From the NCBI GenBank assembly GCA_963969365.1, contig OZ017748.1, positions 3,965,001 to 4,029,000 of the forward strand: a stretch of DNA of 64,000 nt, read 5' to 3'. A program made the translations under genes and the position numbers. Every line of letters starts with the position of its first letter. The first letter of the stretch is position 1. This stretch comes from Asterochloris sp. CNOR1 (Eukaryota > Chlorophyta > Trebouxiophyceae > Trebouxiales > Trebouxiaceae). The notes beneath the pieces were generated by a model. The model was not told the DNA's origin. It did no database searches and saw only the letters and a program-made list of their open reading frames with translations. Below are positions 1 to 64,000 of this stretch, piece by piece.

Positions 1-1
1 A

Positions 2-3000
2 GCCTCTAGGGCTATGCGTGCTGACCTAGCCAGGCAGGCCATGCTGGAGACCAATGCCAAGATCAACGAACACCACAAGCAAGTCATCATGAAGGCGGCG
101 TCGGGCCCTGCAGGGCTCATTGAGGTCAGGCCTCAGCATTGGCTACCTCATGTGTGGTAGCTGAACCCAATCCTGAAAGGGTGAACCAAGTGTGGTCACT
201 GCCTTGACATGTAGATGAGACTACCAGCAGCAGCTATGTTGTCCTACTGCCACGCATATCTTGCAGCAAGCAAGCCAGCTCCTACCAGACAGCACTCCTG
301 TCAGGTGCAACTGCCTGGACACACTGATACGTTTTCTGCAGCTTGGAGCTATGTACCTGGTGCTTGGCCAAGACAAGCCTGGAAAGCCAGCAAAGAAGGG
401 CTTTGCCAAGGAAGTCTGGGATGCTGGCATGGCTGAGCTTGAAAAGCGTGGGGCTCCTGGAGTTCGGGCCAAGGTGGAGGAGATCAGCAACAGGGCACTG
501 AACACACAGTGCTTTGACATAGGGCTTCTGGTGAGCACTCTGGCAGGCTGCGAAAGCATTGTGATCCTGCTGACCCACCCTGAGCAGTGACAACAAGGGA
601 CATGTGGATTCCGGCTGCTCTGACATTCTAGTTGCGCCAGATGTTCTGGGGGGCCAGTGTTGCACAAAGCTGTCTGCCGATCAAGCTCCCAAGGTTTTGG
701 GGCGTCGCACCTTGTACCCCAGGAGGGGCAAGCGGCTCAGGGTGAGTTCAATGCATGTCTGTGGGTTTCAGGGCATTCCACCTCGTACTTCAGGAGGGGC
801 AAGCCGTTTTGGATGAGTTGAGTGCATGTCTGTCTCCCTGCAGGTTGCCCAAGCAGTTCGTGAGGCAGACGAGGCAGAGGCCAGAAGGGCAGAGGGCAAA
901 AGGGGACCGCTGCGGGATCATCGTCCTCTGGTGCTGAATCAGGATGACTTCTTGGTAGGGCCTGGTGTCTGGCAGATGCCGTTCTCTTTGCTCCATGAGG
1001 CATCACTTGATGCTGTTGCCCCTGCTTTGCCTTCTGCTCGTTTGTATTGGACCCTGGCGGGCTTCCCCTGTAAGCTGAGAGGAGTAGTGATTGACAGATA
1101 CAAATGCCCTGTGGCTCTGAGGTGCTGGGCGTGAAGGATTTTGCATGGCATGCCAGAGCATGCCTGAAATGTAGACTGAGAACATAAGATATGTTCACTG
1201 CTCTCTTCTGCACAGGGCATTAGCATCCCCTTGGCTGGCCTTGTAAGCTAATTACTCATGCTACTGTCCTGCAGCGCTGCCTGAACGTGCCCTCGGAGAA
1301 GGCGGCCAACTTCAGGAACTTTCCTGGCGTCAAGGAGAATGAGCCCAAGAATAAGGGATGCAAAGGTATGTTCCACATCACCTCAGCCCAGATCTGAGGG
1401 TGCTGTCCTTTGTGTGAGGGAGATGTCGTGCTGTCTCCCCTGTGTCTGACTAAGTCATGTCAGCAGCAGCTATGGAAGGCAAGCTGGCACCCATGTACAC
1501 ATGTGCTTAGGCAGGGCTGCCGTGCATGTGTGCACACAGCAGCTGAAAGCCTTTGTGTGCGTCAAGCACTGTAGTCCACGGGCCCAACCCTGCAAGCTGC
1601 AGCCTTGATGCAGCTGGTGCAAACAGCAGTGTTAGCTGCCTGGCAGCGCTGCACCTGCCGCTGAGCAGTCACCCACCGTGCTTATATGTGTCTGGCCTGT
1701 GCATCTCTGCAAAGAACACACACAGGCCTGGCAGTGCTGCAATCACTGTCCCGCAGCCACCTACTGTTGCCTGTGTGTGCCCTGATGGATACTGTCTGCA
1801 GGATCCCCATGCATGCCTGGTAGTACAAAACTCACTGTCCCACAGCCATCCACTCTTGCACTGTGTGTGCCTGGCAGGGACTGTCTGTGGGGGGCACACG
1901 CATGCCTGGAGGGAGGGTGACAGGTGCGACTGCCAGGGCGGGGGCGTGGCGCAGAAGCCAAAGAGTGGCAACCACACCTCCAGCCGGGTGGAGAACCACC
2001 TCAAGGACATGAAGGCAATCACTCGCCTGAAAGGTGCGGCGGCCATGACAACCGCCATGGTCATGTCACTAAAGAGACTGTGCAGAGCCTTCTTGCTCTG
2101 GAGGCTTGCAAGGCTCCCCAGAAGGCAAGAAGCCAATTGATTACATGGATGTGGGGTGGGCAATGGCACGCACAGTTTGTCTGTTGGGACTCGCGGCTGC
2201 CATCCCTGTCTCCTGCCTGCCATCCCCTCCCACCTGTGAGCTGCAGCTGTGCTTGGGATGCAATCAAGGCCTGCTCTGGTGCCTGGCCAGGCCGCATGAC
2301 TTTTTCAAACTGAGTCTTGCAGAAGTCCCTAGCGCCTGACTGCCGGCTGCAATGTGGCAGATCATCTGTAACTTGTAAAGATGCACACTGGAGCCATCCA
2401 GTTGGGCTTGCTCATAGCTGTGAAGCCACCAAGAGCCACCCTAGACATGGGAGCAAGACTGTGTCGTCATATGGTTTCTGCACAGGCGTCTGCTGCTCGG
2501 CCAGACACTTCTTCCAGTCCTTGCGACCCCTAAGCTAGAGGCAGTCTGCAGCCTGCATTGCAATAAGGCTGCTTGAGCAAAGTCTACCTGCTGTGGCATT
2601 GGCAGGCAAGCCCTAGGAATACTTTCTGTCATGTAAAGCTCGCTACAAGCTGCAGGGGCCTTGCCAGACTGGGCCAACTGCACACTGCAACTTGGGCCTG
2701 CTGACATGGCGATGACAGACTGCTACGTGCTGCTTGCAGGCTGTGAGGCATTGGCGGTGTGGCTGCCCCTCACCCGCTTTTTCACTCCCAGTGGGGCCGT
2801 TTGGCATGGCGGTGACACAGTGCAGCGTGTGGCCTGCAGGCTATGAGGCAAAGACAGTGTGGCTGCCAACAAGGGAGCTGCTGGCGTCTCGCTGGAGCCT
2901 TTCGGCGTAGCAGTGACACTCTGCTGTGTGTGGCCTGCAGGCTGTGAGTCATCGACAGTCTGGCTGCCAACAAGGGGGTTGCTGGCGCCTCGCTGGGTGT

Positions 3001-6000
3001 TCACCTACAAGAATGGGCTGTCCAGTGGGCACAACGGGTGCTATGGCAGGGTGAGTGCACCTTGCAAGGAACTGGGCTTTGTCTATCCTTTCAACTCCAT
3101 GGAAGAGCTTGTCCAGCAAGCATCATGGAGAGAGGGTTGCCTGTTGAGACTTGTGAACACTTGAACGAGGCATGATGCGTACTCTGGCGGCGTGAATACC
3201 AGGCCATCCCAGGCGTGATTGGGCGCTTCCCAAGTGGATTGTCTTGCAGGCACCACTGGTTCTGCAGCTGAGTAAGTGCCTTCTGAAATGTGCTTTGCAC
3301 TTGATGTCAAGCGCGCTGGGTTCTCATCTGAAGAAATCAGGGCATCTAGCGGGCACGACAGGGCATCTAGCGGGCGCGACAGATGCTACAGCAGAGTGAC
3401 AGCGGCTGCACTATGCTTTGCAGTCAATTCAAGCTTGCTGGCTGTTGGCTCAGACAAACAGCAGGCACCACAGCTGCTGCAGCAGGGTGGATGCCTGTGC
3501 AGCTGCTTTGTGCACTCAAGACAGGCGTGCTGGGTACTCACTATACCTGCGGCGTCCAGCGCGCACCACAGGTGCGATGGTCTGGTGAGAGCCTGTGCAG
3601 TGTGCTTTGCAGTCAGTCTCACTGATTTTCTGCTAAGAGGACCTGAGAAACAGGGTTTCCAAAGCTAATAACAGATGCTACAGCAGGGTGAGTGCCCGCG
3701 CAGCTGCTTTGTGCGCTCAAGCACAGGCTTGCTGAGGTTAAACCTGCGACGTCAAGCGCGCACCTGCCTATGCATGACTGAATATGCATTCAGGTGGTAA
3801 GGCTGGGAGTGTCTGCACCAGCACACGCTCAAGTGTGAGTTGGGGCCAGCTAGCTGGCTGTAGGTGGCAGCTGACAGTGTTATCATTGGCGCTCTGCTCA
3901 TACAGCGACAGGCTACCGGAGGCCAGGTGCAACAGCACACAGGGACTGCCTGCTTAGACGCTGGAAGCAGCATCATACAGCAAATCCAGTAACCTCATGC
4001 AGGCGCTGGCAAGAATGGGTCAGAATATATCAACCTCCATGAGCCGTCCAAGCGCTCCGCATACAAACGCCAATTCCTGAACCTTGAGTCCCATTGGCGC
4101 GGCCTCATCACTGCCATGTGCCTCTGCAGGTCGATTATGGGGATTGTGTCCAATCACTTGGCCCTCATCCCTCTGACTGCCTCAAGGACTGTCAGACCAT
4201 TGCCACATGCCCTGCAGGTGTGATGCAATGAGGCTATGTTGACCAGTTAGCCCCTCATTCATCTGACTGCCCCAAGCGCTCTCTGATTACTGCCCTGTGC
4301 CCTGCAGGTGTGGTATGATGAGTATGTGCCAACTACTGTGGGTCGGGCCGAGCCCCACAATCTGGCACTTATCCACCCCACTCAGGCGCGGGTTCTCACC
4401 ATCAGGGAAAATGCAAGGACCCAGGTCAGATATAGGAGTCTGCACGTTTCAGTGCAATCTGTTGAGGCCGGGCCAAATTGTAGCAGGCAGCGTGAATGCA
4501 GACTGACTGCCTTCCCTGCTCAGAGCACCCTGCTTGCAGCAGGGAATTATTGTGCTTATCAGGCTTGGCTCAGGCAATCTGCCACTCCTGCAGCACAGGA
4601 CAGTGATGCAAGGTAGCTGGTCTCCCCTTGTGACACCTGCATGGCTGATGAGCAGGCAAGCAACCAAGCGACAGTCACCTCCACTTCATGTGCACTGGAT
4701 TGAGCAACTTGTGGCTGCAGGGATTCCCAGACTACCATGTTCTGGTCGGAGTGACTTCAGGTGGGTCAATCCAGCTGCACACAGGCTCCTGGCAGGCAGC
4801 TGCTGACAAGATTGCACTGGACTGTTTGAGCTGCCCTGCCAGCTTTCTGCATTAGAGCAGCTGCCACAGTCTGCGGGCAGGGTTGAGCTGCACTGCCTGC
4901 CACTGGCTGCATCCTGGTGCACATGCTGCCTCTGAGCCTGCATTGCTTTTTTGCAAGATCAAGCTGCCCAGCCTGCTGTTGGCGACGGCCTGGTGCACAT
5001 GCTGTCTGCGTCAGCCCGCAGTGCTTGTGCGTGGGCTGGCGACTGCACTGCCTATCAATTGCGGCAGTCTGCTCTCTGTGTCATCTTGGGCAGCCTGTCC
5101 TGCCTATTGCAGACAGCAGCTGCTGTTCTCGCCACTTGTGCAGCCTGCCTGCGTGCCAACCCTAGCTGCTCATGCAGCATTTATCACATCACAGTGGAGG
5201 CAGACACCAGCTTTGTGATCTGTGCAGGCTCCACCTCACAAGCTATAGCTCCTGCAAATGCAGGTGACAATAAGAAGACGTGGGTTAGGCATGCGAGCCT
5301 GAAGGATCGGTGAGCCTCTGCAGTGTGCCTGTGCTGAGGTCTGCGCTGTGCATGGCAATGCCGCAATGTAGGAGGTAGCGCCGTGGCAGCCTGTCTGGCT
5401 TGGGACGCTGTCAGCACAGCGAGGTGTGCGGTCAAACAAGCAGCTTTGCATACTGCTCTCCTTGCCGGCTGTGCACTAGAGCAGGCTCTGCAAGCAGCAA
5501 GGGCCTTCCCTGCATACTGTGCCCTGGACTAGCTGTGCATGTGGACCCAAAGCACAGCAGGCCATGCCAGTGCACGTGCAGCAGAGCCTGCTGCATGTGC
5601 ACTGGCAGCACAGCCGGCTGTACATCTGCACATGCAGCTTAGCAGCCTCTGCCGACAAGTACTACTCCCTGACCTGGACTGCCCTTGACAGAAGCCAGCA
5701 TGCTAGGCTCTGCATACTCCACTCAAGCATCCAACCAGACCATATCTGTGTACACAAGGCTTCAGGGCGCCCTCCGCTTCTCAGTCGTCATTCAAGCACC
5801 TCAGTCTCTTATGGCAAGTCAACATCCCTATACGGGGACCCACCACATCCCCTCTGCCTACAGGTACCAACAGATTGGCAACGCAGTGTCCCCCCTGGTG
5901 GCGGCTGCTTTAGGCAGGGGGCTGCTGGTGGCGGCACGGCGCGAGGCGCCCACAGCCGTGGAGGACACAGTGCAGTATTTGCCCTCGCCGGAGCTGGCCG

Positions 6001-6489
6001 AGGTGACCACCCTTGTCCCCTGAGTAGTGTCAAGCAGCTTCTTCACAATATTGCTGAGTCAAATGGGAGTTGACACACACTACTGTGCACATTGAATTCA
6101 TCTGGAGAGCACAACTTGTACAACCTGGCCATGCTGATGCTGCATAGGAACTCTGCATGCGCTGCCGGCCTGTCTGAGTCAGCTGGACTTGAGGAACTGT
6201 GCAATACCTGTCCTCGCCGGAACCCTCCAACAGGGATCTTTCGGCCATTGAGGAGCTGTAGGTGACCACAGAATCAGCCACAGCTGCTGACTTGCACCAG
6301 GTGATGGCCTGTACTGTCCTGCAGGCCATGACGATTTCAGCCGACATGGGTCTGAAGTCCTTCACGGAGCAGGAGGCCATTGCTGAGCCAGCTGCTGTTG
6401 GCGATGTGGTGGGAGATGTTGAGGAGGACGCTGTCAACGAGGAGGACATGGCAGATGGCGCCGATGATGACAATGACGATTTTGTGTAG
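2..6489 (+). CDS. Chromomethylase-like C5 DNA methyltransferase (3' part)
   Basis: C-terminal half of a cytosine-5 DNA methyltransferase of the plant chromomethylase type, a nuclear enzyme that methylates cytosine in chromatin. Phase-consistent exons: 2-124, 342-530, 844-954, 1275-1365, 2941-3050, 4308-4424, 4721-4760, 5264-5309, 5864-6002, 6325-6489. A further exon between about 1924 and 2040 is likely but its frame is unclear. Family signatures in order: [22 protein letters not shown], a variable target-recognition part ending NGCYGR, then VGRAEPHN...[12 protein letters not shown] joined to GFPDYHVL (motif IX), and [11 protein letters not shown]...ALG (motif X). The catalytic PCQ motif and any BAH or chromodomain would lie upstream of the window. 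The last exon adds a very acidic tail ([15 protein letters not shown]). If the intron at 6003 is not removed, the protein stops at 6023 instead. Known: motifs IX and X close the catalytic fold. Inference: CMT rather than MET1, from the motif IX wording. Confidence 0.88.
2740..3000 (+). repeat. Three tandem copies of a methyltransferase exon start
   Basis: The acceptor plus first ~60 bases of the exon at 2941 (CTGCAGGCTGTGAGTCA...) also occurs at 2840 and 2740, spacings 101 and 100 bases. The middle copy still reads like the exon (WLPTR becomes [12 protein letters not shown]-like); the first is more decayed. Only the third copy continues into a coding frame matching the family. Confidence 0.8.
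3278..3765 (+). repeat. Degenerate copies of an exon end and donor in an intron
   Basis: Segments at about 3382, 3474 and 3671 share the pattern GATGCTACAGCAGGGTGAGTG followed by GCAGCTGCTTTGTGC and CAAGCGCGCAC. They resemble the real exon end at 3038-3056 (GGTGCTATGGCAGGGTGAGTG). They carry donor-like GTGAG sites without an open family frame. Confidence 0.6.
4090..4330 (+). repeat. Three tandem acceptor copies before the motif IX exon
   Basis: Acceptor sites end at 4129, 4217 and 4307 (spacings 88 and 90), each preceded by a similar CTGACTGC...ATTGCC...GCCCTGCAG tract. Only the third leads into the conserved exon [10 protein letters not shown]. Confidence 0.7.
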
Positions 6490-8213
6490 ACGAGCCCCCC
6501 ATACTTTCATGCAGCTGCTGCTGAGCCAAGAAGGTAGAGCCACTCGCCAATTGGGGTGGCTGCTGCTGCCCGCACATGAGTGGCCGTCCAGGCAAGAAAA
6601 GCTGGGGCATGCCGCGCTGCTGAGGTAGCCTTTAGCTCAACACTTGTGGGCCATATATAACCCATGCCCTGCCCAGTCCTGCCCTACTGATGCTATACTG
6701 ATGGGTGGGCCACGTTCCCATCCAGTTGCATAGCCCTGCCATACTGCTGACAATGACATCTGCCCAGATACTTCTGGTGGCGGGTGCTGCAACACGCGCT
6801 GCCACAAATATTGCTCTGATGCGTGTGGCTGAGCAACTTGGGCCTGATGCTGCCTGCTGCAGCCTGTTTGACCCATGCTTTGCCAGCACAGCATAAGATG
6901 GTTTGGCGGCACCATGAGCTCATCTGTGCTTGTACAACAATTTCAGCCAGTCAGAGATAATAAAGAACACAAGCAGTTGCAGCTCCAGCAGTCGCTCACC
7001 AGGAGATGCTCTTCTTTGAGTCTCACAACAGTGTCTGAGCTTCACGCACACCTAGACTGGCCCCTGGTAATGCAAGTATGAATGGGGAAACTTAGAAGAT
7101 ACGTGAACAAATTCAGCGCAGTACAAGAAGTACGTTTGCTAAGCAAAGTCTCAGACTGTAATGTGGGAAGTATATCGACTCACGGACCCTGAGGGTTTTG
7201 GCAGATACAACACTGTCGGACAGAATCTCTGCAGACCACAACAGATCCTTGCCATCCATCGTAAGCTAACATACACATACAAGGTAGGAATACACAACCC
7301 TGTTTAAAGTGTGGGGGGTTTCAAGCATGACTTGAGCAGGTTGGCAGGCTGCAGACAAGATCATGTGGCAGCTGCACCGCCGGCCCTCTTACATCAAGTA
7401 CCCAACACTCCTATTGTTCTACAGGTGCTCCCCCTTGCAAGGGGGCTGTTGATCATAGCGACGAGGACTCTCTGGCAGCTGCAGCGCCCATGACTTCCTG
7501 TTCCGGATCAATATATGGAGGTGGACCCTATCCAGGATGCATATATGGAGGTGGACACTATCAGGAGGGTGCTGGCTGCAGGGTGTATTTGCTTTCTAGA
7601 CAGAACAACAGATCTGCCCCCAAAAATGCCTTGACCCTGTGTTCATGTTCTAGGCAGTTGGGGGCTCTGCACGGCCAATGGCTTGAGAGCAAGCCAGATC
7701 TTTGCCATTGTTGCTCAGCAAAGGTCCTGTCGTCTCCTTCCTTGGTTCGAGTGCATGCTGTACACGCGTTCATCCATGCTGCATCAACACCTGCCAATGC
7801 GGTTTGTGTTCTGCAGGGCAAGAGTGTATCGCATAGCAACAGGCTTTTGACCCTCAGTGAGGGCCCTGCAAGACTAGTAGGTCCACAACTACCCAATCCT
7901 CTGGAGCCTCCTTCAGGTCAGATCCTGTCCTCTGCTGGTTCTCTTTCAGGCAGCATATTGTTGTACAACCCACAACGTACGGTGCTGACAGGCACCTATT
8001 TCTTTGAATCGCCTCTGGCACATCTAGATGTGTGCGCCCACCTCTTTCTGGTGCTGGCGGCTTTGCTGCACCCTGGCCTGTCAACAGCAGAGAGAGTGAA
8101 ACAGAGAGTGCAGCAGCAGTGATGCCCAGACTTCTGGCTGAAGGCTCTCAGTCATATCCTCCATCAAAGCCTGCATTGACGCTTACCATGTGTCTGCAGC
8201 TGGCCCAGCAGCC
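6490..8213. other. Gap without a firmly supported gene
   Basis: No family-level coding signal. An exon-like stretch starts after an acceptor near 7421 and reads acidic residues (DHSDEDSLAAAAP) on the plus strand. It runs into two in-frame copies, 30 bases apart, of ATATATGGAGGTGGA at 7511 and 7541, giving a repeated IYGGG peptide. This could be a 5' exon of the BTB gene. I could not join it by phase. Confidence 0.3.
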
Positions 8214-8994
8214 ATGAAGGAGGATGCCTATCAAGAAGTGCTCAGCCCAGAGTACATGGCCCTGGCAGATGTTCACCTCATTGTCGCTGGCAAAACATAT
8301 TGCGCACACAGTCAGGTACTGGCTGCCCAGTCTAGCCTCTTGCTGAGGATGCTTCAGGACATTGAGACCCCACCCAGCTCCCAGCAGCCATGGGTCCTCG
8401 AGAGCCCTTTCAAGTGCTACAATAACAACACTGTGGAGAGGTTTCTGAGCGCTATTTACGGACCACACAGCTTGTCTTTCAGCGTCGATGAAGCCTGGGA
8501 GATGTTGGACTTTGCAGACTACCTTGAGTGCAAGCGAATGCTCAAGGCTGGGCGAGACTTGCTGGAGACCCAATGTGGTGGGTTAGCAGTCCTGCAGGCA
8601 GCCCTTTGGATCGGCTTGTTATGACCCTCATTCTTTGGTGTGCAGATCTCCACATGACACCAGAAAATGTTGTCAGCAGGCTTCTGCAGACTGAGAGACT
8701 AGGGCTGCCAAAGTGCATGGCAGCATGTGAAGCATACATACTAGCCCACAGGAAAGACATCCCTGACCTCCACATTCTTCCAGCAGAGTGGCTCCTCAAG
8801 CTGCTGCTGAGGTGAGTTGAAGGAAATGCTGGTGCTGTGCTTGACTCGGCCAAGGGATCCAGGATGTTGTGGCTGTTTGCAGGGATTCACCTGTAGAAAA
8901 GCTGCCGGGGCAACATTCAGAGCCACATAGGCTCCGCATGAGTACCACGCATCATTGTGAGTGTGGTAGCTTCTTTCGATGTCACGGCTGCTGA
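8214..8994 (+). CDS. BTB/POZ domain protein
   Basis: Exon 8214-8577 (or to 8574) encodes a BTB/POZ fold: LADVHLIVAGKTYCAHSQVL is the classic strand-helix opening in which a self-associating or cullin-3-binding domain begins, followed by SSLLLRML and NNTVERFLSAIYG. Exon 8646-8811 (DLHMTPENVVSRLL...LPKCMAACEAYIL) resembles the helical BACK region that follows BTB in substrate adaptors. Exon 8883-8994 adds DSPVEKLPGQHSEP and ends at TGA. The ATG at 8214 sits about ten residues before the BTB core, usual for the family, but a 5' exon upstream is possible because the ATG lies just inside an acceptor. The end is uncertain: a good donor at 8956 could extend the protein. Known: such proteins often recruit targets to cullin-3 ubiquitin ligases. 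No substrate-binding repeat is visible. Confidence 0.75.
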
Positions 8995-9484
8995 ATACCT
9001 TTGACGTCCAATTTTGCTTGATACAATCAAGTTGATAATCAGGGCAGACACTTGGTGCTGTGCCTGACTTGGCTAGAGAATAGACGCCAAGTCTGCCTGC
9101 AGAGGGTCTCGCGCACAGAGCTGCCAGAGCCTATGACTCCAAGGGCGCACTGATTGGGTGCACTGACTAGCATGAATCATGCATTGACTTAGAGGTTGCG
9201 TATGCTGCGCACTCAGAGATTGCATCAACTTAGACGTCTTCACTCCCCATAGCAATTGTGATGTCATTCTGGCTGAATGTCTCACACCTCAATGCATGCG
9301 TAAGCTGTCTGGCCTTTCTGGAGAATGATTGCCAATGAAGCTGGCTGCACAGCTGCTATCATGTCATGTATCACATCCATTATGGAGGAGCACCACACTG
9401 GGAGTTCATGAGCACTAGCACTGAAAATCATGTTGTGTGAGCAGAGTTCCCGAAAGTCAAGAGTCACAGAGCTCAGGCATGCCA
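8995..9484. other. Gap with a decayed copy of the last BTB exon junction
   Basis: The stretch 9049-9110 (GGTGCTGTGCCTGACTTGGC...CTGCAG) repeats 8834-8890, the intron end and start of the last BTB exon. Otherwise I see no gene; it holds the tail-to-tail boundary between the BTB gene and the minus-strand coiled-coil gene. Confidence 0.5.
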
Positions 9485-12400
9485 TCATGCCTTGTGGCCT
9501 TGGGCTGCGGCATCATCTTTTGTGTTGTAGTTACGGACAGCTGGGCGACTGGACACCTGGCGCTGCTGCAAGGCCTGCAGCCGCGCTTTCTGCAGGACAC
9601 AAATTCAGCTGTACCTGGCAGAGGGAGCTGAGGATTGCAGGCACACATATCAGTCTTCTCACCTGCGATGGTGTGCTGCGCTGGGATGCCTGGGCTGGCA
9701 TGTTCCTGGCCCTGTTGGCAGGACGATGCCTACCATCTGCTTGCTCTGCACCGGGCTCTCCCGCCTCTCCTGCAGACACCAGCCAGCTCAGCAGGTCTCC
9801 TGGATGATGCAATTAGATGCGGAATTCAGGCGTCAGCAGTGGGTTGTGGATTTAGTAAGCATCTCAGTTGGAGCTCCTCACGAAGCTGCAGCGCAGGAAC
9901 AGAGTGCTGCTGGTCTTAGCCAGTCCAGGCAGAAGCTTCCACCCACCTGGCTTGCCTGCGGCCTGCTGCTGCTGCTGGTTGACAAGGGTTTCAACACGCT
10001 GCAATCTGAGCAGCAACTGCAGCAGGCAGCACAGTACAGAGATCATTGCACAGCAGGCAGATGCATCAGCACATGCATCCAGTCAGATCATGGCAGGGGC
10101 CATCTGACACTATTTACACCTGCTGGACTGCTGTGCCTGTGACTACTGACTGGAGCATGACGCCAAAAGCAATACAGTCCACCATCGGCAATTATTTCGT
10201 GCTGCACATGGCATCAATTTCTGTGGGTCCTGCCTGAGGCAGCTGCGGCCTCAGAAGCCGTATGGAGGGCAGCAGAAGGGAGAGAATACTTGCCTGTGCT
10301 CTCTGCACTTACCTCGCTCCCAGCCTGAGGCTCCGCTAAGTGGCCAACAGCAAGCTGGTGCACCGGCGGCGGCTGCAGTGCCACACCTTCGATGCCTGGC
10401 ATGGCAGGCAGCTGCAGCGCAAGCTGCTGGCGCTGCTGCACAGCCGCCGCCTGCTGCCAACCCTCCTGCTGCGGCGCGGGGCAGGATGCTCCAGGCTGCA
10501 GGGGCTGCTGGTAGCCCTGAACCTGGGCCGCCTGCCGCACCTCTGCCAGCAGCTGCCAGTCCTGGTGTGTGGGCTGCCAGCGACCCTGAAGCTGCGCATC
10601 TGCCCTGATTGCTGCCTGCTGCGTCAAGCTGTGGAGTGGGCCCGGCTGGTTTCCTGGCACCTGCTGCAGAGCCTGTGTCTGATGCTGCTCCGCAAGGAGC
10701 GCGCCGGCGCGTCCCAGCTCGGCCCGCAACGCGTTGCTCAGCTCCATCAGGCGCTCGTTCTCGTCTCTGAGCCCCGCAACCTCCGCCCGAGCCTGCTGCA
10801 GCTGCTCTACAGCAACCTCTTGGGTGCCTGCCTGCTGCTGCTGCTGCTGGCGGTCTGCATCGTGTTGCAGGTGGCCAGCCGCCCCCTGAGCGCCCACATG
10901 CTGCCCCGGCAGACACTCTGCTGCAACAGCGCCCTGCTGCTTATGCTCTGGCGCCTCTGCTGTGTCTGCAGGCCCTGTCGGCTGCAGCCAGGCAGCCTGC
11001 TGCTGCTCCTGATGGTGCTGCTGGTGCAACACCTCCATCTCAGCTCGCATAGCTGCCAACGTGCTGCGCAGACGGGCGTTCTGCTCCCGCTCCTCTCCCA
11101 GGGCAGCCTGCACAGCACTTCAGCTGTCCGTCAGTGCTCTGAAAGCCAAGGACTTCCGGCTTCTGAAACCCAAAGGCTGTGTGTCAATCTGAGATCACCG
11201 CTCAGTTCGTGCATTGGCATTGCAGCACCATGCTAGAATTTGCAGCAAAGGCGCCTTGTGCAAAGCCGCATCACGATTTAAGGGCATGCAATGGCCCCCG
11301 GTCAAATGATCTCAACAGACAAACAACCTATACCACTTGGTGCCACGCTCACACTGAAGCTGCACAGCCAGCCAGCAAGGCCTCACCTTGAGCCCAGCCT
11401 GCTCCATCAACAGGTGCTGCGGCGAGGTCGGCCGTGTCTGCAGCGACTGCCTCAGCGCGTGTATCTGCAGGGACGCCTCCAGATCTCTGTCCTCACTGGG
11501 GTGTGGCTGACCCTGCTGCCTGCAGGGGATACAGCAGGATGCACATCTGAAAGGGTCACAGCAGAGACATGTGGACACTGGCAGCCAGATCAGTGTACAA
11601 TAACATTCCAGGTGCTCTCTGAGTCCAGACGGCCAGAGAGCATGCCAGGTGTAAAACTCTTCACATGCACCGCGAATGGCTGGCAAGGGGCTCTAACCAG
11701 GGAAGTTGAGCAGGCAATGACACTGTCCATGCTAGGAAGTGCTGCCGATATCAAGCTTTGTCCAGGAGGCGTGAATTTTTAATGGGGAGGCTTAAGTGTT
11801 GGTGATGGGTTAGTGCATGTCATGAAGGTCCCTCTTAGAATGTTTGCATGGGAAAACGCCTCACCATTCACTTGAGGGCAAGGCTGCTGCCACCCCAGCA
11901 GGTCAGGGCTGGGCGAGCCATGGAGGCACCAGTTGCTGCGAGCTGATATGCACGGCAATGGCACCCAATGGGCTGGGTTTGGCAGACCATGTGGTCCAGA
12001 CATGTGCTGCACGACCAGCCAAGGCAGCCAGACATTTGAGCAGATGGCAAGCTGACGGCACCTGAGAGGACTGGGGGTCGGCGAGCTATGCTGGTACCGG
12101 TGCGCTCCCGCAGTGCCCTGCTGCATGGTGGTGGGCTGCCTCTGGCCCAGCCAGAGGGGTGTCCCAGGCTCTGACAGGGGCGTCCCAGGCAACACCACGG
12201 AGGGCAGGCCTGAGTCGTCATTCCCCAGCCCATCCTGCAGGTGTGAACAGGCAGCATCTAACCCCTAGCATGCGCTGTGCATCGGCAGAGTCAAGTCAAG
12301 GGGCGCCTCACGCCTGCTCACTGGTTGAAGACAGCCCTTCTCGATCGATCAAATGCTTGACAAAGTTGGCAGCACTGCCGCTGGCAGACACCACTGCTGC

Positions 12401-15400
12401 TGCTGTGGCTGCAATGCATGCGGTGTAGTCACATGCCGTGACAGCATCCCTGCACACACACCCCCTCCCAAGGAACTTTCCTTTCCGGAGGAACAAGGCG
12501 CGCCCAGTCCAGCTTTTAAAGACAGAGGCCTTGATCTCCACGATCTCTGCAGTTTGCATGCAGCATCCTGGAGGGGCCACCAGCTTGTCATGTGCACCCA
12601 GCCCACCTCAGCATGCACAGGCCTGCACTGCTCCGCTGCGGCAGGCCCTGCTTCCCTATGCAGCTCAGGAGACGCAGACGTCTGCAGCCCAGGTGTTGGC
12701 TGCTGCTGCTGCTGCCGCTGATGCTGGGCTGCCAAGGGGTGTTGTGCAGCCTGCAGCTGCCTGCGCAGATCTGCCATGTCTGCCCGCATCTGCTGCAGGT
12801 TGTCCTCCTTGGCCATCAGGGTAGCCTGGGCCTCCTGCAACAGGGAGGAAATTCTGGTACTGGCTGAGTGAGCAGGAGAACAGATAGATGTTGGTAAGTT
12901 GCAACAACTAAACTGAGCGTGACAACACAGGCAGCATGCAGCTGCTGATGCAGGTCTGCCACGTAGCCCACCGCTGCAGCCTCCTGCAACAGGCAGACAA
13001 GTGCGTGGAACTTTCAGGCACCCTCTGTGGTGGACACTGAGGTGTACCAAGGAGACGCTTCATGGGCCCATGCGTTTTTGGGCCCCCCACTTTGCACAAT
13101 GCTCACGTGAAGGGCAGTGTCAGGCAGCTGAGGGATGCACTGCACGGTGGGCCCCGACCCAGTCTCCCAGTTGTGTACAACCTACGTTTACATGCATCCA
13201 TGGCAAGGCCCCTTTGTACAGGACTCACATTGAGGGCAGCGTTGGCTGTGTCGCGCTGCTGCACTAAGCGCTGCACAGTGGCCTCATTGTCGCTGGCCAG
13301 GGCGGCTGCCTGGGACTCCAGCGCTGCCTCTGCCTGCAGGGCTGCCTGGGCCAACTGCCGCTGCAGCTCCCTCTTCCGCTCCCCGCCGGCCACCAGCTGT
13401 TCCTGTAAGGAGTCAGCATGCAAGTCTTTTTAGTTTGCATTTAAGGGGTAGCTGCCCATTGCAGCCAACCATCCCGCTTCCCTGTAGCCCACCAGCCACG
13501 CCTGAAGAGGCACAGAATAGTGGTGCGCTACCACCACTCTTGCAGGGGAGCCCGGGCCAAATGCCATTGCAGCTCATACAGCAGCTCTCCTCAAGTCACT
13601 AGTTGCTCCTGCAGGGATACTGCTGCACGTCATAGATGTGCAGGTGCCAGTCAGCCAGCTGCCTATGGCTGGCTGTTTGTGCCCTCCCAGCAAAGCTCTG
13701 CTCATGGGTGACCACATGGCTGTCACCGCCCAGACTGCAGTGCAGAGAGCAGCTGCGCTGCCACAGCTGACGTGATTGGGAGTTTGCTGATTGCCAGCAG
13801 AGTCTCGTAGCTGACAGACATCAGCTTGTGCGTGCACCTTTCAGCTGGCAATGTCTCGCATTCACATTGATAGCCAGCAGGCAGCCAGATAGCGTTCTTG
13901 TTTCACCTTGTAGCTGACAATGTCTCGTCGTCGCTCATCCACAGTGGCCTTCAGGGCTGCCAGCTTGTCGCGCGCAGCTGCCAAGTCTGCCTCGCGTGCC
14001 CAGGCATCTTCACGGGCAGCACGCAGCTCGGAATTGTGCCGCCTGAACAAGCAGTGTAGTACAAGTCAGCCAGGCAACTTGTGGGGCATGGCAGTACCGT
14101 CTCCTCAGCTATGCAGCTCCAGAGTGTGCAGCCTGCAGAGGCATGAATTACAGCACGAGTTGGTCAGCCAAACGCGGGCAGGGCGGCTCCAAAATGTGCC
14201 ACCTGATGGGCATGAATCTCACCAAACATCGGTCAGCCCAGCTGCGGGCAGGGCAGCTCAGACTTGCGCGGCCTTGACGATTGCAGCACAAGTCAAGAGC
14301 TAAGTTGCAAGACAGGGCAGCCCAGCAATGGTCCCGTCGCCAATGCTCCGCATGAATTAGCACTGTGCTGCAGCTTGGGGATGTTGGTCAGGCAGATGAG
14401 TAGCAGGGCCATATTTGGGCTCTGGCAGGGCATCCAGAAAGATGGCAAGTCACTCGGCCACTGACAGCAACAGTCATTGCTGGAGCTAGGTCAAGTGACA
14501 CCCTGGAAACTGCACACCAATGCCTGCCCCTCGTGACGCCGCCCGGACAAAGCAAGATCCTTTCCCTTTCACCCCTACTCTGCCCCAAGGCGCAGCCAAG
14601 CAGATTGTACCACGACCGAAACATTATGAAATCCTCACCTCTCCAGGTCGGCCATGCTGGCAGAGGCGGCTGCCCGCTGGGAGTCCCTCTCAGCAGTCAG
14701 GCGTTCGATGCGCTCCTCGGCATCACGCGTTGCAGCTCTCAGCAGCAGGCGCATCTCCCCCAGCTCCTTCTGCATGCTGGTGCGCTGCTCTGCAGGGCGT
14801 GTGCTGGCAGTGTTGTTACATGTAGAGTGTGGATGTACTCAAGCATGCAGTCCCCCTGCCAACTCGCGCAGCATGGGCCAGACCTGCATCACATGGAGCA
14901 AATGACAAGGACTGCCCCATGTGGCACGCCATGGCAGCAAGCCAATGCACACCCCCCACAGCTCTGCCTGCATGTTGGTGCGCTGCATGCTGGGCGTTGC
15001 CCCCAGGTGAGTCGCTGGAGAGTCGCTCTGGGTAAGGCTGCAGCATGCACACCTCACAGTTCCTCTGCCTGCCCGCTGACGCGCTTTCTGCAAGTGTGGC
15101 CATCTGAGATGCACAGAGAGACAGTAGCAACATCCCACACCCCTCCGCCCCCACCTGCCCGCCTAATGACTCACCGCTGACAGCTGCCAGCCTGGCCCTG
15201 AGGGCAGAGACCTCCCCTTCATGCCTCTGCGCTGCCTGCTGCGCAGCGGCATCAGCCTCGGCCCTCTGATCCCCCAGCGCCCGCCGCAGGGCCTCCACAT
15301 CTGCCAGCATGTCACTCACGTTGGCAACGTGGTCCTGCTCGGCTGTGCGCTGGGCCTGCTGTAAGGCTGCCACCTCCTGCAGGGCAACACCCCAAATTGA

Positions 15401-18400
15401 GCAAAGTACTTCTAACATGCTTCCGCTTAGCTGAGGTGTGTGCCTGCTGAGGGCTGCCACGTTCTGCAGGGCAGAAGTGAGCGACAGGTTCTGTGTTGGG
15501 CAGCGCGCTTCTGGTCAGCAGAGCTGTGTGCCTGCTACGGGGCCATGCCTCCAGCAGGGAAGCAACTGGCATTGAGTATGGGCTTGCTGTCTGCCAGCAT
15601 GGCCTCCATTGTTGCAGTGTGATCCCGCTCAGCTGTGAAGTCAGCCTGCTGTAGAATTTAGGGTTACCACCACTTCCTGCATGGCAGAATCAGCGCATGT
15701 CCTGTCTCTTGGCTGTGTGCCTCTGCCTGCCAATTTAAATGCCTGCTGCAGGGTCGCCGCATGCTGCAGAGCAGCATTGGATACACCTGGACCTCTACGC
15801 TCGCTCACCGCATGCACAGCATCAGTGTTGTTCACAGTCCTGCAGGACCAACTCCTGCCAGGCAGAGCAGAGAATGCATTGGCATCTTGGCCCTGCTTAG
15901 TTCACAGGCTGTGCCTGCTGCTGGGCTAGCGTTTCGCATGGGCATGATGCTTCCAAGCCCTGACGTCTACACATTGGACTGGAGCAATGGCAACATCGCC
16001 CACTGCTGCTGCAGAGGTGCAGCCTCCTTCATCGAGCTCACTGCCTTGCCAAACATAATGGTGTCACACATATGACAGGGGCAGGCAGTCTGGAACAATG
16101 TGAGGAGTCACCTGCTGCAGCTGCCTGATCTGGGCTGCGCTGCTTCCCTGCAGCTTGTCTGCCTCTGCTGCCAGAGCTTTCAGCTGCCGCTGCAGCTCCT
16201 GAGCCTCTGCTGCAGCCGCCTGCAGCACAGCAGCGAGAGTGCATTTGATGCCGCAAGTACACCCAGCGCACAGCTGCAGGACAGAAAGGCCCTCAGGGCA
16301 CTATCCTGGTCGCCACAGGTGTCCTCACGGCTGGACACGCGGTGGCCAGCCGCTCACGGACATGGCTTCAGTCAATGCATGGCCCAGGCATCTGGCAGGC
16401 CTGCAGACACTAGACGCTTGTGCCTAAGCCTAAAGCTAGGACCCCTCAAGTTTTATTCACCTTAGCAGCTTCTGCCGCCTGCCGCTCCCCGGCATGAGCA
16501 GCAGCTGCCTCCTGCTCACGCTCCTTGGCAGTCCTGTCCGCCATGTCAGCACGCTCAGCAGCGGCCTGCAGCTGCGCATTTGCATCGACCTCCACCATGC
16601 GCAACTGCTCCTCGTAGAGGGCTGTGAGCTCACGCCACTGCTTTTGGAGGGCAGCCTCCGCCTCACTGGCACGCCTCTGCAGCCAGCGGTGCCTCAGCTC
16701 AGTCACGCTGCCTGACAGGGCATCGCAGCAGCTAGATTGCTCCCTATAGGGCTGTGAAGCAATTTGCATTCCACGCCTGGCATGGTGATGGCTCAGCTCT
16801 CAGTGTGCAGCTGCTGCCCGTCCCTGTCGCTGTTTGAGCCAAGACACTCCCTGAGGCTGCAACTCCTGGAGTGCCCTCATGTCCCAGCGCGCTGCCATCC
16901 CTTTCTGACCTGCAGCTGGCGCTCTGTTGCAGCACAGGTCTCCTTCAGCCGCAGAAGGGCTTCCTCCCCGGCCAGGTGGGCCTCAGCCAGAGCACGCTCC
17001 AGCTGCCCCGCCTGCGCCTCTGCTGCAGCCTGCTGCTCACGGCCATGCTCTCGCATCACTTTCATGTCTGCACCACAGCAGGGAGCAGTATCAAGGAAGG
17101 GTGCTTTCATGATTGGCCACAGCATCGGTGGCTTGCAGCCCGTCAGAGACCAGGGGGCTCAAGCATCTGATGCTCCTCTTATGCGGCCTGCTGCTCACAG
17201 CCATGCTCTCAGATCACTTCTCGTCTGCACCACAACAGCGAGCACTGCACACGCTGGGCCTCTGCCACAGCATCCAAGGTTTGCTGGACTGTGAGGCTTG
17301 GAGGATTTGACCATCTGCTGCCTGTTGAAGAGGACCCCATCCCACTGCGTTAGTTGCAAAACAAGTACATTGCCTGATGTAGGTCACACCACCTTCCCAC
17401 TCGCACCTGACTCGGCTTGTGCCACAGCCAAGCAGTTTGTGGGAGATGAGCCCCTACTGCTGAAGTGAGCCTTGCTGGGGTCATACAGGATGCCTAGGCC
17501 ACCTTTGCAGGGCCACATGCTGTGGCGCTTGTGACTTTACTCCAGTCTGGGGACTAGTGTACATCCTGCTGCGGCAGCTCTGTGTGCAGCTCACTGAGTT
17601 GTAACCTGTCGCACTTATGTCAGTGCCACACGTCACTCAGCCTGCTCAGTTGTTTGATGGTAGAAGCAGCTGCACTTTCGTATTGCACAAGCAAAGCATC
17701 TCACCTGATTCGGCCTGTGCCATGGCCAGACGCATGTCAGAGATGAGCCCATCCCGCTGCGCCAGCTCTGCCCGCAGCTCGCTGAACTGGGCATCATAAC
17801 GCTGCAGCTCAGCATCGCGCCCATCTAGCAGCTGCAGGTTGTACTCAAAGTCGCGGTGCAGGAGCAGGAGCTGCAGGGCAGCAGGACAGCACCTGTCAGT
17901 GGTACTGTCCATGTTGCTGTTGGATTGCTTTAGCAGATCAGCAGCTGCAAAGTGCTAAAGTTGTGGTGCGCGAGCAGGAGCTGCCAGGGGGCAGCAGCAT
18001 GCTGAATAAAGAGTATGTCTGGGAAGCTGGCCTCCATTTCAGAGTGGACTTGCTGAAGCAGTAGCAGCAGCCGTCTGTGGAATCACACCGCTTGTCTGTG
18101 ATTTGGAACGACATCTGGTCTGAACTTTGCAGAGGTTCTGGCAGCACTGGTAAGGCTGCCTCAGAAATCGACAGCCAGGCTGCAGGCTGACATTCATCGC
18201 TGTAATCCAAAAGAAACCAACAATGGTCCAGCTGCAGCGGGTGCACCTTTGAGTTGGCTGCCTCCAGCTCCTGCTCCTTCTCCGCCACCTGCAGCATGCA
18301 AACTGCAGCTTGTCATTGTCTGGCAAACGCACACACCAAACTCCACCATGGAATTGCTGGCAATGCAGACAAAGTCACCTTGGCCTGGAGATCCCTCAGA

Positions 18401-18462
18401 GACCGCTCCCTGAGCTGAGCAAGCTCCTTCTCCTTCTGCAGTAGCAACTCTGAGGAGCTCAT
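9485..18462 (-). CDS. CCDC57: CCDC57-like coiled-coil protein
   Basis: Sixteen exons join in phase to 948 codons: 18379-18462, 18247-18288, 17705-17870, 16910-17067, 16461-16676, 16112-16219, 15175-15376, 14639-14789, 13907-14042, 13229-13402, 12607-12834, 11387-11491, 10313-11107, 9947-10016, 9663-9769, 9485-9589. It starts MSSSELLLQKEKELAQLR. Residues about 47-75 read RDFEYNLQLLDGRDAELQ followed by RYDAQFSEL, matching the signature block near the N-terminus of animal CCDC57, a centrosome and cilium-associated coiled-coil protein of similar length. The rest is almost wholly heptad-like Glu/Gln/Ala/Leu coiled coil (for example KARLQALQQRQ at the end), with a Gln-rich part in the long exon. 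The tail reads VRNYNTKDDAAAQ. Exon joins are firm in the first 11 exons and less so in the exons at 11387 and 9663. Shares a divergent 400-base promoter region with elongin-B. Other coiled-coil families cannot be excluded without a search. Confidence 0.82.
13540..13625 (-). repeat. Ghost copy of a coiled-coil exon acceptor side
   Basis: On the plus strand GGGCCAAATGCCATTGCAGCTC...CTCCTGCAGGGATAC mirrors 13349-13410, the start of the exon 13229-13402 with its acceptor. About 200 bases away, no open family frame. Confidence 0.5.
14043..14300 (-). repeat. Tandem decayed copies of a coiled-coil exon start
   Basis: Three successive stretches at about 14090-14165, 14166-14232 and 14233-14300 repeat the region 14015-14070 (GGGCAGCACGCAGCTC, then GTGCCGCCTGAACAAGC, then AGTCAGCCAG), which is the 5' end of exon 13907-14042 plus its acceptor. 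Period about 65-75 bases; identity roughly two thirds by eye. Confidence 0.6.
15377..15800 (-). repeat. Four acceptor copies upstream of a coiled-coil exon
   Basis: Inverted CTGCAG/CTGCAT acceptors with similar flanks (GGCTGCCACCTC, GGCTGCCACGTT, TACCACCACTTC, GTCGCCGCATG) lie at about 15377 (real), 15464, 15677 and 15764, spacings 87, 213 and 87. The interior of the exon is also echoed at 15590-15650 (GTGATCCCGCTCAGCTGTG against GTGGTCCTGCTCGGCTGTG). Confidence 0.65.
17028..17250 (-). repeat. Duplicate of coiled-coil exon start
   Basis: 17186-17250 (GGCCTGCTGCTCACAGCCATG, then CTCAGATCACTTCTCGTCTG) repeats 17028-17092, which holds the 5' end of exon 16910-17067 with its acceptor. Spacing about 158 bases. 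Confidence 0.7.
17325..17990 (-). repeat. One coiled-coil exon with ghosts of both its ends
   Basis: Exon 17705-17870 is flanked by a ghost of its 3' end and donor at 17405-17450 (CACCTGACTCGGCTTGTGCC against CACCTGATTCGGCCTGTGCC) and by a ghost of its 5' end at about 17935-17990 (GTGGTGCGCGAGCAGGAGCT against GTCGCGGTGCAGGAGCAGGAGCT region). Confidence 0.7.
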
Positions 18463-18862
18463 CTTTGTCGCTCAAGCTGATTAGGCTAACCGCATCTCCC
18501 AGCAGCATTCAAGACGGTAGGATAACAGCAAAAGTCATCAGGCCCTGAGAGATGACATGCGAGTTGACCATGAAAGTTGTTGACCTCAAGCGACCTGAAG
18601 CCTTTCAGCAGCAGCCTGCTTGCCAGCCTACTTGACGCAGATTCAAAGAGCATTTGGGTGATCACCAAGGTGTTCACCAACGTAGACGTGCAGGCGATCT
18701 GTCCTCTCCAGACAACCTGTCCTGGTAGCTGGCAGCGGTGCCACTGCAGATTTGACTTTACAGAACGACATGGTGAGTGCAGCTCTGCATCATTGAGAAT
18801 ACAAGTAGTGGTTACCTCAGCCTTGAGTATCCTCTACGACACATCTGCCTGGCATGCAGTCG
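18463..18862. promoter_or_regulatory. Divergent promoter region, CCDC57-like and elongin-B
   Basis: The 400 bases between two outward-facing start codons must hold both promoters. I see no clear TATA box. It contains no convincing exon. Confidence 0.45.
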
Positions 18863-19515
18863 ATGTATGTACGCATCAAGCGCAAGAAGGTGACAGTTTT
18901 TGTGCATGTGGAGCCAACATGGACAGTGCTGGAAATAAGGCAGAAAGTGCAGGAGCTTTTGCAGCAGGTGCGCTCCAGTAGAGATGGGCAGTGCGTGGCC
19001 CTGGCTTAGCTGACATCATAGGTTATGGTGGCCTGCCTGAACTATGCTGCATCCCTATCTGTACTCTTCCAGCAGCTGTTCTGGCCAAAGTAGCGCTGGG
19101 CAGCAAAGCATCCCTGGTTGGCAACTGTGCCCTGTCTCTGCAGCCCCTCGAGTCGCAGCGCTTGTACAAAGACGGCACACTGCTGGAAGATGCTAGAAAG
19201 CTAGCAGACCTCAAGATTGAGAATGATGACGTCTTGGCGCTTACATTCAATGTTGGTGGGTCTTGATGTTGCAGTCTGCAGCCTCTCCTGCGCAAGGGGC
19301 ACCTGCAAAGCTGAGCCTATGCCCAGGGTATGATACGCGGCCTGTCACAGCTATACTGCGCCATGCAGAATCTGGGAGCTGCCAAGCACTGATGACTGTC
19401 ACATTGGTTGGTGCCCTCATTATTGCTGTCTCGTCATTCCACCCTGACTGCACGCTTTGCTGGTACAGATGGCAATTGGGAGCCTATTGACATTACGCCA
19501 TTGCAAGCAGATTAG
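18863..19515 (+). CDS. ELOB: Elongin-B (ubiquitin-like transcription/E3 adaptor subunit)
   Basis: Three exons in phase: 18863-18967, 19144-19255, 19469-19515, giving 87 residues. Begins MYVRIKRKKVTVFVHVEP, then TVLEIRQKVQELL; exon 2 reads PLESQRLYKDGTLLED...LADLKIENDDVLALTFNV and exon 3 ends DGNWEPIDITPLQAD. This matches the ubiquitin-like fold of elongin-B, including the QRLYKD box after the first helix. Known: elongin-B pairs with elongin-C in cullin ubiquitin ligases and in the elongin transcription complex. It is shorter than the animal protein (about 118 residues). The tiny third exon is supported by phase, acceptor and the family-like acidic end; without it the frame would stop at 19266. 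Ends 110 bases from the convergent SEC22 gene. Confidence 0.9.
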
Positions 19516-19625
19516 AGGATTGACTTAGCACAATGAAATCAGTCACTGGGCATATGTTCTACTGAGCAGAGGGAATGGGGGAATTGCAGCTGAAACTGAC
19601 CAAAACTGACAGAGGACTTTGAACC

Positions 19626-21625
19626 TCATGTGTAAAGCCACCGCCTTATCAAGAACACAAATAGGAGAATTGCAATCACCACTGCCACAGGCATGTACTT
19701 GCGTATGAGAGCCTGCAAGCAGAAACAGCATCCTCTCAGAGTGGCAGGCATGGGAGCAGGCAGCTACACTATGACCGGCAATCCGACTGACACCAGTACA
19801 GCAAGCATTGCTATGCATTTTCGTCTGGCCATCCCACCTCACACAGCATTGGGCCATGCATCACTGCTAATGCATTCCTGCTGATGTAGCACTCAGGGAA
19901 CAGTGCCAATACAAGCAACCTAGCTACAGGCCATACTGCCCAGCATCTGTGCTGAGCTGAGCACATGCACGCCCTTGCTGACTTGTCTGTGCAGGTCCTT
20001 TGCTGCTGACGCGTAGCGTTTTGATTCTGACGACAGCGTGTTGCTCATCTCGCTCATCTCTGCAGGTCAGGGCTGGCAACTGGCAGTGGCACATAGTCTG
20101 TGCGGCAGCTGCATGCATGTGGCTGCTTTCCCTGGAGCAATTGGGCACCCTGGAGGCAGGCACCTTCCCAGCCAAGCAGTGCAACTAGCACCAGCATGTG
20201 CAGGCCGCTTCAAGTAATGTACACTGGAGGTGACCCAACAGTGGTTGCAAGCCACAGGAAGCACTGTCAATGTGTGCCAATGAGCCCTCCTGACAGCTCC
20301 AGGGTTTCCCTGGGCCAAGCAGTGCTATGCAGCGCGCCCAGCTCCACAGGCAGGTCCCTTGAACTCACTGTCTAATCGCTCCCCATGGCCCAGCACCTCC
20401 TGAATGTTTTTGGTCATGATGCTGTGGACCTGTGAGATGTCCTCTGTCAGCTTGTTGATGTTTCGCTGTGTGCGTGTGTCTACATAGAGTTTCTTGGTTT
20501 TCTGTATGAAGGTGTCTGCGGCGGCACAAGACACCAAGCTCATGACCATGGGGCATACTGAAGTCTGCGCACCAACCATCCGACAGGGGTAAAGGATGTG
20601 CAGCTGGCTACCGCAACCTCCCGGACACAATGTACCGGTGCCAGCAGGCAGGCATGAGGGCAAGGCTTCTCACAAGCAAGCCTGTTGTGCAGGTGGAGCA
20701 CCCGCCTAGTGCTGCTTGCTAGCTGCTGCCCAATACGGTACAGGTGTCCCCCCTGCAGGAAGCTGAGCTACGCCCCTGTCAGCTGAGATACAGAGCCGGC
20801 TTTGTGGGCTACAGCCAGCAGCCCGCCTGCTTGTCAGCATGGCCCAAATAAGCAGACGGGCCATGGACAGGCTCTGGGGTCTGGCCATGCACAGGCTTCA
20901 GGTTGCAGGAACCCAGCATCTGGCTGCTCACCAAATTTGATGAAGGCATAGGGTCGTGCTGCAGTGTCTATCTGACGCCCATACAGGCGGCTGAACTCGC
21001 TCTGCAGCTCCTCCAAGTACTGAAAGGCCAGCCTCTTGGGATAGCTCTTCTCTGCAAGGGTCAGGTAGCAAACTCCCCTGCGAAGAAAGGACTCTCTGTG
21101 AACCTGTTTCTGGCTGACCAGTCATGCTACACAGTGGTTCACTGCCATTGGAGATGGCTCTTCCATGGCAGAATCAGCATAGATTGAGTGCATGCACCAT
21201 CACGCTTGAGCAGGCTGGGCAACATGATTCATGTGTCAGGCTGCCTGCTGCAACAAAATGCGGACCATGCAATGCAGTGACCCGGTGCCATTCAACAACT
21301 GTTCAGTCACTTGCCCGTCTATAAGGTAGTGGAAGGTGAATGGTCCAGATTCCAGGGACGCCCTGCTGGCAGGGGCTCCTGTTGCTGCCATTTTCTTGAA
21401 GAGTTGCTGCAGGGCATGATGGGGGCAGCCTGCCTGCTGTGCTGTGACAGTGCATGTTTCTGTGAGGCTACACTGGATGCTGTTCAATAAACCTGCACTC
21501 AACACAAGGAGCCTCACCTTTGCCTGGTGCTTGAATGGCTCCAGATCATGGTCCTTGTCATTGTCTAGGCCCTCTGCCAATGGGAGGCCATCTTCTCGCC
21601 TAGCTATGAGGGTCAGCCGGACCAT
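19626..21625 (-). CDS. SEC22: SEC22 R-SNARE, ER-Golgi vesicle trafficking
   Basis: Six exons in phase: 21518-21625, 21315-21406, 20932-21077, 20369-20515, 19983-20059, 19626-19712, giving 218 residues, the usual SEC22 length. N-terminal longin domain: MVRLTLIARREDGLPLAEGL, SGPFTFHYLIDGGVCYLTL, YLEELQSEFSRLYG, ARPYAFIKF. SNARE motif: DTRTQRNINKLTEDISQVHS to EVLGHGERLDKMSEM with the central Arg expected of an R-SNARE. C-terminal membrane anchor: YMPVAVVIAILLFVFLIRRW. Known: mediates fusion of ER- and Golgi-derived vesicles. Intron 2 uses a GC donor (GACGG|GCAAGT). Divergent from the small gene at 21923. Confidence 0.96.
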
Positions 21626-21922
21626 CTGATGTCAACAGGCCGGTTGCTGCCCAGTCCTGCAAACACCTGGCAAGCTCCTGATAGTCTTGAGCTTTTATCA
21701 GACCAGATCAGGAGCTGCTCGTCCCCGTTTGCACCACTCAGCTTCAGATGCGTAAACTGTGTCTTCTTTTCGACTTGCCTTCTTGTTCTTTCAACGTGAC
21801 GTTGGCTTGAATTGGCGGACTCTTACCAGCAGCGGTTGACAGCAGTTGACAGAGGGAGTACCCATCTAACTGTCGGCACCCACTCCGCAAGACTTGCCTT
21901 TGCCAATCACACTGCCATCAGC

Positions 21923-23570
21923 ATGTCTTCAGCAACTGCCTCCAAGCCGATGGACATGCCTCAGGTGAGCCCTGTGCAGCATACCTGTATGCTGCATGGA
22001 CGCTTGCCGGCCAACCGCTGTCGCTCTTCATCAGCCCAACGGCTGCTCCGATGTTGCCCTCATGTTGCCCCTGGTACTGCTCCGGAATCCTAAGTCCAGC
22101 TGATGCCAATCTGGATGTGATGTGGCTGACCCATACCCCGTCCAGCCAGCTCAGCAGCATCCAAAATCACATGGCGGCCTGCTGCAGGGCGCTGACAGCA
22201 CCGCGGTGTACCAGGGCTACTACTCCAAGGGCAGCTCTGGCTCCAGCGACAATCTGAAGGAGGCAGCTGGCCTGGAACGCCGCTCAAGTTCAAGTCGTGA
22301 GTGTCTTTGCCTTCCTTCAGTGGCCATCTGTGGTATCCACGCAGCTGCAGCACATGACAACAGCAGGGCCTGCATACGCGTAAGTCAAATGGCGGCAGTA
22401 CAAGTTGTCATGGGCCCTGAGGCCATAGTTGCCACGGGTTTGCTTAACACAAAGTGCAGGGGCAGCCCTTTGAACAAACATTGTTCCCTGGTGATCTGGC
22501 AATAGCAGTCAGCAGAATTGGCGGGCCCTTGCTGACTTCACCCTGCCTTCCAGGTGATACATTCTGCTGGGGCCAAAGGCTATTTGCAATGCTGCTGCAG
22601 GCTCCTGCTGCTATGTCAACAGGCAGGGCTTAGCAGACTAGATGTGGCTGTCTCTGATTCAAACTGCTGCAGGTACAGCTGCAGATTGGCAGGCAAGCAT
22701 GGGCTACATCCCCCCAGCAGTCTTGCCAGCCTGTTGCTTGGAGTCCCCACAGGATCAAGACCTCTTCCCCTGAGCTGCTGCAGAGTCCCTGTGCATGGGC
22801 AATCTGGGAGGCTACAACAGCCACAGGCTCGCTTGTCACAGCACGCCGTGGCTTCCACCTTTCTGCTGCACTGCAGGGATGCGTCGCCAGGGCAAGCTGG
22901 CAGAGCGCGTGCATGGCTCTTTCAGCATCTGCATACCCCCACATACCTACATGCCCCTCAAACATGTATGCTCTCAATTTAGATCTGGACCATTCTCTTC
23001 AGGCGTCATGCGCCACAGCACGCTGGCAGACTACACTGGGGCTTTCATCACCACAACACTTTTCTGGCGTTGGCTGTGAAGGACAGCCACACCTGCACTC
23101 AGACACCCTCAACCACCAGTGACACTGCTGTGTGCAGACAGCAAGCCATCGTCCAACATGCTTGTTCCAAGCGGCAGGCTATCGGCACCTCAGGCTGGCA
23201 GGCAGCAGCTCTCACACGACACGTGACAGTGCACTGGGGCTCAGCTGCCGGAAGGCTTGTTCATGTCGCAGGTTCTCTTCTGCCATGGACATTAGGTCAG
23301 GCGTCTTTTCAGGCCTGCTACCTCAAAGGTCCGTCCAACTGCTGTGCAGGCTCTTTGTATCATGGCAAGCTGGCTGACCACGAGATCGAGACAGAGCTGG
23401 AGGCTGGCACCGATGCCATGCCCCTGCCCTCAACCAGCCCCGAGTCTAACGGGCCTCAGAAGTATGAGGGAGCCTACAAGGGTCCCTCCAAGCGGAACTC
23501 CTTCACCAGCCACTGCGCCACAGAGGCCGGCGCCCCGATGCAGTATCGCGGCAGGCTGAGCAGCTACTGA
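21923..23570 (+). CDS. Small disordered protein of unknown function
   Basis: Three exons join in phase: 21923-21964, 22188-22296, 23350-23570, giving 123 residues. The protein starts MSSATASKPMDMPQ, continues ADSTAVYQGYYSKGSSGSS, then LADHEIETELEAGTD, and ends APMQYRGRLSSY. It is rich in Ser, Gly and Glu with no membrane segment or recognised domain. The second intron holds two ghosts of the third exon's start, at 22877 and 23003, each still reading a GKLA-like peptide. I chose the third copy because only it runs to a stop with a clean frame and because phase 1 fits. An alternative that uses 22877 as an exon has no matching donor. Confidence 0.6.
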
Positions 23571-24146
23571 TCCTTCCGGCAGCTTTCTGGCCAGGCTGCC
23601 TTTCAGCAGGCATGAGAGCCAACAACTACTGCAGCAGTACCTGTGAACAAGGCTGTACTCTTGTCTTTTTCTGCACCCAAATTGTGCAGTGCAGTGTGGC
23701 ACGCCCCAAGGCTCCTGCCCGCTATCGGCAGCAGTCGTGCATTTTGAGCAGCGTGGCTGAACGCCTCTCTAGCAGCTTTGCATCATCTGACTACACCCTG
23801 CAAGCACAAACTCAGTTGCATTCCCCGTTGCAGCCAGCCCTTCTTCATGTCGTGGCCCTCGTCGCAGTGTGGCCCTTCACTGGTCCTCCTTGCTCAAAGA
23901 CTGCACTTTGCCATTGTCTCGGAACCCTTCCATGCATTACGCATCCCTAAGTGTACTCATGTGCTAGTGCATGCATGTACTGCCGCCACAATCTTAGCCT
24001 GTAAAGATGTTCACGCTTACTGTGACCAGCAGCAGCTGGTGACACATGTCTGATAGGCTGGAACACTAAGTCTTTGGGGGAGGACAGCAAGTCACATCAA
24101 GGCTTTGAGCAGAATGCTGGCCCAACTTCAATGTTATGAGTCCATG
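23571..24146. other. Convergent intergenic gap
   Basis: Between two stop codons facing each other. I see no exon with flanking splice sites, no repeat array and no RNA gene here; it should hold the two 3' untranslated regions. Confidence 0.4.
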
Positions 24147-27100
24147 TCAAAGGCTGACCCTGAGTAGCTGATGGCCTAACTCTGCACTGCTGGCGTCATA
24201 AGAGCACCAGCTCTCATCAGCATACAGCGAGTCCAGGCTCATATGCCCGCCACTTTTGGTCTGAGAGACTGCAGACTGGTGGGCTGGGGACATGTGATCA
24301 GCCTCAGCAGGGCAAGAAGGGAATATTTCGCCTGTGTCTCCCAGGAGGGGAGCGTCAGCATCCTCAGCAGCTGTGGCTTCCTGCACAAGCGCTGCTGCTA
24401 GGCTGCGACTGCTGGCTGTCAGGCTGGCCAGCTGCAGTGCCTGCTGGGCACGGCGGGAGGGACTGAGGTCGGACTGCACTGCCGGGGCACTGCTCTCCAT
24501 GTGGCTGGCCATGGCTGAAGAGGCAGCTGCATGGGCGCTGATAGCTGTCACCATGCTCTGCGTGCCCTGCATCAGCACATCACATCATGTCATACTGCAA
24601 GCTGGGGAGCTGCACGGTTGCTCATTGCTCCCTTCATGAGTGGCCTTGGTAAACAAAAGCAAGTCCCTGGATGCTGGCGGATGTCACTCTGCCCCGCCTG
24701 CCCCGCACTACATGCTGGGGGGGCTGACGCCAAGCAACATGCCACCAAGCAAAAGTCGGCAGACTGGGGGGCTGCACATGCCCTCAAGCGGTGAGAGTGC
24801 AGGCTGGGGCCCCGCTGCTAGTGCTTGTGTGACTGGACAGAAGTGAGGTCGTCACGCCTGTCTCTGATGCTGCAGTAATGACAGCAGCACTGCTTGTGCA
24901 AGTCAGGCGGTGCTGCATCAGAAGCGGCAGCCTGGCCCTGCGAGGCTTGCATGCCTACATAGTGTAAACTGCCTTCCATGCTGGGGACCTGCACACACAG
25001 CTGCAAGGCTCCTGCCGTTGGTGCTGGTGCAGCACCTCTGCCTGTGCAGTCAGGTAGTGCAGCACAGCATACCTGCTTGCGGCCCAGTGCATTTCCATCC
25101 TGCCAGTGCATCGCTGTGTACCTGCTTGGCCCAGCATTGAAGCTAGATGGGGCAGCATTGTCTGCCTACCTGCTTGCAGGCCCAACACCTCTACAGTCAG
25201 GCAGTGCAACACTGCATACCTGCTTGAGGCCCAGTGTTCTTTAAGCCGGATCAGGCAGCACTGTGCGCCTACCTGCCAGCAACCCCTGAATCCCAAACCT
25301 CCTGGACCCTAATGGACCATACCTGCTTCGCCGAGGCGCCCCTCTCCGTGCCCCGCTGCTCCCGCCTCCCCCGTGAGGGCACAATGTGCGGCGCTGCACA
25401 GGCTGCTGCCTGATGCATGGCCGACTGGCCCTGCGGCTGCGCCCGGTGCCCCAGCAAACTTCCCAGCGTGCGCTGCACTCTGACTGGGCTGCCAGCAGCG
25501 CCCTGCTGCTTAGCTGGAGCACCAGCCCGATTCTCCTGCAGCCGCCGACTCCTGCTGCGTCCCGCTGTGGGCGCATGCACCGGCATGGCTGGCCGCTGGC
25601 TCCTGTTGTTGGACTGCGCCTGGATTTGAGTCCGGCGTAACAGGCGGTCCTCATCTCTGAGGGACATGGGGTCCTGATGCTGCAGGGGCAGTCGACTAAG
25701 ATCAGCGTCATAGGTGTTTGAGGGACATTGGGTCCTGCTACTCAGGGGCACACGACTTGGATCAGCGTCAGAGGTCTTTGAGGGACGTCGGGTCCTACCA
25801 CTGCAGGGGCAGTTGACTTCAGTCAGAGGTCTTTGGAGGGACTCAAGGTCCTGGTACTGCAGGGGCAGTCAATTTGAATCAGCGTCAGAGGTGAGGTCAC
25901 GTGAGGTCAGTCCCCCTATAGCCCAGATCTCGATCTAGGAGCACATAGACAAACACTTTAAAGGACATGTCTGACAGTGGCGCTGCATGTCTTCGAGCTC
26001 TGAACCTGCCACAATGCACTCCTAAAGCATATACCCTAAATATGGAGCCCATGCTGCTGCTGGTGGAGCCCGCAGAGCCTCAGTGCAGCTCTACGCTGCT
26101 GCCACAAGAAGCTCCAGAGGCTTTGGGCGACCAAGCCTTTGGCTTTGGTCTGTTCAAGAGGTCAGAAGCAGCTCCTCACCTCAACAGTGGCGCTGCTGTC
26201 CCACTCCCGCAACTTTGCTGCAGCCGGCCTTCCAGCCACCCCTGGCCTCTGCTTGCTGCGGCTCCTCTGCTGGCCGGAGCCTGCACTCGGCTGCCTGACA
26301 CCAGGCTCGCTGAAACGCCGCGCAGCAGCAGGTGCCTCATGGCCAGGCCCCGCGCAACCATGGTGCTGCAGGGCACCTCCCTCGCCGCTGCAGGCATCCA
26401 AGCGCTGCCGCTGCTCTGCTCCATGCCCCTGACGGTGGGCGCCTCTTGTTCCCCAGCCAGCATGGTGACCAGAGCCCTGCTGCTGCTCTGCTCCGGGCCC
26501 CCGCTGCCAGGCAGCGGCCAACCCGCAGCCAGTGTGGTGACCAAAGCCCTGCTGCTGCTCTGCTCCAGGCTCCTGCTGCTGAGCCGCTTCTCCCCCACAG
26601 CCAGCATGGTGACCGCAGCCCTGCTGCTGCCCTGCTGCAGGCTGTCTGCCGTGCCTGTGCTGAGTGCTGGGAGTGGTGGAGGCCCTATGCTGCTGCTGCT
26701 GCTGCCGCCAGCTCAGCGCTCTGGACTGGCCTGCCTGCGCAGGGCTCACAGAGCCTGAAGCAGCCTCCCGATTTTCTGAGCTGGCAAGGAGCCTGCTTCC
26801 TGAAGCCCCAGCACCTGCAGCAGCAGCAGGTGCATCAAAGACCTGGCACAGACGTACATAGCAGTCAGCTGCAGTGCTGCACAGTAAACATGTTGGCACA
26901 TGAGTCCCGATTGCTGCGCTCATCCTTTCAACAAGAGAAATGCTGCATGTGCAGGTCATTGGTGTTACGATGAATGCCAGATGTGACAAAGTCACAATGC
27001 AGGAGCGTGGCAGCAGACCTGCGGGAGGCTGCTGCCGACACAGAGGCCTTGCTGTGCTGGCAGGAGCCGTGCTGATCTGGCGCACCCCTCCGAGGCTTAG

Positions 27101-28146
27101 TGGTGATGACATCTGCTGGCTGCTGTGAATGGGCAGCTTCAGGAACTCGCCACCTCCCCCTGCGGGCAGCGGAGCTTCCTGAGGATGGTGCCTGGCAGCG
27201 GCCGGGCCGCAGCTGTTCCTGAACATTTGGCTGCTGTGGAGGCGCAGCAGCAGGACTGCACTACTCCCCCAAACGTTGTTGATATCCAGCCTTTTCAGGG
27301 GCTCTGCAGAGCAGGCGTCAGCCCGCAGCCTGGCAAGCAACTATCTGTTTCCTTGTGTATGCAACATATGTGTGGAGGCACCCTTGCAGGCACCCCTATG
27401 TTCAACATGCTGCCCACAATGAATGGACTGCAGAACCTGGGCATGGCAGCCTGCACAGCTGTGCAGAGGTGGGGCCGTGCCAGCCAAGTGATGGCCACTG
27501 TGATGTCTCATCTGCAGCCTGATGTGCAAATGAAACACGACTTGAAGCATGTGCAGGGCTGTCAAGTAGACTCCCAAGCGTCACCTCTCAGCCCACTGTC
27601 ACAGCCCCGGTCCTCCTCGCTCCCGGATTTCCTGCAGGCAAGAGAGACGCATCTGAACACCACCAAGGGCTTGGAGATCTGCCCGTGCAGGTCTATGGAG
27701 CATGCAGACTCCATTGTAAAACACAGTCAGGCTGTGAGCGCAGCAATGACAGGCTCAGGGGCCTGTGAGCGAACCATACCTGTATCGCAGCGGCACATGT
27801 GGCATCGGCTGCCTGCTCCTACAGCTTCCGCCATGGCACATGCTGTGCTGCATCAGGGACTGGTCTGCAGCTGGCACAGGCAGCTGAGGGGAGGCATCTG
27901 TTGGCACTGGGGCCTCCCTGGGGGTGGTCGCCTTGCGCTTGCTGGGCGATGCAGCCTTAGGCAAGACGGATTTTGCAGCCCGAATGCGCTCTGCCATGAG
28001 CTTCTGGTACTTTTGCTCCTCCCTGCAGCAGAGGTGTGAGCTGCTGTTCAGTGGCAGGCTAGTCTTGCAGCTTCACTCAGGAGCTTTGGCACTAAAGCTG
28101 ACCATTTCCGCAGGACTGGGTTGGAGTCATAGCCTCTGTGCTTCAT
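24147..28146 (-). CDS. Large disordered protein of unknown function
   Basis: Seven exons join in phase to 631 residues: 28103-28146, 27780-28022, 27585-27631, 27154-27303, 26180-26814, 25323-25679, 24147-24566. It begins MKHRGYDSNPVLRKW then EEQKYQKLMAERIRAAKS, a basic helix, followed by a Pro/Ser/Lys-rich linker (SPSKRKATTPREAP). The large exon has Gln/His/Gly repeats built on GAEQQQGxGHH (three copies) and ends KLREWDSSATVE. The next exon starts HQDPMSLRDEDRLLRR and is Arg/Gln-rich. The last part ends SLDSLYADESWCSYDASSAE. No catalytic domain recognised. The frame of the large exon was chosen by phase on both sides; another frame with repeated SSSRALVT is also open but does not join. Two junction-repeat arrays sit in its introns. 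Start lies 123 bases from the divergent MRS2 start. Confidence 0.62.
25069..25325 (-). repeat. Six-copy ~50-bp array of a donor junction
   Basis: On the plus strand the motif TACCTGCTTG(C/A)GGCCC recurs at about 25069, 25118, 25166, 25217, 25268 and 25319, period near 50 bases. The last (ATACCTGCTTCGCCGAGG) is the real end of exon 25323-25679 with its donor read on the minus strand. The others lie downstream in the intron and decay with distance. Confidence 0.8.
25652..25890 (-). repeat. Four-copy 60-bp array of an acceptor junction
   Basis: Units at 25652, 25712, 25772 and 25826 share GAGGGACATTGGGTCCTG, then (C)TGCAGGGGCAGT, then ATCAGCGTCAGAG. The first unit contains the real 5' end of exon 25323-25679 and its acceptor; the other three are upstream in the intron with period 60 (54 once). 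Confidence 0.85.
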
Positions 28147-28269
28147 GACTAGATGTAGATGAGTGCTGTGCCTCTGTGGCGATGCTTTGACCTATGTCGA
28201 TTCCCGTTCTTGATCCATCATCAAGCCCATGTGGAAAGCCTGTGCGCCGTGTCAACAACTAGCCACAAT
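28147..28269. promoter_or_regulatory. Short divergent promoter gap
   Basis: Only 123 bases separate the start codons of the unknown minus-strand gene and MRS2, so both 5' untranslated regions and core promoters must share or overlap this space. No TATA box seen. Confidence 0.5.
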
Positions 28270-31200
28270 ATGGCGAACAAAATTAGCCTCACAAGCTCTG
28301 GAGCTGTCAAAGCAGCCGGAAGCACCTTGGATGAGCAAGCACAGCATCCAGCTTTCCCCGCTCAGACCAGGAAATGGCTTCGAGTGGACGACAAGGGCAA
28401 GAGCACATTGGTCAAGGTGACAGAGCAAGCTCAGCACTGCAGATTGCCGCCACCATGCCTTCCTTGGCACTATCGGCTGCCTCTCAGGATAGTTGATGTA
28501 GTAGATTCCCCCCTTAAGCTGAGTTACAGTGGCCTGACTGATAGAACTCCAATATGCTGCCTGCTTTGTGTGATGGATCTCCAAAACACGGCATGCCAGT
28601 CTGCACACACTCAAACGAAGCACCCTGCAACATGTGCTCAGCAGAGTTGCGTGCCACTATGAAGGAGGTCACTTTATCTGCAAGCCGGCCCAAAATGCTG
28701 CCTACATGTATGAAGTTACAGATACCCCCTGGCTGCAGACGATAGCAGCATGTCCGGGAGGCACCGATATCTAGATTGCACTGCAATAGTGGACATGCAT
28801 TTAGCCCCTTTGCAATGCTCTGCGAGCAGTGCTGCATCAGAGAGCGCCTGCCTGCAGAGAGGGCCATCCAACACATGCAGAGCCGCGGCTTGCTTGCTGC
28901 CAGGCAACGGCAGCAGTACAGGCTGTTGACTCCCACCAAGCACCTGCTGCAGCAGGATACTGCATCCTGGATGCACTCTGCACGCCCTGCAGATGGAGCA
29001 GTGCCAGTAGGTGACCCTCCCTCAAGGTTGGGGAGAGAAGCTGATGCCGGGCGCAATGCCCTTCCCCGCTGTCGCAGCCAGTTGAAAGCCGGCCACTTAG
29101 ATGATGTGCATATTTGGACCATTTGCGTCCTGCCTGTGCAGACAAAGATGCGCCAGCTACACCCCTCTGCCCACCCTGTGCCCTGCAAAGTTGCCAGTGT
29201 CCTCCCTCTTCTGCCCTGCAGATGGAGAAGTACCAGCTGGTCGCCCACCTGAACATCCCTTACAGGGACCTGCGCATACTGGACCCTCTGGCCCCAATCC
29301 CATACCCGACGACCATCTTCATCCGCGAGAAGGCGCTCGTGGTCAACCTGGAGTCCATCCGCATGATCATCTGCCAGGACCAGGCAAGCCTGCAGTGCTG
29401 CTGCTTGAGCACCTGCCAGGACCAGGCAATGGCACTGCCGGTAACTGCCAGGATGAGGCAGGACGTGCCTGCCCAGTCCGTGGCAGGTGCACCAGGCAAG
29501 GCAGCCAGGAATACCTTGAACTCAGATGCTTGCAAGGAGGATGACACACCTTGTGACTGCTGCGACGGCTGCTCGAATCAAGGCCACCCAAGTTTCAGAC
29601 GATCATCACGTTTGCCAGGGTTAGGCAAGTTGTTGGGTGAGTAGCTTGGGAGCAAGCCCACAGTGTTACCCTTCATGAGGTCCCAGCGTCTGACAGGAGC
29701 AGGCAGGGTGCTGCATGAGCACCAGCCAGCACCAGGCTGAGCGCTGCATGAGGTCCTGTCCAGGTCTGCGGCAGGTGCAGCAGGCAAGGCAGAGCTGGTC
29801 TCACCTGCTTGCGTGCCTGGGACTGCCACCGCAGACGCTGGTGCTGAGCATCCCCTTCTTCGCGGGATTTGATTGCTGCTGCTGCAGGCACTGGTGCTTA
29901 GCGTGCCGGACCCGTCCCAGCCCTTCAGTGGCGTGGCGCCCACACGGGACCACCCTTTCATCAAGGAGCTCATCAGCAGGCAAGGCATCTGTCTGTCGGG
30001 CAGCCACAGCTGAGGGCAACCTGAAGCGCGGCGCTTCACCCAGACTGCACTGCTAGACATGAGACCATGCTGCCTTCTTGGTGGGCACGGCATCTGCAGG
30101 GCTGTCTGACTGCTGTGGTACAGCATCAGCTCACCAGCATTCATTCAGCAAGGGGCGATACAGCATCAGCTAGTGGGCAGCTGCACCGCAGTCTGCAGCA
30201 GACCTTCAGTCTTCTAAGACCTCTCCTGTGGCCGCTGGCTGCATTGCTGCTGCGCCACAGACTAAGATCACCAGCGGGCAGGCCAGCTGCATTATGCAGA
30301 AGCGCAGATACGTTACAGGGATCAGCTCACTGGGCATTGCCGCTGCGGGATGCAAGTTGTGAAGATCCCTTTCACAATCACAGAATAAAGGGCCTGCATG
30401 AGCAGCGGCAGCAAAACTCAGGGGCCATCTGTGTTTGTGTGGCTGATGCAGGCGCAGCCTCTGCGTGTTGGCCACCACTCATGTTGAATTCCTATGACGA
30501 CCCGCCTGCCCTGTTCGTCATTTGGCCGCTGCGCACCCTTAGATCTTAGAAATTGCTGCTGCAGGACTCAGCTCTGCCTGAGCGTCCCCTGCCACGTATA
30601 GGCTGCACACTTCAAGTGTGAAGAGCCTGTGCTGCAGGATAGAGTTCTGTGCAAGTGGGCATGACGATCAGGGCCTGCCCTATGAGCTACATGCATTGGA
30701 GGTTCCACTGGCCACCACAGTGCGCCTGTTTGAGAGCGAGGCCCTCCAGCTGGAGAAGTTGCTGCTGCCCTCCCTGGAGCGCCTGTCCGCCCGGGTGAGC
30801 AGGGTTTAGGGTTTGACAGGGACAATTTGTAACTTCTGATGCGCATCTGCGTTGTTGCTTGGCAGCAAGGCTGTGCAGCCAGAGTTTTTGCTGCTGCCCT
30901 CCCTGGAGCGCCTGTCCACCCGAGTAAGCAGGCCTGCCTGTATGTTCTGATGCGCATGCGTTGCCGCTCAACAGCAAGGGTGTGCAGCTCAGGCAGTCTC
31001 TGCTGCAACCCCTGGAGCGCCTGTTTGCGCTAGTCAGTGCGAGGAGGCCCACCACTGGATCTGCACAGGTGGTTTGCATGCATGCTGGGGGAAATGGGTG
31101 GGCAAGGTGTCAGTGTGACTTGGGCTGTGGATGCGCCTGTTCGACGGCCGCTGGAACTGCCCAGGTGAGCAGCATGCAGCTGGTGCATGCTGGGGGTGGG

Positions 31201-34200
31201 GGGATTCTGGACCAAGCAGGGCTTCAGTGTGAGTGAAGTGTGGATGCGCCTGTTTGACAGCAACCACTGGACCTGCTCAGGTAGTCAGCATGCAGCTGAT
31301 GCATGCTGGGGGCCGGGTCAGCAGGGTTGCAGTGTGACTTAGCTGTGGATGCGCCTGTTTGACAACAAGGCTCTGCACCTGGAGCAAATCGCTGCAGCCC
31401 TGCCTGGCGTGTCTCTATCTTTGGGTAGTGAGCTTTGGTTTTCATCAAGATTCACTGGGTCTGTAGCTCATAGCGGCACCAGTGCTCTGCGCTGCATGGG
31501 TCACAGTGTCATGGAGCTGGGCTGCAGCCTGCTGCTAGTCCGACCAGGCGCAAATAGAGGGCCAAAATGCCTGTTTTGCAGCACCTGGCGCAGACGCAAT
31601 TCAGCAGCAGAGCTGCCTGGGCAGCAGCACAAGCAGTGGTCGTCACTCCTCAGTGTACCCCTGCAGGTCTCCAAGCGAGAGCTCCTGTCCATCCAGAGCA
31701 GCAAGGCCACCCTCAATCGTCTGGTGGAGCGCGTGCGCAGAGCCAAAGAGGCAAGTGCTGGGCTACCTTACTCCGAGAATAAGGGCGCTGGCGTCGACCT
31801 GTATGTCCCACATACATGCCTGTCATACCCTTGCTGCAGCAAGCAGCCTGTGTCATGCACGCCCAGCATCCCAGGTTTTGGGATCGCTGCATTGAAGCAC
31901 CGCCAGGCCAGGCGGGCACTGCAAGTCTCGCAAGTCTGGCAGATGCTGGGTGCAGCCTTGAACACCACTGCGCTGCACTGGTGCTGTGCACAGCTCATAG
32001 TTTCTGAGGAGTGCAGGTGCTGTAATGTATTCCAGACAAGGACAAAGACATGCAGGAATTCTTGATCATGGGCTATGGGCTACATGGACCCTGGGCCACC
32101 TGGCTGGCAGCCTTGGAGGATACATGCCGCCAGCAGCAGGTTTCAGCCTTCATGCTTGTCCCATTATGCAGGTGCTGGAAGCTTCTGCTGGTGGAAGTGA
32201 TCAGCACTTGTTGCCAGGCCTTGTACTTGGTGCATCAATGCTGCAGGTGCTGGAGTCCATCTTGGACGATGACAAGGACATGCAGGATTGTTATCTGGGG
32301 CGCAGGGCAGCGCTGGCGGCAGCCACAGAGGCGGCTGGAAAGGATGCTGAGCCCTCAGAGGGGACTGCAGGGGGCCTGACTAGTGCCCAGCCAACTGTAG
32401 ACTTGCCAGAAGGGCAGCCTGCTGCTGCTGGTGAGGCCAGCTGGGCCACCGAGCCAGTGTGATTGTGGCATGGGCTGTCCCTGGGCTGTCCCCCCCCCCC
32501 CCCCCCCCCCCCCCCGGTCCCCGACTGCAGAGCTGCTGAAATGGGGTGCCATCGCTGGTGAGGGGGCTTGACCTGCCTGTGGACCTGCCGGAAGGGCCGA
32601 CTGCTGCTTTTGATGAGACTAGCTGGGCCACCAAGCCAGTGTCAGTCCAGCACAAGCTGCGGCTGGCGCTCCCTGGCAAGGTGTCCGCTCAGCGCCATCT
32701 TTTGAGCGCAATGGTGGACATCATTGCATCTATGCCCTCTGGGCCTGCATCAACCACCAGCAAGCATCAGCCACCAGCCAGCACAGCCTGTTTTCCTTGC
32801 ACATAGGGTAGCTGCAGACGCCCTCCGGCAGCGGGCAGCAGCCTGAGCTCTGCAGAGCGGACTCCAGGAAGGCATTTCCAGCATTCCATGCGCGCTTCCT
32901 CCCGGCCAGGATCACCTCTTCAGACTGCTCCTAGCCCTTGCAGGAGTGGGCAGCTTAGGTGCATCAGCATGGGCCAGCACCACCTTTACTGACTGCTCCT
33001 CTCTCTTGCAGGGGGCGGCGACATAGGTGCATCAGAGCCAGGCAGCAGCTTGGCTGGGGATCTGCTGAGCGCAGTCCGGGAGGCTCAGGAGGCTGCATTG
33101 GAGTCCGACTCTCATGCAGAAGCTCGGCAGGCTGCTGGTGAGCGCAGCTGTGGTGATGTAATTTCTGAGAGGGCTCATCACCTTTTTCACAGCCTGCACA
33201 GCACATCCTACAGCACCAGTAGCGTCTGACGATAGTCAGCTGCTTGAATTTCGATAGTATGTAGTGCGGGCCTGCAGGGCAGCTGGCGGGTGTGGACACT
33301 CTCGGCGGGCTGCCCCTGTCTGCCCTCCTTGAGAGTCATGTCTCTTCAGCAGACTCTATACTGCATGGCAGATGCCCCAGCTACAGCACAGCCTATTTCC
33401 CATTGCCTGACTGATCCCAGACATGGGTACTGCTTGCCTGCAGAGCAGCAGGCAGGAGTCGACACTCTCAGTGACCTGCCTCAGTCCCGGCGGGGTACAG
33501 CAGACATTCAGTCAGGCCGGGTCACCGACGATATTGGGCGGAGGCTGCCCCCACGCCGAGCATCGTCCTTGCGGGTGCGCTCATTGCTTTAGACTGGTGA
33601 ACAGGTTTGGTGACCCAACAGAGAGGCGCCCTCTTGAATTGCAGGGTAGGCTGGACACTGTTTTTCATTGACCCGCTCAGATGGCACTGTTGTCTGTCAA
33701 CCCCAACAGCTGACGCTTGACCTGCCCGGTCCAGCACATGTTGCGCACAGTGTGTTGTTGACATCATGTCAGCGCTGTGTCTGATCCTGGACAGGACAAT
33801 GCTGCAGATGTATGCAGCCCACTGAGAAGGGAACGGGTGGGCATTTTGGGGCAGATTCTCAATCCAGGAGTGTATTGTGTGGCCAATGCCGAAGGCCAGG
33901 GCGCAGACTGATGCATGCCACAGCTGTGCAGGGAGGCGTGAAGCTGCTGCGACAGCTCACCCTGACGCGAGGCGATGCAGATGCCATTGCAGCTGGTGCG
34001 CCAGGGCTGCTGGCTCTGCTCAACGATGAGGGGCAGGTCACAGGTGGGGGCCAGCTTACCCATCATGTGCCTAGTTTGCAGCAAGGTAGAGCTGTGCACG
34101 CTGGGAATTGCACAATCCTGCACTGTGCACTACTCATGGCATGCACTCAAAGGGCACCTGAGCTCAGCACATTCAAGCTCTGGGGGCATGCGTACCGGGA

Positions 34201-36124
34201 GCAATGCTTCCAGCTTCTGCCTCACCCTGGTGGTGTGAGTTTGTGCACAGCAGTTACGCAGCGCCTCGCTGCCTGACAACTGCTTGACCTGCAGGTGTGA
34301 CAGCAGCAGTGAATGTGGTGGACCCCCACAACATTGAGGGCTGCGAGGACCTGCTGGAGTCCTACTTCATGCAGGTCAGCTGCCACAGCCAGAGCTATTT
34401 GGCTGTTCAGCCTGCAGGCCTTCAGGGCTGTCTGCTGGAACCTCTGATGGCTTACAGCACATCTGATAAATGTGTCAGCCTGGCATCATGCAGGGCAGCC
34501 TACCTGAGGTGCTTGCAGCAGGTAGGTAATCTCAGCCCAGCAGCATGATGGATAGTCTGGCTGAGGTGCTGTCAAAGGGTGACCTTCCAGCCCACCAGCA
34601 TGTAGGTCAGCCCGCCTGAGGTGCATGCAGCCCACATCAGTTCCCACCCAAAAGCATGCAAGTCAGCTTTCTGACAGCCAGCAGCAGCAGTCATCAGCTG
34701 CCGGCATGCAGCTCAGCCTGCTGGAGGGCGCTTCAGCCAGCCTTTTGGCAGCAGGCAGGCCCACACGCATCAGGTGCCAGCCTGCTAGCCAGTTAGTGGT
34801 GGGTCAGAAAGGGCATGCAGCTGCCAGTCATCACAGGACATCACTCATCAGCCATTCTGCAGCACTCATCTTCTGAGAACATGGTAGCCTGACTGGGGTG
34901 CTTCATGTTCTGCTGCCTACTGCTCTTGTTCTGGTGCCTGCCACCCACCAGGACTTGTGGTGTTGTGGCTGCTGTGCAGGTGGACACCGTCCTCAGCAGA
35001 TTGATAGCGCTCAAGGAGCGCATAGAGGGCACAGAGGCCCTCATCGAGATCGACCTGGACCACAGGCGGAATGAGCTGGTGGCATTTGACTTGGTGAGGC
35101 AGTGGGAGGCCTGCACCCAGCAGCACGGTATACACATTGCCGCCTGGCTGGACTGGCCTGCCCTCAGCGCACAGCGAGCTCCTGGTGCCTGCCCGTGAGG
35201 CAACCAGGGCTCTGCTGCGCCTATGAGTGACAGCAATGATGCTGTGCTCAGCAGGACCCGTCTGCAGGGTCAGTGCTGTTGGTGCCTGCTTGTGAGGCAT
35301 GTGCCCAGGCAGCTCTTCTGCAGTGGACACAACCTTCACCCTGGACACCCCTTTCAAGGTCCCCACCTCAGCCAATGTCAGCCTGACATTGCACAGCATT
35401 AACCCGCATGTTGGGCAGAGCAGCCCAGTGTATGCTTTTGGTAGGCTTGCCCTACATCTTGACTCTGCCACCTTGGGCCTCTTGACACCCTTGTCTCTGC
35501 ACCTTTCAGCAGCCTGTTGCATGGCAAGGCAGTGTGGCCGGCCTGCGAGCGCTTCGTCACCACCCGTTTCTCTGTCTGCAGGTCATGACCATGGTAACTG
35601 TGGCATTTGCGCTTGTGAGCGCCATGTCAGGCCTGATGGGCATGAACTTGTACTTTGCGGTTACAACATTCCCACTGGTAAGCAGTAACTGTACAGTGCA
35701 CAAGTAGGGTGCGCAGCATGCCATGGCATGGTGCACCAAATGCATGCCATGCCGGTGGCGGTGGTGCTACCTTGCTTGGGCCTGACACCACACTGCATGT
35801 TACTGGCCAGCTACTTATAGTCTTGCAGTCATGTGCTTCATGCTCTCTGTGGCACTGGCCGTGAGTGCACCCAGTAGCAACATTCAGGTGGTGCCCTGCT
35901 ACCCAGTTGCATGCCAGACATTGCTGAGTTCTACCACCTGGATGATGCAGTGGTCCTGGTGGATAGCAACAGGCATCAGCCTGACAGCTGGCATCCTGCT
36001 CTTGGGCGCCTTTGTTTACCATGCTCGCAAGAGGAGGCTGCTGTTCATACCCACACCTCCTGTTGTGCCTGGTGCTGCACAACCAGACCCTGTTATGGGC
36101 CAGAATGTTGCCATGGTGCACTGA
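28270..36124 (+). CDS. MRS2: MRS2/CorA-family magnesium channel
   Basis: Thirteen exons join in phase to about 563 residues: 28270-28416, 29222-29383, 29888-29979, 30638-30794, 31667-31750, 32247-32430, 33012-33137, 33444-33574, 33932-34043, 34295-34374, 34980-35093, 35582-35677, 35918-36124. Family landmarks: RKWLRVDDKGKSTLV; LNIPYRDLRILDPL; FIREKALVVNLESIRMII; LPYELHALEVPL; ILDDDKDMQDCYLGR; CEDLLESYFMQVDTVLSRL; then the first membrane helix VTVAFALVSAMSGLM running into the Gly-Met-Asn selectivity signature, and a second helix IATGISLTAGILLLGAFVY. Known: forms a pentameric Mg2+ channel of plastid, mitochondrial or other membranes. The linker exons 33012-34043 have no counterpart I recognise in plant proteins. 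Introns 2, 3 and 5 use GC donors. The last exon could start at 35888 rather than 35918. Confidence 0.95.
30839..31420 (+). repeat. Tandem ghost array of an MRS2 exon end
   Basis: Copies of the second half of exon 30638-30794 and its donor fill the next intron. A near-exact echo CTGCTGCCCTCCCTGGAGCG occurs at about 30890 with donor GTAAGC near 30923, another at about 31000, and shorter copies beginning GATGCGCCTGTT(T/C)GA at 31130, 31240 and 31347. Spacing is near 110 bases. The ghosts include donor-like CAGGTGAGCAGCATGCAG near 31155. Confidence 0.8.
32013..32300 (+). repeat. Three copies of an MRS2 exon start
   Basis: TGCAGGTGCTG begins at about 32013, 32168 and 32243. The first copy also keeps ACAAGGACAAAGACATGCAGGA, echoing GACGATGACAAGGACATGCA of the real exon at 32247. 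Spacings 155 and 75. Confidence 0.75.
32490..32515. repeat. 26-base poly-C tract
   Basis: An uninterrupted run of C lies in MRS2 intron 6, between a sequence (32395-32460) and its diverged copy (32573-32645). Both copies share GACCTGCCGGAAGGGC-like, then AGCTGGGCCACC(G/A)AGCCAGTG. The run could be an assembly or sequencing artefact in length. Confidence 0.85.
34369..34720 (+). repeat. Ghost donors after the MRS2 exon ending at 34374
   Basis: The exon-donor junction CATGCAGGTCAGC recurs as CATGCAGGGCAGC (34489), CATGTAGGTCAGC (34601), CATGCAAGTCAGC (34654) and CATGCAGCTCAGC (34706), the last three about 52 bases apart, with shared flanks (CC(C/T)GCCTGAGGTGC). Confidence 0.7.
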
Positions 36125-36292
36125 GCTGCCCCTGTTTATCTGTTTCAAGTAGCCCAATACCCAGTCAGTGCCTAACTCCTTGCATCACACACCCATCAGT
36201 AAGTGTATGGTCCTTGACAAGAGCAAGAAAATGCAATTCCATAATGATGAAGTCGCTTTAAGTCATGCGTTCAAATTGAGGGGTGCGCCCGC

Positions 36293-38167
36293 CTACTTGG
36301 GCTGGAACTTGACAGAAATGCTGTTCACGCAATGCCTCTCATTGGTCTTGGTGAAGCCCTGCAAGAGGCGAAACGAACATTAGGCTGAAGCAGCTTATAG
36401 TTGCATGGCTAAAAATTGGCCAGTACTGGTCGTCAATGCAGGCACTGAGTGGGTGAAGGTAAAAGGCAAAGTGTCGCTAGCCGTCCGCTAACGGCAGCAA
36501 GACAGGGAGGCATGAGACCCCCCCAGTGACCACAGCACAGTCTGTACTGCGTGCCAGCCACTGCGCATCAGGACGCAACAGGCCAAGGCAGCTAGAAGCC
36601 CTTCTTGAGTGTTATGTTCGCACCTCCCCCTCAAAGACATGGCCCAAGTGGCCTCCGCATTTGGCGCAGGTGATCTCCACACGCTTCATGCCATAGGCAT
36701 TGTCCTCATGCCTGTCCACAGCCCCTGCAGCAGCCAGGCATAGGGCGTCACCCACACAATCACCACATTGATACCTAATGTTGCAATGGCGGCTGTGTTT
36801 TCTGTGGCAACATCTGTTCCAACAGGCAGTCGCAGTGCAAGCAGACCTGTGACCATAGAAAAAGGACGCGACACCAGAAGCAAGGCACTGGCTGCCTGCC
36901 TGCATTTCCTGCCGTAAGCAGCCTGGCAAATCCATGCACTGGCCATATATTGCCTGCTTGCTGTGATGACAATGAGTGATTGATGAGAAGCGGTGCTGTC
37001 ACATAGATGCTGCTACTGTTCGAAAGCCACAGCAGCCCACCTGGGACGTTGTCGTCAAATGCAGGCCAGCCGCAGCCAGACTTGAACTTGGCCTCAGAGC
37101 TGCAAACACCAAGAGAAAGCTCTGACAATGCTGATGCAGCTGACATCACTTTCAGCAAACAGGCCTTGGATGGACAGCCTTCCTATTGCAGAAAGGCAGT
37201 GTTGGTGAACTGGGAGCTGCTGCAGGCCATTAGTGCAGATGGGAGCATAGAGAATGCAATGCCAAACTGCTGCCAACCCATGACTGTTGCTACAAACACC
37301 TGATGACAGACCATACAGTATCAACAAAACGGCAAGACCTGCCCCTGCAGACCCTGACCGGGTACTGGGACATGCTGGCTCACCTGTACAGAGGGTTGCC
37401 ACACCCACGGCAGACGTAGGTGCCTGCACAAAGCAGAGCACGTCTGGTTATGCACTACAGCTCCATCAGTCTGCTGTTGGGTGACCAGTCAGAGCAGACC
37501 ACTCTTGTTCATGCACACACCACAGCTGCACCCATCTTCTAATTGTGCATGACCACAGCTACATTGCACATCTTTTGGTGTCTGAAGAACACAATGTGCT
37601 CACAGCATCTGGCTTGTAGCAGGTGCAAGCCTGGCACACAGGCAAAGTGTGCCAGATTGTGGCCTGCGATAGGCCATCACTCACCATCGTTGTAGAACTT
37701 GTCATATTCACCAGTTCCGGCAGGCTCTGTGCCTTTCTGGCGCAGGACATGGTACTGCAGGGGCAGTCAATACAGACCATCAGCTGGCTGACATAAGCTG
37801 AGAGGGTGAATGCTCTCAGTGCATGCATTACATAGTGCGCTGGGCACCTTGCCCTCACGCTGTGTGGAAAGCAAAGTCAGTGGTGCATGCGTGACAGGCC
37901 AAAAAGGAGTGCTTGGCCACATAAAAACACAGGGCCTGCAAAGATCGACAGGCAGGGTGCTACTTCACACTTGCTGCAGCTTGTCACCTCTGCATCTGTC
38001 AGCTTCTCCTTCCACTGGCTCTCTGGAGTGCTCTTGTCCAGCTGAGTAGTGCCAGTCATGGCAACACACCTCAAGCTAGCTCTCTGCACGTACACGGATC
38101 TGGGCTTGAAAGCCCGGGCTGCTGGCGCACGGAAGAGGACTGATGCACGCAGGGCAGAGGCAACCAT
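36293..38167 (-). CDS. MSRB: Methionine-R-sulfoxide reductase B, probably plastid
   Basis: Six exons in phase: 37988-38167, 37685-37754, 37384-37423, 37041-37099, 36624-36724, 36293-36358, giving 171 residues. A basic, Ser/Ala-rich N-terminus ([20 protein letters not shown]) looks like a plastid or mitochondrial transit peptide. MsrB core: [20 protein letters not shown], a first zinc pair [39 protein letters not shown] with the second zinc pair [14 protein letters not shown], and [13 protein letters not shown]. The Cys in RHCVNS is the catalytic residue and the Cys in SGCGWP is the usual resolving residue. Known: reduces methionine-R-sulfoxide in oxidised proteins using thioredoxin. Convergent with MRS2 (168-base gap). 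Confidence 0.96.
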
Positions 38168-38633
38168 GAATTGCTGTGTGATTCTTACGTGCAGCCTCAG
38201 GAAATATGTTGGCCTCTTCTCTTCTTGCAACACTTTGCTCCTTCCTTCTGGGAGCAGCAGCTGTGGGTGCAGCTGCCCGGCATGCCTTGTAGAGCCATGC
38301 CTTCTCTCAGGTCAGCTTACTTGTGGCCTCAGAAATTTGGAATTCATCTCTCTCTCCTGATGCAGCCTGGATCCCTTCCAGCCTACTCCTGCTGGTCATG
38401 CTGGCATAATCAAGGTCTCGTCACAGCGAGACGGGCAGCCAACAAGCCTCATGTACATGCCAAGTCTGCCACCAAGGAGGACCAGAGTGCATTTGTGCAC
38501 CAATCACATGAGATACATGTTATCTATTCACACTGGTAATACAGGATGGCAGGCAAGCCAAAAGGTGTCTCGGGATGTGTTTGGAGATGAAGACTTGCTT
38601 GGTATGGAAGATGCTCATATATGAGATGCTCAT
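38168..38633. other. Intergenic gap upstream of MSRB
   Basis: Holds the MSRB promoter region. No exon seen. Near 38615 there is a small 12-bp palindrome CTCATATATGAG and a direct repeat GATGCTCATAT, next to the larger palindrome that follows. Confidence 0.4.
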
Positions 38634-38665
38634 ATCTTGAGCTTGCTATATAGCAAGCTCAAGAT
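38634..38665. repeat. Perfect 32-bp AT-rich palindrome
   Basis: Arms ATCTTGAGCTTGCTAT and its exact complement, no loop, directly abutting the TAA stop (38666-38668, minus strand) of the upstream gene. It could form a hairpin in the 3' untranslated RNA or a cruciform. Confidence 0.95.
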
Positions 38666-39853
38666 TTAGAAGCCATGGTCGACTATAACATTCCTCAGGC
38701 GAATTGTCTCTTCGGGAGACATGGCGTTGATGCGTGGCACTGTACTGACTCGTCCTCCGCCTTTCAACACTATCCCGTTCCCTTCCTGCTCAGCTTGTGT
38801 CCAGATCACAGACTTGTCCCACTTGGCCCAGGCTCTGATGAGCAGCTCTGGAAAATCTGCCATGGCTTGTTCCTCATAGTAGGCGACGGTTGCAGGGATA
38901 TCTGAGGCCTTGTTGACGTCCCTGGCTTCTGGGCACAACCTCTTAAAAGGGACGCGTTCCAGACAGCCAATGATGCCTGCAAATGGCATCAGGTGCTTGT
39001 TAGTTGCTTGTTACTGCAATATGAGCAGCCCTGTGGATGCATCAACACTGTGGTGGCAGCAGCTCACCGTTTGCGATCGCGCTCCTGGCCGTCTCTGTGT
39101 CACAAATCCTCCCAGCCTTCTTCAGCAGCGCCACAGCCACTGCAATCTGCCATTCATCGTTGCTCTTGCCATCTAAATCCGTCCTGCTGCCACTGACCTC
39201 CTTGTGTGCTTCGGTCTGTCGGTGCAGGACACAGATCCTTGGGACGGTAAAACTTTGGTCATGTCTGCGGTAGCCCTGGAAGAAGTGGTACTTGGGCATA
39301 TCATCGAGGGTGAAATCTTGCCGTATAACGTGGTACGGTAACTCGTTGCGTGGCAGACTCCTCATAGCTCCAGCAAAGTTATGATACACCAAGTCGACGG
39401 ACCCACAACTTGTGCTGAGCTCAGTGGGCGCGCCGTCCTGCAAGATGTCAGGTGGCGCGTTACAGAGTGAATCGCAGCCCTGTGGAGGGTCCACATGTGG
39501 AGGGTCTACCTGGAGGGTACCTGCACTCTTGTACTTGCAACTGAATGCCGCACGTCAACTGCTCGAAAGTAGCTTAGGGTTCCAGATAGCCCCACCCCGT
39601 GAACGGACATCCAGAAAGTCTGTGACACCAGGACCCACCGCATGAAAGTTGGTTCACTCGGTATGCAGGTGCAGCTCGTGCCAGTGCCAGAGGACCGAAG
39701 AAATGCTGGTGTGGGCCTGGTGGATGCTGGTGTTGAAGCCACTGCATCCACCAAGCCCACACCGGTGGCTCCACATGGTAGAGTGGTGTGGCAGTCCGCT
39801 GACACCAACTCTGCTGAACTGCATGCAACATTGCCTATTGGCTTGATGTCCAC
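38666..39853 (-). CDS. Unrecognised gene, C-terminal exons
   Basis: Three exons join in phase: about 39853-39639 (start unresolved), 39540-39068, 38976-38666, giving at least 330 residues. Exon 1 reads VACSSAELVSADCHTTLPC and ends PSEPTFM before a GTGGGT donor. Exon 2 reads CKYKSAGTLQVDPPHVDPP, then VDLVYHNFAGAMRSLPR, DMPKYHFFQGYRRHDQSF and DEWQIAVAVALLKKAGRI. Exon 3 reads IIGCLERVPFKRLCPEARD, ADFPELLIRAWAKWDKS, GGGRVSTVPRINAMSPEE and ends RLRNVIVDHGF. No membrane helix or signal peptide. It has no family I recognise. Its local sequence has more CpG (CGATCGCG, ACGTGGTACGG) than its neighbours, which could mean transfer or a different history. The first exon contains a 20-bp inverted repeat. 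Confidence 0.6.
39708..39763. repeat. Inverted repeat with 20-bp arms
   Basis: Arms 39708-39727 and 39744-39763 match at 19 of 20 positions (GGTGTGGGC(C/T)TGGTGGATGC) around a 16-base loop. It lies within the first supported exon of the unrecognised gene. Confidence 0.9.
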
Positions 39854-40050
39854 AAGCTAATGCTTTGACTTACATCGCGGCTTACTTGCATGACTTGGAC
39901 CTGTTCTTGAGACTGTGGGAGACAGAAACAGAGGCACATAGATGACCAGAACTGAGCAGCCCCCACAGCAAGCTGGCAGGTCTGGGGATGAAGCCTGCTA
40001 ACTCAAGCTGTCAGCATAGCACAACAGATGCTGCTGCGCAGCCACTCTTC

Positions 40051-40444
40051 TAATGCAACAGGCACCCGCGCACCATGGCATGGGCCTCAGCAATGAGCTC
40101 ATGAGGCGTGCAGGCGTTGGCGCCGACCATGTCGAAGTCCGTGAGGGATCAGCCGCACAGTAAGTCTACGGGTGCCAATGGCGATGCTGACCACTAGGCA
40201 GCTGCAGGAGCTGCAGAGGTTGATATCATCATACCTGTCCACAGCTGTCATTTCTAAGCCAGTCAGCACGAAAGTTGGCATTGTGCTCGCCTTAGACCTG
40301 TGCCTGGAGTGAGGTCTGCTGTTGTCCTGCAGACCAGTTTGCAGGCTCCTTTGGCAGAGGCAGGGTTCCCTGCAAGCTGACAACTGCCTGCTTCTCGGCG
40401 TATTTGAATGCAGCCTTGCAAGACCTGACAAGAGCTGGCATTGT
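40051..40444 (-). other. Possible 5' exons of the unrecognised gene
   Basis: Two exon-like stretches on the minus strand. One starts at ATG 40444 with MPALVRSCKAAFKYAEKQAV and ends near a donor at about 40300. The other reads MVGANACTPHELIAEAHAM followed by GTGCGC near 40070. A mini-exon SQEQVQVMQ with good acceptor and donor lies at 39896-39922. I could not connect these by phase. Confidence 0.3.
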
Positions 40445-40990
40445 GCTGGCCTTGGGCCTGTGGCTTGGCAAGACAGGATTGTTAAAAGTGGCCACACCTA
40501 AAGGGCAGGATTCAGCGGAGACTTGACCTGTTGCTGACGAGCTTATGTGCAAAAGTAAGGCTGGCCACAGCAATGTCACATCACGCCACTTGAGGTGCAA
40601 GCGCTCTTGACAGTCACATTCAGAACGAGCTGGGTAGCAGCTGGGCTGGCTCCAGTGACTGCTCAATGCTTACAACTGAGCAGCTGTAGAGTGATTCAAC
40701 TGCAAGGAAGCCTCTGATGTGTTGCCTGTTGTGTTTTGAAGTACTCATGCGTGTCCTGCAGTCCTTAGTGAGATACCCTATGCAGCACTGCTTTTGTGCC
40801 GCCACCGCTGAACAGGAACAATGGCTGTATTTTGGAAAGCAGTCATCTCCTGTTGCGCACCATTGAGTGACATTGAAATGGGGGGCTTAGAACCTATAAC
40901 GGAAGGGGCATCATGGAGCTGCAGGCTTTGCAACTCATTGACAAAGTGATGCTGCCATGATGAAATCAGAGGGGGTGTTCATTGGTTGCG

Positions 40991-43900
40991 TCATCCTCCT
41001 GCAATCCTCCGCAGAGAATGGTACGACTGCACTAGGCGCTGGAAGGCATCTGTGGCGCCAGGCACCTGCAAAAGAATAGCATGCATCAATGGCTGAGATT
41101 GCCCCCACTCTAATAGCACTGCGCGCAATCAGGGCAGCTGAGGCAAGCTTATGCCGCTTCTTTTGCTTCAGGAGCATTGGACGTCTGCCTCATGCCTGGG
41201 GCAGTAGCCATGATATTGGCCAAGCTGGCTGCCAGCGCTGGCTGTCAACAGTAGCCTGGGCTGAGCGCCAAAATGCAGTGTCAGAGCATTGTGATGATGA
41301 TGCAGGGCGACAGCCTGCAGGGCTGTCGCACCTTGCAGCGGTCAGACTGAAGCAAGAGTGGTCAGGACCTTGCAGAAGGTGCGGTACAGCAGGCCACCAG
41401 CCAGCATAACGCACAGCACCAGACAGTGCCCTCTCACCTTGCACTTGTCAGGATGCAGTGTGACCGCCATCTCCTTGTACTTGCGTTTCAGAGTCAGAAC
41501 GTCCACCCCTGCCTTGACCTGCAGGAAGAGAGCAACTTTTGGTCAAGGGCCGAGAAATGGGCAGCCTGCACAGGTAGACATGGCAAGTGTACGCCTGACT
41601 TCATCTGCATGGGCATGAGCAGCCCTGAATACAGCAAAAGGACCACGGTCAGAGCGGAGGTGTCCATGGCAGCTTTGACCTGCACATGTGGGTGGGCTGC
41701 AACTTGGGAGCACAGCACCCATCAAGCATGCTGCACAGGGATGCTGTTTCTGCCTTGAACAGAAGCGTGAAGCACAGCGCCTGTCCTGCCCCTTGCCTAC
41801 TGTCCTGCAATGCAACCATGAACAGGCATGACACCACCAAGCGAGTAAGCAAGCTGCGGGACTCAAAGCTGCCCAGACGCAGCCATATAGCAAGACAGTT
41901 CCCCGTCCATACAATTGGCAGTCCAAAAGTAGCCCAAACTGTTGCCATTGCGTCTGCAACCCAGCATCATACCTGCAGGCAATCGTAGTCGTCCTTTGCC
42001 TTGAGCACACGCTGCACCTCTTCTGGGGAGGCAAATCGCACGGCCTTGCTGCGGGCGAGCTCCTCATCGGCAGCAGACTTGGCCTGCTTGAAGGCCTGCA
42101 AGCCCGCACATCAAATGCTTTACCCAATATTCTCGGAATAGGCATGCTTGACAGCAGAGAAGGCGGCGCTGCTGCTTGGGCGCCCACAGCCGCTCTGGCT
42201 GCTCCAAGGACGGCAGCAGGAGCAGGTGGGCAAATTTGAGTATCTTGTGCTCCCAGACAACCCTGGTTGCAGGGGGTATGTTTGAGGGTCTCAAGACGTG
42301 CAAGCAACAGCAGGCAGTGGTGCTACCAGCATGCAGACTGCAGGCTGCTGGCATCTGAGGTCATTCCAACTGTGTCACATACAGCAGGCTTGTCAGAGTT
42401 CACAGACTTGTCAGAGCGCACCACCCTCAGCTGTAAGGGCCCACACGAGGCAGGATTTCCCACTGTGGAAGCTGGAACTCGAATGTTTCCAAGCTGATGT
42501 GCACAGTGCACTGATGACTCATGCATGGCATGGCCTGGTCTGGCTCTGCAGCGACAAGTGGCATTGGGTTGAAAATCACCCTCGCACATGGCAGCCGAGA
42601 AGGCCTGGCGCTCAGTGTACCTCTGATAACAGATCACATGACGGCAGCACACTGGCCACTGACCTCAGTGAAGCCTGCAGCCAGGTTGGCTTTGCGTCGC
42701 TCCTGCTCCTCCCGGGCGTGGCGAGCGTCTGCTGCCTCCTGTGCTTTCTGCAGGATGGCATGCGGAGTTGTACCAAACACACACGTCCACGGCCCAAGCT
42801 TTGGAGAGGAGAACACATGCAGTTGCACAACCGAACCAGGGTGCCCAACTGCTTAGGGAAGCAGACTACCTACTCCCTCGTCACCCCCGCAGCAGAGTGC
42901 CGGGCAGATGCCCACTACATAGTTGCCCTACAATAATGACCACGCTTTGATCACCACACAGACTTGTTGCAAAGCCTGCAGCAAAGTCTGACCTGTGCAC
43001 AGTTGCCGCGCAAGCATCAATCAGCCCCTGAACGCCTGCCCCCTGCAGCAGTTCTGCCCTGTTTTGCACACCATCCTCCTGCCACTCTTCGATGCACTGC
43101 TTCAGCCGCGACAACTTGCAGAACACCTGAACCCCAACAGCTGGCAGCCTGCCTGCGACCCTGCAGCACTAGGGCTGTCTCCCTTCTCTCTTGCCCCTGC
43201 AGAAGCAATAATGCCCAACCAAAATGAACAACTCAGAGCACTACAGTGGCCTCTGCTACCCACCTGCCGCGCCGCCTTCTCAGCCTGCGGCTCTGTTGAT
43301 GCCAGCTCACAGCAGCTGCACAAGTGATGGCGCGCAGCCAGAAGCAATGACTCAGAGCAGCACAGTGGCCTCTGCCACCCACCTGCCGCGCAGCCTTCTC
43401 AGCCTGCTGCTGCGCAATCCGCTGCTTCAGATCAGCGATCTGCGCCTCCGACTGCTGCAGCTTTGCCTCTGCGGCTGCCTGAGCCGCAGCCTCCCTCTCA
43501 GCCGCCTCCGCTGCTGCAGCTGCCTGCATCTGAACAGCGCTCGGCGCAGCAGCCTGCCCATTCGAGTGCTGGCTGATGTTTCCTGGGTGGGAATCTGTCA
43601 ACCGACCTCGGCCACGGCCCCTGCCTCGGCCCCGGGGGGTTTGCTGCCAGTGGGGCGGCGGCCTGGGCTGTGGGGCCTGGTGCCAGCCGTGCTGGTGCCA
43701 CCCGTTCACCTGCATGGCGTGCAGAAGGTATGCTGACGACAGCTTGTGCATGTTGGTGCGTTTCTGATCACAACTGTCGCGCCAGCCATCTGGTTGCAGC
43801 TATGCACATGCCAACCTATGACCTGCAGGGCCAGATGAAGGCATGCAGTTAGTGACGAAGCCCTGCATGACATCACAGTGTCAACAAGAAGTTGAGCTGC

Positions 43901-45490
43901 CCATGGAGTGGCGGCCTGGGGTGTAACAGTGTTAGCATGGGCTATGCCCGCCAGTAGAGTCAGGCGCTGGTGCCAGCTATGTTGGTGCCACCCATGCACC
44001 TGCAGGGAAGACACGAGGCATGCTGACGACAGTGTGTGCATGACAGTGTGTTGCAACATGATCTACGCCCATCAGTACATCTTTGCTGGTCTGGCACCTG
44101 GTGCCACTTGTGCTGGTTGCCCCCGTTCACCTGCAGGGGAGCCAGGCGGCATGCTGAGTACAGGTTATGACAGTCTGCTCGGCATACTCTACGCCCGCCA
44201 GTGGAGTTTGGCGCCTGATGCCAGCCGTGCTGATGCCAGCCGATTGGCTGCAGGGGAGCCAGGCGGCATGGTGATGATAGCTGGCTTAAAGCATATGCTG
44301 CATGCGGCTTGCCGTGTCTGCATGCAGCAGGGCCATGATGCACTTCTGCACATGATCAGGACGCAGATGCCCCGTGCACACACAGATGCAGGTAGCAGGC
44401 TGGTCCCTGCACCCACACAAAGCAGTTTGCCCCATGTTCTATGGACCAGCTCTTGTGACAGGCGTGGAGATGCACTGTCGGGCATGCTCCTGTGCTCAGC
44501 TGACAGACAGAATTAACACACAGCTCATCACCTCTGCAGTGTCGCCATGACGCACACGCTTGGCAAAGTGATCCTCTACATTTTCAGGGTCTGGCAACCC
44601 AGCCTCAGGCAGACTGCCTGACTTGTGCAGGGGCTGGCTGCCAGATCTCTGGCGGGGCAGGCTGCCGCTGCCGCCAGACTGCATGCCACTGTGCTGCCTG
44701 GCAGGCTCCCCTGCAGGCAGTGGGACAAGCCGCTCTTGATCAAGATAATAAACAAGTCTAAATGATGTCCTCTTCCCTGCAGGTGCTTGGTGGCATGTTG
44801 AGCAGTCTGACACTAGTGCATCCTAAGTGTATCTGTGCAGCCAACAGGATAGGAATGGCTGGTGTCCCATGCTCTGCTGCTGTGGTGCGGTCAGGGCTGC
44901 GCACTGGTTGCCCAGCTTGCATGTCTATGTCTGCCTCCAGGCGTGTCCAGGCTGCAGCAACGGCTGCAGCGACCCCCTGGCCAGCACCAGGGTTAACCTG
45001 CTTTTGCATTGCACATCTGCAGGGCGGGAGCATGGCGGGCTACTTGTGACTGTTGGCCTGCATTTGTTGGGACAACAACAGTGCTTGCACCATGTCACCA
45101 TGTGATCACTCTCTGCATCCCTGGCAGCAGTATCAATGGCTGCAAGAAAACCCCCCACGAAAATTGTTGGCATTCTACCATCGCTCCCCGCCTGTCACAT
45201 AAATATGTCTGCCCGTGTCTCAGTATTACATCCATGAAGCAGTCCTGAGCCACACCCAGCTGTGGCCTGTGCAACAATGATAATGTAGTGAGATGCTCAC
45301 CGCTGTGGGGTGCGCCGTTCTGGCCATTGGCAGCTGGCATGGCTGGGCCCTGTTGCTGATCCTCCAAGCGCCAGACTCGCTTGCGCTTGAGTGCCCTAGG
45401 GTGGGCCTCAGGAGCTACAGCTGCAAAGCCAGTGGTAAATACCCGCCCCCCCTCGCCTGAAGCATCGCGCTTCCAGACCCTGGCCCCCAT
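40991..45490 (-). CDS. Protein with C-terminal J domain (DnaJ-type co-chaperone)
   Basis: Exons: 45301-45490, 44532-44710, 43383-43709, 42993-43126, 42664-42747, 41973-42095, 41438-41518, 40991-41065, about 395 residues. N-terminal part starts MGARVWKRDASGEGGRVFTT and is disordered, with RGRGRGRGRGR and a WHQHGWHQ start in the third exon, then Ala/Gln/Glu coiled coil (IADLKQRIAQQQAEKAARQ; EADARHAREEQERRKAN-like). The J domain is at the extreme C-terminus: EEVQRVLKAKDDYDCL, LKRKYKEMAVTLHPDKC with the HPD triad, and DAFQRLVQSYHSLRRIAGG. Known: HPD stimulates Hsp70 ATPase. The join between exons 42993-43126 and 42664-42747 is out of phase by one base, so a mini-exon or a different donor is missing from my model. 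The join from exon 1 to 2 is in phase but both are low complexity. Confidence 0.78.
43230..43420 (-). repeat. Duplicate of J-protein exon end and donor
   Basis: 43242-43305 repeats 43362-43425 (CAGTGGCCTCTGC(T/C)ACCCAC, then CTGCCGCG(C)CGCCTTCTCAGCC), spacing 120 bases. The right copy holds the real end of exon 43383-43709. Confidence 0.8.
43680..44265 (-). repeat. Four copies of a J-protein exon start
   Basis: Copies of GCCTGGTGCCAGCCGTGCTG, then GTGCCACCCGTTCACCTGCA occur with acceptors at 43710 (real), 44000, 44131 and 44248, each followed by GGCATGCTGA(C/G) on the plus strand. Translated on the minus strand the copies keep a WHQHGWHQ-like peptide. Confidence 0.8.
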
Positions 45491-46020
45491 GCCGGGGGGC
45501 TGGCCTCACTGTTTGCCTGGTCTGCAAAAGCAAAGGGACCTGCTCAGGAATCAAGACAAATAGGCAGCTGCATGAGCTCAAACGATGCTAGCTCACTTTG
45601 ACAGTGATCTTCACAGTATCTTTGAGGGGCCGAAATGTGAGCACCTAGCAGGCTGGAGGCAGGATGAGGTACTAACACTGCAAGAGAGCTGGTGTTTATC
45701 GCTTTCTTCGAAGAAAGACCGAATTTGGGTTTGACTTTCAAAGAGAAAAGCCAGTGGTCCAGCAGCAAAGGGCGCCAACTCAAGAGGAGCATTAGCAAAG
45801 AGCCCCGACGTTTCTGACCAGCTTCTGCATTGAGAGCCCTTGTCCAAAGCCTCAAGACCAGACGAGGGTGGGAACAGAGCACCGGTGCTGCTCTAATGCT
45901 GCCAACAGCCTCAGTGGGCTTGGTGGATAGCTTCAAAACGATCTGCAAAGTGCTGGCTGCAGAGCTGCTATAAAAGATCTTGGCAGAGGACATCCAGCAC
46001 GTGAACTCCCAGCACTCATC
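45491..46020. promoter_or_regulatory. Divergent promoter region, J-protein and CBM20 gene
   Basis: 530 bases between outward-facing starts. A TATA box lies near the CBM20 side. A 196-codon open frame on the minus strand spans this region, but it overlaps the CBM20 first exon and has no family match. Confidence 0.5.
45969..45975 (+). promoter_or_regulatory. TATA box of the CBM20 gene
   Basis: TATAAAA 46-52 bases before the ATG at 46021, so the 5' untranslated region would be about 20 bases. It is the clearest core promoter element in the window. Confidence 0.6.
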
Positions 46021-49000
46021 ATGCAGCGCCTCTATGCTGGTGCTGACGTTTGCCAAGGTGAGACAACTGAGCTGCAGCTGCTTATCAAAGATGAGCACAG
46101 GTGCAAGTGCTGCCTGCTGCCTGGCCAGGCTCATTTCTTAGGGGCGATCTGTGCCAAATGCCGCCAAACGCTGCTGCCTCCTGCAGGACTACGCGGTGCT
46201 ACAAGGGCCACAGGAAGGGCGGCTTGCGGCCCAACAGTGTGCTTTACCAATGCCCAGGGTCAAGCGAGGGACACTGCACCCCAGGGCTCAGTGACTGTGC
46301 GCTTCTCCACTCACTTCAAGGTTGGTCAGCAGTGATGGTCCAAGTTGGGGGTTTGTATCTTGGCGTGCCAAAGCCTGCCATGCTAGCAAACTCCTCCTGG
46401 CTTCCCGCTGCTCACAGAGGCTGCACAGTGCACTGCTACTGTGTCCCATCAGATGAGATCCAGGCTTCTGCCAGTACATTGCCTGACTCAGCTCAGACAG
46501 GTTTCATATCCATTTCACAGGGACGCTCTCACAATGCCCTCTGCTGCGTTAGGGGAGCATGTTGCTCCTGGGAACAGCGGCAATGGCAAGTCTGTGTGCA
46601 GGACCAGAAACTTTCGTGCAGGCTCAGGCGGACCTCTGTCCTGCTTCCCCGCATGCCCCACTGGAGTCACAGTTCCTCCCTCTGTTCACTGTGACCCTGT
46701 CATGAGCCTGCAGGCTCAGTGGGGACGAGACACTCTCAGCATTCGCTGACCAGTAAGGGCTTCCTGCTGGCCCGTACTTCCTTGCTGGTGTCTGGCATGC
46801 TTCAGGACCCCTGTCTTGCCACGCTCCAAGTTGCTGTGCATCTCTGCAGACGCAGCTGGGTGGGACTTTCGCAGCTACCCCATGCTGACTGACTAGGCCA
46901 AAGTCAAAGCATGACAGAATCTGGCTCTGGTTGCCAGGCTCAGTGGGGCGAAAAGCTCAAGGTGGTGGGCAGCTGCCCAGCGCTGGGCGGCTGGGATGTG
47001 GCCGCCGCCCCCGACCTGCACTGGACTGATGGCCACGTGTGGACCCAAGCTGTGGAGGTCCCTGCAGGGGCGAAGATCGAGTACAAGGTGGGGCAAGAGG
47101 CTGCTGACTGGCCCACCCAGGCATGCATGCCAGCGTGGCTGCTGCAATACTTGAGGCAGAGCCTGTGGCTCAGACCTCTGCAGGATGTGCGACACCTGCT
47201 GAGCTAGGTCTGCCTGAAGGTGGTCCACCTGCACCACTCGGGCGTGAACTGGGAGCCCACGCCCAACAGGGTCCTGGTGGCTGGCTTCGATCAGGAGCCT
47301 GCAGAGCCTGCCTGCTTTGGGCTGGACATCAACTGCCAGTGGAGCCACCCAGATGCCACTTCGGTCTCTCTTCTGACAAGGTGAGGGGCTCTCTGTGTGT
47401 TTGCTAGACACAGGCATCAGCAGCAGTGCATGGTCAGCAGGAGCTGCCGAGCCTTGTGGGGACCCTATCATGATTTGTCTCGAAATGAGACCTTGAAACC
47501 TGTGTCTACTTTCACTATCAGGCGCATGTGTCTCTGTGTTAGTACTTGACCGCGTTCTCATTTGAGCCTGGCTGCTATCTTAAATTCCACGCTGCCTGCG
47601 GCTCCTTGTGTCATATGCTGCTGGCCACATCAGCAGCTCTGAAGCCATGGGCAGGTGGTTGCCTTGCGATGCACCTATATGCCATGCGCTGCGTGCGGCT
47701 AGCCAGCATCCTGTGCCAGGGGCATGCTTACCTGCAGTGACCCTTGTGAGCTGGAGCAGGTTGAGGGCACATGGGACCTGACAGCCTCTGGCTTGCCCCA
47801 GGACCTCACTGAGGTGAGCAGAATAGTAAAAGGTACTCTGACATGTGTCTTTTGCATTTGGGCACCTGATTATATGCAGCTCTTGAATGTTGCAAGACTG
47901 AGTCCTGCTGTGTTATGCCAGTCAGTTTGGCTGTAATTTACGCGTGATGTGATGCCAGCAGTTTAGCAACGTGCAAATGGACTAGCTTCATATCATTAGC
48001 TGCCCCCTTTCATCAAACAGCTTTTGTGCTGCAGGAGCTGGCTGAGGTCAATGCTGCTGCCTTTCTGGGAGCCAACGACACTCACTCTGAGGTGCGCCCT
48101 GGGGGTTCTGGTCAGACTGTGCAGATGTCTTGGGCACAACAGCCTGCCCAGACACATGCCTGGCGGCTAGCCCAATGTGCCTGCTGTGAAGCTGCCTGCT
48201 CGCAGCACCTGCATCACAGTGTTGGTACGCCTCACACAGGGTTGAGTAACTGCCTACGCTGCCCAGCCATGTTGCACAGTCAGAAATCAGATCTCCCAGC
48301 TCCACGGCCTGCAGGCCGCTCAGCAGCGGCAGCAGGTGCCTGAGCAGGCAGAGATCAGCGAGCCAGCTGAGGTGGAGCAGCCTCTGGAGACAGCGCCAGA
48401 GCCCGTCAGGGCCAACTTGGCCACCGATGAGAGCGCTCAGCTCCTTGCCCCAGAGGTGAAGACTCGAGTCATGTCTTGCCGATGTCTGCACATTGGCATC
48501 TATGTGCATTGCCGCTGGGCTGAAGGCCGCTGTGCTTGCTGGTCATGTTTGGGCTGTCTGTCCTCTTGGCAAGCTCAGGCGTGTGTAAGTACATTTGCAC
48601 AGCCAGGGCAATGCACAGAGCTGGCTGCCTGGCGACGCTGCCTGTGACTTGCTGTTGCCTTGCTTGCTGCCTTCTGCTCTGGCCACCTTTCCCTTACCCA
48701 GTCACGCCCCCCTGCAGGATTTCAAAGCTGCCAGCATGTATGCAGCCGAGGCAGCTGCAGCTGTTGCAGCACCTGCATCTGTTACTGACCAAGCAGCCAG
48801 CGCTACAGCTACTGACTCTTTGGCAGCCATCGGGCCCGCTGAGGCTGGCCAGCTCAAGGCTCAGGACACTGAAGCCGCTGAGCTCGCTGAGTTCCCCGTC
48901 AATGGCACCACCAAGTCTCCACTGCAGAAGGTGAGTCGAGCTGGCCTTCAGTGCTGCTGACAGTGAGGGAGCTATCCTTGCAGTTGGCTGCCCACTGCAC

Positions 49001-51484
49001 AATCTTTGGGACCTTGTTGCTGCTGAGAGCTGATTCTACCCAAGGTGGTCTGCTGTGCTGACAGAGCTGCTGCTTGTGTTCAGGTTGGGGAGGCAGCCAG
49101 CTATGCTGCCATGGCTGTGGGCGCTGGGGTGCTGCTGTCCGCAATGGCCATTGATGTGACAGACGCTGCCCTGGCCAGCGCTGTGGTGGCAGCAGGTGCA
49201 CCTGAGTACCAGACTTGAAGCTTTGCTCCTCTTGTGGTGCATCACTGAGGCTGCTCTTTGCGCATTGACGTCCTATTTGCTGTTGAGCAGTGACCTGATG
49301 ACAATCTGAGGCCTGAGCTGCTGAGATCGCCAGCTCACGCTTTTGTGTTGCCTTTGTGTTTTGTTGCCGCACATGCAGCCTATTGGTACAGCCTGCTGAG
49401 TGTCAGCTTGGCATACTCTCTGAAACTGCTTGCTGAATATGGAGTCTGTGCTGTTGATGCAGGGGCGGCTGTCTTGCCAGGCAGCGGCAAGGGCAGGGAG
49501 AAGAAGGCACTGCGCTCAGAGAAGGGTGAGCCCAAACGCCAAACAGCTGTTCGATTGACTCTAATCAGCTCACATCCCAGCAGTGCCGTCAGCATGCAGT
49601 GGCCATGGCGGACTGCCCGTTCATGGCTGCCTGGCCCGTCGCCACCTCACAAGTGTCCTAGCGTGCGTCCTCACTCAAAGCTGAGCATGTTGTCCAGCCA
49701 ACCACCTGCAACTGTGCTGATTGAGGCACTGTCTGAGCCCCGCGCTGCCGTGCAGCTCCAATGATTGAAGCGCTGTCCATGGGACTGGATGCGGTGCAGA
49801 ATGTCTCAGGCGCCATCAAGCGTGCCCAGACAGAGGGTGTGGGTGGAAAGCGCACTGAGAGCAGCAGCGAAAAGGAGCCTGCTGAGGTGGGTTTTGCATC
49901 TGGCTGGTGCTTGCTTGTATATTGTCAGGGCAGTCAACATGCTGTGAGGTATCTGGTTGGAGCTCAAGTTGAAGCAACTTGGTCAGTGATGCACCTGCCG
50001 CGTTTGAGAGCGGCAAAATCAAGAGGCCAGCTGAGCTGGGCTGTGCCTGTGATCAGTGCTGCTTCACACTTTCATCTACCAGTGCAATGATAGGGTGTGT
50101 GGCACAGGGCTGGGTTGCGCAGCTGGACACAGAATGCGCCAGGCGCTTGTGCGATTATGTACCAAGCCCTTGCTTGTGGGGTTCAGCAGAATGGTGTCAC
50201 TGCTTGCATTGCTCTCCAGTACCAGCCCCAGCTCTACAAGCACGAGTGCTCTCACCGGTTGCATGCATGTGTGCTGGGGCGCCAGAGCTTGCAGCTGAGC
50301 ACGCGGAGTCTTGTGGCTGCTGCTCCCCGTGCACGACCTGCATGCATATTCGCGCTGCTGCCTGCTGAACGTGCTTGCTGGTTGTCAGTTTGTGCAGGGT
50401 GGCCTGGCACGTCAACTGCATTGCATGGCACCGTGAGAGACTGCAGCCACCATAGAACTCTTTACAGGAGGAGTCTCAGAAGAGGCTGGGGGAGGAGCTG
50501 GCAGTTGCCAGCAGCATGGAGCCGGCTGAAGCTGCTGCTGCTGCAGAAGCCCAGGCCCAGCCCGAGCTGGCTCTGAAGAGCAGCATCGCTCAGGCTGAGG
50601 TGGGCCCCTGCCGCTTTCTGACAGCGGCTATTCACAACTGCATCTCAGAGTTGTCAAACACAGCAGCAGCTGCCTTGCTCCTGTTAAGTCACCTGAGCCG
50701 CCTGCTGAGCAGTCTGAGGCCCAGACATGGGGAAGACTGTGATTCAAGACTCATATCATGCTGTGGGGCGTTTTGCATAGGCTCATATGAGCATGCATGC
50801 TCTGCTGCCAATTGGGTCCAATTCCCCTTGTTCCCAATTCGGACCATGTGGTGTCACATCATGTTCATGACAAAGCAGTGGTTCATGCTTCAGAAATTGC
50901 TACAGAGCCGCTGGGTTGTGCAGCTGGAGCAGGCTCGTCGGTGGGGCGAGACATATGAGAGCCAGGATGAGGATGACACCCCTGACGTCGCTTCACCTGC
51001 CCACAGCATCAATGGCTCCACTTCAGGTCTGTGTGAGCCTCAGCCACTGTCATTGCTTTTGCAAGGCAGTATGGATGCATTTTGTGGCTGCCCAGCTGCC
51101 TATCTGCCCACTTCATGATTGGCACCACCTCGCAATTTCCATATCCCGTACCAATGCTGCGGGGCCCAGTATGACTGACTTTATGCTTGTGCTGCTTTAT
51201 CCTGTCCTGGCAGAGCGCAATCTTGAGATGTGTTGTCTTGCTGCCTCTGTGTCATTACTGACAACCAAGGAACTGTAGCACATGTATGTTTGCTGTGCAG
51301 GGTTGCAGTGAAGAGCCACTGAAGACTTGCAGTAGCAGCAACCCATCAGTTCCAAGAGGTTCCAAGAGTGATAGATGCCTTCCAGTGCACAATGCTCACC
51401 CCTGATGTGACTCATGCAATCGCACTGGAACATTTCATGCCAATTGCAGGCAGCTGTGACCTGCCCTCTGCTCTCGAGTCTATC
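46021..51484 (+). CDS. CBM20 starch-binding protein with acidic Ala-rich tail
   Basis: Exons in phase: 46021-46057, 46187-46320, 46938-47087, 47208-47380, 47738-47813, 48035-48091, 48315-48455, 48718-48930, 49084-49195, 49463-49525, 49756-49886, 50468-50599, 50906-51026; a last small exon from about 51452 (SCDLPSALESI, stop 51484) fits by phase. About 525 residues. A short basic N-terminus (GATRATGRAACG) may be a plastid transit peptide. CBM20: GSVTVRFSTHFK, QWGEKLKVVGSCPALGGWD, LHWTDGHVWTQAVEVPAG, KIEYKVCLKV, SGVNWEPTPNRVL, with the Trp residues that stack on glucan. The remainder is Glu/Ala/Pro-rich, with one hydrophobic stretch (YAAMAVGAGVLLSAMAIDV) that could be a membrane helix, then a charged C-terminus (RWVVQLEQARRWGETYESQD). 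Inference: plastid starch or pyrenoid-sheath association. Alternative end: stop at 51118 if the weak donor after 51026 is not used. Confidence 0.82.
46616..46960 (+). repeat. Ghost copies of the CBM20 core exon start
   Basis: CTGCAGGCTCAGTGGGGAC at 46709 and TGCAGGCTCAGGCGGAC at 46617 echo the real acceptor and exon start CCAGGCTCAGTGGGGCG at 46935. Confidence 0.65.
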
Positions 51485-52478
51485 TGATTGTATGGAGACC
51501 TACACATATTTGATGAGTGTTAAAGATTTGGGCTGTAAGAATTGCTGCAAGCGTCACAGCAGTCAATGCTTGTGCTCAGCTTGAGATAGCGCGGTCTGCC
51601 ACGGTGGGCTGCTGCTTGTAGCATGGCATCTGCCTGCTGGAAGCCCTTGCAGCTGGAGCTTGCAAGGCAGGCAGATGCAGGAACTGAAGGCATGCCATGC
51701 TTGCCTTTGGAGGATAGCCATGACCAAGGAGCCAGACAAGGAGGCACTACCTTGCTAGAGAGCGGCTCCACAGATATAAGCAGTGAAGATGGCTCAACAG
51801 ATGTTCATACCCAACACGCCACAGCAGCACTGCAACACAGCCAAGAAAGTGTTGCTGGCAGCCCATGAGCCCAGACGCCTAGGCAGCCTACCACAAGCAT
51901 CTGCATCTGCATGGTGTCTACCTGACTGCCGTTGCTCCTGACAGTCTGCAGTGCAGCTGGAGACTGCAGCCCCAGAGGGCGCCAGTGTTTGCAAGTGCTG
52001 CCTAAGCCAGGCCTTGCTCTGTCCGCCCACAAAGCTGCAGCTGCCCTTGGTGTGAACATTGCCTCACCCCTCATGTAAGGTCTGGCTGTCTGCTTGTGCT
52101 GCTCAAATCTGGTCCTTGTGCCAGGCAACAGGCTGATTGACCTTGATGCTGGGACTGGCATGGCAGCTGACACCAGTCATGAAGTATCAGCACAGACCTG
52201 CTTGCCACTTGCGGATCATGGATGGCGGTCGCCTAACTTCTGACGTAGGCTGCAGTGGGCATGAGTGAACTGCAACTGCTGGGTCTGATGTGACATGGTA
52301 GTGCTGGCCTTGACTGGCAGCAGGACTTGCAACCAGATCAGCAAGGGCTATACGAGCTCCAGTACAGGGCAGACCGTGAACTGGGAAGCGGCGCAAAAAG
52401 CCTTGTAGGCCTGCTTTCAGAGTCCAGGACCTGGCCAGGGTGTTTGCCAGGTCAGCAGCAGCCATCACAGCAGCAACA
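51485..52478. other. Gap before the peroxisomal MFP gene
   Basis: No family-level coding signal. A single open frame on the plus strand, 51623-51868 (starts MASACWKPLQLELARQ, Ser/Asp/Gln-rich end), and another on the minus strand, 51805-52173, are both possible small genes but unsupported. The MFP promoter should lie in the right part; no TATA box seen. Confidence 0.35.
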
Positions 52479-55400
52479 ATGGCCCCAAATACCGAAATGG
52501 ATGTGCAGGATGGCATTGCGGTCATCACACTGTCCAACCCCCCTGTGAACGCCCTCCATCCGCATGGTCAGTTCCGGGGGAGCCCCACGATGCCAGGCCA
52601 CCCTGCATGGGCTCAGATCGTTTAGATGGCCCTGAGATGCATTGCACTGGCCGCAGCAGTTGCCCCAGCATAAGCAGCGCACTCAGGCACGCATGTGCTT
52701 ATGCACACTGGAGCTGCTGAAGCCACAAAGCTGTGCAACAGAGCATTCAAGTCCTGGCGCCTGCTGGTATGATGTCACAAGTTCATGTTTCCAGCCTACT
52801 GTCCACTGGCAGGCCAGGTGGTCGCTGCATAGAGTGCAGCTCAAGCTGCTTGAGTCATCCTGGGATTGACTTCCGCGCAGAAATCCAGTCAAGAAAAGCT
52901 GCATTCATTGAGCGGCCTGCTGCGACCTGCACGGTGGGCCATCTGTGCACACAGCCCATTAGTGGCATGCACAGGAGCTGCTGCCTGCATATGTAGCCAC
53001 CATGCAATGGGTGTCTCAAGACGAGCACCTCTTTGTCCCACCCCTACAGTGTTGGCGTCTCTGCCCTGGCAGAGGCACATGGCCCATTAGGGCTCTTACT
53101 GCCTCAATAATGCAGCAAGAGCTCTGCCATGTCTGCTGCAGTGTCAGCATGAGGGGCACAAGGCCGACAGCTGTTGCACATTTGTGCTGTACCCACCTGC
53201 CCTGCCGTCTGGGTGCAGTGCTGGTGCCTGTGTCCAATTGCGCTTGAATGCGCACAATGGTCTATCCACCACTCCAGTCCTGCGCTGACTGCTGTTTCAG
53301 AAGGCATGTTGACCCCAGCTGCCCAGCCCTGCCATGCAGTGGTGGCATCTCCATCTGAGCACTCACTTGCCCTGGGTTTCCAACCTTCATTGACATTTGC
53401 TGACCCATCTGCCGCTGGTTGCAGTGCTGGCGTCCCTGTCCAACCACGCGCGCGAGGCCCACAACCGCTCCGATGTGGCAGCCATCGTGGTCACCGGCGG
53501 CAGCGGGCGCTTCAGCGCGGGCTTTGACATCCAGCAGTTTGCGCAGGTGGGCCTCAGGGGCCACCGTATTGATGTTGCGGGCATGTGCTGCTCTGGACAT
53601 GTACCTCTGTGTCTTCCAGGCAGCGCCTGGTCCGACTGCATGTGGCTAGGGCGTCAGGTTGTTCATATGACCTGAGCAGCACCCGAGACGCTGAGGTCAG
53701 GTGAGGAGCGAATGCCAAGCAGCTGCTGCTCTGTTACGCAGCTTGTGAGTCTGTATGCTGATGGGCTCAGCATCACTGATTTTGGCCCTGCTGACAGTGC
53801 CTGCCTGACGCCTGCCTGAAAGTGCACACATCATCTGCGAGGGCTCTGGTGGAGTGTGCGTCAACAATTTCAGGTGTACATGTCTGGAGGGACTAGCATC
53901 AAGTCAGTATCAACAGGTTCTCCACTGATTGCCTTTCAGACACTGCTGTTACTGCTAAGGTCTGGTGACAGAAGGTCCCTCAGCGCAGCAGTGTTGACCA
54001 AGATCAACTCTTGCGATCAGCTCCCTCATGCCTGCAGAAGTCTGGCGGGGGCGGCATCGACAGCAGCATCAACGAGGCCTTCTGCCAGCTGCTGGAGTCG
54101 GGGCCCAAGCCCACAGTGGCAGCGGTGGAGGCCATCGCCCTGGGGGGTGGCCTGGAGGTGGCCATGGCGTGCAATGCGCGTCTGTGCACCCCTGGGACGA
54201 GGCTGGGCCTCCCCGAGCTGAGCCTAGGCATCCTGCCAGGTTTTGGAGGGACACAGCGGCTGCCGCGTCTGGTGGGCCTGCAGAAGGTGAGCCTGTTGGG
54301 TACAGATGAAGAAGTTGTGGTGTGCGTGCATTGGCTGTGTTGGCTTTGGGGCATGCCAGAGCTGCCGCCTCTGGCGGAGCCTGCTGAGATTGAGCCCATG
54401 GCAGGATGGTGTGTTGTCCAAGCATCGGCTGTCCAGGTCTGGGGGACACAGCTGCAGCCGTACCTGGTGGGTCTGCAGACTGCTGATTACGGGATGCCAG
54501 GTGGGGGCTGAGACATGAGTGGTACAACAGCAGCACTCATTGAGAGGTCCATGATGCGGCAGCAGCCTGGTGGGGCTTGAGACATGAGTTGATACACACA
54601 GCAGCATTGATTGAAGGGCCCATGATGCGGCAGTTTGCCCCCACTGGTCACGGCTGGCAGGGCTTGGACGAGTCCTGTGCCCAAGTCAAGCTTGTCAGCA
54701 CGCCCGGGGTCGGACAGCACACTGGCTGCCGCTGTGGAAGGCGTGAGGGTGCTGAGTGATACTTTGGAGCATGGGCCATGCCCGCGGGTGTCAGGAGCTA
54801 AGCTGGCGGGGAGAGGAGAGCACTCAAGCTGCAGTTTGGATGCCATACCGGGGCCCACTTGACCCGTCTTGCAGGCCTGCGAGATGATGCTGACCAGCAC
54901 CCCCATCAAGGAGGGTGCCGCCCACAAGCTGGGCCTGGTGGACGCAGTCGTCCCCAAGGACAAGCTGCTGGCAGAGGCCAAGAAGCTGGCACATGAGCTG
55001 GCAGCCGGGAGGGCGCCCCGCCAGCAGAGCCTGTACAGGTGAGAGCCCTCCCAGAGCAAGAGGCCTGGGCAGGCGGGAGGCAGGTGGGCCTGGCCTGTTG
55101 GTGCGGTCTGTGACCTGTTGCAGTGGTGAGAGAGGTCACAGTGCTGGCTGAGGCCTTGCAGCCTTCTTGAGGGAGGGCGCCCCGCCGGTATGCTTGCGTG
55201 GGCAGGCCACATGCTGGCTGCATCACCCATGGTGAGGGCATGGTCCAACACAGCATAGTCTCTGGTGCATTGAGATCGTGTCGTGGGCTGTGGTGCACTG
55301 TGGTGGTCCCTCAGTCTCTGTTGACTGTTGAGGTTGCCACTCACTCTGTGGTGCATTGAAACTGTCCCCTGGACCAGCTGCTGGCTCAGGCCATGTATCT

Positions 55401-58400
55401 TGCCCATACCGTGGCAAGGTAGCTTGGCTACAGGTTGCTGTGCCTGGCATGCTCAATGGCTGATGCTTGCCCACTCTCACAGAGCAAGGCAGCCAGGCTG
55501 GAGGCTGCCCAGGCCCCTCATTCATTGGTCGCATCAAAGGCAGAAGCTCATTGTCCAATGCTGCCACCTGCAGAACAGACAAGCTGGAGCCCCTGGGGGA
55601 GGCACTGGCCATCATCGACTTTGCCAAGGCGCAGGCAGCCCAGCGTGCGCGCCACCTGCAGCACCCCCAGTTCTGCCTGGACGCTATCAGATACGGCGTG
55701 GAGCACGGCGGCCTGGCGGGGCTGAAGAAGGTGCAGATGGGTTCAGTGAAGGCCTATGGCAGAGAGCCGCAGGCTTGCTGTGTGACGACAGGGCTACCCG
55801 GGACATGCTGAAGCTGGTTTTATTTCATGCCAATTTTATGGAAGCGGCACGTGGGTCTTGGAGGCATAAACTGGTTATGCTTGCTGGGCAGCCCAACCCT
55901 GGGGTCATTCTTTTGCTCGCTGCCTGTTCTCAAGTGTGGCAATGCTGTGCTGTAGCAGCGGCTGCCACCCTGCAGGAGATCTCCCATCAATTTTATTGTG
56001 TCTGCAGGAGGGCGAGGCCTTTGCAGCGGCCGCTGCCCTGGACACCCACAAGGCGCTTGTGCACATCTTTTTTGCCCAGCGGGCGACCAAGAAAGTTAAG
56101 GGCATCACAGATGCAGGTGGGCTGGTGTGCAGCTGCTGTGGGGTGCACATGCTCAGGTTGTGTGCCACTGGGAAGGTATGCAGCCTAACATGTGATAGCG
56201 GGCTCATCTGAGGCTGGAGCATCTGCAAGGCCAATGTGCGATTTTGTGGACCAGTGCTGTCAAAGTGTCTGGGGCAGGTTGCCCGGTGTGAGCCTGTGGC
56301 CACGGTGCACCAGTTGATGTTTGGTTCCGGCCTGGCAGTTGCTGAGTGCATGAGGTTTGGTTGACGTGGCATTTGTGAGCAGTGAAGATTTGCCTGGGCA
56401 TTGTAGAGCTCTAGCAGCCACACCTGGGTCACATGCCCAGCCTGTGCAGGCTTAAAGCACGCACATGGCACAAATGGCAATCAGGGCCGACTGATTCTGC
56501 AGCTGAATCACTGCAATACCTGCACATTGACCGGCTGAGCAGGAAGTAGGCTCACCTGTTAAACAAGCCGTTTGCTCCTGCACTTAGACGTCCACCAAAG
56601 CCTGCACATTGACCAGCTCAGCAGGTAGCAGGGTAGTGCGCGCCACATTCAGTTCTGCTGATGCCCTCCAGGTCTGAAGCCACGCCCAGTCAAGAGCGTG
56701 GCGGTGCTGGGCGGCGGGCTCATGGGCAGCGGCATCGCGACTGCCAGCCTGATGGCTGGGATGAGCGTGGTGATTAAGGAGGTCAACCAGAAGTTTCTGG
56801 ATGTGAGTGCTGCACACCTGTATCCACAGAACCCAATCGTAGGCAGAAGTTCGTGAATGTGAGTGCTGCACACCTTCGTCTACGAAACCCATTTGCCTGG
56901 ACAAAAATGGACTGCAATTTGCTGAGTGATAGGGTTGGGCAGGCGGTGCCTTCGTCAGGTGTTGTCTGTACGTGCATTGCCGCTGCGCAAGTGGCGTCAG
57001 TCGCTGCCTCCGCCCTCCTGCTTCAGCAGTGTTCACCCCCATGTCACTTGCATACACCCGGCTTAGTGGCTGTCAGGCCTGATCTTTGCACTCCCTGGCG
57101 TCCAGGCAAATGTTCTATAACAAGCCAGCACCCCTTGCCTTTCCTACAGGGTGGCCTGCAGCGCGTGAAGGCTAACCTGATGAGCCGCGTCAAGAAGGGC
57201 GCCATGAGCCAGCAGGTAGACCTTCTCACCAGTGTTTCATGGAAGTCTTGCTGTCGATGGCTGTTCATATGCATGCATGTCCTGTTGTGGAGCTCCTCTG
57301 CTCTCAGACTGTCACACCTCAGCAGAGAGGCGCTCTGGCCCAGCGCTGCGTCAGGTGGACAACATCCACATTCAAAGGCATGCAGTGAGTGAGCTTGCAA
57401 ACAAGCAGCTTGCCTCATCTTGCCTCTATAAATGTTTGATGGGAATGTGATGTTGAGCATAGGTTGCTACGGGCATCCTGAGCAGGCCTAAGGGCATTGA
57501 ATGGTCTGATTATAACGCCTGCTTCACCCTGCTTGACAGCAGGACTTCTTGTGGGCTGCAGGCAGCCGATGGCATTCTGGGCAAGCTCAAGGGGACCCTG
57601 ACCTATGATGACTTCAAGGACGTAGACCTGGTGGTGGAGGCTGTGATAGAGAACCTGGACCTGAAGCAGAAGATCTTTGCAGGCAAGCCTTGTTGTGGTG
57701 TACCGTTTGTAATGTTCCCTTTGTGATGCAGACGAATTGGGCTGGTGCTCGTCATTGCAGTGCATCTGTTGGTATATGCTGTGTACAAAGCTGTAGACTT
57801 GAAGGAAGACAATCCTAAATGGGACAGGAGGACCGTGCCTTTCTTTGAACCCGCCGCTCAGCCTGTCAGCGTTTGCAGCTCATGGTGTTGACAGTGGGAA
57901 GGGTGGCTCAGTTGCCCAGGCTCACAGCAGTCATACTGTGGGCTCATCCACCTTCTCGCAGTGTTGCCTGGCGCAATGCAGCACGGCAGGTCAAGCCTCA
58001 GGCTGCTCAGCGCACTGAGCAGTGTGCCTTAGCAGCGCACATTGCAGGGTTGGGCTTCCGCGTCTGAAGGGTGTGGCACAGGCCCTGGCTGGGCTGCAGA
58101 AGCTGTTCATGCTCACAGCTTTAAAGCCTGGCCACTTTGTCCTGCACAGGTAGGAAAGGAGTGCTCTTGAAGTGGGTGACCTAGATCAAAGACTGCCCCA
58201 GATCAAAGGCAGCACTTCGCTGGTGCACATGCACCCGTTGCCAACCGACTGCAGAGCATATTGGGTAGTCAAGGTCATGCTGTCAACAGACATGTCCCCC
58301 GTCGACAAGGCAATCGGCATTGGGGGCCTACATGCTTTTCAGGTTTTGGGCTGCCAAAGTCACCAACAGCCTTGAAGCCCACCACCATGCACAGCAGCCC

Positions 58401-61037
58401 CTGCAGCTGGTTGGACTCTCTGCCCATGCCTGCAGAGCTGGAGCAGGCTTGCAAGCCCGAGGCCATCCTGTCGACCAACACATCCACCATTGACATTGCA
58501 CTGATCGCGGGCAAGATGAAGGCACAGGACCGCATCATTGGTGCCCACTTCTTCTCACCTGCACACATCATGCCCCTCCTGGAGATTGTAAGGACGGACA
58601 AAACCAGCAAGCAGGTGGGCGGAGTATGTGGATGGGCCATCACTGGGTGCGTGAGCCAGCAACAGTGACCCACAAAGCAATGACCGGCCGGAAGCTGGCT
58701 GAGATGGCACCTTTCAGCAACACACATGAGGTTGCCTTGGGAGCCCGCTTCCAGTACTCTCCAGGTGCCCCATGGCGTTGCCCTTTCTTGAAAAAAGCCG
58801 ACCCTCTGCTGCAGGTTGTGCTGGACATACATGTGCTGATCTGAGCCCCATGGCGTTGCTGTTGCCTGAGCATGCTGATTCTCTGCTGCAGGTTGTGCTG
58901 GACACCCTGGAGTATGGCAGCAAGATCAAGAAGACGCCTGTGGTGGTGGGCAACTGTACAGGTAGGTCTGGGGCCACATCGGTGCTGCCAGTATCCTGCC
59001 TACAGTTGCATCATGCTGATAGGAGCTGGAGCTTGCTCAGCTGTAAAATTAGCAAGAGGCATTCCTGCCTTCTATGCTGAATTGACAGAGAGTTCAGGTC
59101 CCTTCACCTGTTGAGCTTTGTGTTAACGGACCCATCTCCCTTGCTGAGGAGGCGGCGCTAGCTCCTGTTCCAGGCCTTGATTTTGTTTGCAGGGTTTGCG
59201 GTCAACCGCGTGTTCTTCCCCTACACAATGGCAGCTTGCATGCTGGTGGACATTGGACTGGACCCCTACAGCATTGACAAAGTCATTGCTGCTGGCTTTG
59301 GCATGCCCATGGGGCCATTCAGGTGAGATTTGCTGTCCCCTGGTTGCTTCAGCTTGTGGGCGGAATCTGATCTGTGTGGCCAGCCAGATCATCACCCCCA
59401 GAGTTTTGCTATGCAGGCTGAGCGACTTAGTGGGCGCAGACATCGGGCTGCACGTGGGCGCCAACTTCCACCAGTCCTTCCCCGACAGGGTGTACCAGGC
59501 GCGGATCATTCAGTTAATGAATGAGCATAAGCGCCTGGGGGAGAAGACAGGCAGCGGCTTCTACAAGTTTGACAAGAAGTGAGCGGGGTTGGGCGTGCTT
59601 GGCTGTGTGGGCAATGCAACATCTGCATTAGCTGCTGAGCAGGCACAAGCCTCTTGGGAGCAAGACTGGTGCCACCTTCTATAAAGAAGTGGTGGTCGCT
59701 GATATGCTAGTCTGCAAGTACCTATCGATGTGCAGGGGATGCAGCTATTTACTTCGTAGCTGCCTGGATTGTCAAGCCTCTGTGACTCTGATAGGGGCAC
59801 TGCTTGTTTGACTGCACTTGTGGCTGGCTGTGCTGTGGTGCAGCTTGTGATGCAGCATCTGTGGCTCGCCAGCTGCAGGGCACCCTCCTGGCGATAAGTC
59901 TTTTTGCTTGGCTGCATCTGTGGCTGGCAGTGCAGTGGTGCAGCTGTTGATGTTTTACCTGGCGGCTGTGCGCCCCACTTTCATGCTGTAGAAGCACACG
60001 TTTGTTGGGCTGCACATGTGACTGACTGCATTCATGAATTGACTCCAACTGTGCTGGTGTCACCTTTGATGCACGCGTGCTGAAAGTCGGCTGCATCATG
60101 TTGTCGTGCAAGGCTGCTTCAGCTGTTGCAGCGCTGGTTTGTGAGAGCTGTGGCATGCACAGGCTGCAGCTACAGGGCTGTGACATTAATGTCAATGGCC
60201 TGCTGGGCTGTTGCAGGCGCAAGGCACACCCTGACCCTGACATTGCTGCCCTGGTGGAGCAGAGCAGACGGGATGCAGGGCTGTACAAGGGGAAGAAGCC
60301 GCCAATGACCCCTCAGGTGGGTTTTTCCTACCGAAGCGGTCCACTCCAGTGCAAGAGCTGTCCTGGCCGCACTGCTTGTGAAGGTGCCAGGCCTTCTGTT
60401 GACCTTCAGCGAAGCACTGTGGCCATCTCGTTTGGCAGCCAGGTCTCTGCTGGCATGATTCCGTCTGTCCTCTGCTCTGCAGGACATCATTGAGTTCATC
60501 TTCTTCCCTGTGGTGAATGAGGGCTGCCGCGTCATTGACGAGGGCATTGTGGACAAGCCTGCAGATCTGGATGTGGCCACAGTCATGGCGATGGGCTTCC
60601 CACCATACAGGTGTGCTGCAGCAAAATGACTGGCTCAGTATGGGGCCCTTTAGTAGTCAGATGCAGCAAGCCGACTGCTACGTACCTTACATTGCTGACC
60701 TACACATATGTCTTCTTCTCTGGGGACTTTGAGGGACGGGGGATCTGCACAAAGTCAGGGTGCCTTACTTCCATGAAGCCTACAAGACCTCTGCCTGGAG
60801 AAGGCCAACAGGCCTGTGCTACGTCTATAACATTTGCCTGTGCTCTGCAGGGGTGGGCTCATCAAGTGGGCCGACCTGGTCGGGCCCAAGCACGTGGCAG
60901 CAAGGCTTGAACAGTGGTCACAGCAGTTTGATGCTGCCGGGCTGGCTGGCTTCTTCAAGCCTTGCGCCTATTTGCAGAGAGCTGCACAGAATGGCACCTC
61001 TCTAGAGGCGGGCAAGGGTGGATCCAGCAAGATGTGA
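52479..61037 (+). CDS. MFP2: Peroxisomal multifunctional protein (enoyl-CoA hydratase / 3-hydroxyacyl-CoA dehydrogenase)
   Basis: Sixteen exons join in phase to 720 residues, the length of plant MFP2/AIM1: 52479-52566, 53425-53546, 54038-54286, 54875-55038, 55574-55730, 56008-56116, 56672-56802, 57150-57215, 57562-57682, 58436-58614, 58892-58961, 59193-59322, 59417-59578, 60217-60316, 60483-60610, 60851-61037. Hydratase half: [59 protein letters not shown] with the catalytic Glu pair. Dehydrogenase half: [17 protein letters not shown] (NAD-binding), [48 protein letters not shown] with the catalytic His, [21 protein letters not shown]. Ends GGSSKM, a peroxisomal targeting signal type 1. Known: catalyses the hydration and NAD-dependent oxidation steps of fatty acid beta-oxidation. 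Intron 9 has a GC donor. Confidence 0.97.
53043..53450 (+). repeat. Three copies of an MFP exon start
   Basis: TGCAGTGCTGGCGTCCCTGT at 53421 (real) is echoed at 53213 (TGCAGTGCTGGTGCCTGTGT, followed by CCAATTGCGC) and at 53045 (TACAGTGTTGGCGTCTCTG). Confidence 0.7.
56789..56890 (+). repeat. Tandem copy of an MFP exon end and donor
   Basis: CAGAAGTTTCTGGATGTGAG then TGCTGCACACCT (donor 56803) is repeated as CAGAAGTTCGTGAATGTGAG then TGCTGCACACCT (donor-like 56859), 56 bases on. Confidence 0.85.
58765..58915 (+). repeat. Tandem copy of an MFP exon start
   Basis: CCCCATGGCGTTGC...CTCTGCTGCAGGTTGTGCTG is present twice, with exon-like starts at 58815 (decayed, hits a stop) and 58892 (real), 77 bases apart. 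Confidence 0.85.
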
Positions 61038-61441
61038 ACTCATGCCTGCATGTAGCTAGGGCAGTTGCATGCACTAGGCGTCTGCTGCTTGTGTGTTCCA
61101 GCTTACTCTGTTGCCACTTTAGCATGTCTTGTCAAACGGTGTGTTTCGGATAATGATTTCATTCACAGCCAAATCTCATTCAGATCAAGATTACAAAACT
61201 CAGTTCAGAGAAGCAAGGTTTGCTCGAGGAGTCAATTACATGGGCATGAGCTCTGATATTGGAGTTTGTTCTAAATCGATCAGTGATCAACAGGATCTGA
61301 CCTATTTCACCACCCAGGCTTTCACGGTGATCGCCGACCTGCACCGGTGCAACTGCATAGCTACGTGCGATCAGAGCCATCTTGTTAGCTGGCCATTGAT
61401 CGCACTTAGATCACACCTTAACATAATATAGAGGGTTGCAG
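61038..61441. other. Gap holding a GATC-rich island
   Basis: After the MFP stop. From about 61140 to 61430 the sequence is AT-richer than its surroundings and holds GATC at least seven times. A 100-codon open frame crosses it without family match. No splice-junction ghosts are seen here. Confidence 0.45.
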
Positions 61442-63053
61442 ATGAAGGTGCTGACAACACAGCAGCAGCTGCCTGCAAGGCAGCAGCTCCCCTTGGGCTC
61501 ATGTCAGCACATGCTGTACAGGTCAGCGTTATTCCACCATCTGCACGGCTACAGGTCTGCAGCGCCTCTGATGGGCCCAACCTAACACTGATCCACTGAA
61601 CTGCAGAGCAGGCTCAGGGCGGTATCCGGCACAGGAAGCAGCCAGGCCTGTGAACCGCGCCCAGAGCAGACATCGCTCAGCGGCAGGCGCTGCTGCTGCG
61701 ACCACCCCTGCAGCTGCCACAGCAGACATCCAGACATGGGTCCAACAAAGCAGGGAAGCCCGCTTGGCCCATCTGAAGGTGGGCAGGCTTTACTGTTCAG
61801 GCCCATGTCAGCCTGACGCTGCACAGGCAGCTGCCCTGGCCACCCCCAAAGTAGACCTGAATCTGCTTGGGCGGCTGGGTGGGCAGAGCTGCGCCCCAAG
61901 GTTGAGTGACGTAAGAATCCAGGCAATGCAGCTTCTCGTCATCCAACCCCCCAAGTAGTGTCACATCCTCAGGGCGCCCTGCAACATGTGGCTGTGCCAG
62001 ATGGGCTCCTCTGCAGACGCAAGGCCAGTCAAGCTGGCATGGTGGCTGACCACTTCCACCCCTAGAACTTAGCTGGCCCAGACTCTCAGCGCCCTCAGGA
62101 ACACCTCCAGGCGCTGCCAGGCGCCCCTCCTGAACAAAAGACAGTCACATACCTACAAAGGGTGCGACCCATGCCAACCTGCAAGACCAGGCTGATGCTC
62201 AGAATAGCCCATGTGGTGTGCTTTGCTCAAGTGTGGATTGCAAAGCCAAAAATCTGGCCCAACGAGACCTGTCATGCTGACATGCCCTTTGTCTTGCAGG
62301 CTAGCACGCGGTCTGTCTAGTGACAAAGCAACCCACAGGAGCCACTGATCATCATGCGCACAATGTGAGCTGCACCTCACAATCAAAAGTGATAGTGTCG
62401 CCTACCTGCAGGAAGAGGCCCTCATCAACCTGCGAGCACCTGCAGACCCATTTGCACAGCTGTTAAGCCCTGCAAACATCAGCACTGCCCAAAAACAGCT
62501 GACCACCTCCACATCTGCTGTGACTGCCTGTTGGGACCAGGCCTTTCCCGGCAGAACAGTTGCAAACCAGTGCAAGCGTCCACTGTGCTCTGCAAAAACC
62601 CAGTTCAAGTGTCCACTGTGCTCTGCAGCAAACCTGTCCGAGCGTCCACTGTGCTCTGTAAAGAACCCACTTCAAGTGTCCACTGTGCTCTGCAGCAAAT
62701 CTGTCCGATGCTCCCCCGTGTTCTGCAAAAACCCAGTTCAAGCGCCCATCGTGCTCTGCAGCAAACCTGTCTGAGCGTCCCCTGTGCTCTCCAAGAAAGA
62801 TACAGGGCTTCACACTCTGTGCTGACTCGGTGCACTCTCTCTCTGCCTACAGGACCAGGCGCTTACCGCCCTGAGAGCAGCCGTGGACACATTCGAGCGC
62901 CCAGTCTTCCCCTGCGCCCTCATCGCGGGGGATGTGGCCCTGCTGCACCTGCTGCATGAGCTGGGCTACCTGGCAGACAAGAGGGTCACAGTGGTGTTCA
63001 TCGACACCTTCCACCTGTTCCCAGAGACACACACCTTCCTGCACCAGCTGGAG
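61442..63053 (+). CDS. PAPS/APS-reductase-family protein, plastid-type, partial model
   Basis: Exon 61442-61521 (MKVLTTQQQLPARQQLPLGS) joins in phase to 61607-61778, giving a basic, Ala/Gln/Arg-rich leader that looks like a plastid transit peptide, ending SREARLAHLK. Exon 61812-61878 (PDAAQAAALATPKVDLNLLG) follows. Exon 62853-63053 encodes the start of a PAPS-reductase-like fold: VDTFERPVFPCALIAGDVAL, LHELGYLADKRVTVVFID, TFHLFPETHTFLHQLE. In CysH-type enzymes the stretch before the aspartate-threonine pair binds the nucleotide; here the usual Ser-rich loop is replaced by IAGDVALL, which I recall from a thioredoxin-independent subgroup (not checked). One exon is missing between 61878 and 62853, since phases disagree, and the 3' part (with the expected cysteine) was not found before the window ends. 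Confidence 0.62.
62577..62810 (+). repeat. 33-bp minisatellite with 66-bp higher-order period
   Basis: Seven consecutive units built on GTCCACTGTGCTCTGCA, alternating between an A type (GCAAACCTGTC(C/T)GAGC tail) and a B type (AAAACCCAGTTCAAG tail), so the dimer of 66 bases is the repeating block. It sits in the intron before exon 62853. Confidence 0.9.
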
Positions 63054-63838
63054 GTGAGCCAGTGCTGGGGACTGCTGCTGACACTGGCCTGCTCCCAGTG
63101 GAGCACACCCCTTTCGGCGGCTGCTGCCTTTAAGGGTGGTGGGCGCTGACTTGCATAGTGCACACTTTGACAAGCTGGATGTGGGTACCAGAGGTGCCAT
63201 TGCTGTACAAAATTGTGGGGTTTTTGTCAAGAACCCTGGGGTTGGATGGGCTTTTGAGGGGCCCGACTGATCTGGTAGCCTGCTGGGACCAGGGGTGGGG
63301 AAACAAGGGGAGTGGTTGAGTGTGACTGGATCTGCTGCTGATTATCTGTGGGCAGCTGGGTTCAACTGGCCTGCTGGGGGCCAATGCTTGAAAGCTGCAT
63401 CGCCACAGGCCGGGAGCTGCTGGTGCTGCCAAGGACCACGCCCACGTGTATCTGTTGCCTGCCGCAGTGCTTGTCGCAGGCAACAGGGGAATTCTGTTGC
63501 TTGCTACGATGCTTGTGGCAGGCAACAGGGGATGCACTCCGACATGGCAAGCTGCCAGGCTGCAGCTTGGGTGCAGCCTCTGACACTGTCAGCACAGGCA
63601 ACTCAGCTCCCACCAAGCTGGAAGAGAAGGGATGAATCTAGAGGCATCTGGGTCGGCCAGCCTGTCCTGCTTGGGCGGCTGGCAACCTCCACAACCACTG
63701 CTGAGAGGGACATGCAAGGGCACAGCTGGCTTGGTGCAATGCAGACCCGTTCTGCTAAGCTCAAGGATGACAGCTCTGGTCACTGGGTGGTTCGATGGGA
63801 CCATCATGTGGCTTGAGGACACCTTCAGCTGAGCAGAA
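63054..63838. other. Unresolved downstream region of the reductase-like gene
   Basis: Should contain further introns and exons, but I find no stretch matching the family. It contains a tandem pair of hairpins at 63452-63528. Confidence 0.35.
63452..63528. repeat. Two tandem hairpins
   Basis: CTGTTGCCTGC (63452) pairs with GCAGGCAACAG (63476); 42 bases on, CTGTTGCTTGC (63494) pairs with GCAGGCAACAG (63518). The whole 42-base unit is duplicated. Confidence 0.85.
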
Positions 63839-64000
63839 CTAGTTGCGTGCCAAACTTGGCGTAAGCATGTACACTTGCTGTGGAGTATGTGAGCTTTCTG
63901 GCCAGGCAGGTGCAGTTGTCTCGGCATGCACATGGAGCAGGTCAGCAAGCAGTAGCTGCATGATCTCCACGGTTCCAAAGAGGGGGTTGAAGCTGCTGCC
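63839..64000 (-). CDS. Possible terminal exon of a gene entering from the right
   Basis: Minus-strand frame open from the window edge to TAG at 63839: SSFNPLFGTVEIMQLLLADL, then LHVHAETTAPAWP, ending TPSLARN. It reads like the last exon of a gene starting beyond 64000, but there is no family match and only 53 residues are visible. Confidence 0.3.
   Translation of the reverse strand, partial: GSSFNPLFGTVEIMQLLLADLLHVHAETTAPAWPESSHTPQQVYMLTPSLARN

Follow-up and report, generated by a model that had tools for sequence, protein, structure and literature searches.

The window analyzed here, a 64,000-nt stretch of the Asterochloris sp. CNOR1 genome (contig 3, positions 3965001 to 4029000, in an assembly of 56.4 Mb and 21 contigs), raises the question of how introns lengthen, and specifically whether they do so by accumulating copies of their own exon edges. 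A first-pass annotation had described its introns as filled with decayed tandem copies of adjoining exon junctions and had taken these for the product of duplication across the exon boundary. We therefore measured local repeats in the window and elsewhere in the genome, tested introns with independently placed exons for copies of their own junctions, and compared the explanations that such copies allow.

Local direct repeats in the window and elsewhere in the genome

Matches of score ≥20 within the window numbered 76 across 400 offsets (20 to 419), whereas a sample of 200 offsets between 1000 and 3000 gave 1. At score ≥18, there were 92 local matches in the same orientation (83 once near-identical ones were merged) and 1 in the inverted-orientation control; Markov shuffles yielded 1, 0, and 0 and local-block shuffles 0, 1, and 0. 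Local direct repeats thus far exceed chance. They form 51 clusters that span 12,146 of the 64,000 nt. Offsets of 60 to 119 nt accounted for 93 of 230 non-redundant pairs, with a median of 116 and a tail that extends to ∼400; the period of 50 to 130 claimed earlier is near these values. The ratio of repeat length to offset was ≥0.8 in 38 of these pairs, 0.5 to 0.8 in 39, and <0.5 in 153. Contiguity, i.e., a repeat about as long as its offset, is therefore seen for only part of the 230 pairs, which counts against the explanation that we favor below, as does the lack of any repeat pair at locus L022.

The window carries 16.6 pairs per 10 kb, covering 11.6% of bases. Eighteen other 10-kb samples (L003 to L020) had 2 to 27 pairs per 10 kb, covering 1 to 18% of bases, while their sampled distant offsets yielded no pair, and eight CCT loci had 0 to 20.6 pairs per 10 kb. 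Repeat density in the window exceeds the average, yet it is not unique in the genome.

Introns hold copies of their own exon edges

Exons were set by homology in three groups of genes: a peroxisomal multifunctional protein (MFP2) gene, by spliced alignment to proteins P0001, P0003, P0004, and P0008; six HSP70 genes, by spliced alignment to one moss protein; and eight CCT genes, with introns taken from HMM hits and a gene finder, four junctions being kept despite conflict with the profile. Intron 0 of L034 was left out of the junction tests, and L021 was left out of the repeat classes. An order-2 gene model trained on the homology exons recovered 55/55 CCT hits and 14/16 MFP2 exons exactly, MFP2 and CCT being its training set; a self-trained order-4 model was set aside, as it seemingly over-predicted exons.

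Junction probes of 45 exonic and 35 intronic bases were searched against the remainder of their own intron and against equal lengths of other genes' introns. At p ≤0.01, 27/200 tests were positive, compared with 2/200 in antisense, and a significant copy of its own exon edge was present in 25 of 100 introns with homology-set exons (MFP2, 5/14; HSP70, 12/61; CCT, 8/25; 17/75 without CCT). Probes of 40 exonic bases at p ≤0.005 were positive in 16/102 introns, with 2 antisense positives and 0/99 when the intron searched belonged to the same gene but was not adjacent. With exonic bases only (p ≤0.01), 20/205 tests were positive, as were 4/205 in antisense, 0/199 in non-adjacent introns, and 4/159 with mid-exon probes. 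The shuffles together with the antisense, non-adjacent, and mid-exon controls rule out chance, composition, or a shared splice consensus as the cause. Copies that adjoin their parent junction in the same orientation, as local tandem duplication predicts, and that differ from intron to intron are thus real. Introns with copies are also longer, with a median of 570 versus 359 nt (25 versus 75 introns; p = 4e-4). The figure of at least ten affected genes is not confirmed: three genes of the window were tested by homology, and the rest are ab initio models. Likewise, "filled" describes a few introns and not introns in general.

Two further genes of the window, one MRS2-like and one CMT-type, together gave 11/25 positive tests, versus 0/25 in antisense. 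The MRS2-like gene contributed 8/22, spread over 6 of its 11 introns. Its exons were fitted to P0241 (jgi/Astpho2), which we take to be Asterochloris phycobiont strain Cgr/DA1pho; beyond the N-terminal part, the predicted protein differs from P0241 at six positions, counted from the alignment. The strongest case is its 872-nt intron at 30795 to 31666, where the upstream exon end recurs in four significant copies, accompanied by two further weak matches that are not significant. Features of this gene are as follows.

29689..29729, + strand: copy of the exon end near 29384, exact donor uncertain (p 0.002)
30638..30794, + strand: source exon of the best array, which copies its 3′ end and donor (exon recovered identically in spliced alignments with P0241, P0242, and P0243; Pfam MRS2-like on the predicted protein)
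30856..30932, + strand: copy 1 of that exon end and donor, 81% identity, GT kept (p 0.003 versus other genes' introns)
30973..31037, + strand: copy 2, exon end and donor, 69% (p 0.003)
31245..31328, + strand: copy 3, exon end and donor, 62% (p 0.003)
31350..31414, + strand: copy 4, exon end, 78% (p 0.003)
32012..32057, + strand: copy of the acceptor and exon start used at 32247 (p 0.002)
32577..32642, + strand: copy of the exon end and donor used at 32430, with AT in place of the donor GT (p 0.002)
32913..32967, + strand: copy of the acceptor and exon start used at 33012 (p 0.002)
33261..33320, + strand: copy of the acceptor and exon start used at 33444 (p 0.002)
34655..34685, + strand: weaker copy of the donor region used at 34374 (score 33, p 0.002)

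The donors at 29384 and 31753 were placed a few bases off, and the match at 29385 is uncertain for this reason; the two introns are probably of the GC-AG type. An acceptor match at 30891 to 30934 overlaps a donor ghost (as we call these intronic copies) and may be a chance match.

The product of the CMT-type gene matches solved DNA (cytosine-5)-methyltransferase chains, the best of which is presumably a plant chromomethylase, hence the label. All three of its tests were positive, at junctions chosen after the repeats had been seen.

2683..2895, + strand: two upstream copies (period ∼101) of the acceptor and exon start at 2941 (score 104, p 0.002)
3551..3609, + strand: copy of the exon end and donor at 3050 (p 0.002)
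4097..4232, + strand: two copies of the acceptor and exon start at 4308 (4097 to 4161, p 0.002; 4162 to 4232 pairs as a repeat with 4252 to 4322)

The later part of the exon starting at 2941 aligns weakly to the solved methyltransferase chains.

Identity of the MFP2 protein is 77% with Trebouxia sp. C0010 and 81% with two JGI proteins. Together with the MRS2-like alignment, these values place the alga in Asterochloris or very close to it.

52479..61037, + strand: MFP2 gene, 16 exons (donor after 57682 put at GC by hand)
53174..53248, + strand: copy (end approximate) of the acceptor and exon start used at 53425, located in intron 0 with 79% identity (p 0.0025; repeat pair 53209 to 53237 versus 53415 to 53443)
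54422..54479, + strand: copy of the exon end with donor at 54286, the donor part lying outside the alignment (repeat pair and exon-only probe)
55366..55416, + strand: copy of exonic 54953 to 55003 in the next intron, offset 413 (repeat pair and exon-only probe)
56274..56309, + strand: weaker copy around the donor at 56116, mostly intronic, end approximate (intron 5, p 0.0025)
56844..56891, + strand: copy of the exon end and donor used at 56802, GT kept, offset 56 (repeat pair and junction probe)
58797..58827, + strand: copy of the acceptor and exon start used at 58892, AG kept, offset 77 (repeat pair and junction probe)

Decay of the copies and of their splice sites

Decay was read from 24 homology-anchored alignments (172 tests on 86 introns, 22 of them positive, in a set with no antisense control). 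Mismatches fell almost evenly on codon positions 1, 2, and 3 (22.8, 21.7, and 22.7%), and 56 of 67 indels break the frame. Tandem exon duplication, with a copy that evolves as coding sequence, was discarded on these alignments. A larger set of 133 exon-ghost pairs, in which ab initio exons were included and a junction could contribute several pairs, had mismatches of 24.7, 22.6, and 28.7% by codon position, i.e., 1.21 times as many at position 3 as at positions 1 and 2 (CI, 1.10 to 1.35). The exon's own change can suffice to explain this mild excess. Wholly non-coding pairs differ at 21.6%; in-frame exon-exon pairs hold 32 mismatches in 131, too few for comparison. With the exon taken as ancestral, C-to-T and G-to-A changes affected 28.9% of CG sites (111/384), 8.2% of CHG sites (67/818), and 10.7% of CHH sites (142/1333). 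Ghost decay thus looks like that of non-coding DNA, probably with CpG methylation, and gives no support to the idea that the copies supply new exon sequence.

The splice-site cores fare no better than their surroundings. GT or AG was kept in 11/19 aligned ghost sites, and the remaining dinucleotides of these alignments were kept in 62% of cases, so that the special retention of these cores suggested earlier is not supported. By type, AG was kept in 6/10 and GT in 5/9 homology-anchored ghosts, and in 7/10 and 2/5, respectively, in a narrower set. Ghosts from ab initio models kept AG in 38/48 cases (control, 56/110) and GT in 17/32 (control, 35/72); we treat this AG excess as gene-finder bias. 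An apparent loss of ghost donors, seen by eye, was not upheld. When scored against real sites, 7 of the 23 aligned copies attain at least the 10th percentile, but decoys are common in introns anyway (∼3.7 per kb resembling donors and ∼3.0 per kb resembling acceptors), so that the copies hardly stand out as the steady source of cryptic sites that had been envisaged. The ghost donor in intron 11 of L030 reads GT or GC, its alignment being ambiguous.

Junctions compared with intron interiors

Junction and interior windows were compared at a common probe length (80) and a common target length (200), the windows overlapping each other. Positives amounted to 24/163 at junctions and 38/654 in intron interiors, a ratio of 2.5 (CI, 1.4 to 4.8, with introns resampled), with antisense counts of 3/163 and 4/654. 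Of 68 introns, 10 contributed interior duplications in one direction and 12 in the other. Exonic probes were positive at 15/85 exon ends and 9/83 exon starts (2 antisense positives each). Exons are not free of duplication, as 4/62 exon-internal tests were positive in addition to the mid-exon matches (4/159) given above, and this too weighs against our favored explanation.

Ab initio models of 27 sequences assigned 347 repeat pairs to classes, which we compared with random placement: 178 were non-coding (211 expected), 72 junction crossing (43 expected), 44 exon to non-coding (51 expected), 4 exon-exon (9 expected), and 49 other (32 expected). Junction-crossing pairs numbered 19 versus 15.6 expected in the window and 42 versus 23.9 expected in the 18 samples. 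Some clusters do copy a neighboring exon edge with its splice site, in the same orientation and specifically for each intron, as first described, but about half of all pairs lie wholly in non-coding sequence. Growth by boundary-crossing duplication agrees with the adjacency of the copies and the greater length of ghost-bearing introns, but its being specific to the boundary is not supported, as interiors duplicate too.

Introns common to HSP70 paralogs

The HSP70 paralogs L031 and L032 have eight intron positions in common, phases included. At position 61, the L031 intron has 638 nt and a ghost, and the L032 intron, at 83 nt, is too short to hold one. At position 160, the ghost is found in L031 only, and at position 382 in L032 only, the latter ghost resting on the exon-only probe. 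These three paralog pairs, together with the layout of the copies (see below), suggest that the intron is older than the ghost, although the ghost could have been lost from the other paralog.

Origin of the copies

The copies are local, lie next to their parent in the same orientation, decay as non-coding DNA does, and had no dispersed counterparts in the sequence searched. We consider it likely that they stem from short local tandem duplications in non-coding DNA, of which those that cross a junction persist while the copy decays as a ghost. Intron interiors provide evidence for duplication in general (38/654 windows, against 4/654 in antisense). Non-coding DNA would gain local tandem duplications that range from tens to a few hundred bases and are commonest at 60 to 120. 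Within an exon, such an event would usually alter the protein and be purged by selection; within an intron, it would add length and nothing else. A duplication across a junction would leave the message intact if the spliceosome keeps to the copy that abuts the intact exon, and we infer from the conserved protein that it is then tolerated. Under this selective sieve and exclusive use of the outer junction, the unused copy would become an intronic ghost of the exon edge, decaying as ordinary non-coding DNA with an excess of CpG-to-TpG/CpA changes, and repeated rounds would produce longer introns with ghosts in tandem, as exemplified by the MRS2-like intron with its four copies.

A stronger version would have duplication targeted to splice junctions, e.g., by a transcription- or splicing-linked break, with introns growing mainly at their edges. 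It draws on the 2.5-fold excess of junction over interior windows and on the 72 crossing pairs against 43 expected (42 against 23.9 in the 18 samples). Nonetheless, exon-ghost pairs remain detectable for longer because the exon copy evolves slowly (mismatches at position 3 only 1.21-fold those at positions 1 and 2). Estimated from that codon-position ratio, slower decay of the exon copy would by itself predict a junction excess of slightly less than 2-fold, and it may explain most, though not provably all, of the excess observed. Moreover, ab initio exon edges are attracted to strong ghost sites, and the window taken by itself, with 19 crossing pairs against 15.6, adds little. We therefore regard targeting as unlikely. 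It is equally doubtful that junctions in Asterochloris are tandem-duplication hot spots, with introns mainly stacking their own edges and much intron sequence derived from neighboring exons. A different origin, in which tandem duplication of AGGT-containing exon segments gave rise to the introns themselves, has a documented precedent in other genomes involving the same kind of duplication (as outlined in the excerpt of PMC3443670). However, it predicts that the intron opens with sequence copied from the start of the downstream exon and closes with sequence copied from the end of the upstream exon, a placement seen in 0/27 best matches, and it sits poorly with ghosts confined to one of two paralogs that have the intron in common, even granting loss in the other; we find it very improbable.

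The remaining alternatives concern the nature of the copies rather than the site of duplication. Their use as alternative exons or splice sites could be argued from the 7/23 copy sites of passable strength and from the self-trained gene finder, which once fused the MFP2 ghost beside 58815 to the exon as an additional piece. The near-even codon-position mismatches, the predominance of frame-breaking indels, and the ordinary retention of GT/AG (11/19 against 62%) make such use most unlikely. That the copies belong to a dispersed mobile or introner-like family has even less to recommend it, despite green algae being among the lineages where introners are mainly found (according to the excerpt of PMC9860276). 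Four arrays searched genome-wide, with the best candidates scored and very common words skipped, matched only at their own place; the 51 window clusters had 0 matches elsewhere in the 343,000 nt searched at E ≤1e-5; exon-edge matches were absent from the 99 non-adjacent introns; and no similar sequence recurred in many unrelated introns, as introners would. A dispersed family is hence extremely unlikely; the first-pass annotation had likewise set the copies apart from dispersed introners. With the tandem-duplication reading, intron lengthening without transposons, which is seldom visible, would have left a readable, directional record in about one-quarter of the homology-anchored introns. The coding exon would serve as a slowly changing reference for the age and decay of each copy, so that rates of intron growth, decay of ghost splice sites, and junction bias would become measurable in one compact genome.

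Relation to known systems

For Asterochloris glomerata, a genome of 56 Mb with 9 introns per gene and ∼5% repetitive DNA has been reported (PMC6652019, in excerpt). Tandem duplication is an established route of intron gain (PMC3443670, in the part citing Gao and Lynch 2009 and Hellsten 2011). The event described there is the same, a short local duplication in which splice signals are duplicated, but the layout predicted for intron birth is absent here, and the paralogs suggest that our introns predate their copies. In a potato RdRp gene (PMC4974935, in excerpt), a tandem duplication likewise crossed an intron-exon boundary and copied splice signals; that is a single case with a new intron, whereas here many cases apparently lengthen existing introns and the copy decays. 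Tandem repeats also alter gene structure in human segmental-duplication genes (PMC2812944, in excerpt), there through minisatellites that expanded in recent paralogs and in half of the cases changed the protein, and here as one or a few decayed intronic copies. Introner elements likewise add to the intron content of a genome, but one element is dispersed (PMC9860276, in excerpt), unlike copies private to each junction. Judged by titles and abstract openings, none of the open-literature matches listed describes genome-scale intron lengthening by copies of an intron's own junctions, a weak negative given that subscription journals lie mostly outside that set.

Indels near junctions

The boundary shifts expected from the first-pass annotation left no sign in MFP2 when it was compared with its two closest relatives, P0001 and P0003: zero indels lay within 6 aa of any junction. 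The more distant P0004 and P0008 show one junction-near indel, of 1 and 2 aa. Comparison of the six HSP70 models with one moss HSP70 (37 to 88% identical) yielded four junction-near indels (≤6 residues), of 1 to 4 aa.

Nucleotide change in exon copies, and probable GC-AG introns

Among the exon-ghost pairs, each consisting of a parent exon edge and its decayed copy in the adjoining intron, change from CG to TG or CA was approximately three times as frequent as change at other C or G sites, an excess that suggests CpG methylation. The window itself contains a methyltransferase gene. In the peroxisomal multifunctional protein gene MFP2, GC-AG boundaries provide the best fit of the intron at 57683-58435 to homology. 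The MRS2-like introns near 29385-29888 and 31754-32246 are both likely GC-AG as well, and a run of 26 C residues (32490-32515) lies within an intron of this gene.

Repeats and duplicated matches

Tandem arrays were found at three window locations:

25654-25892 and 26400-26642, repeating every 60 and 72 nt, where coding sequence is predicted on the minus strand
62562-62794, 33-nt unit, about 7 copies

The 60- and 72-nt periods are each divisible by three. Elsewhere in the assembly (G000), two HSP70 family matches of the same score and length, located 25 kb apart at C13:1549656-1549835 and C13:1574821-1575000, are perhaps a recent segmental duplication. Repeat classes were computed without the locus L021, which is part of contig C20. 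This contig, at 110,056 bases, is near in length to the A. glomerata mitochondrion, for which 110,932 bases are reported (PMC6652019).
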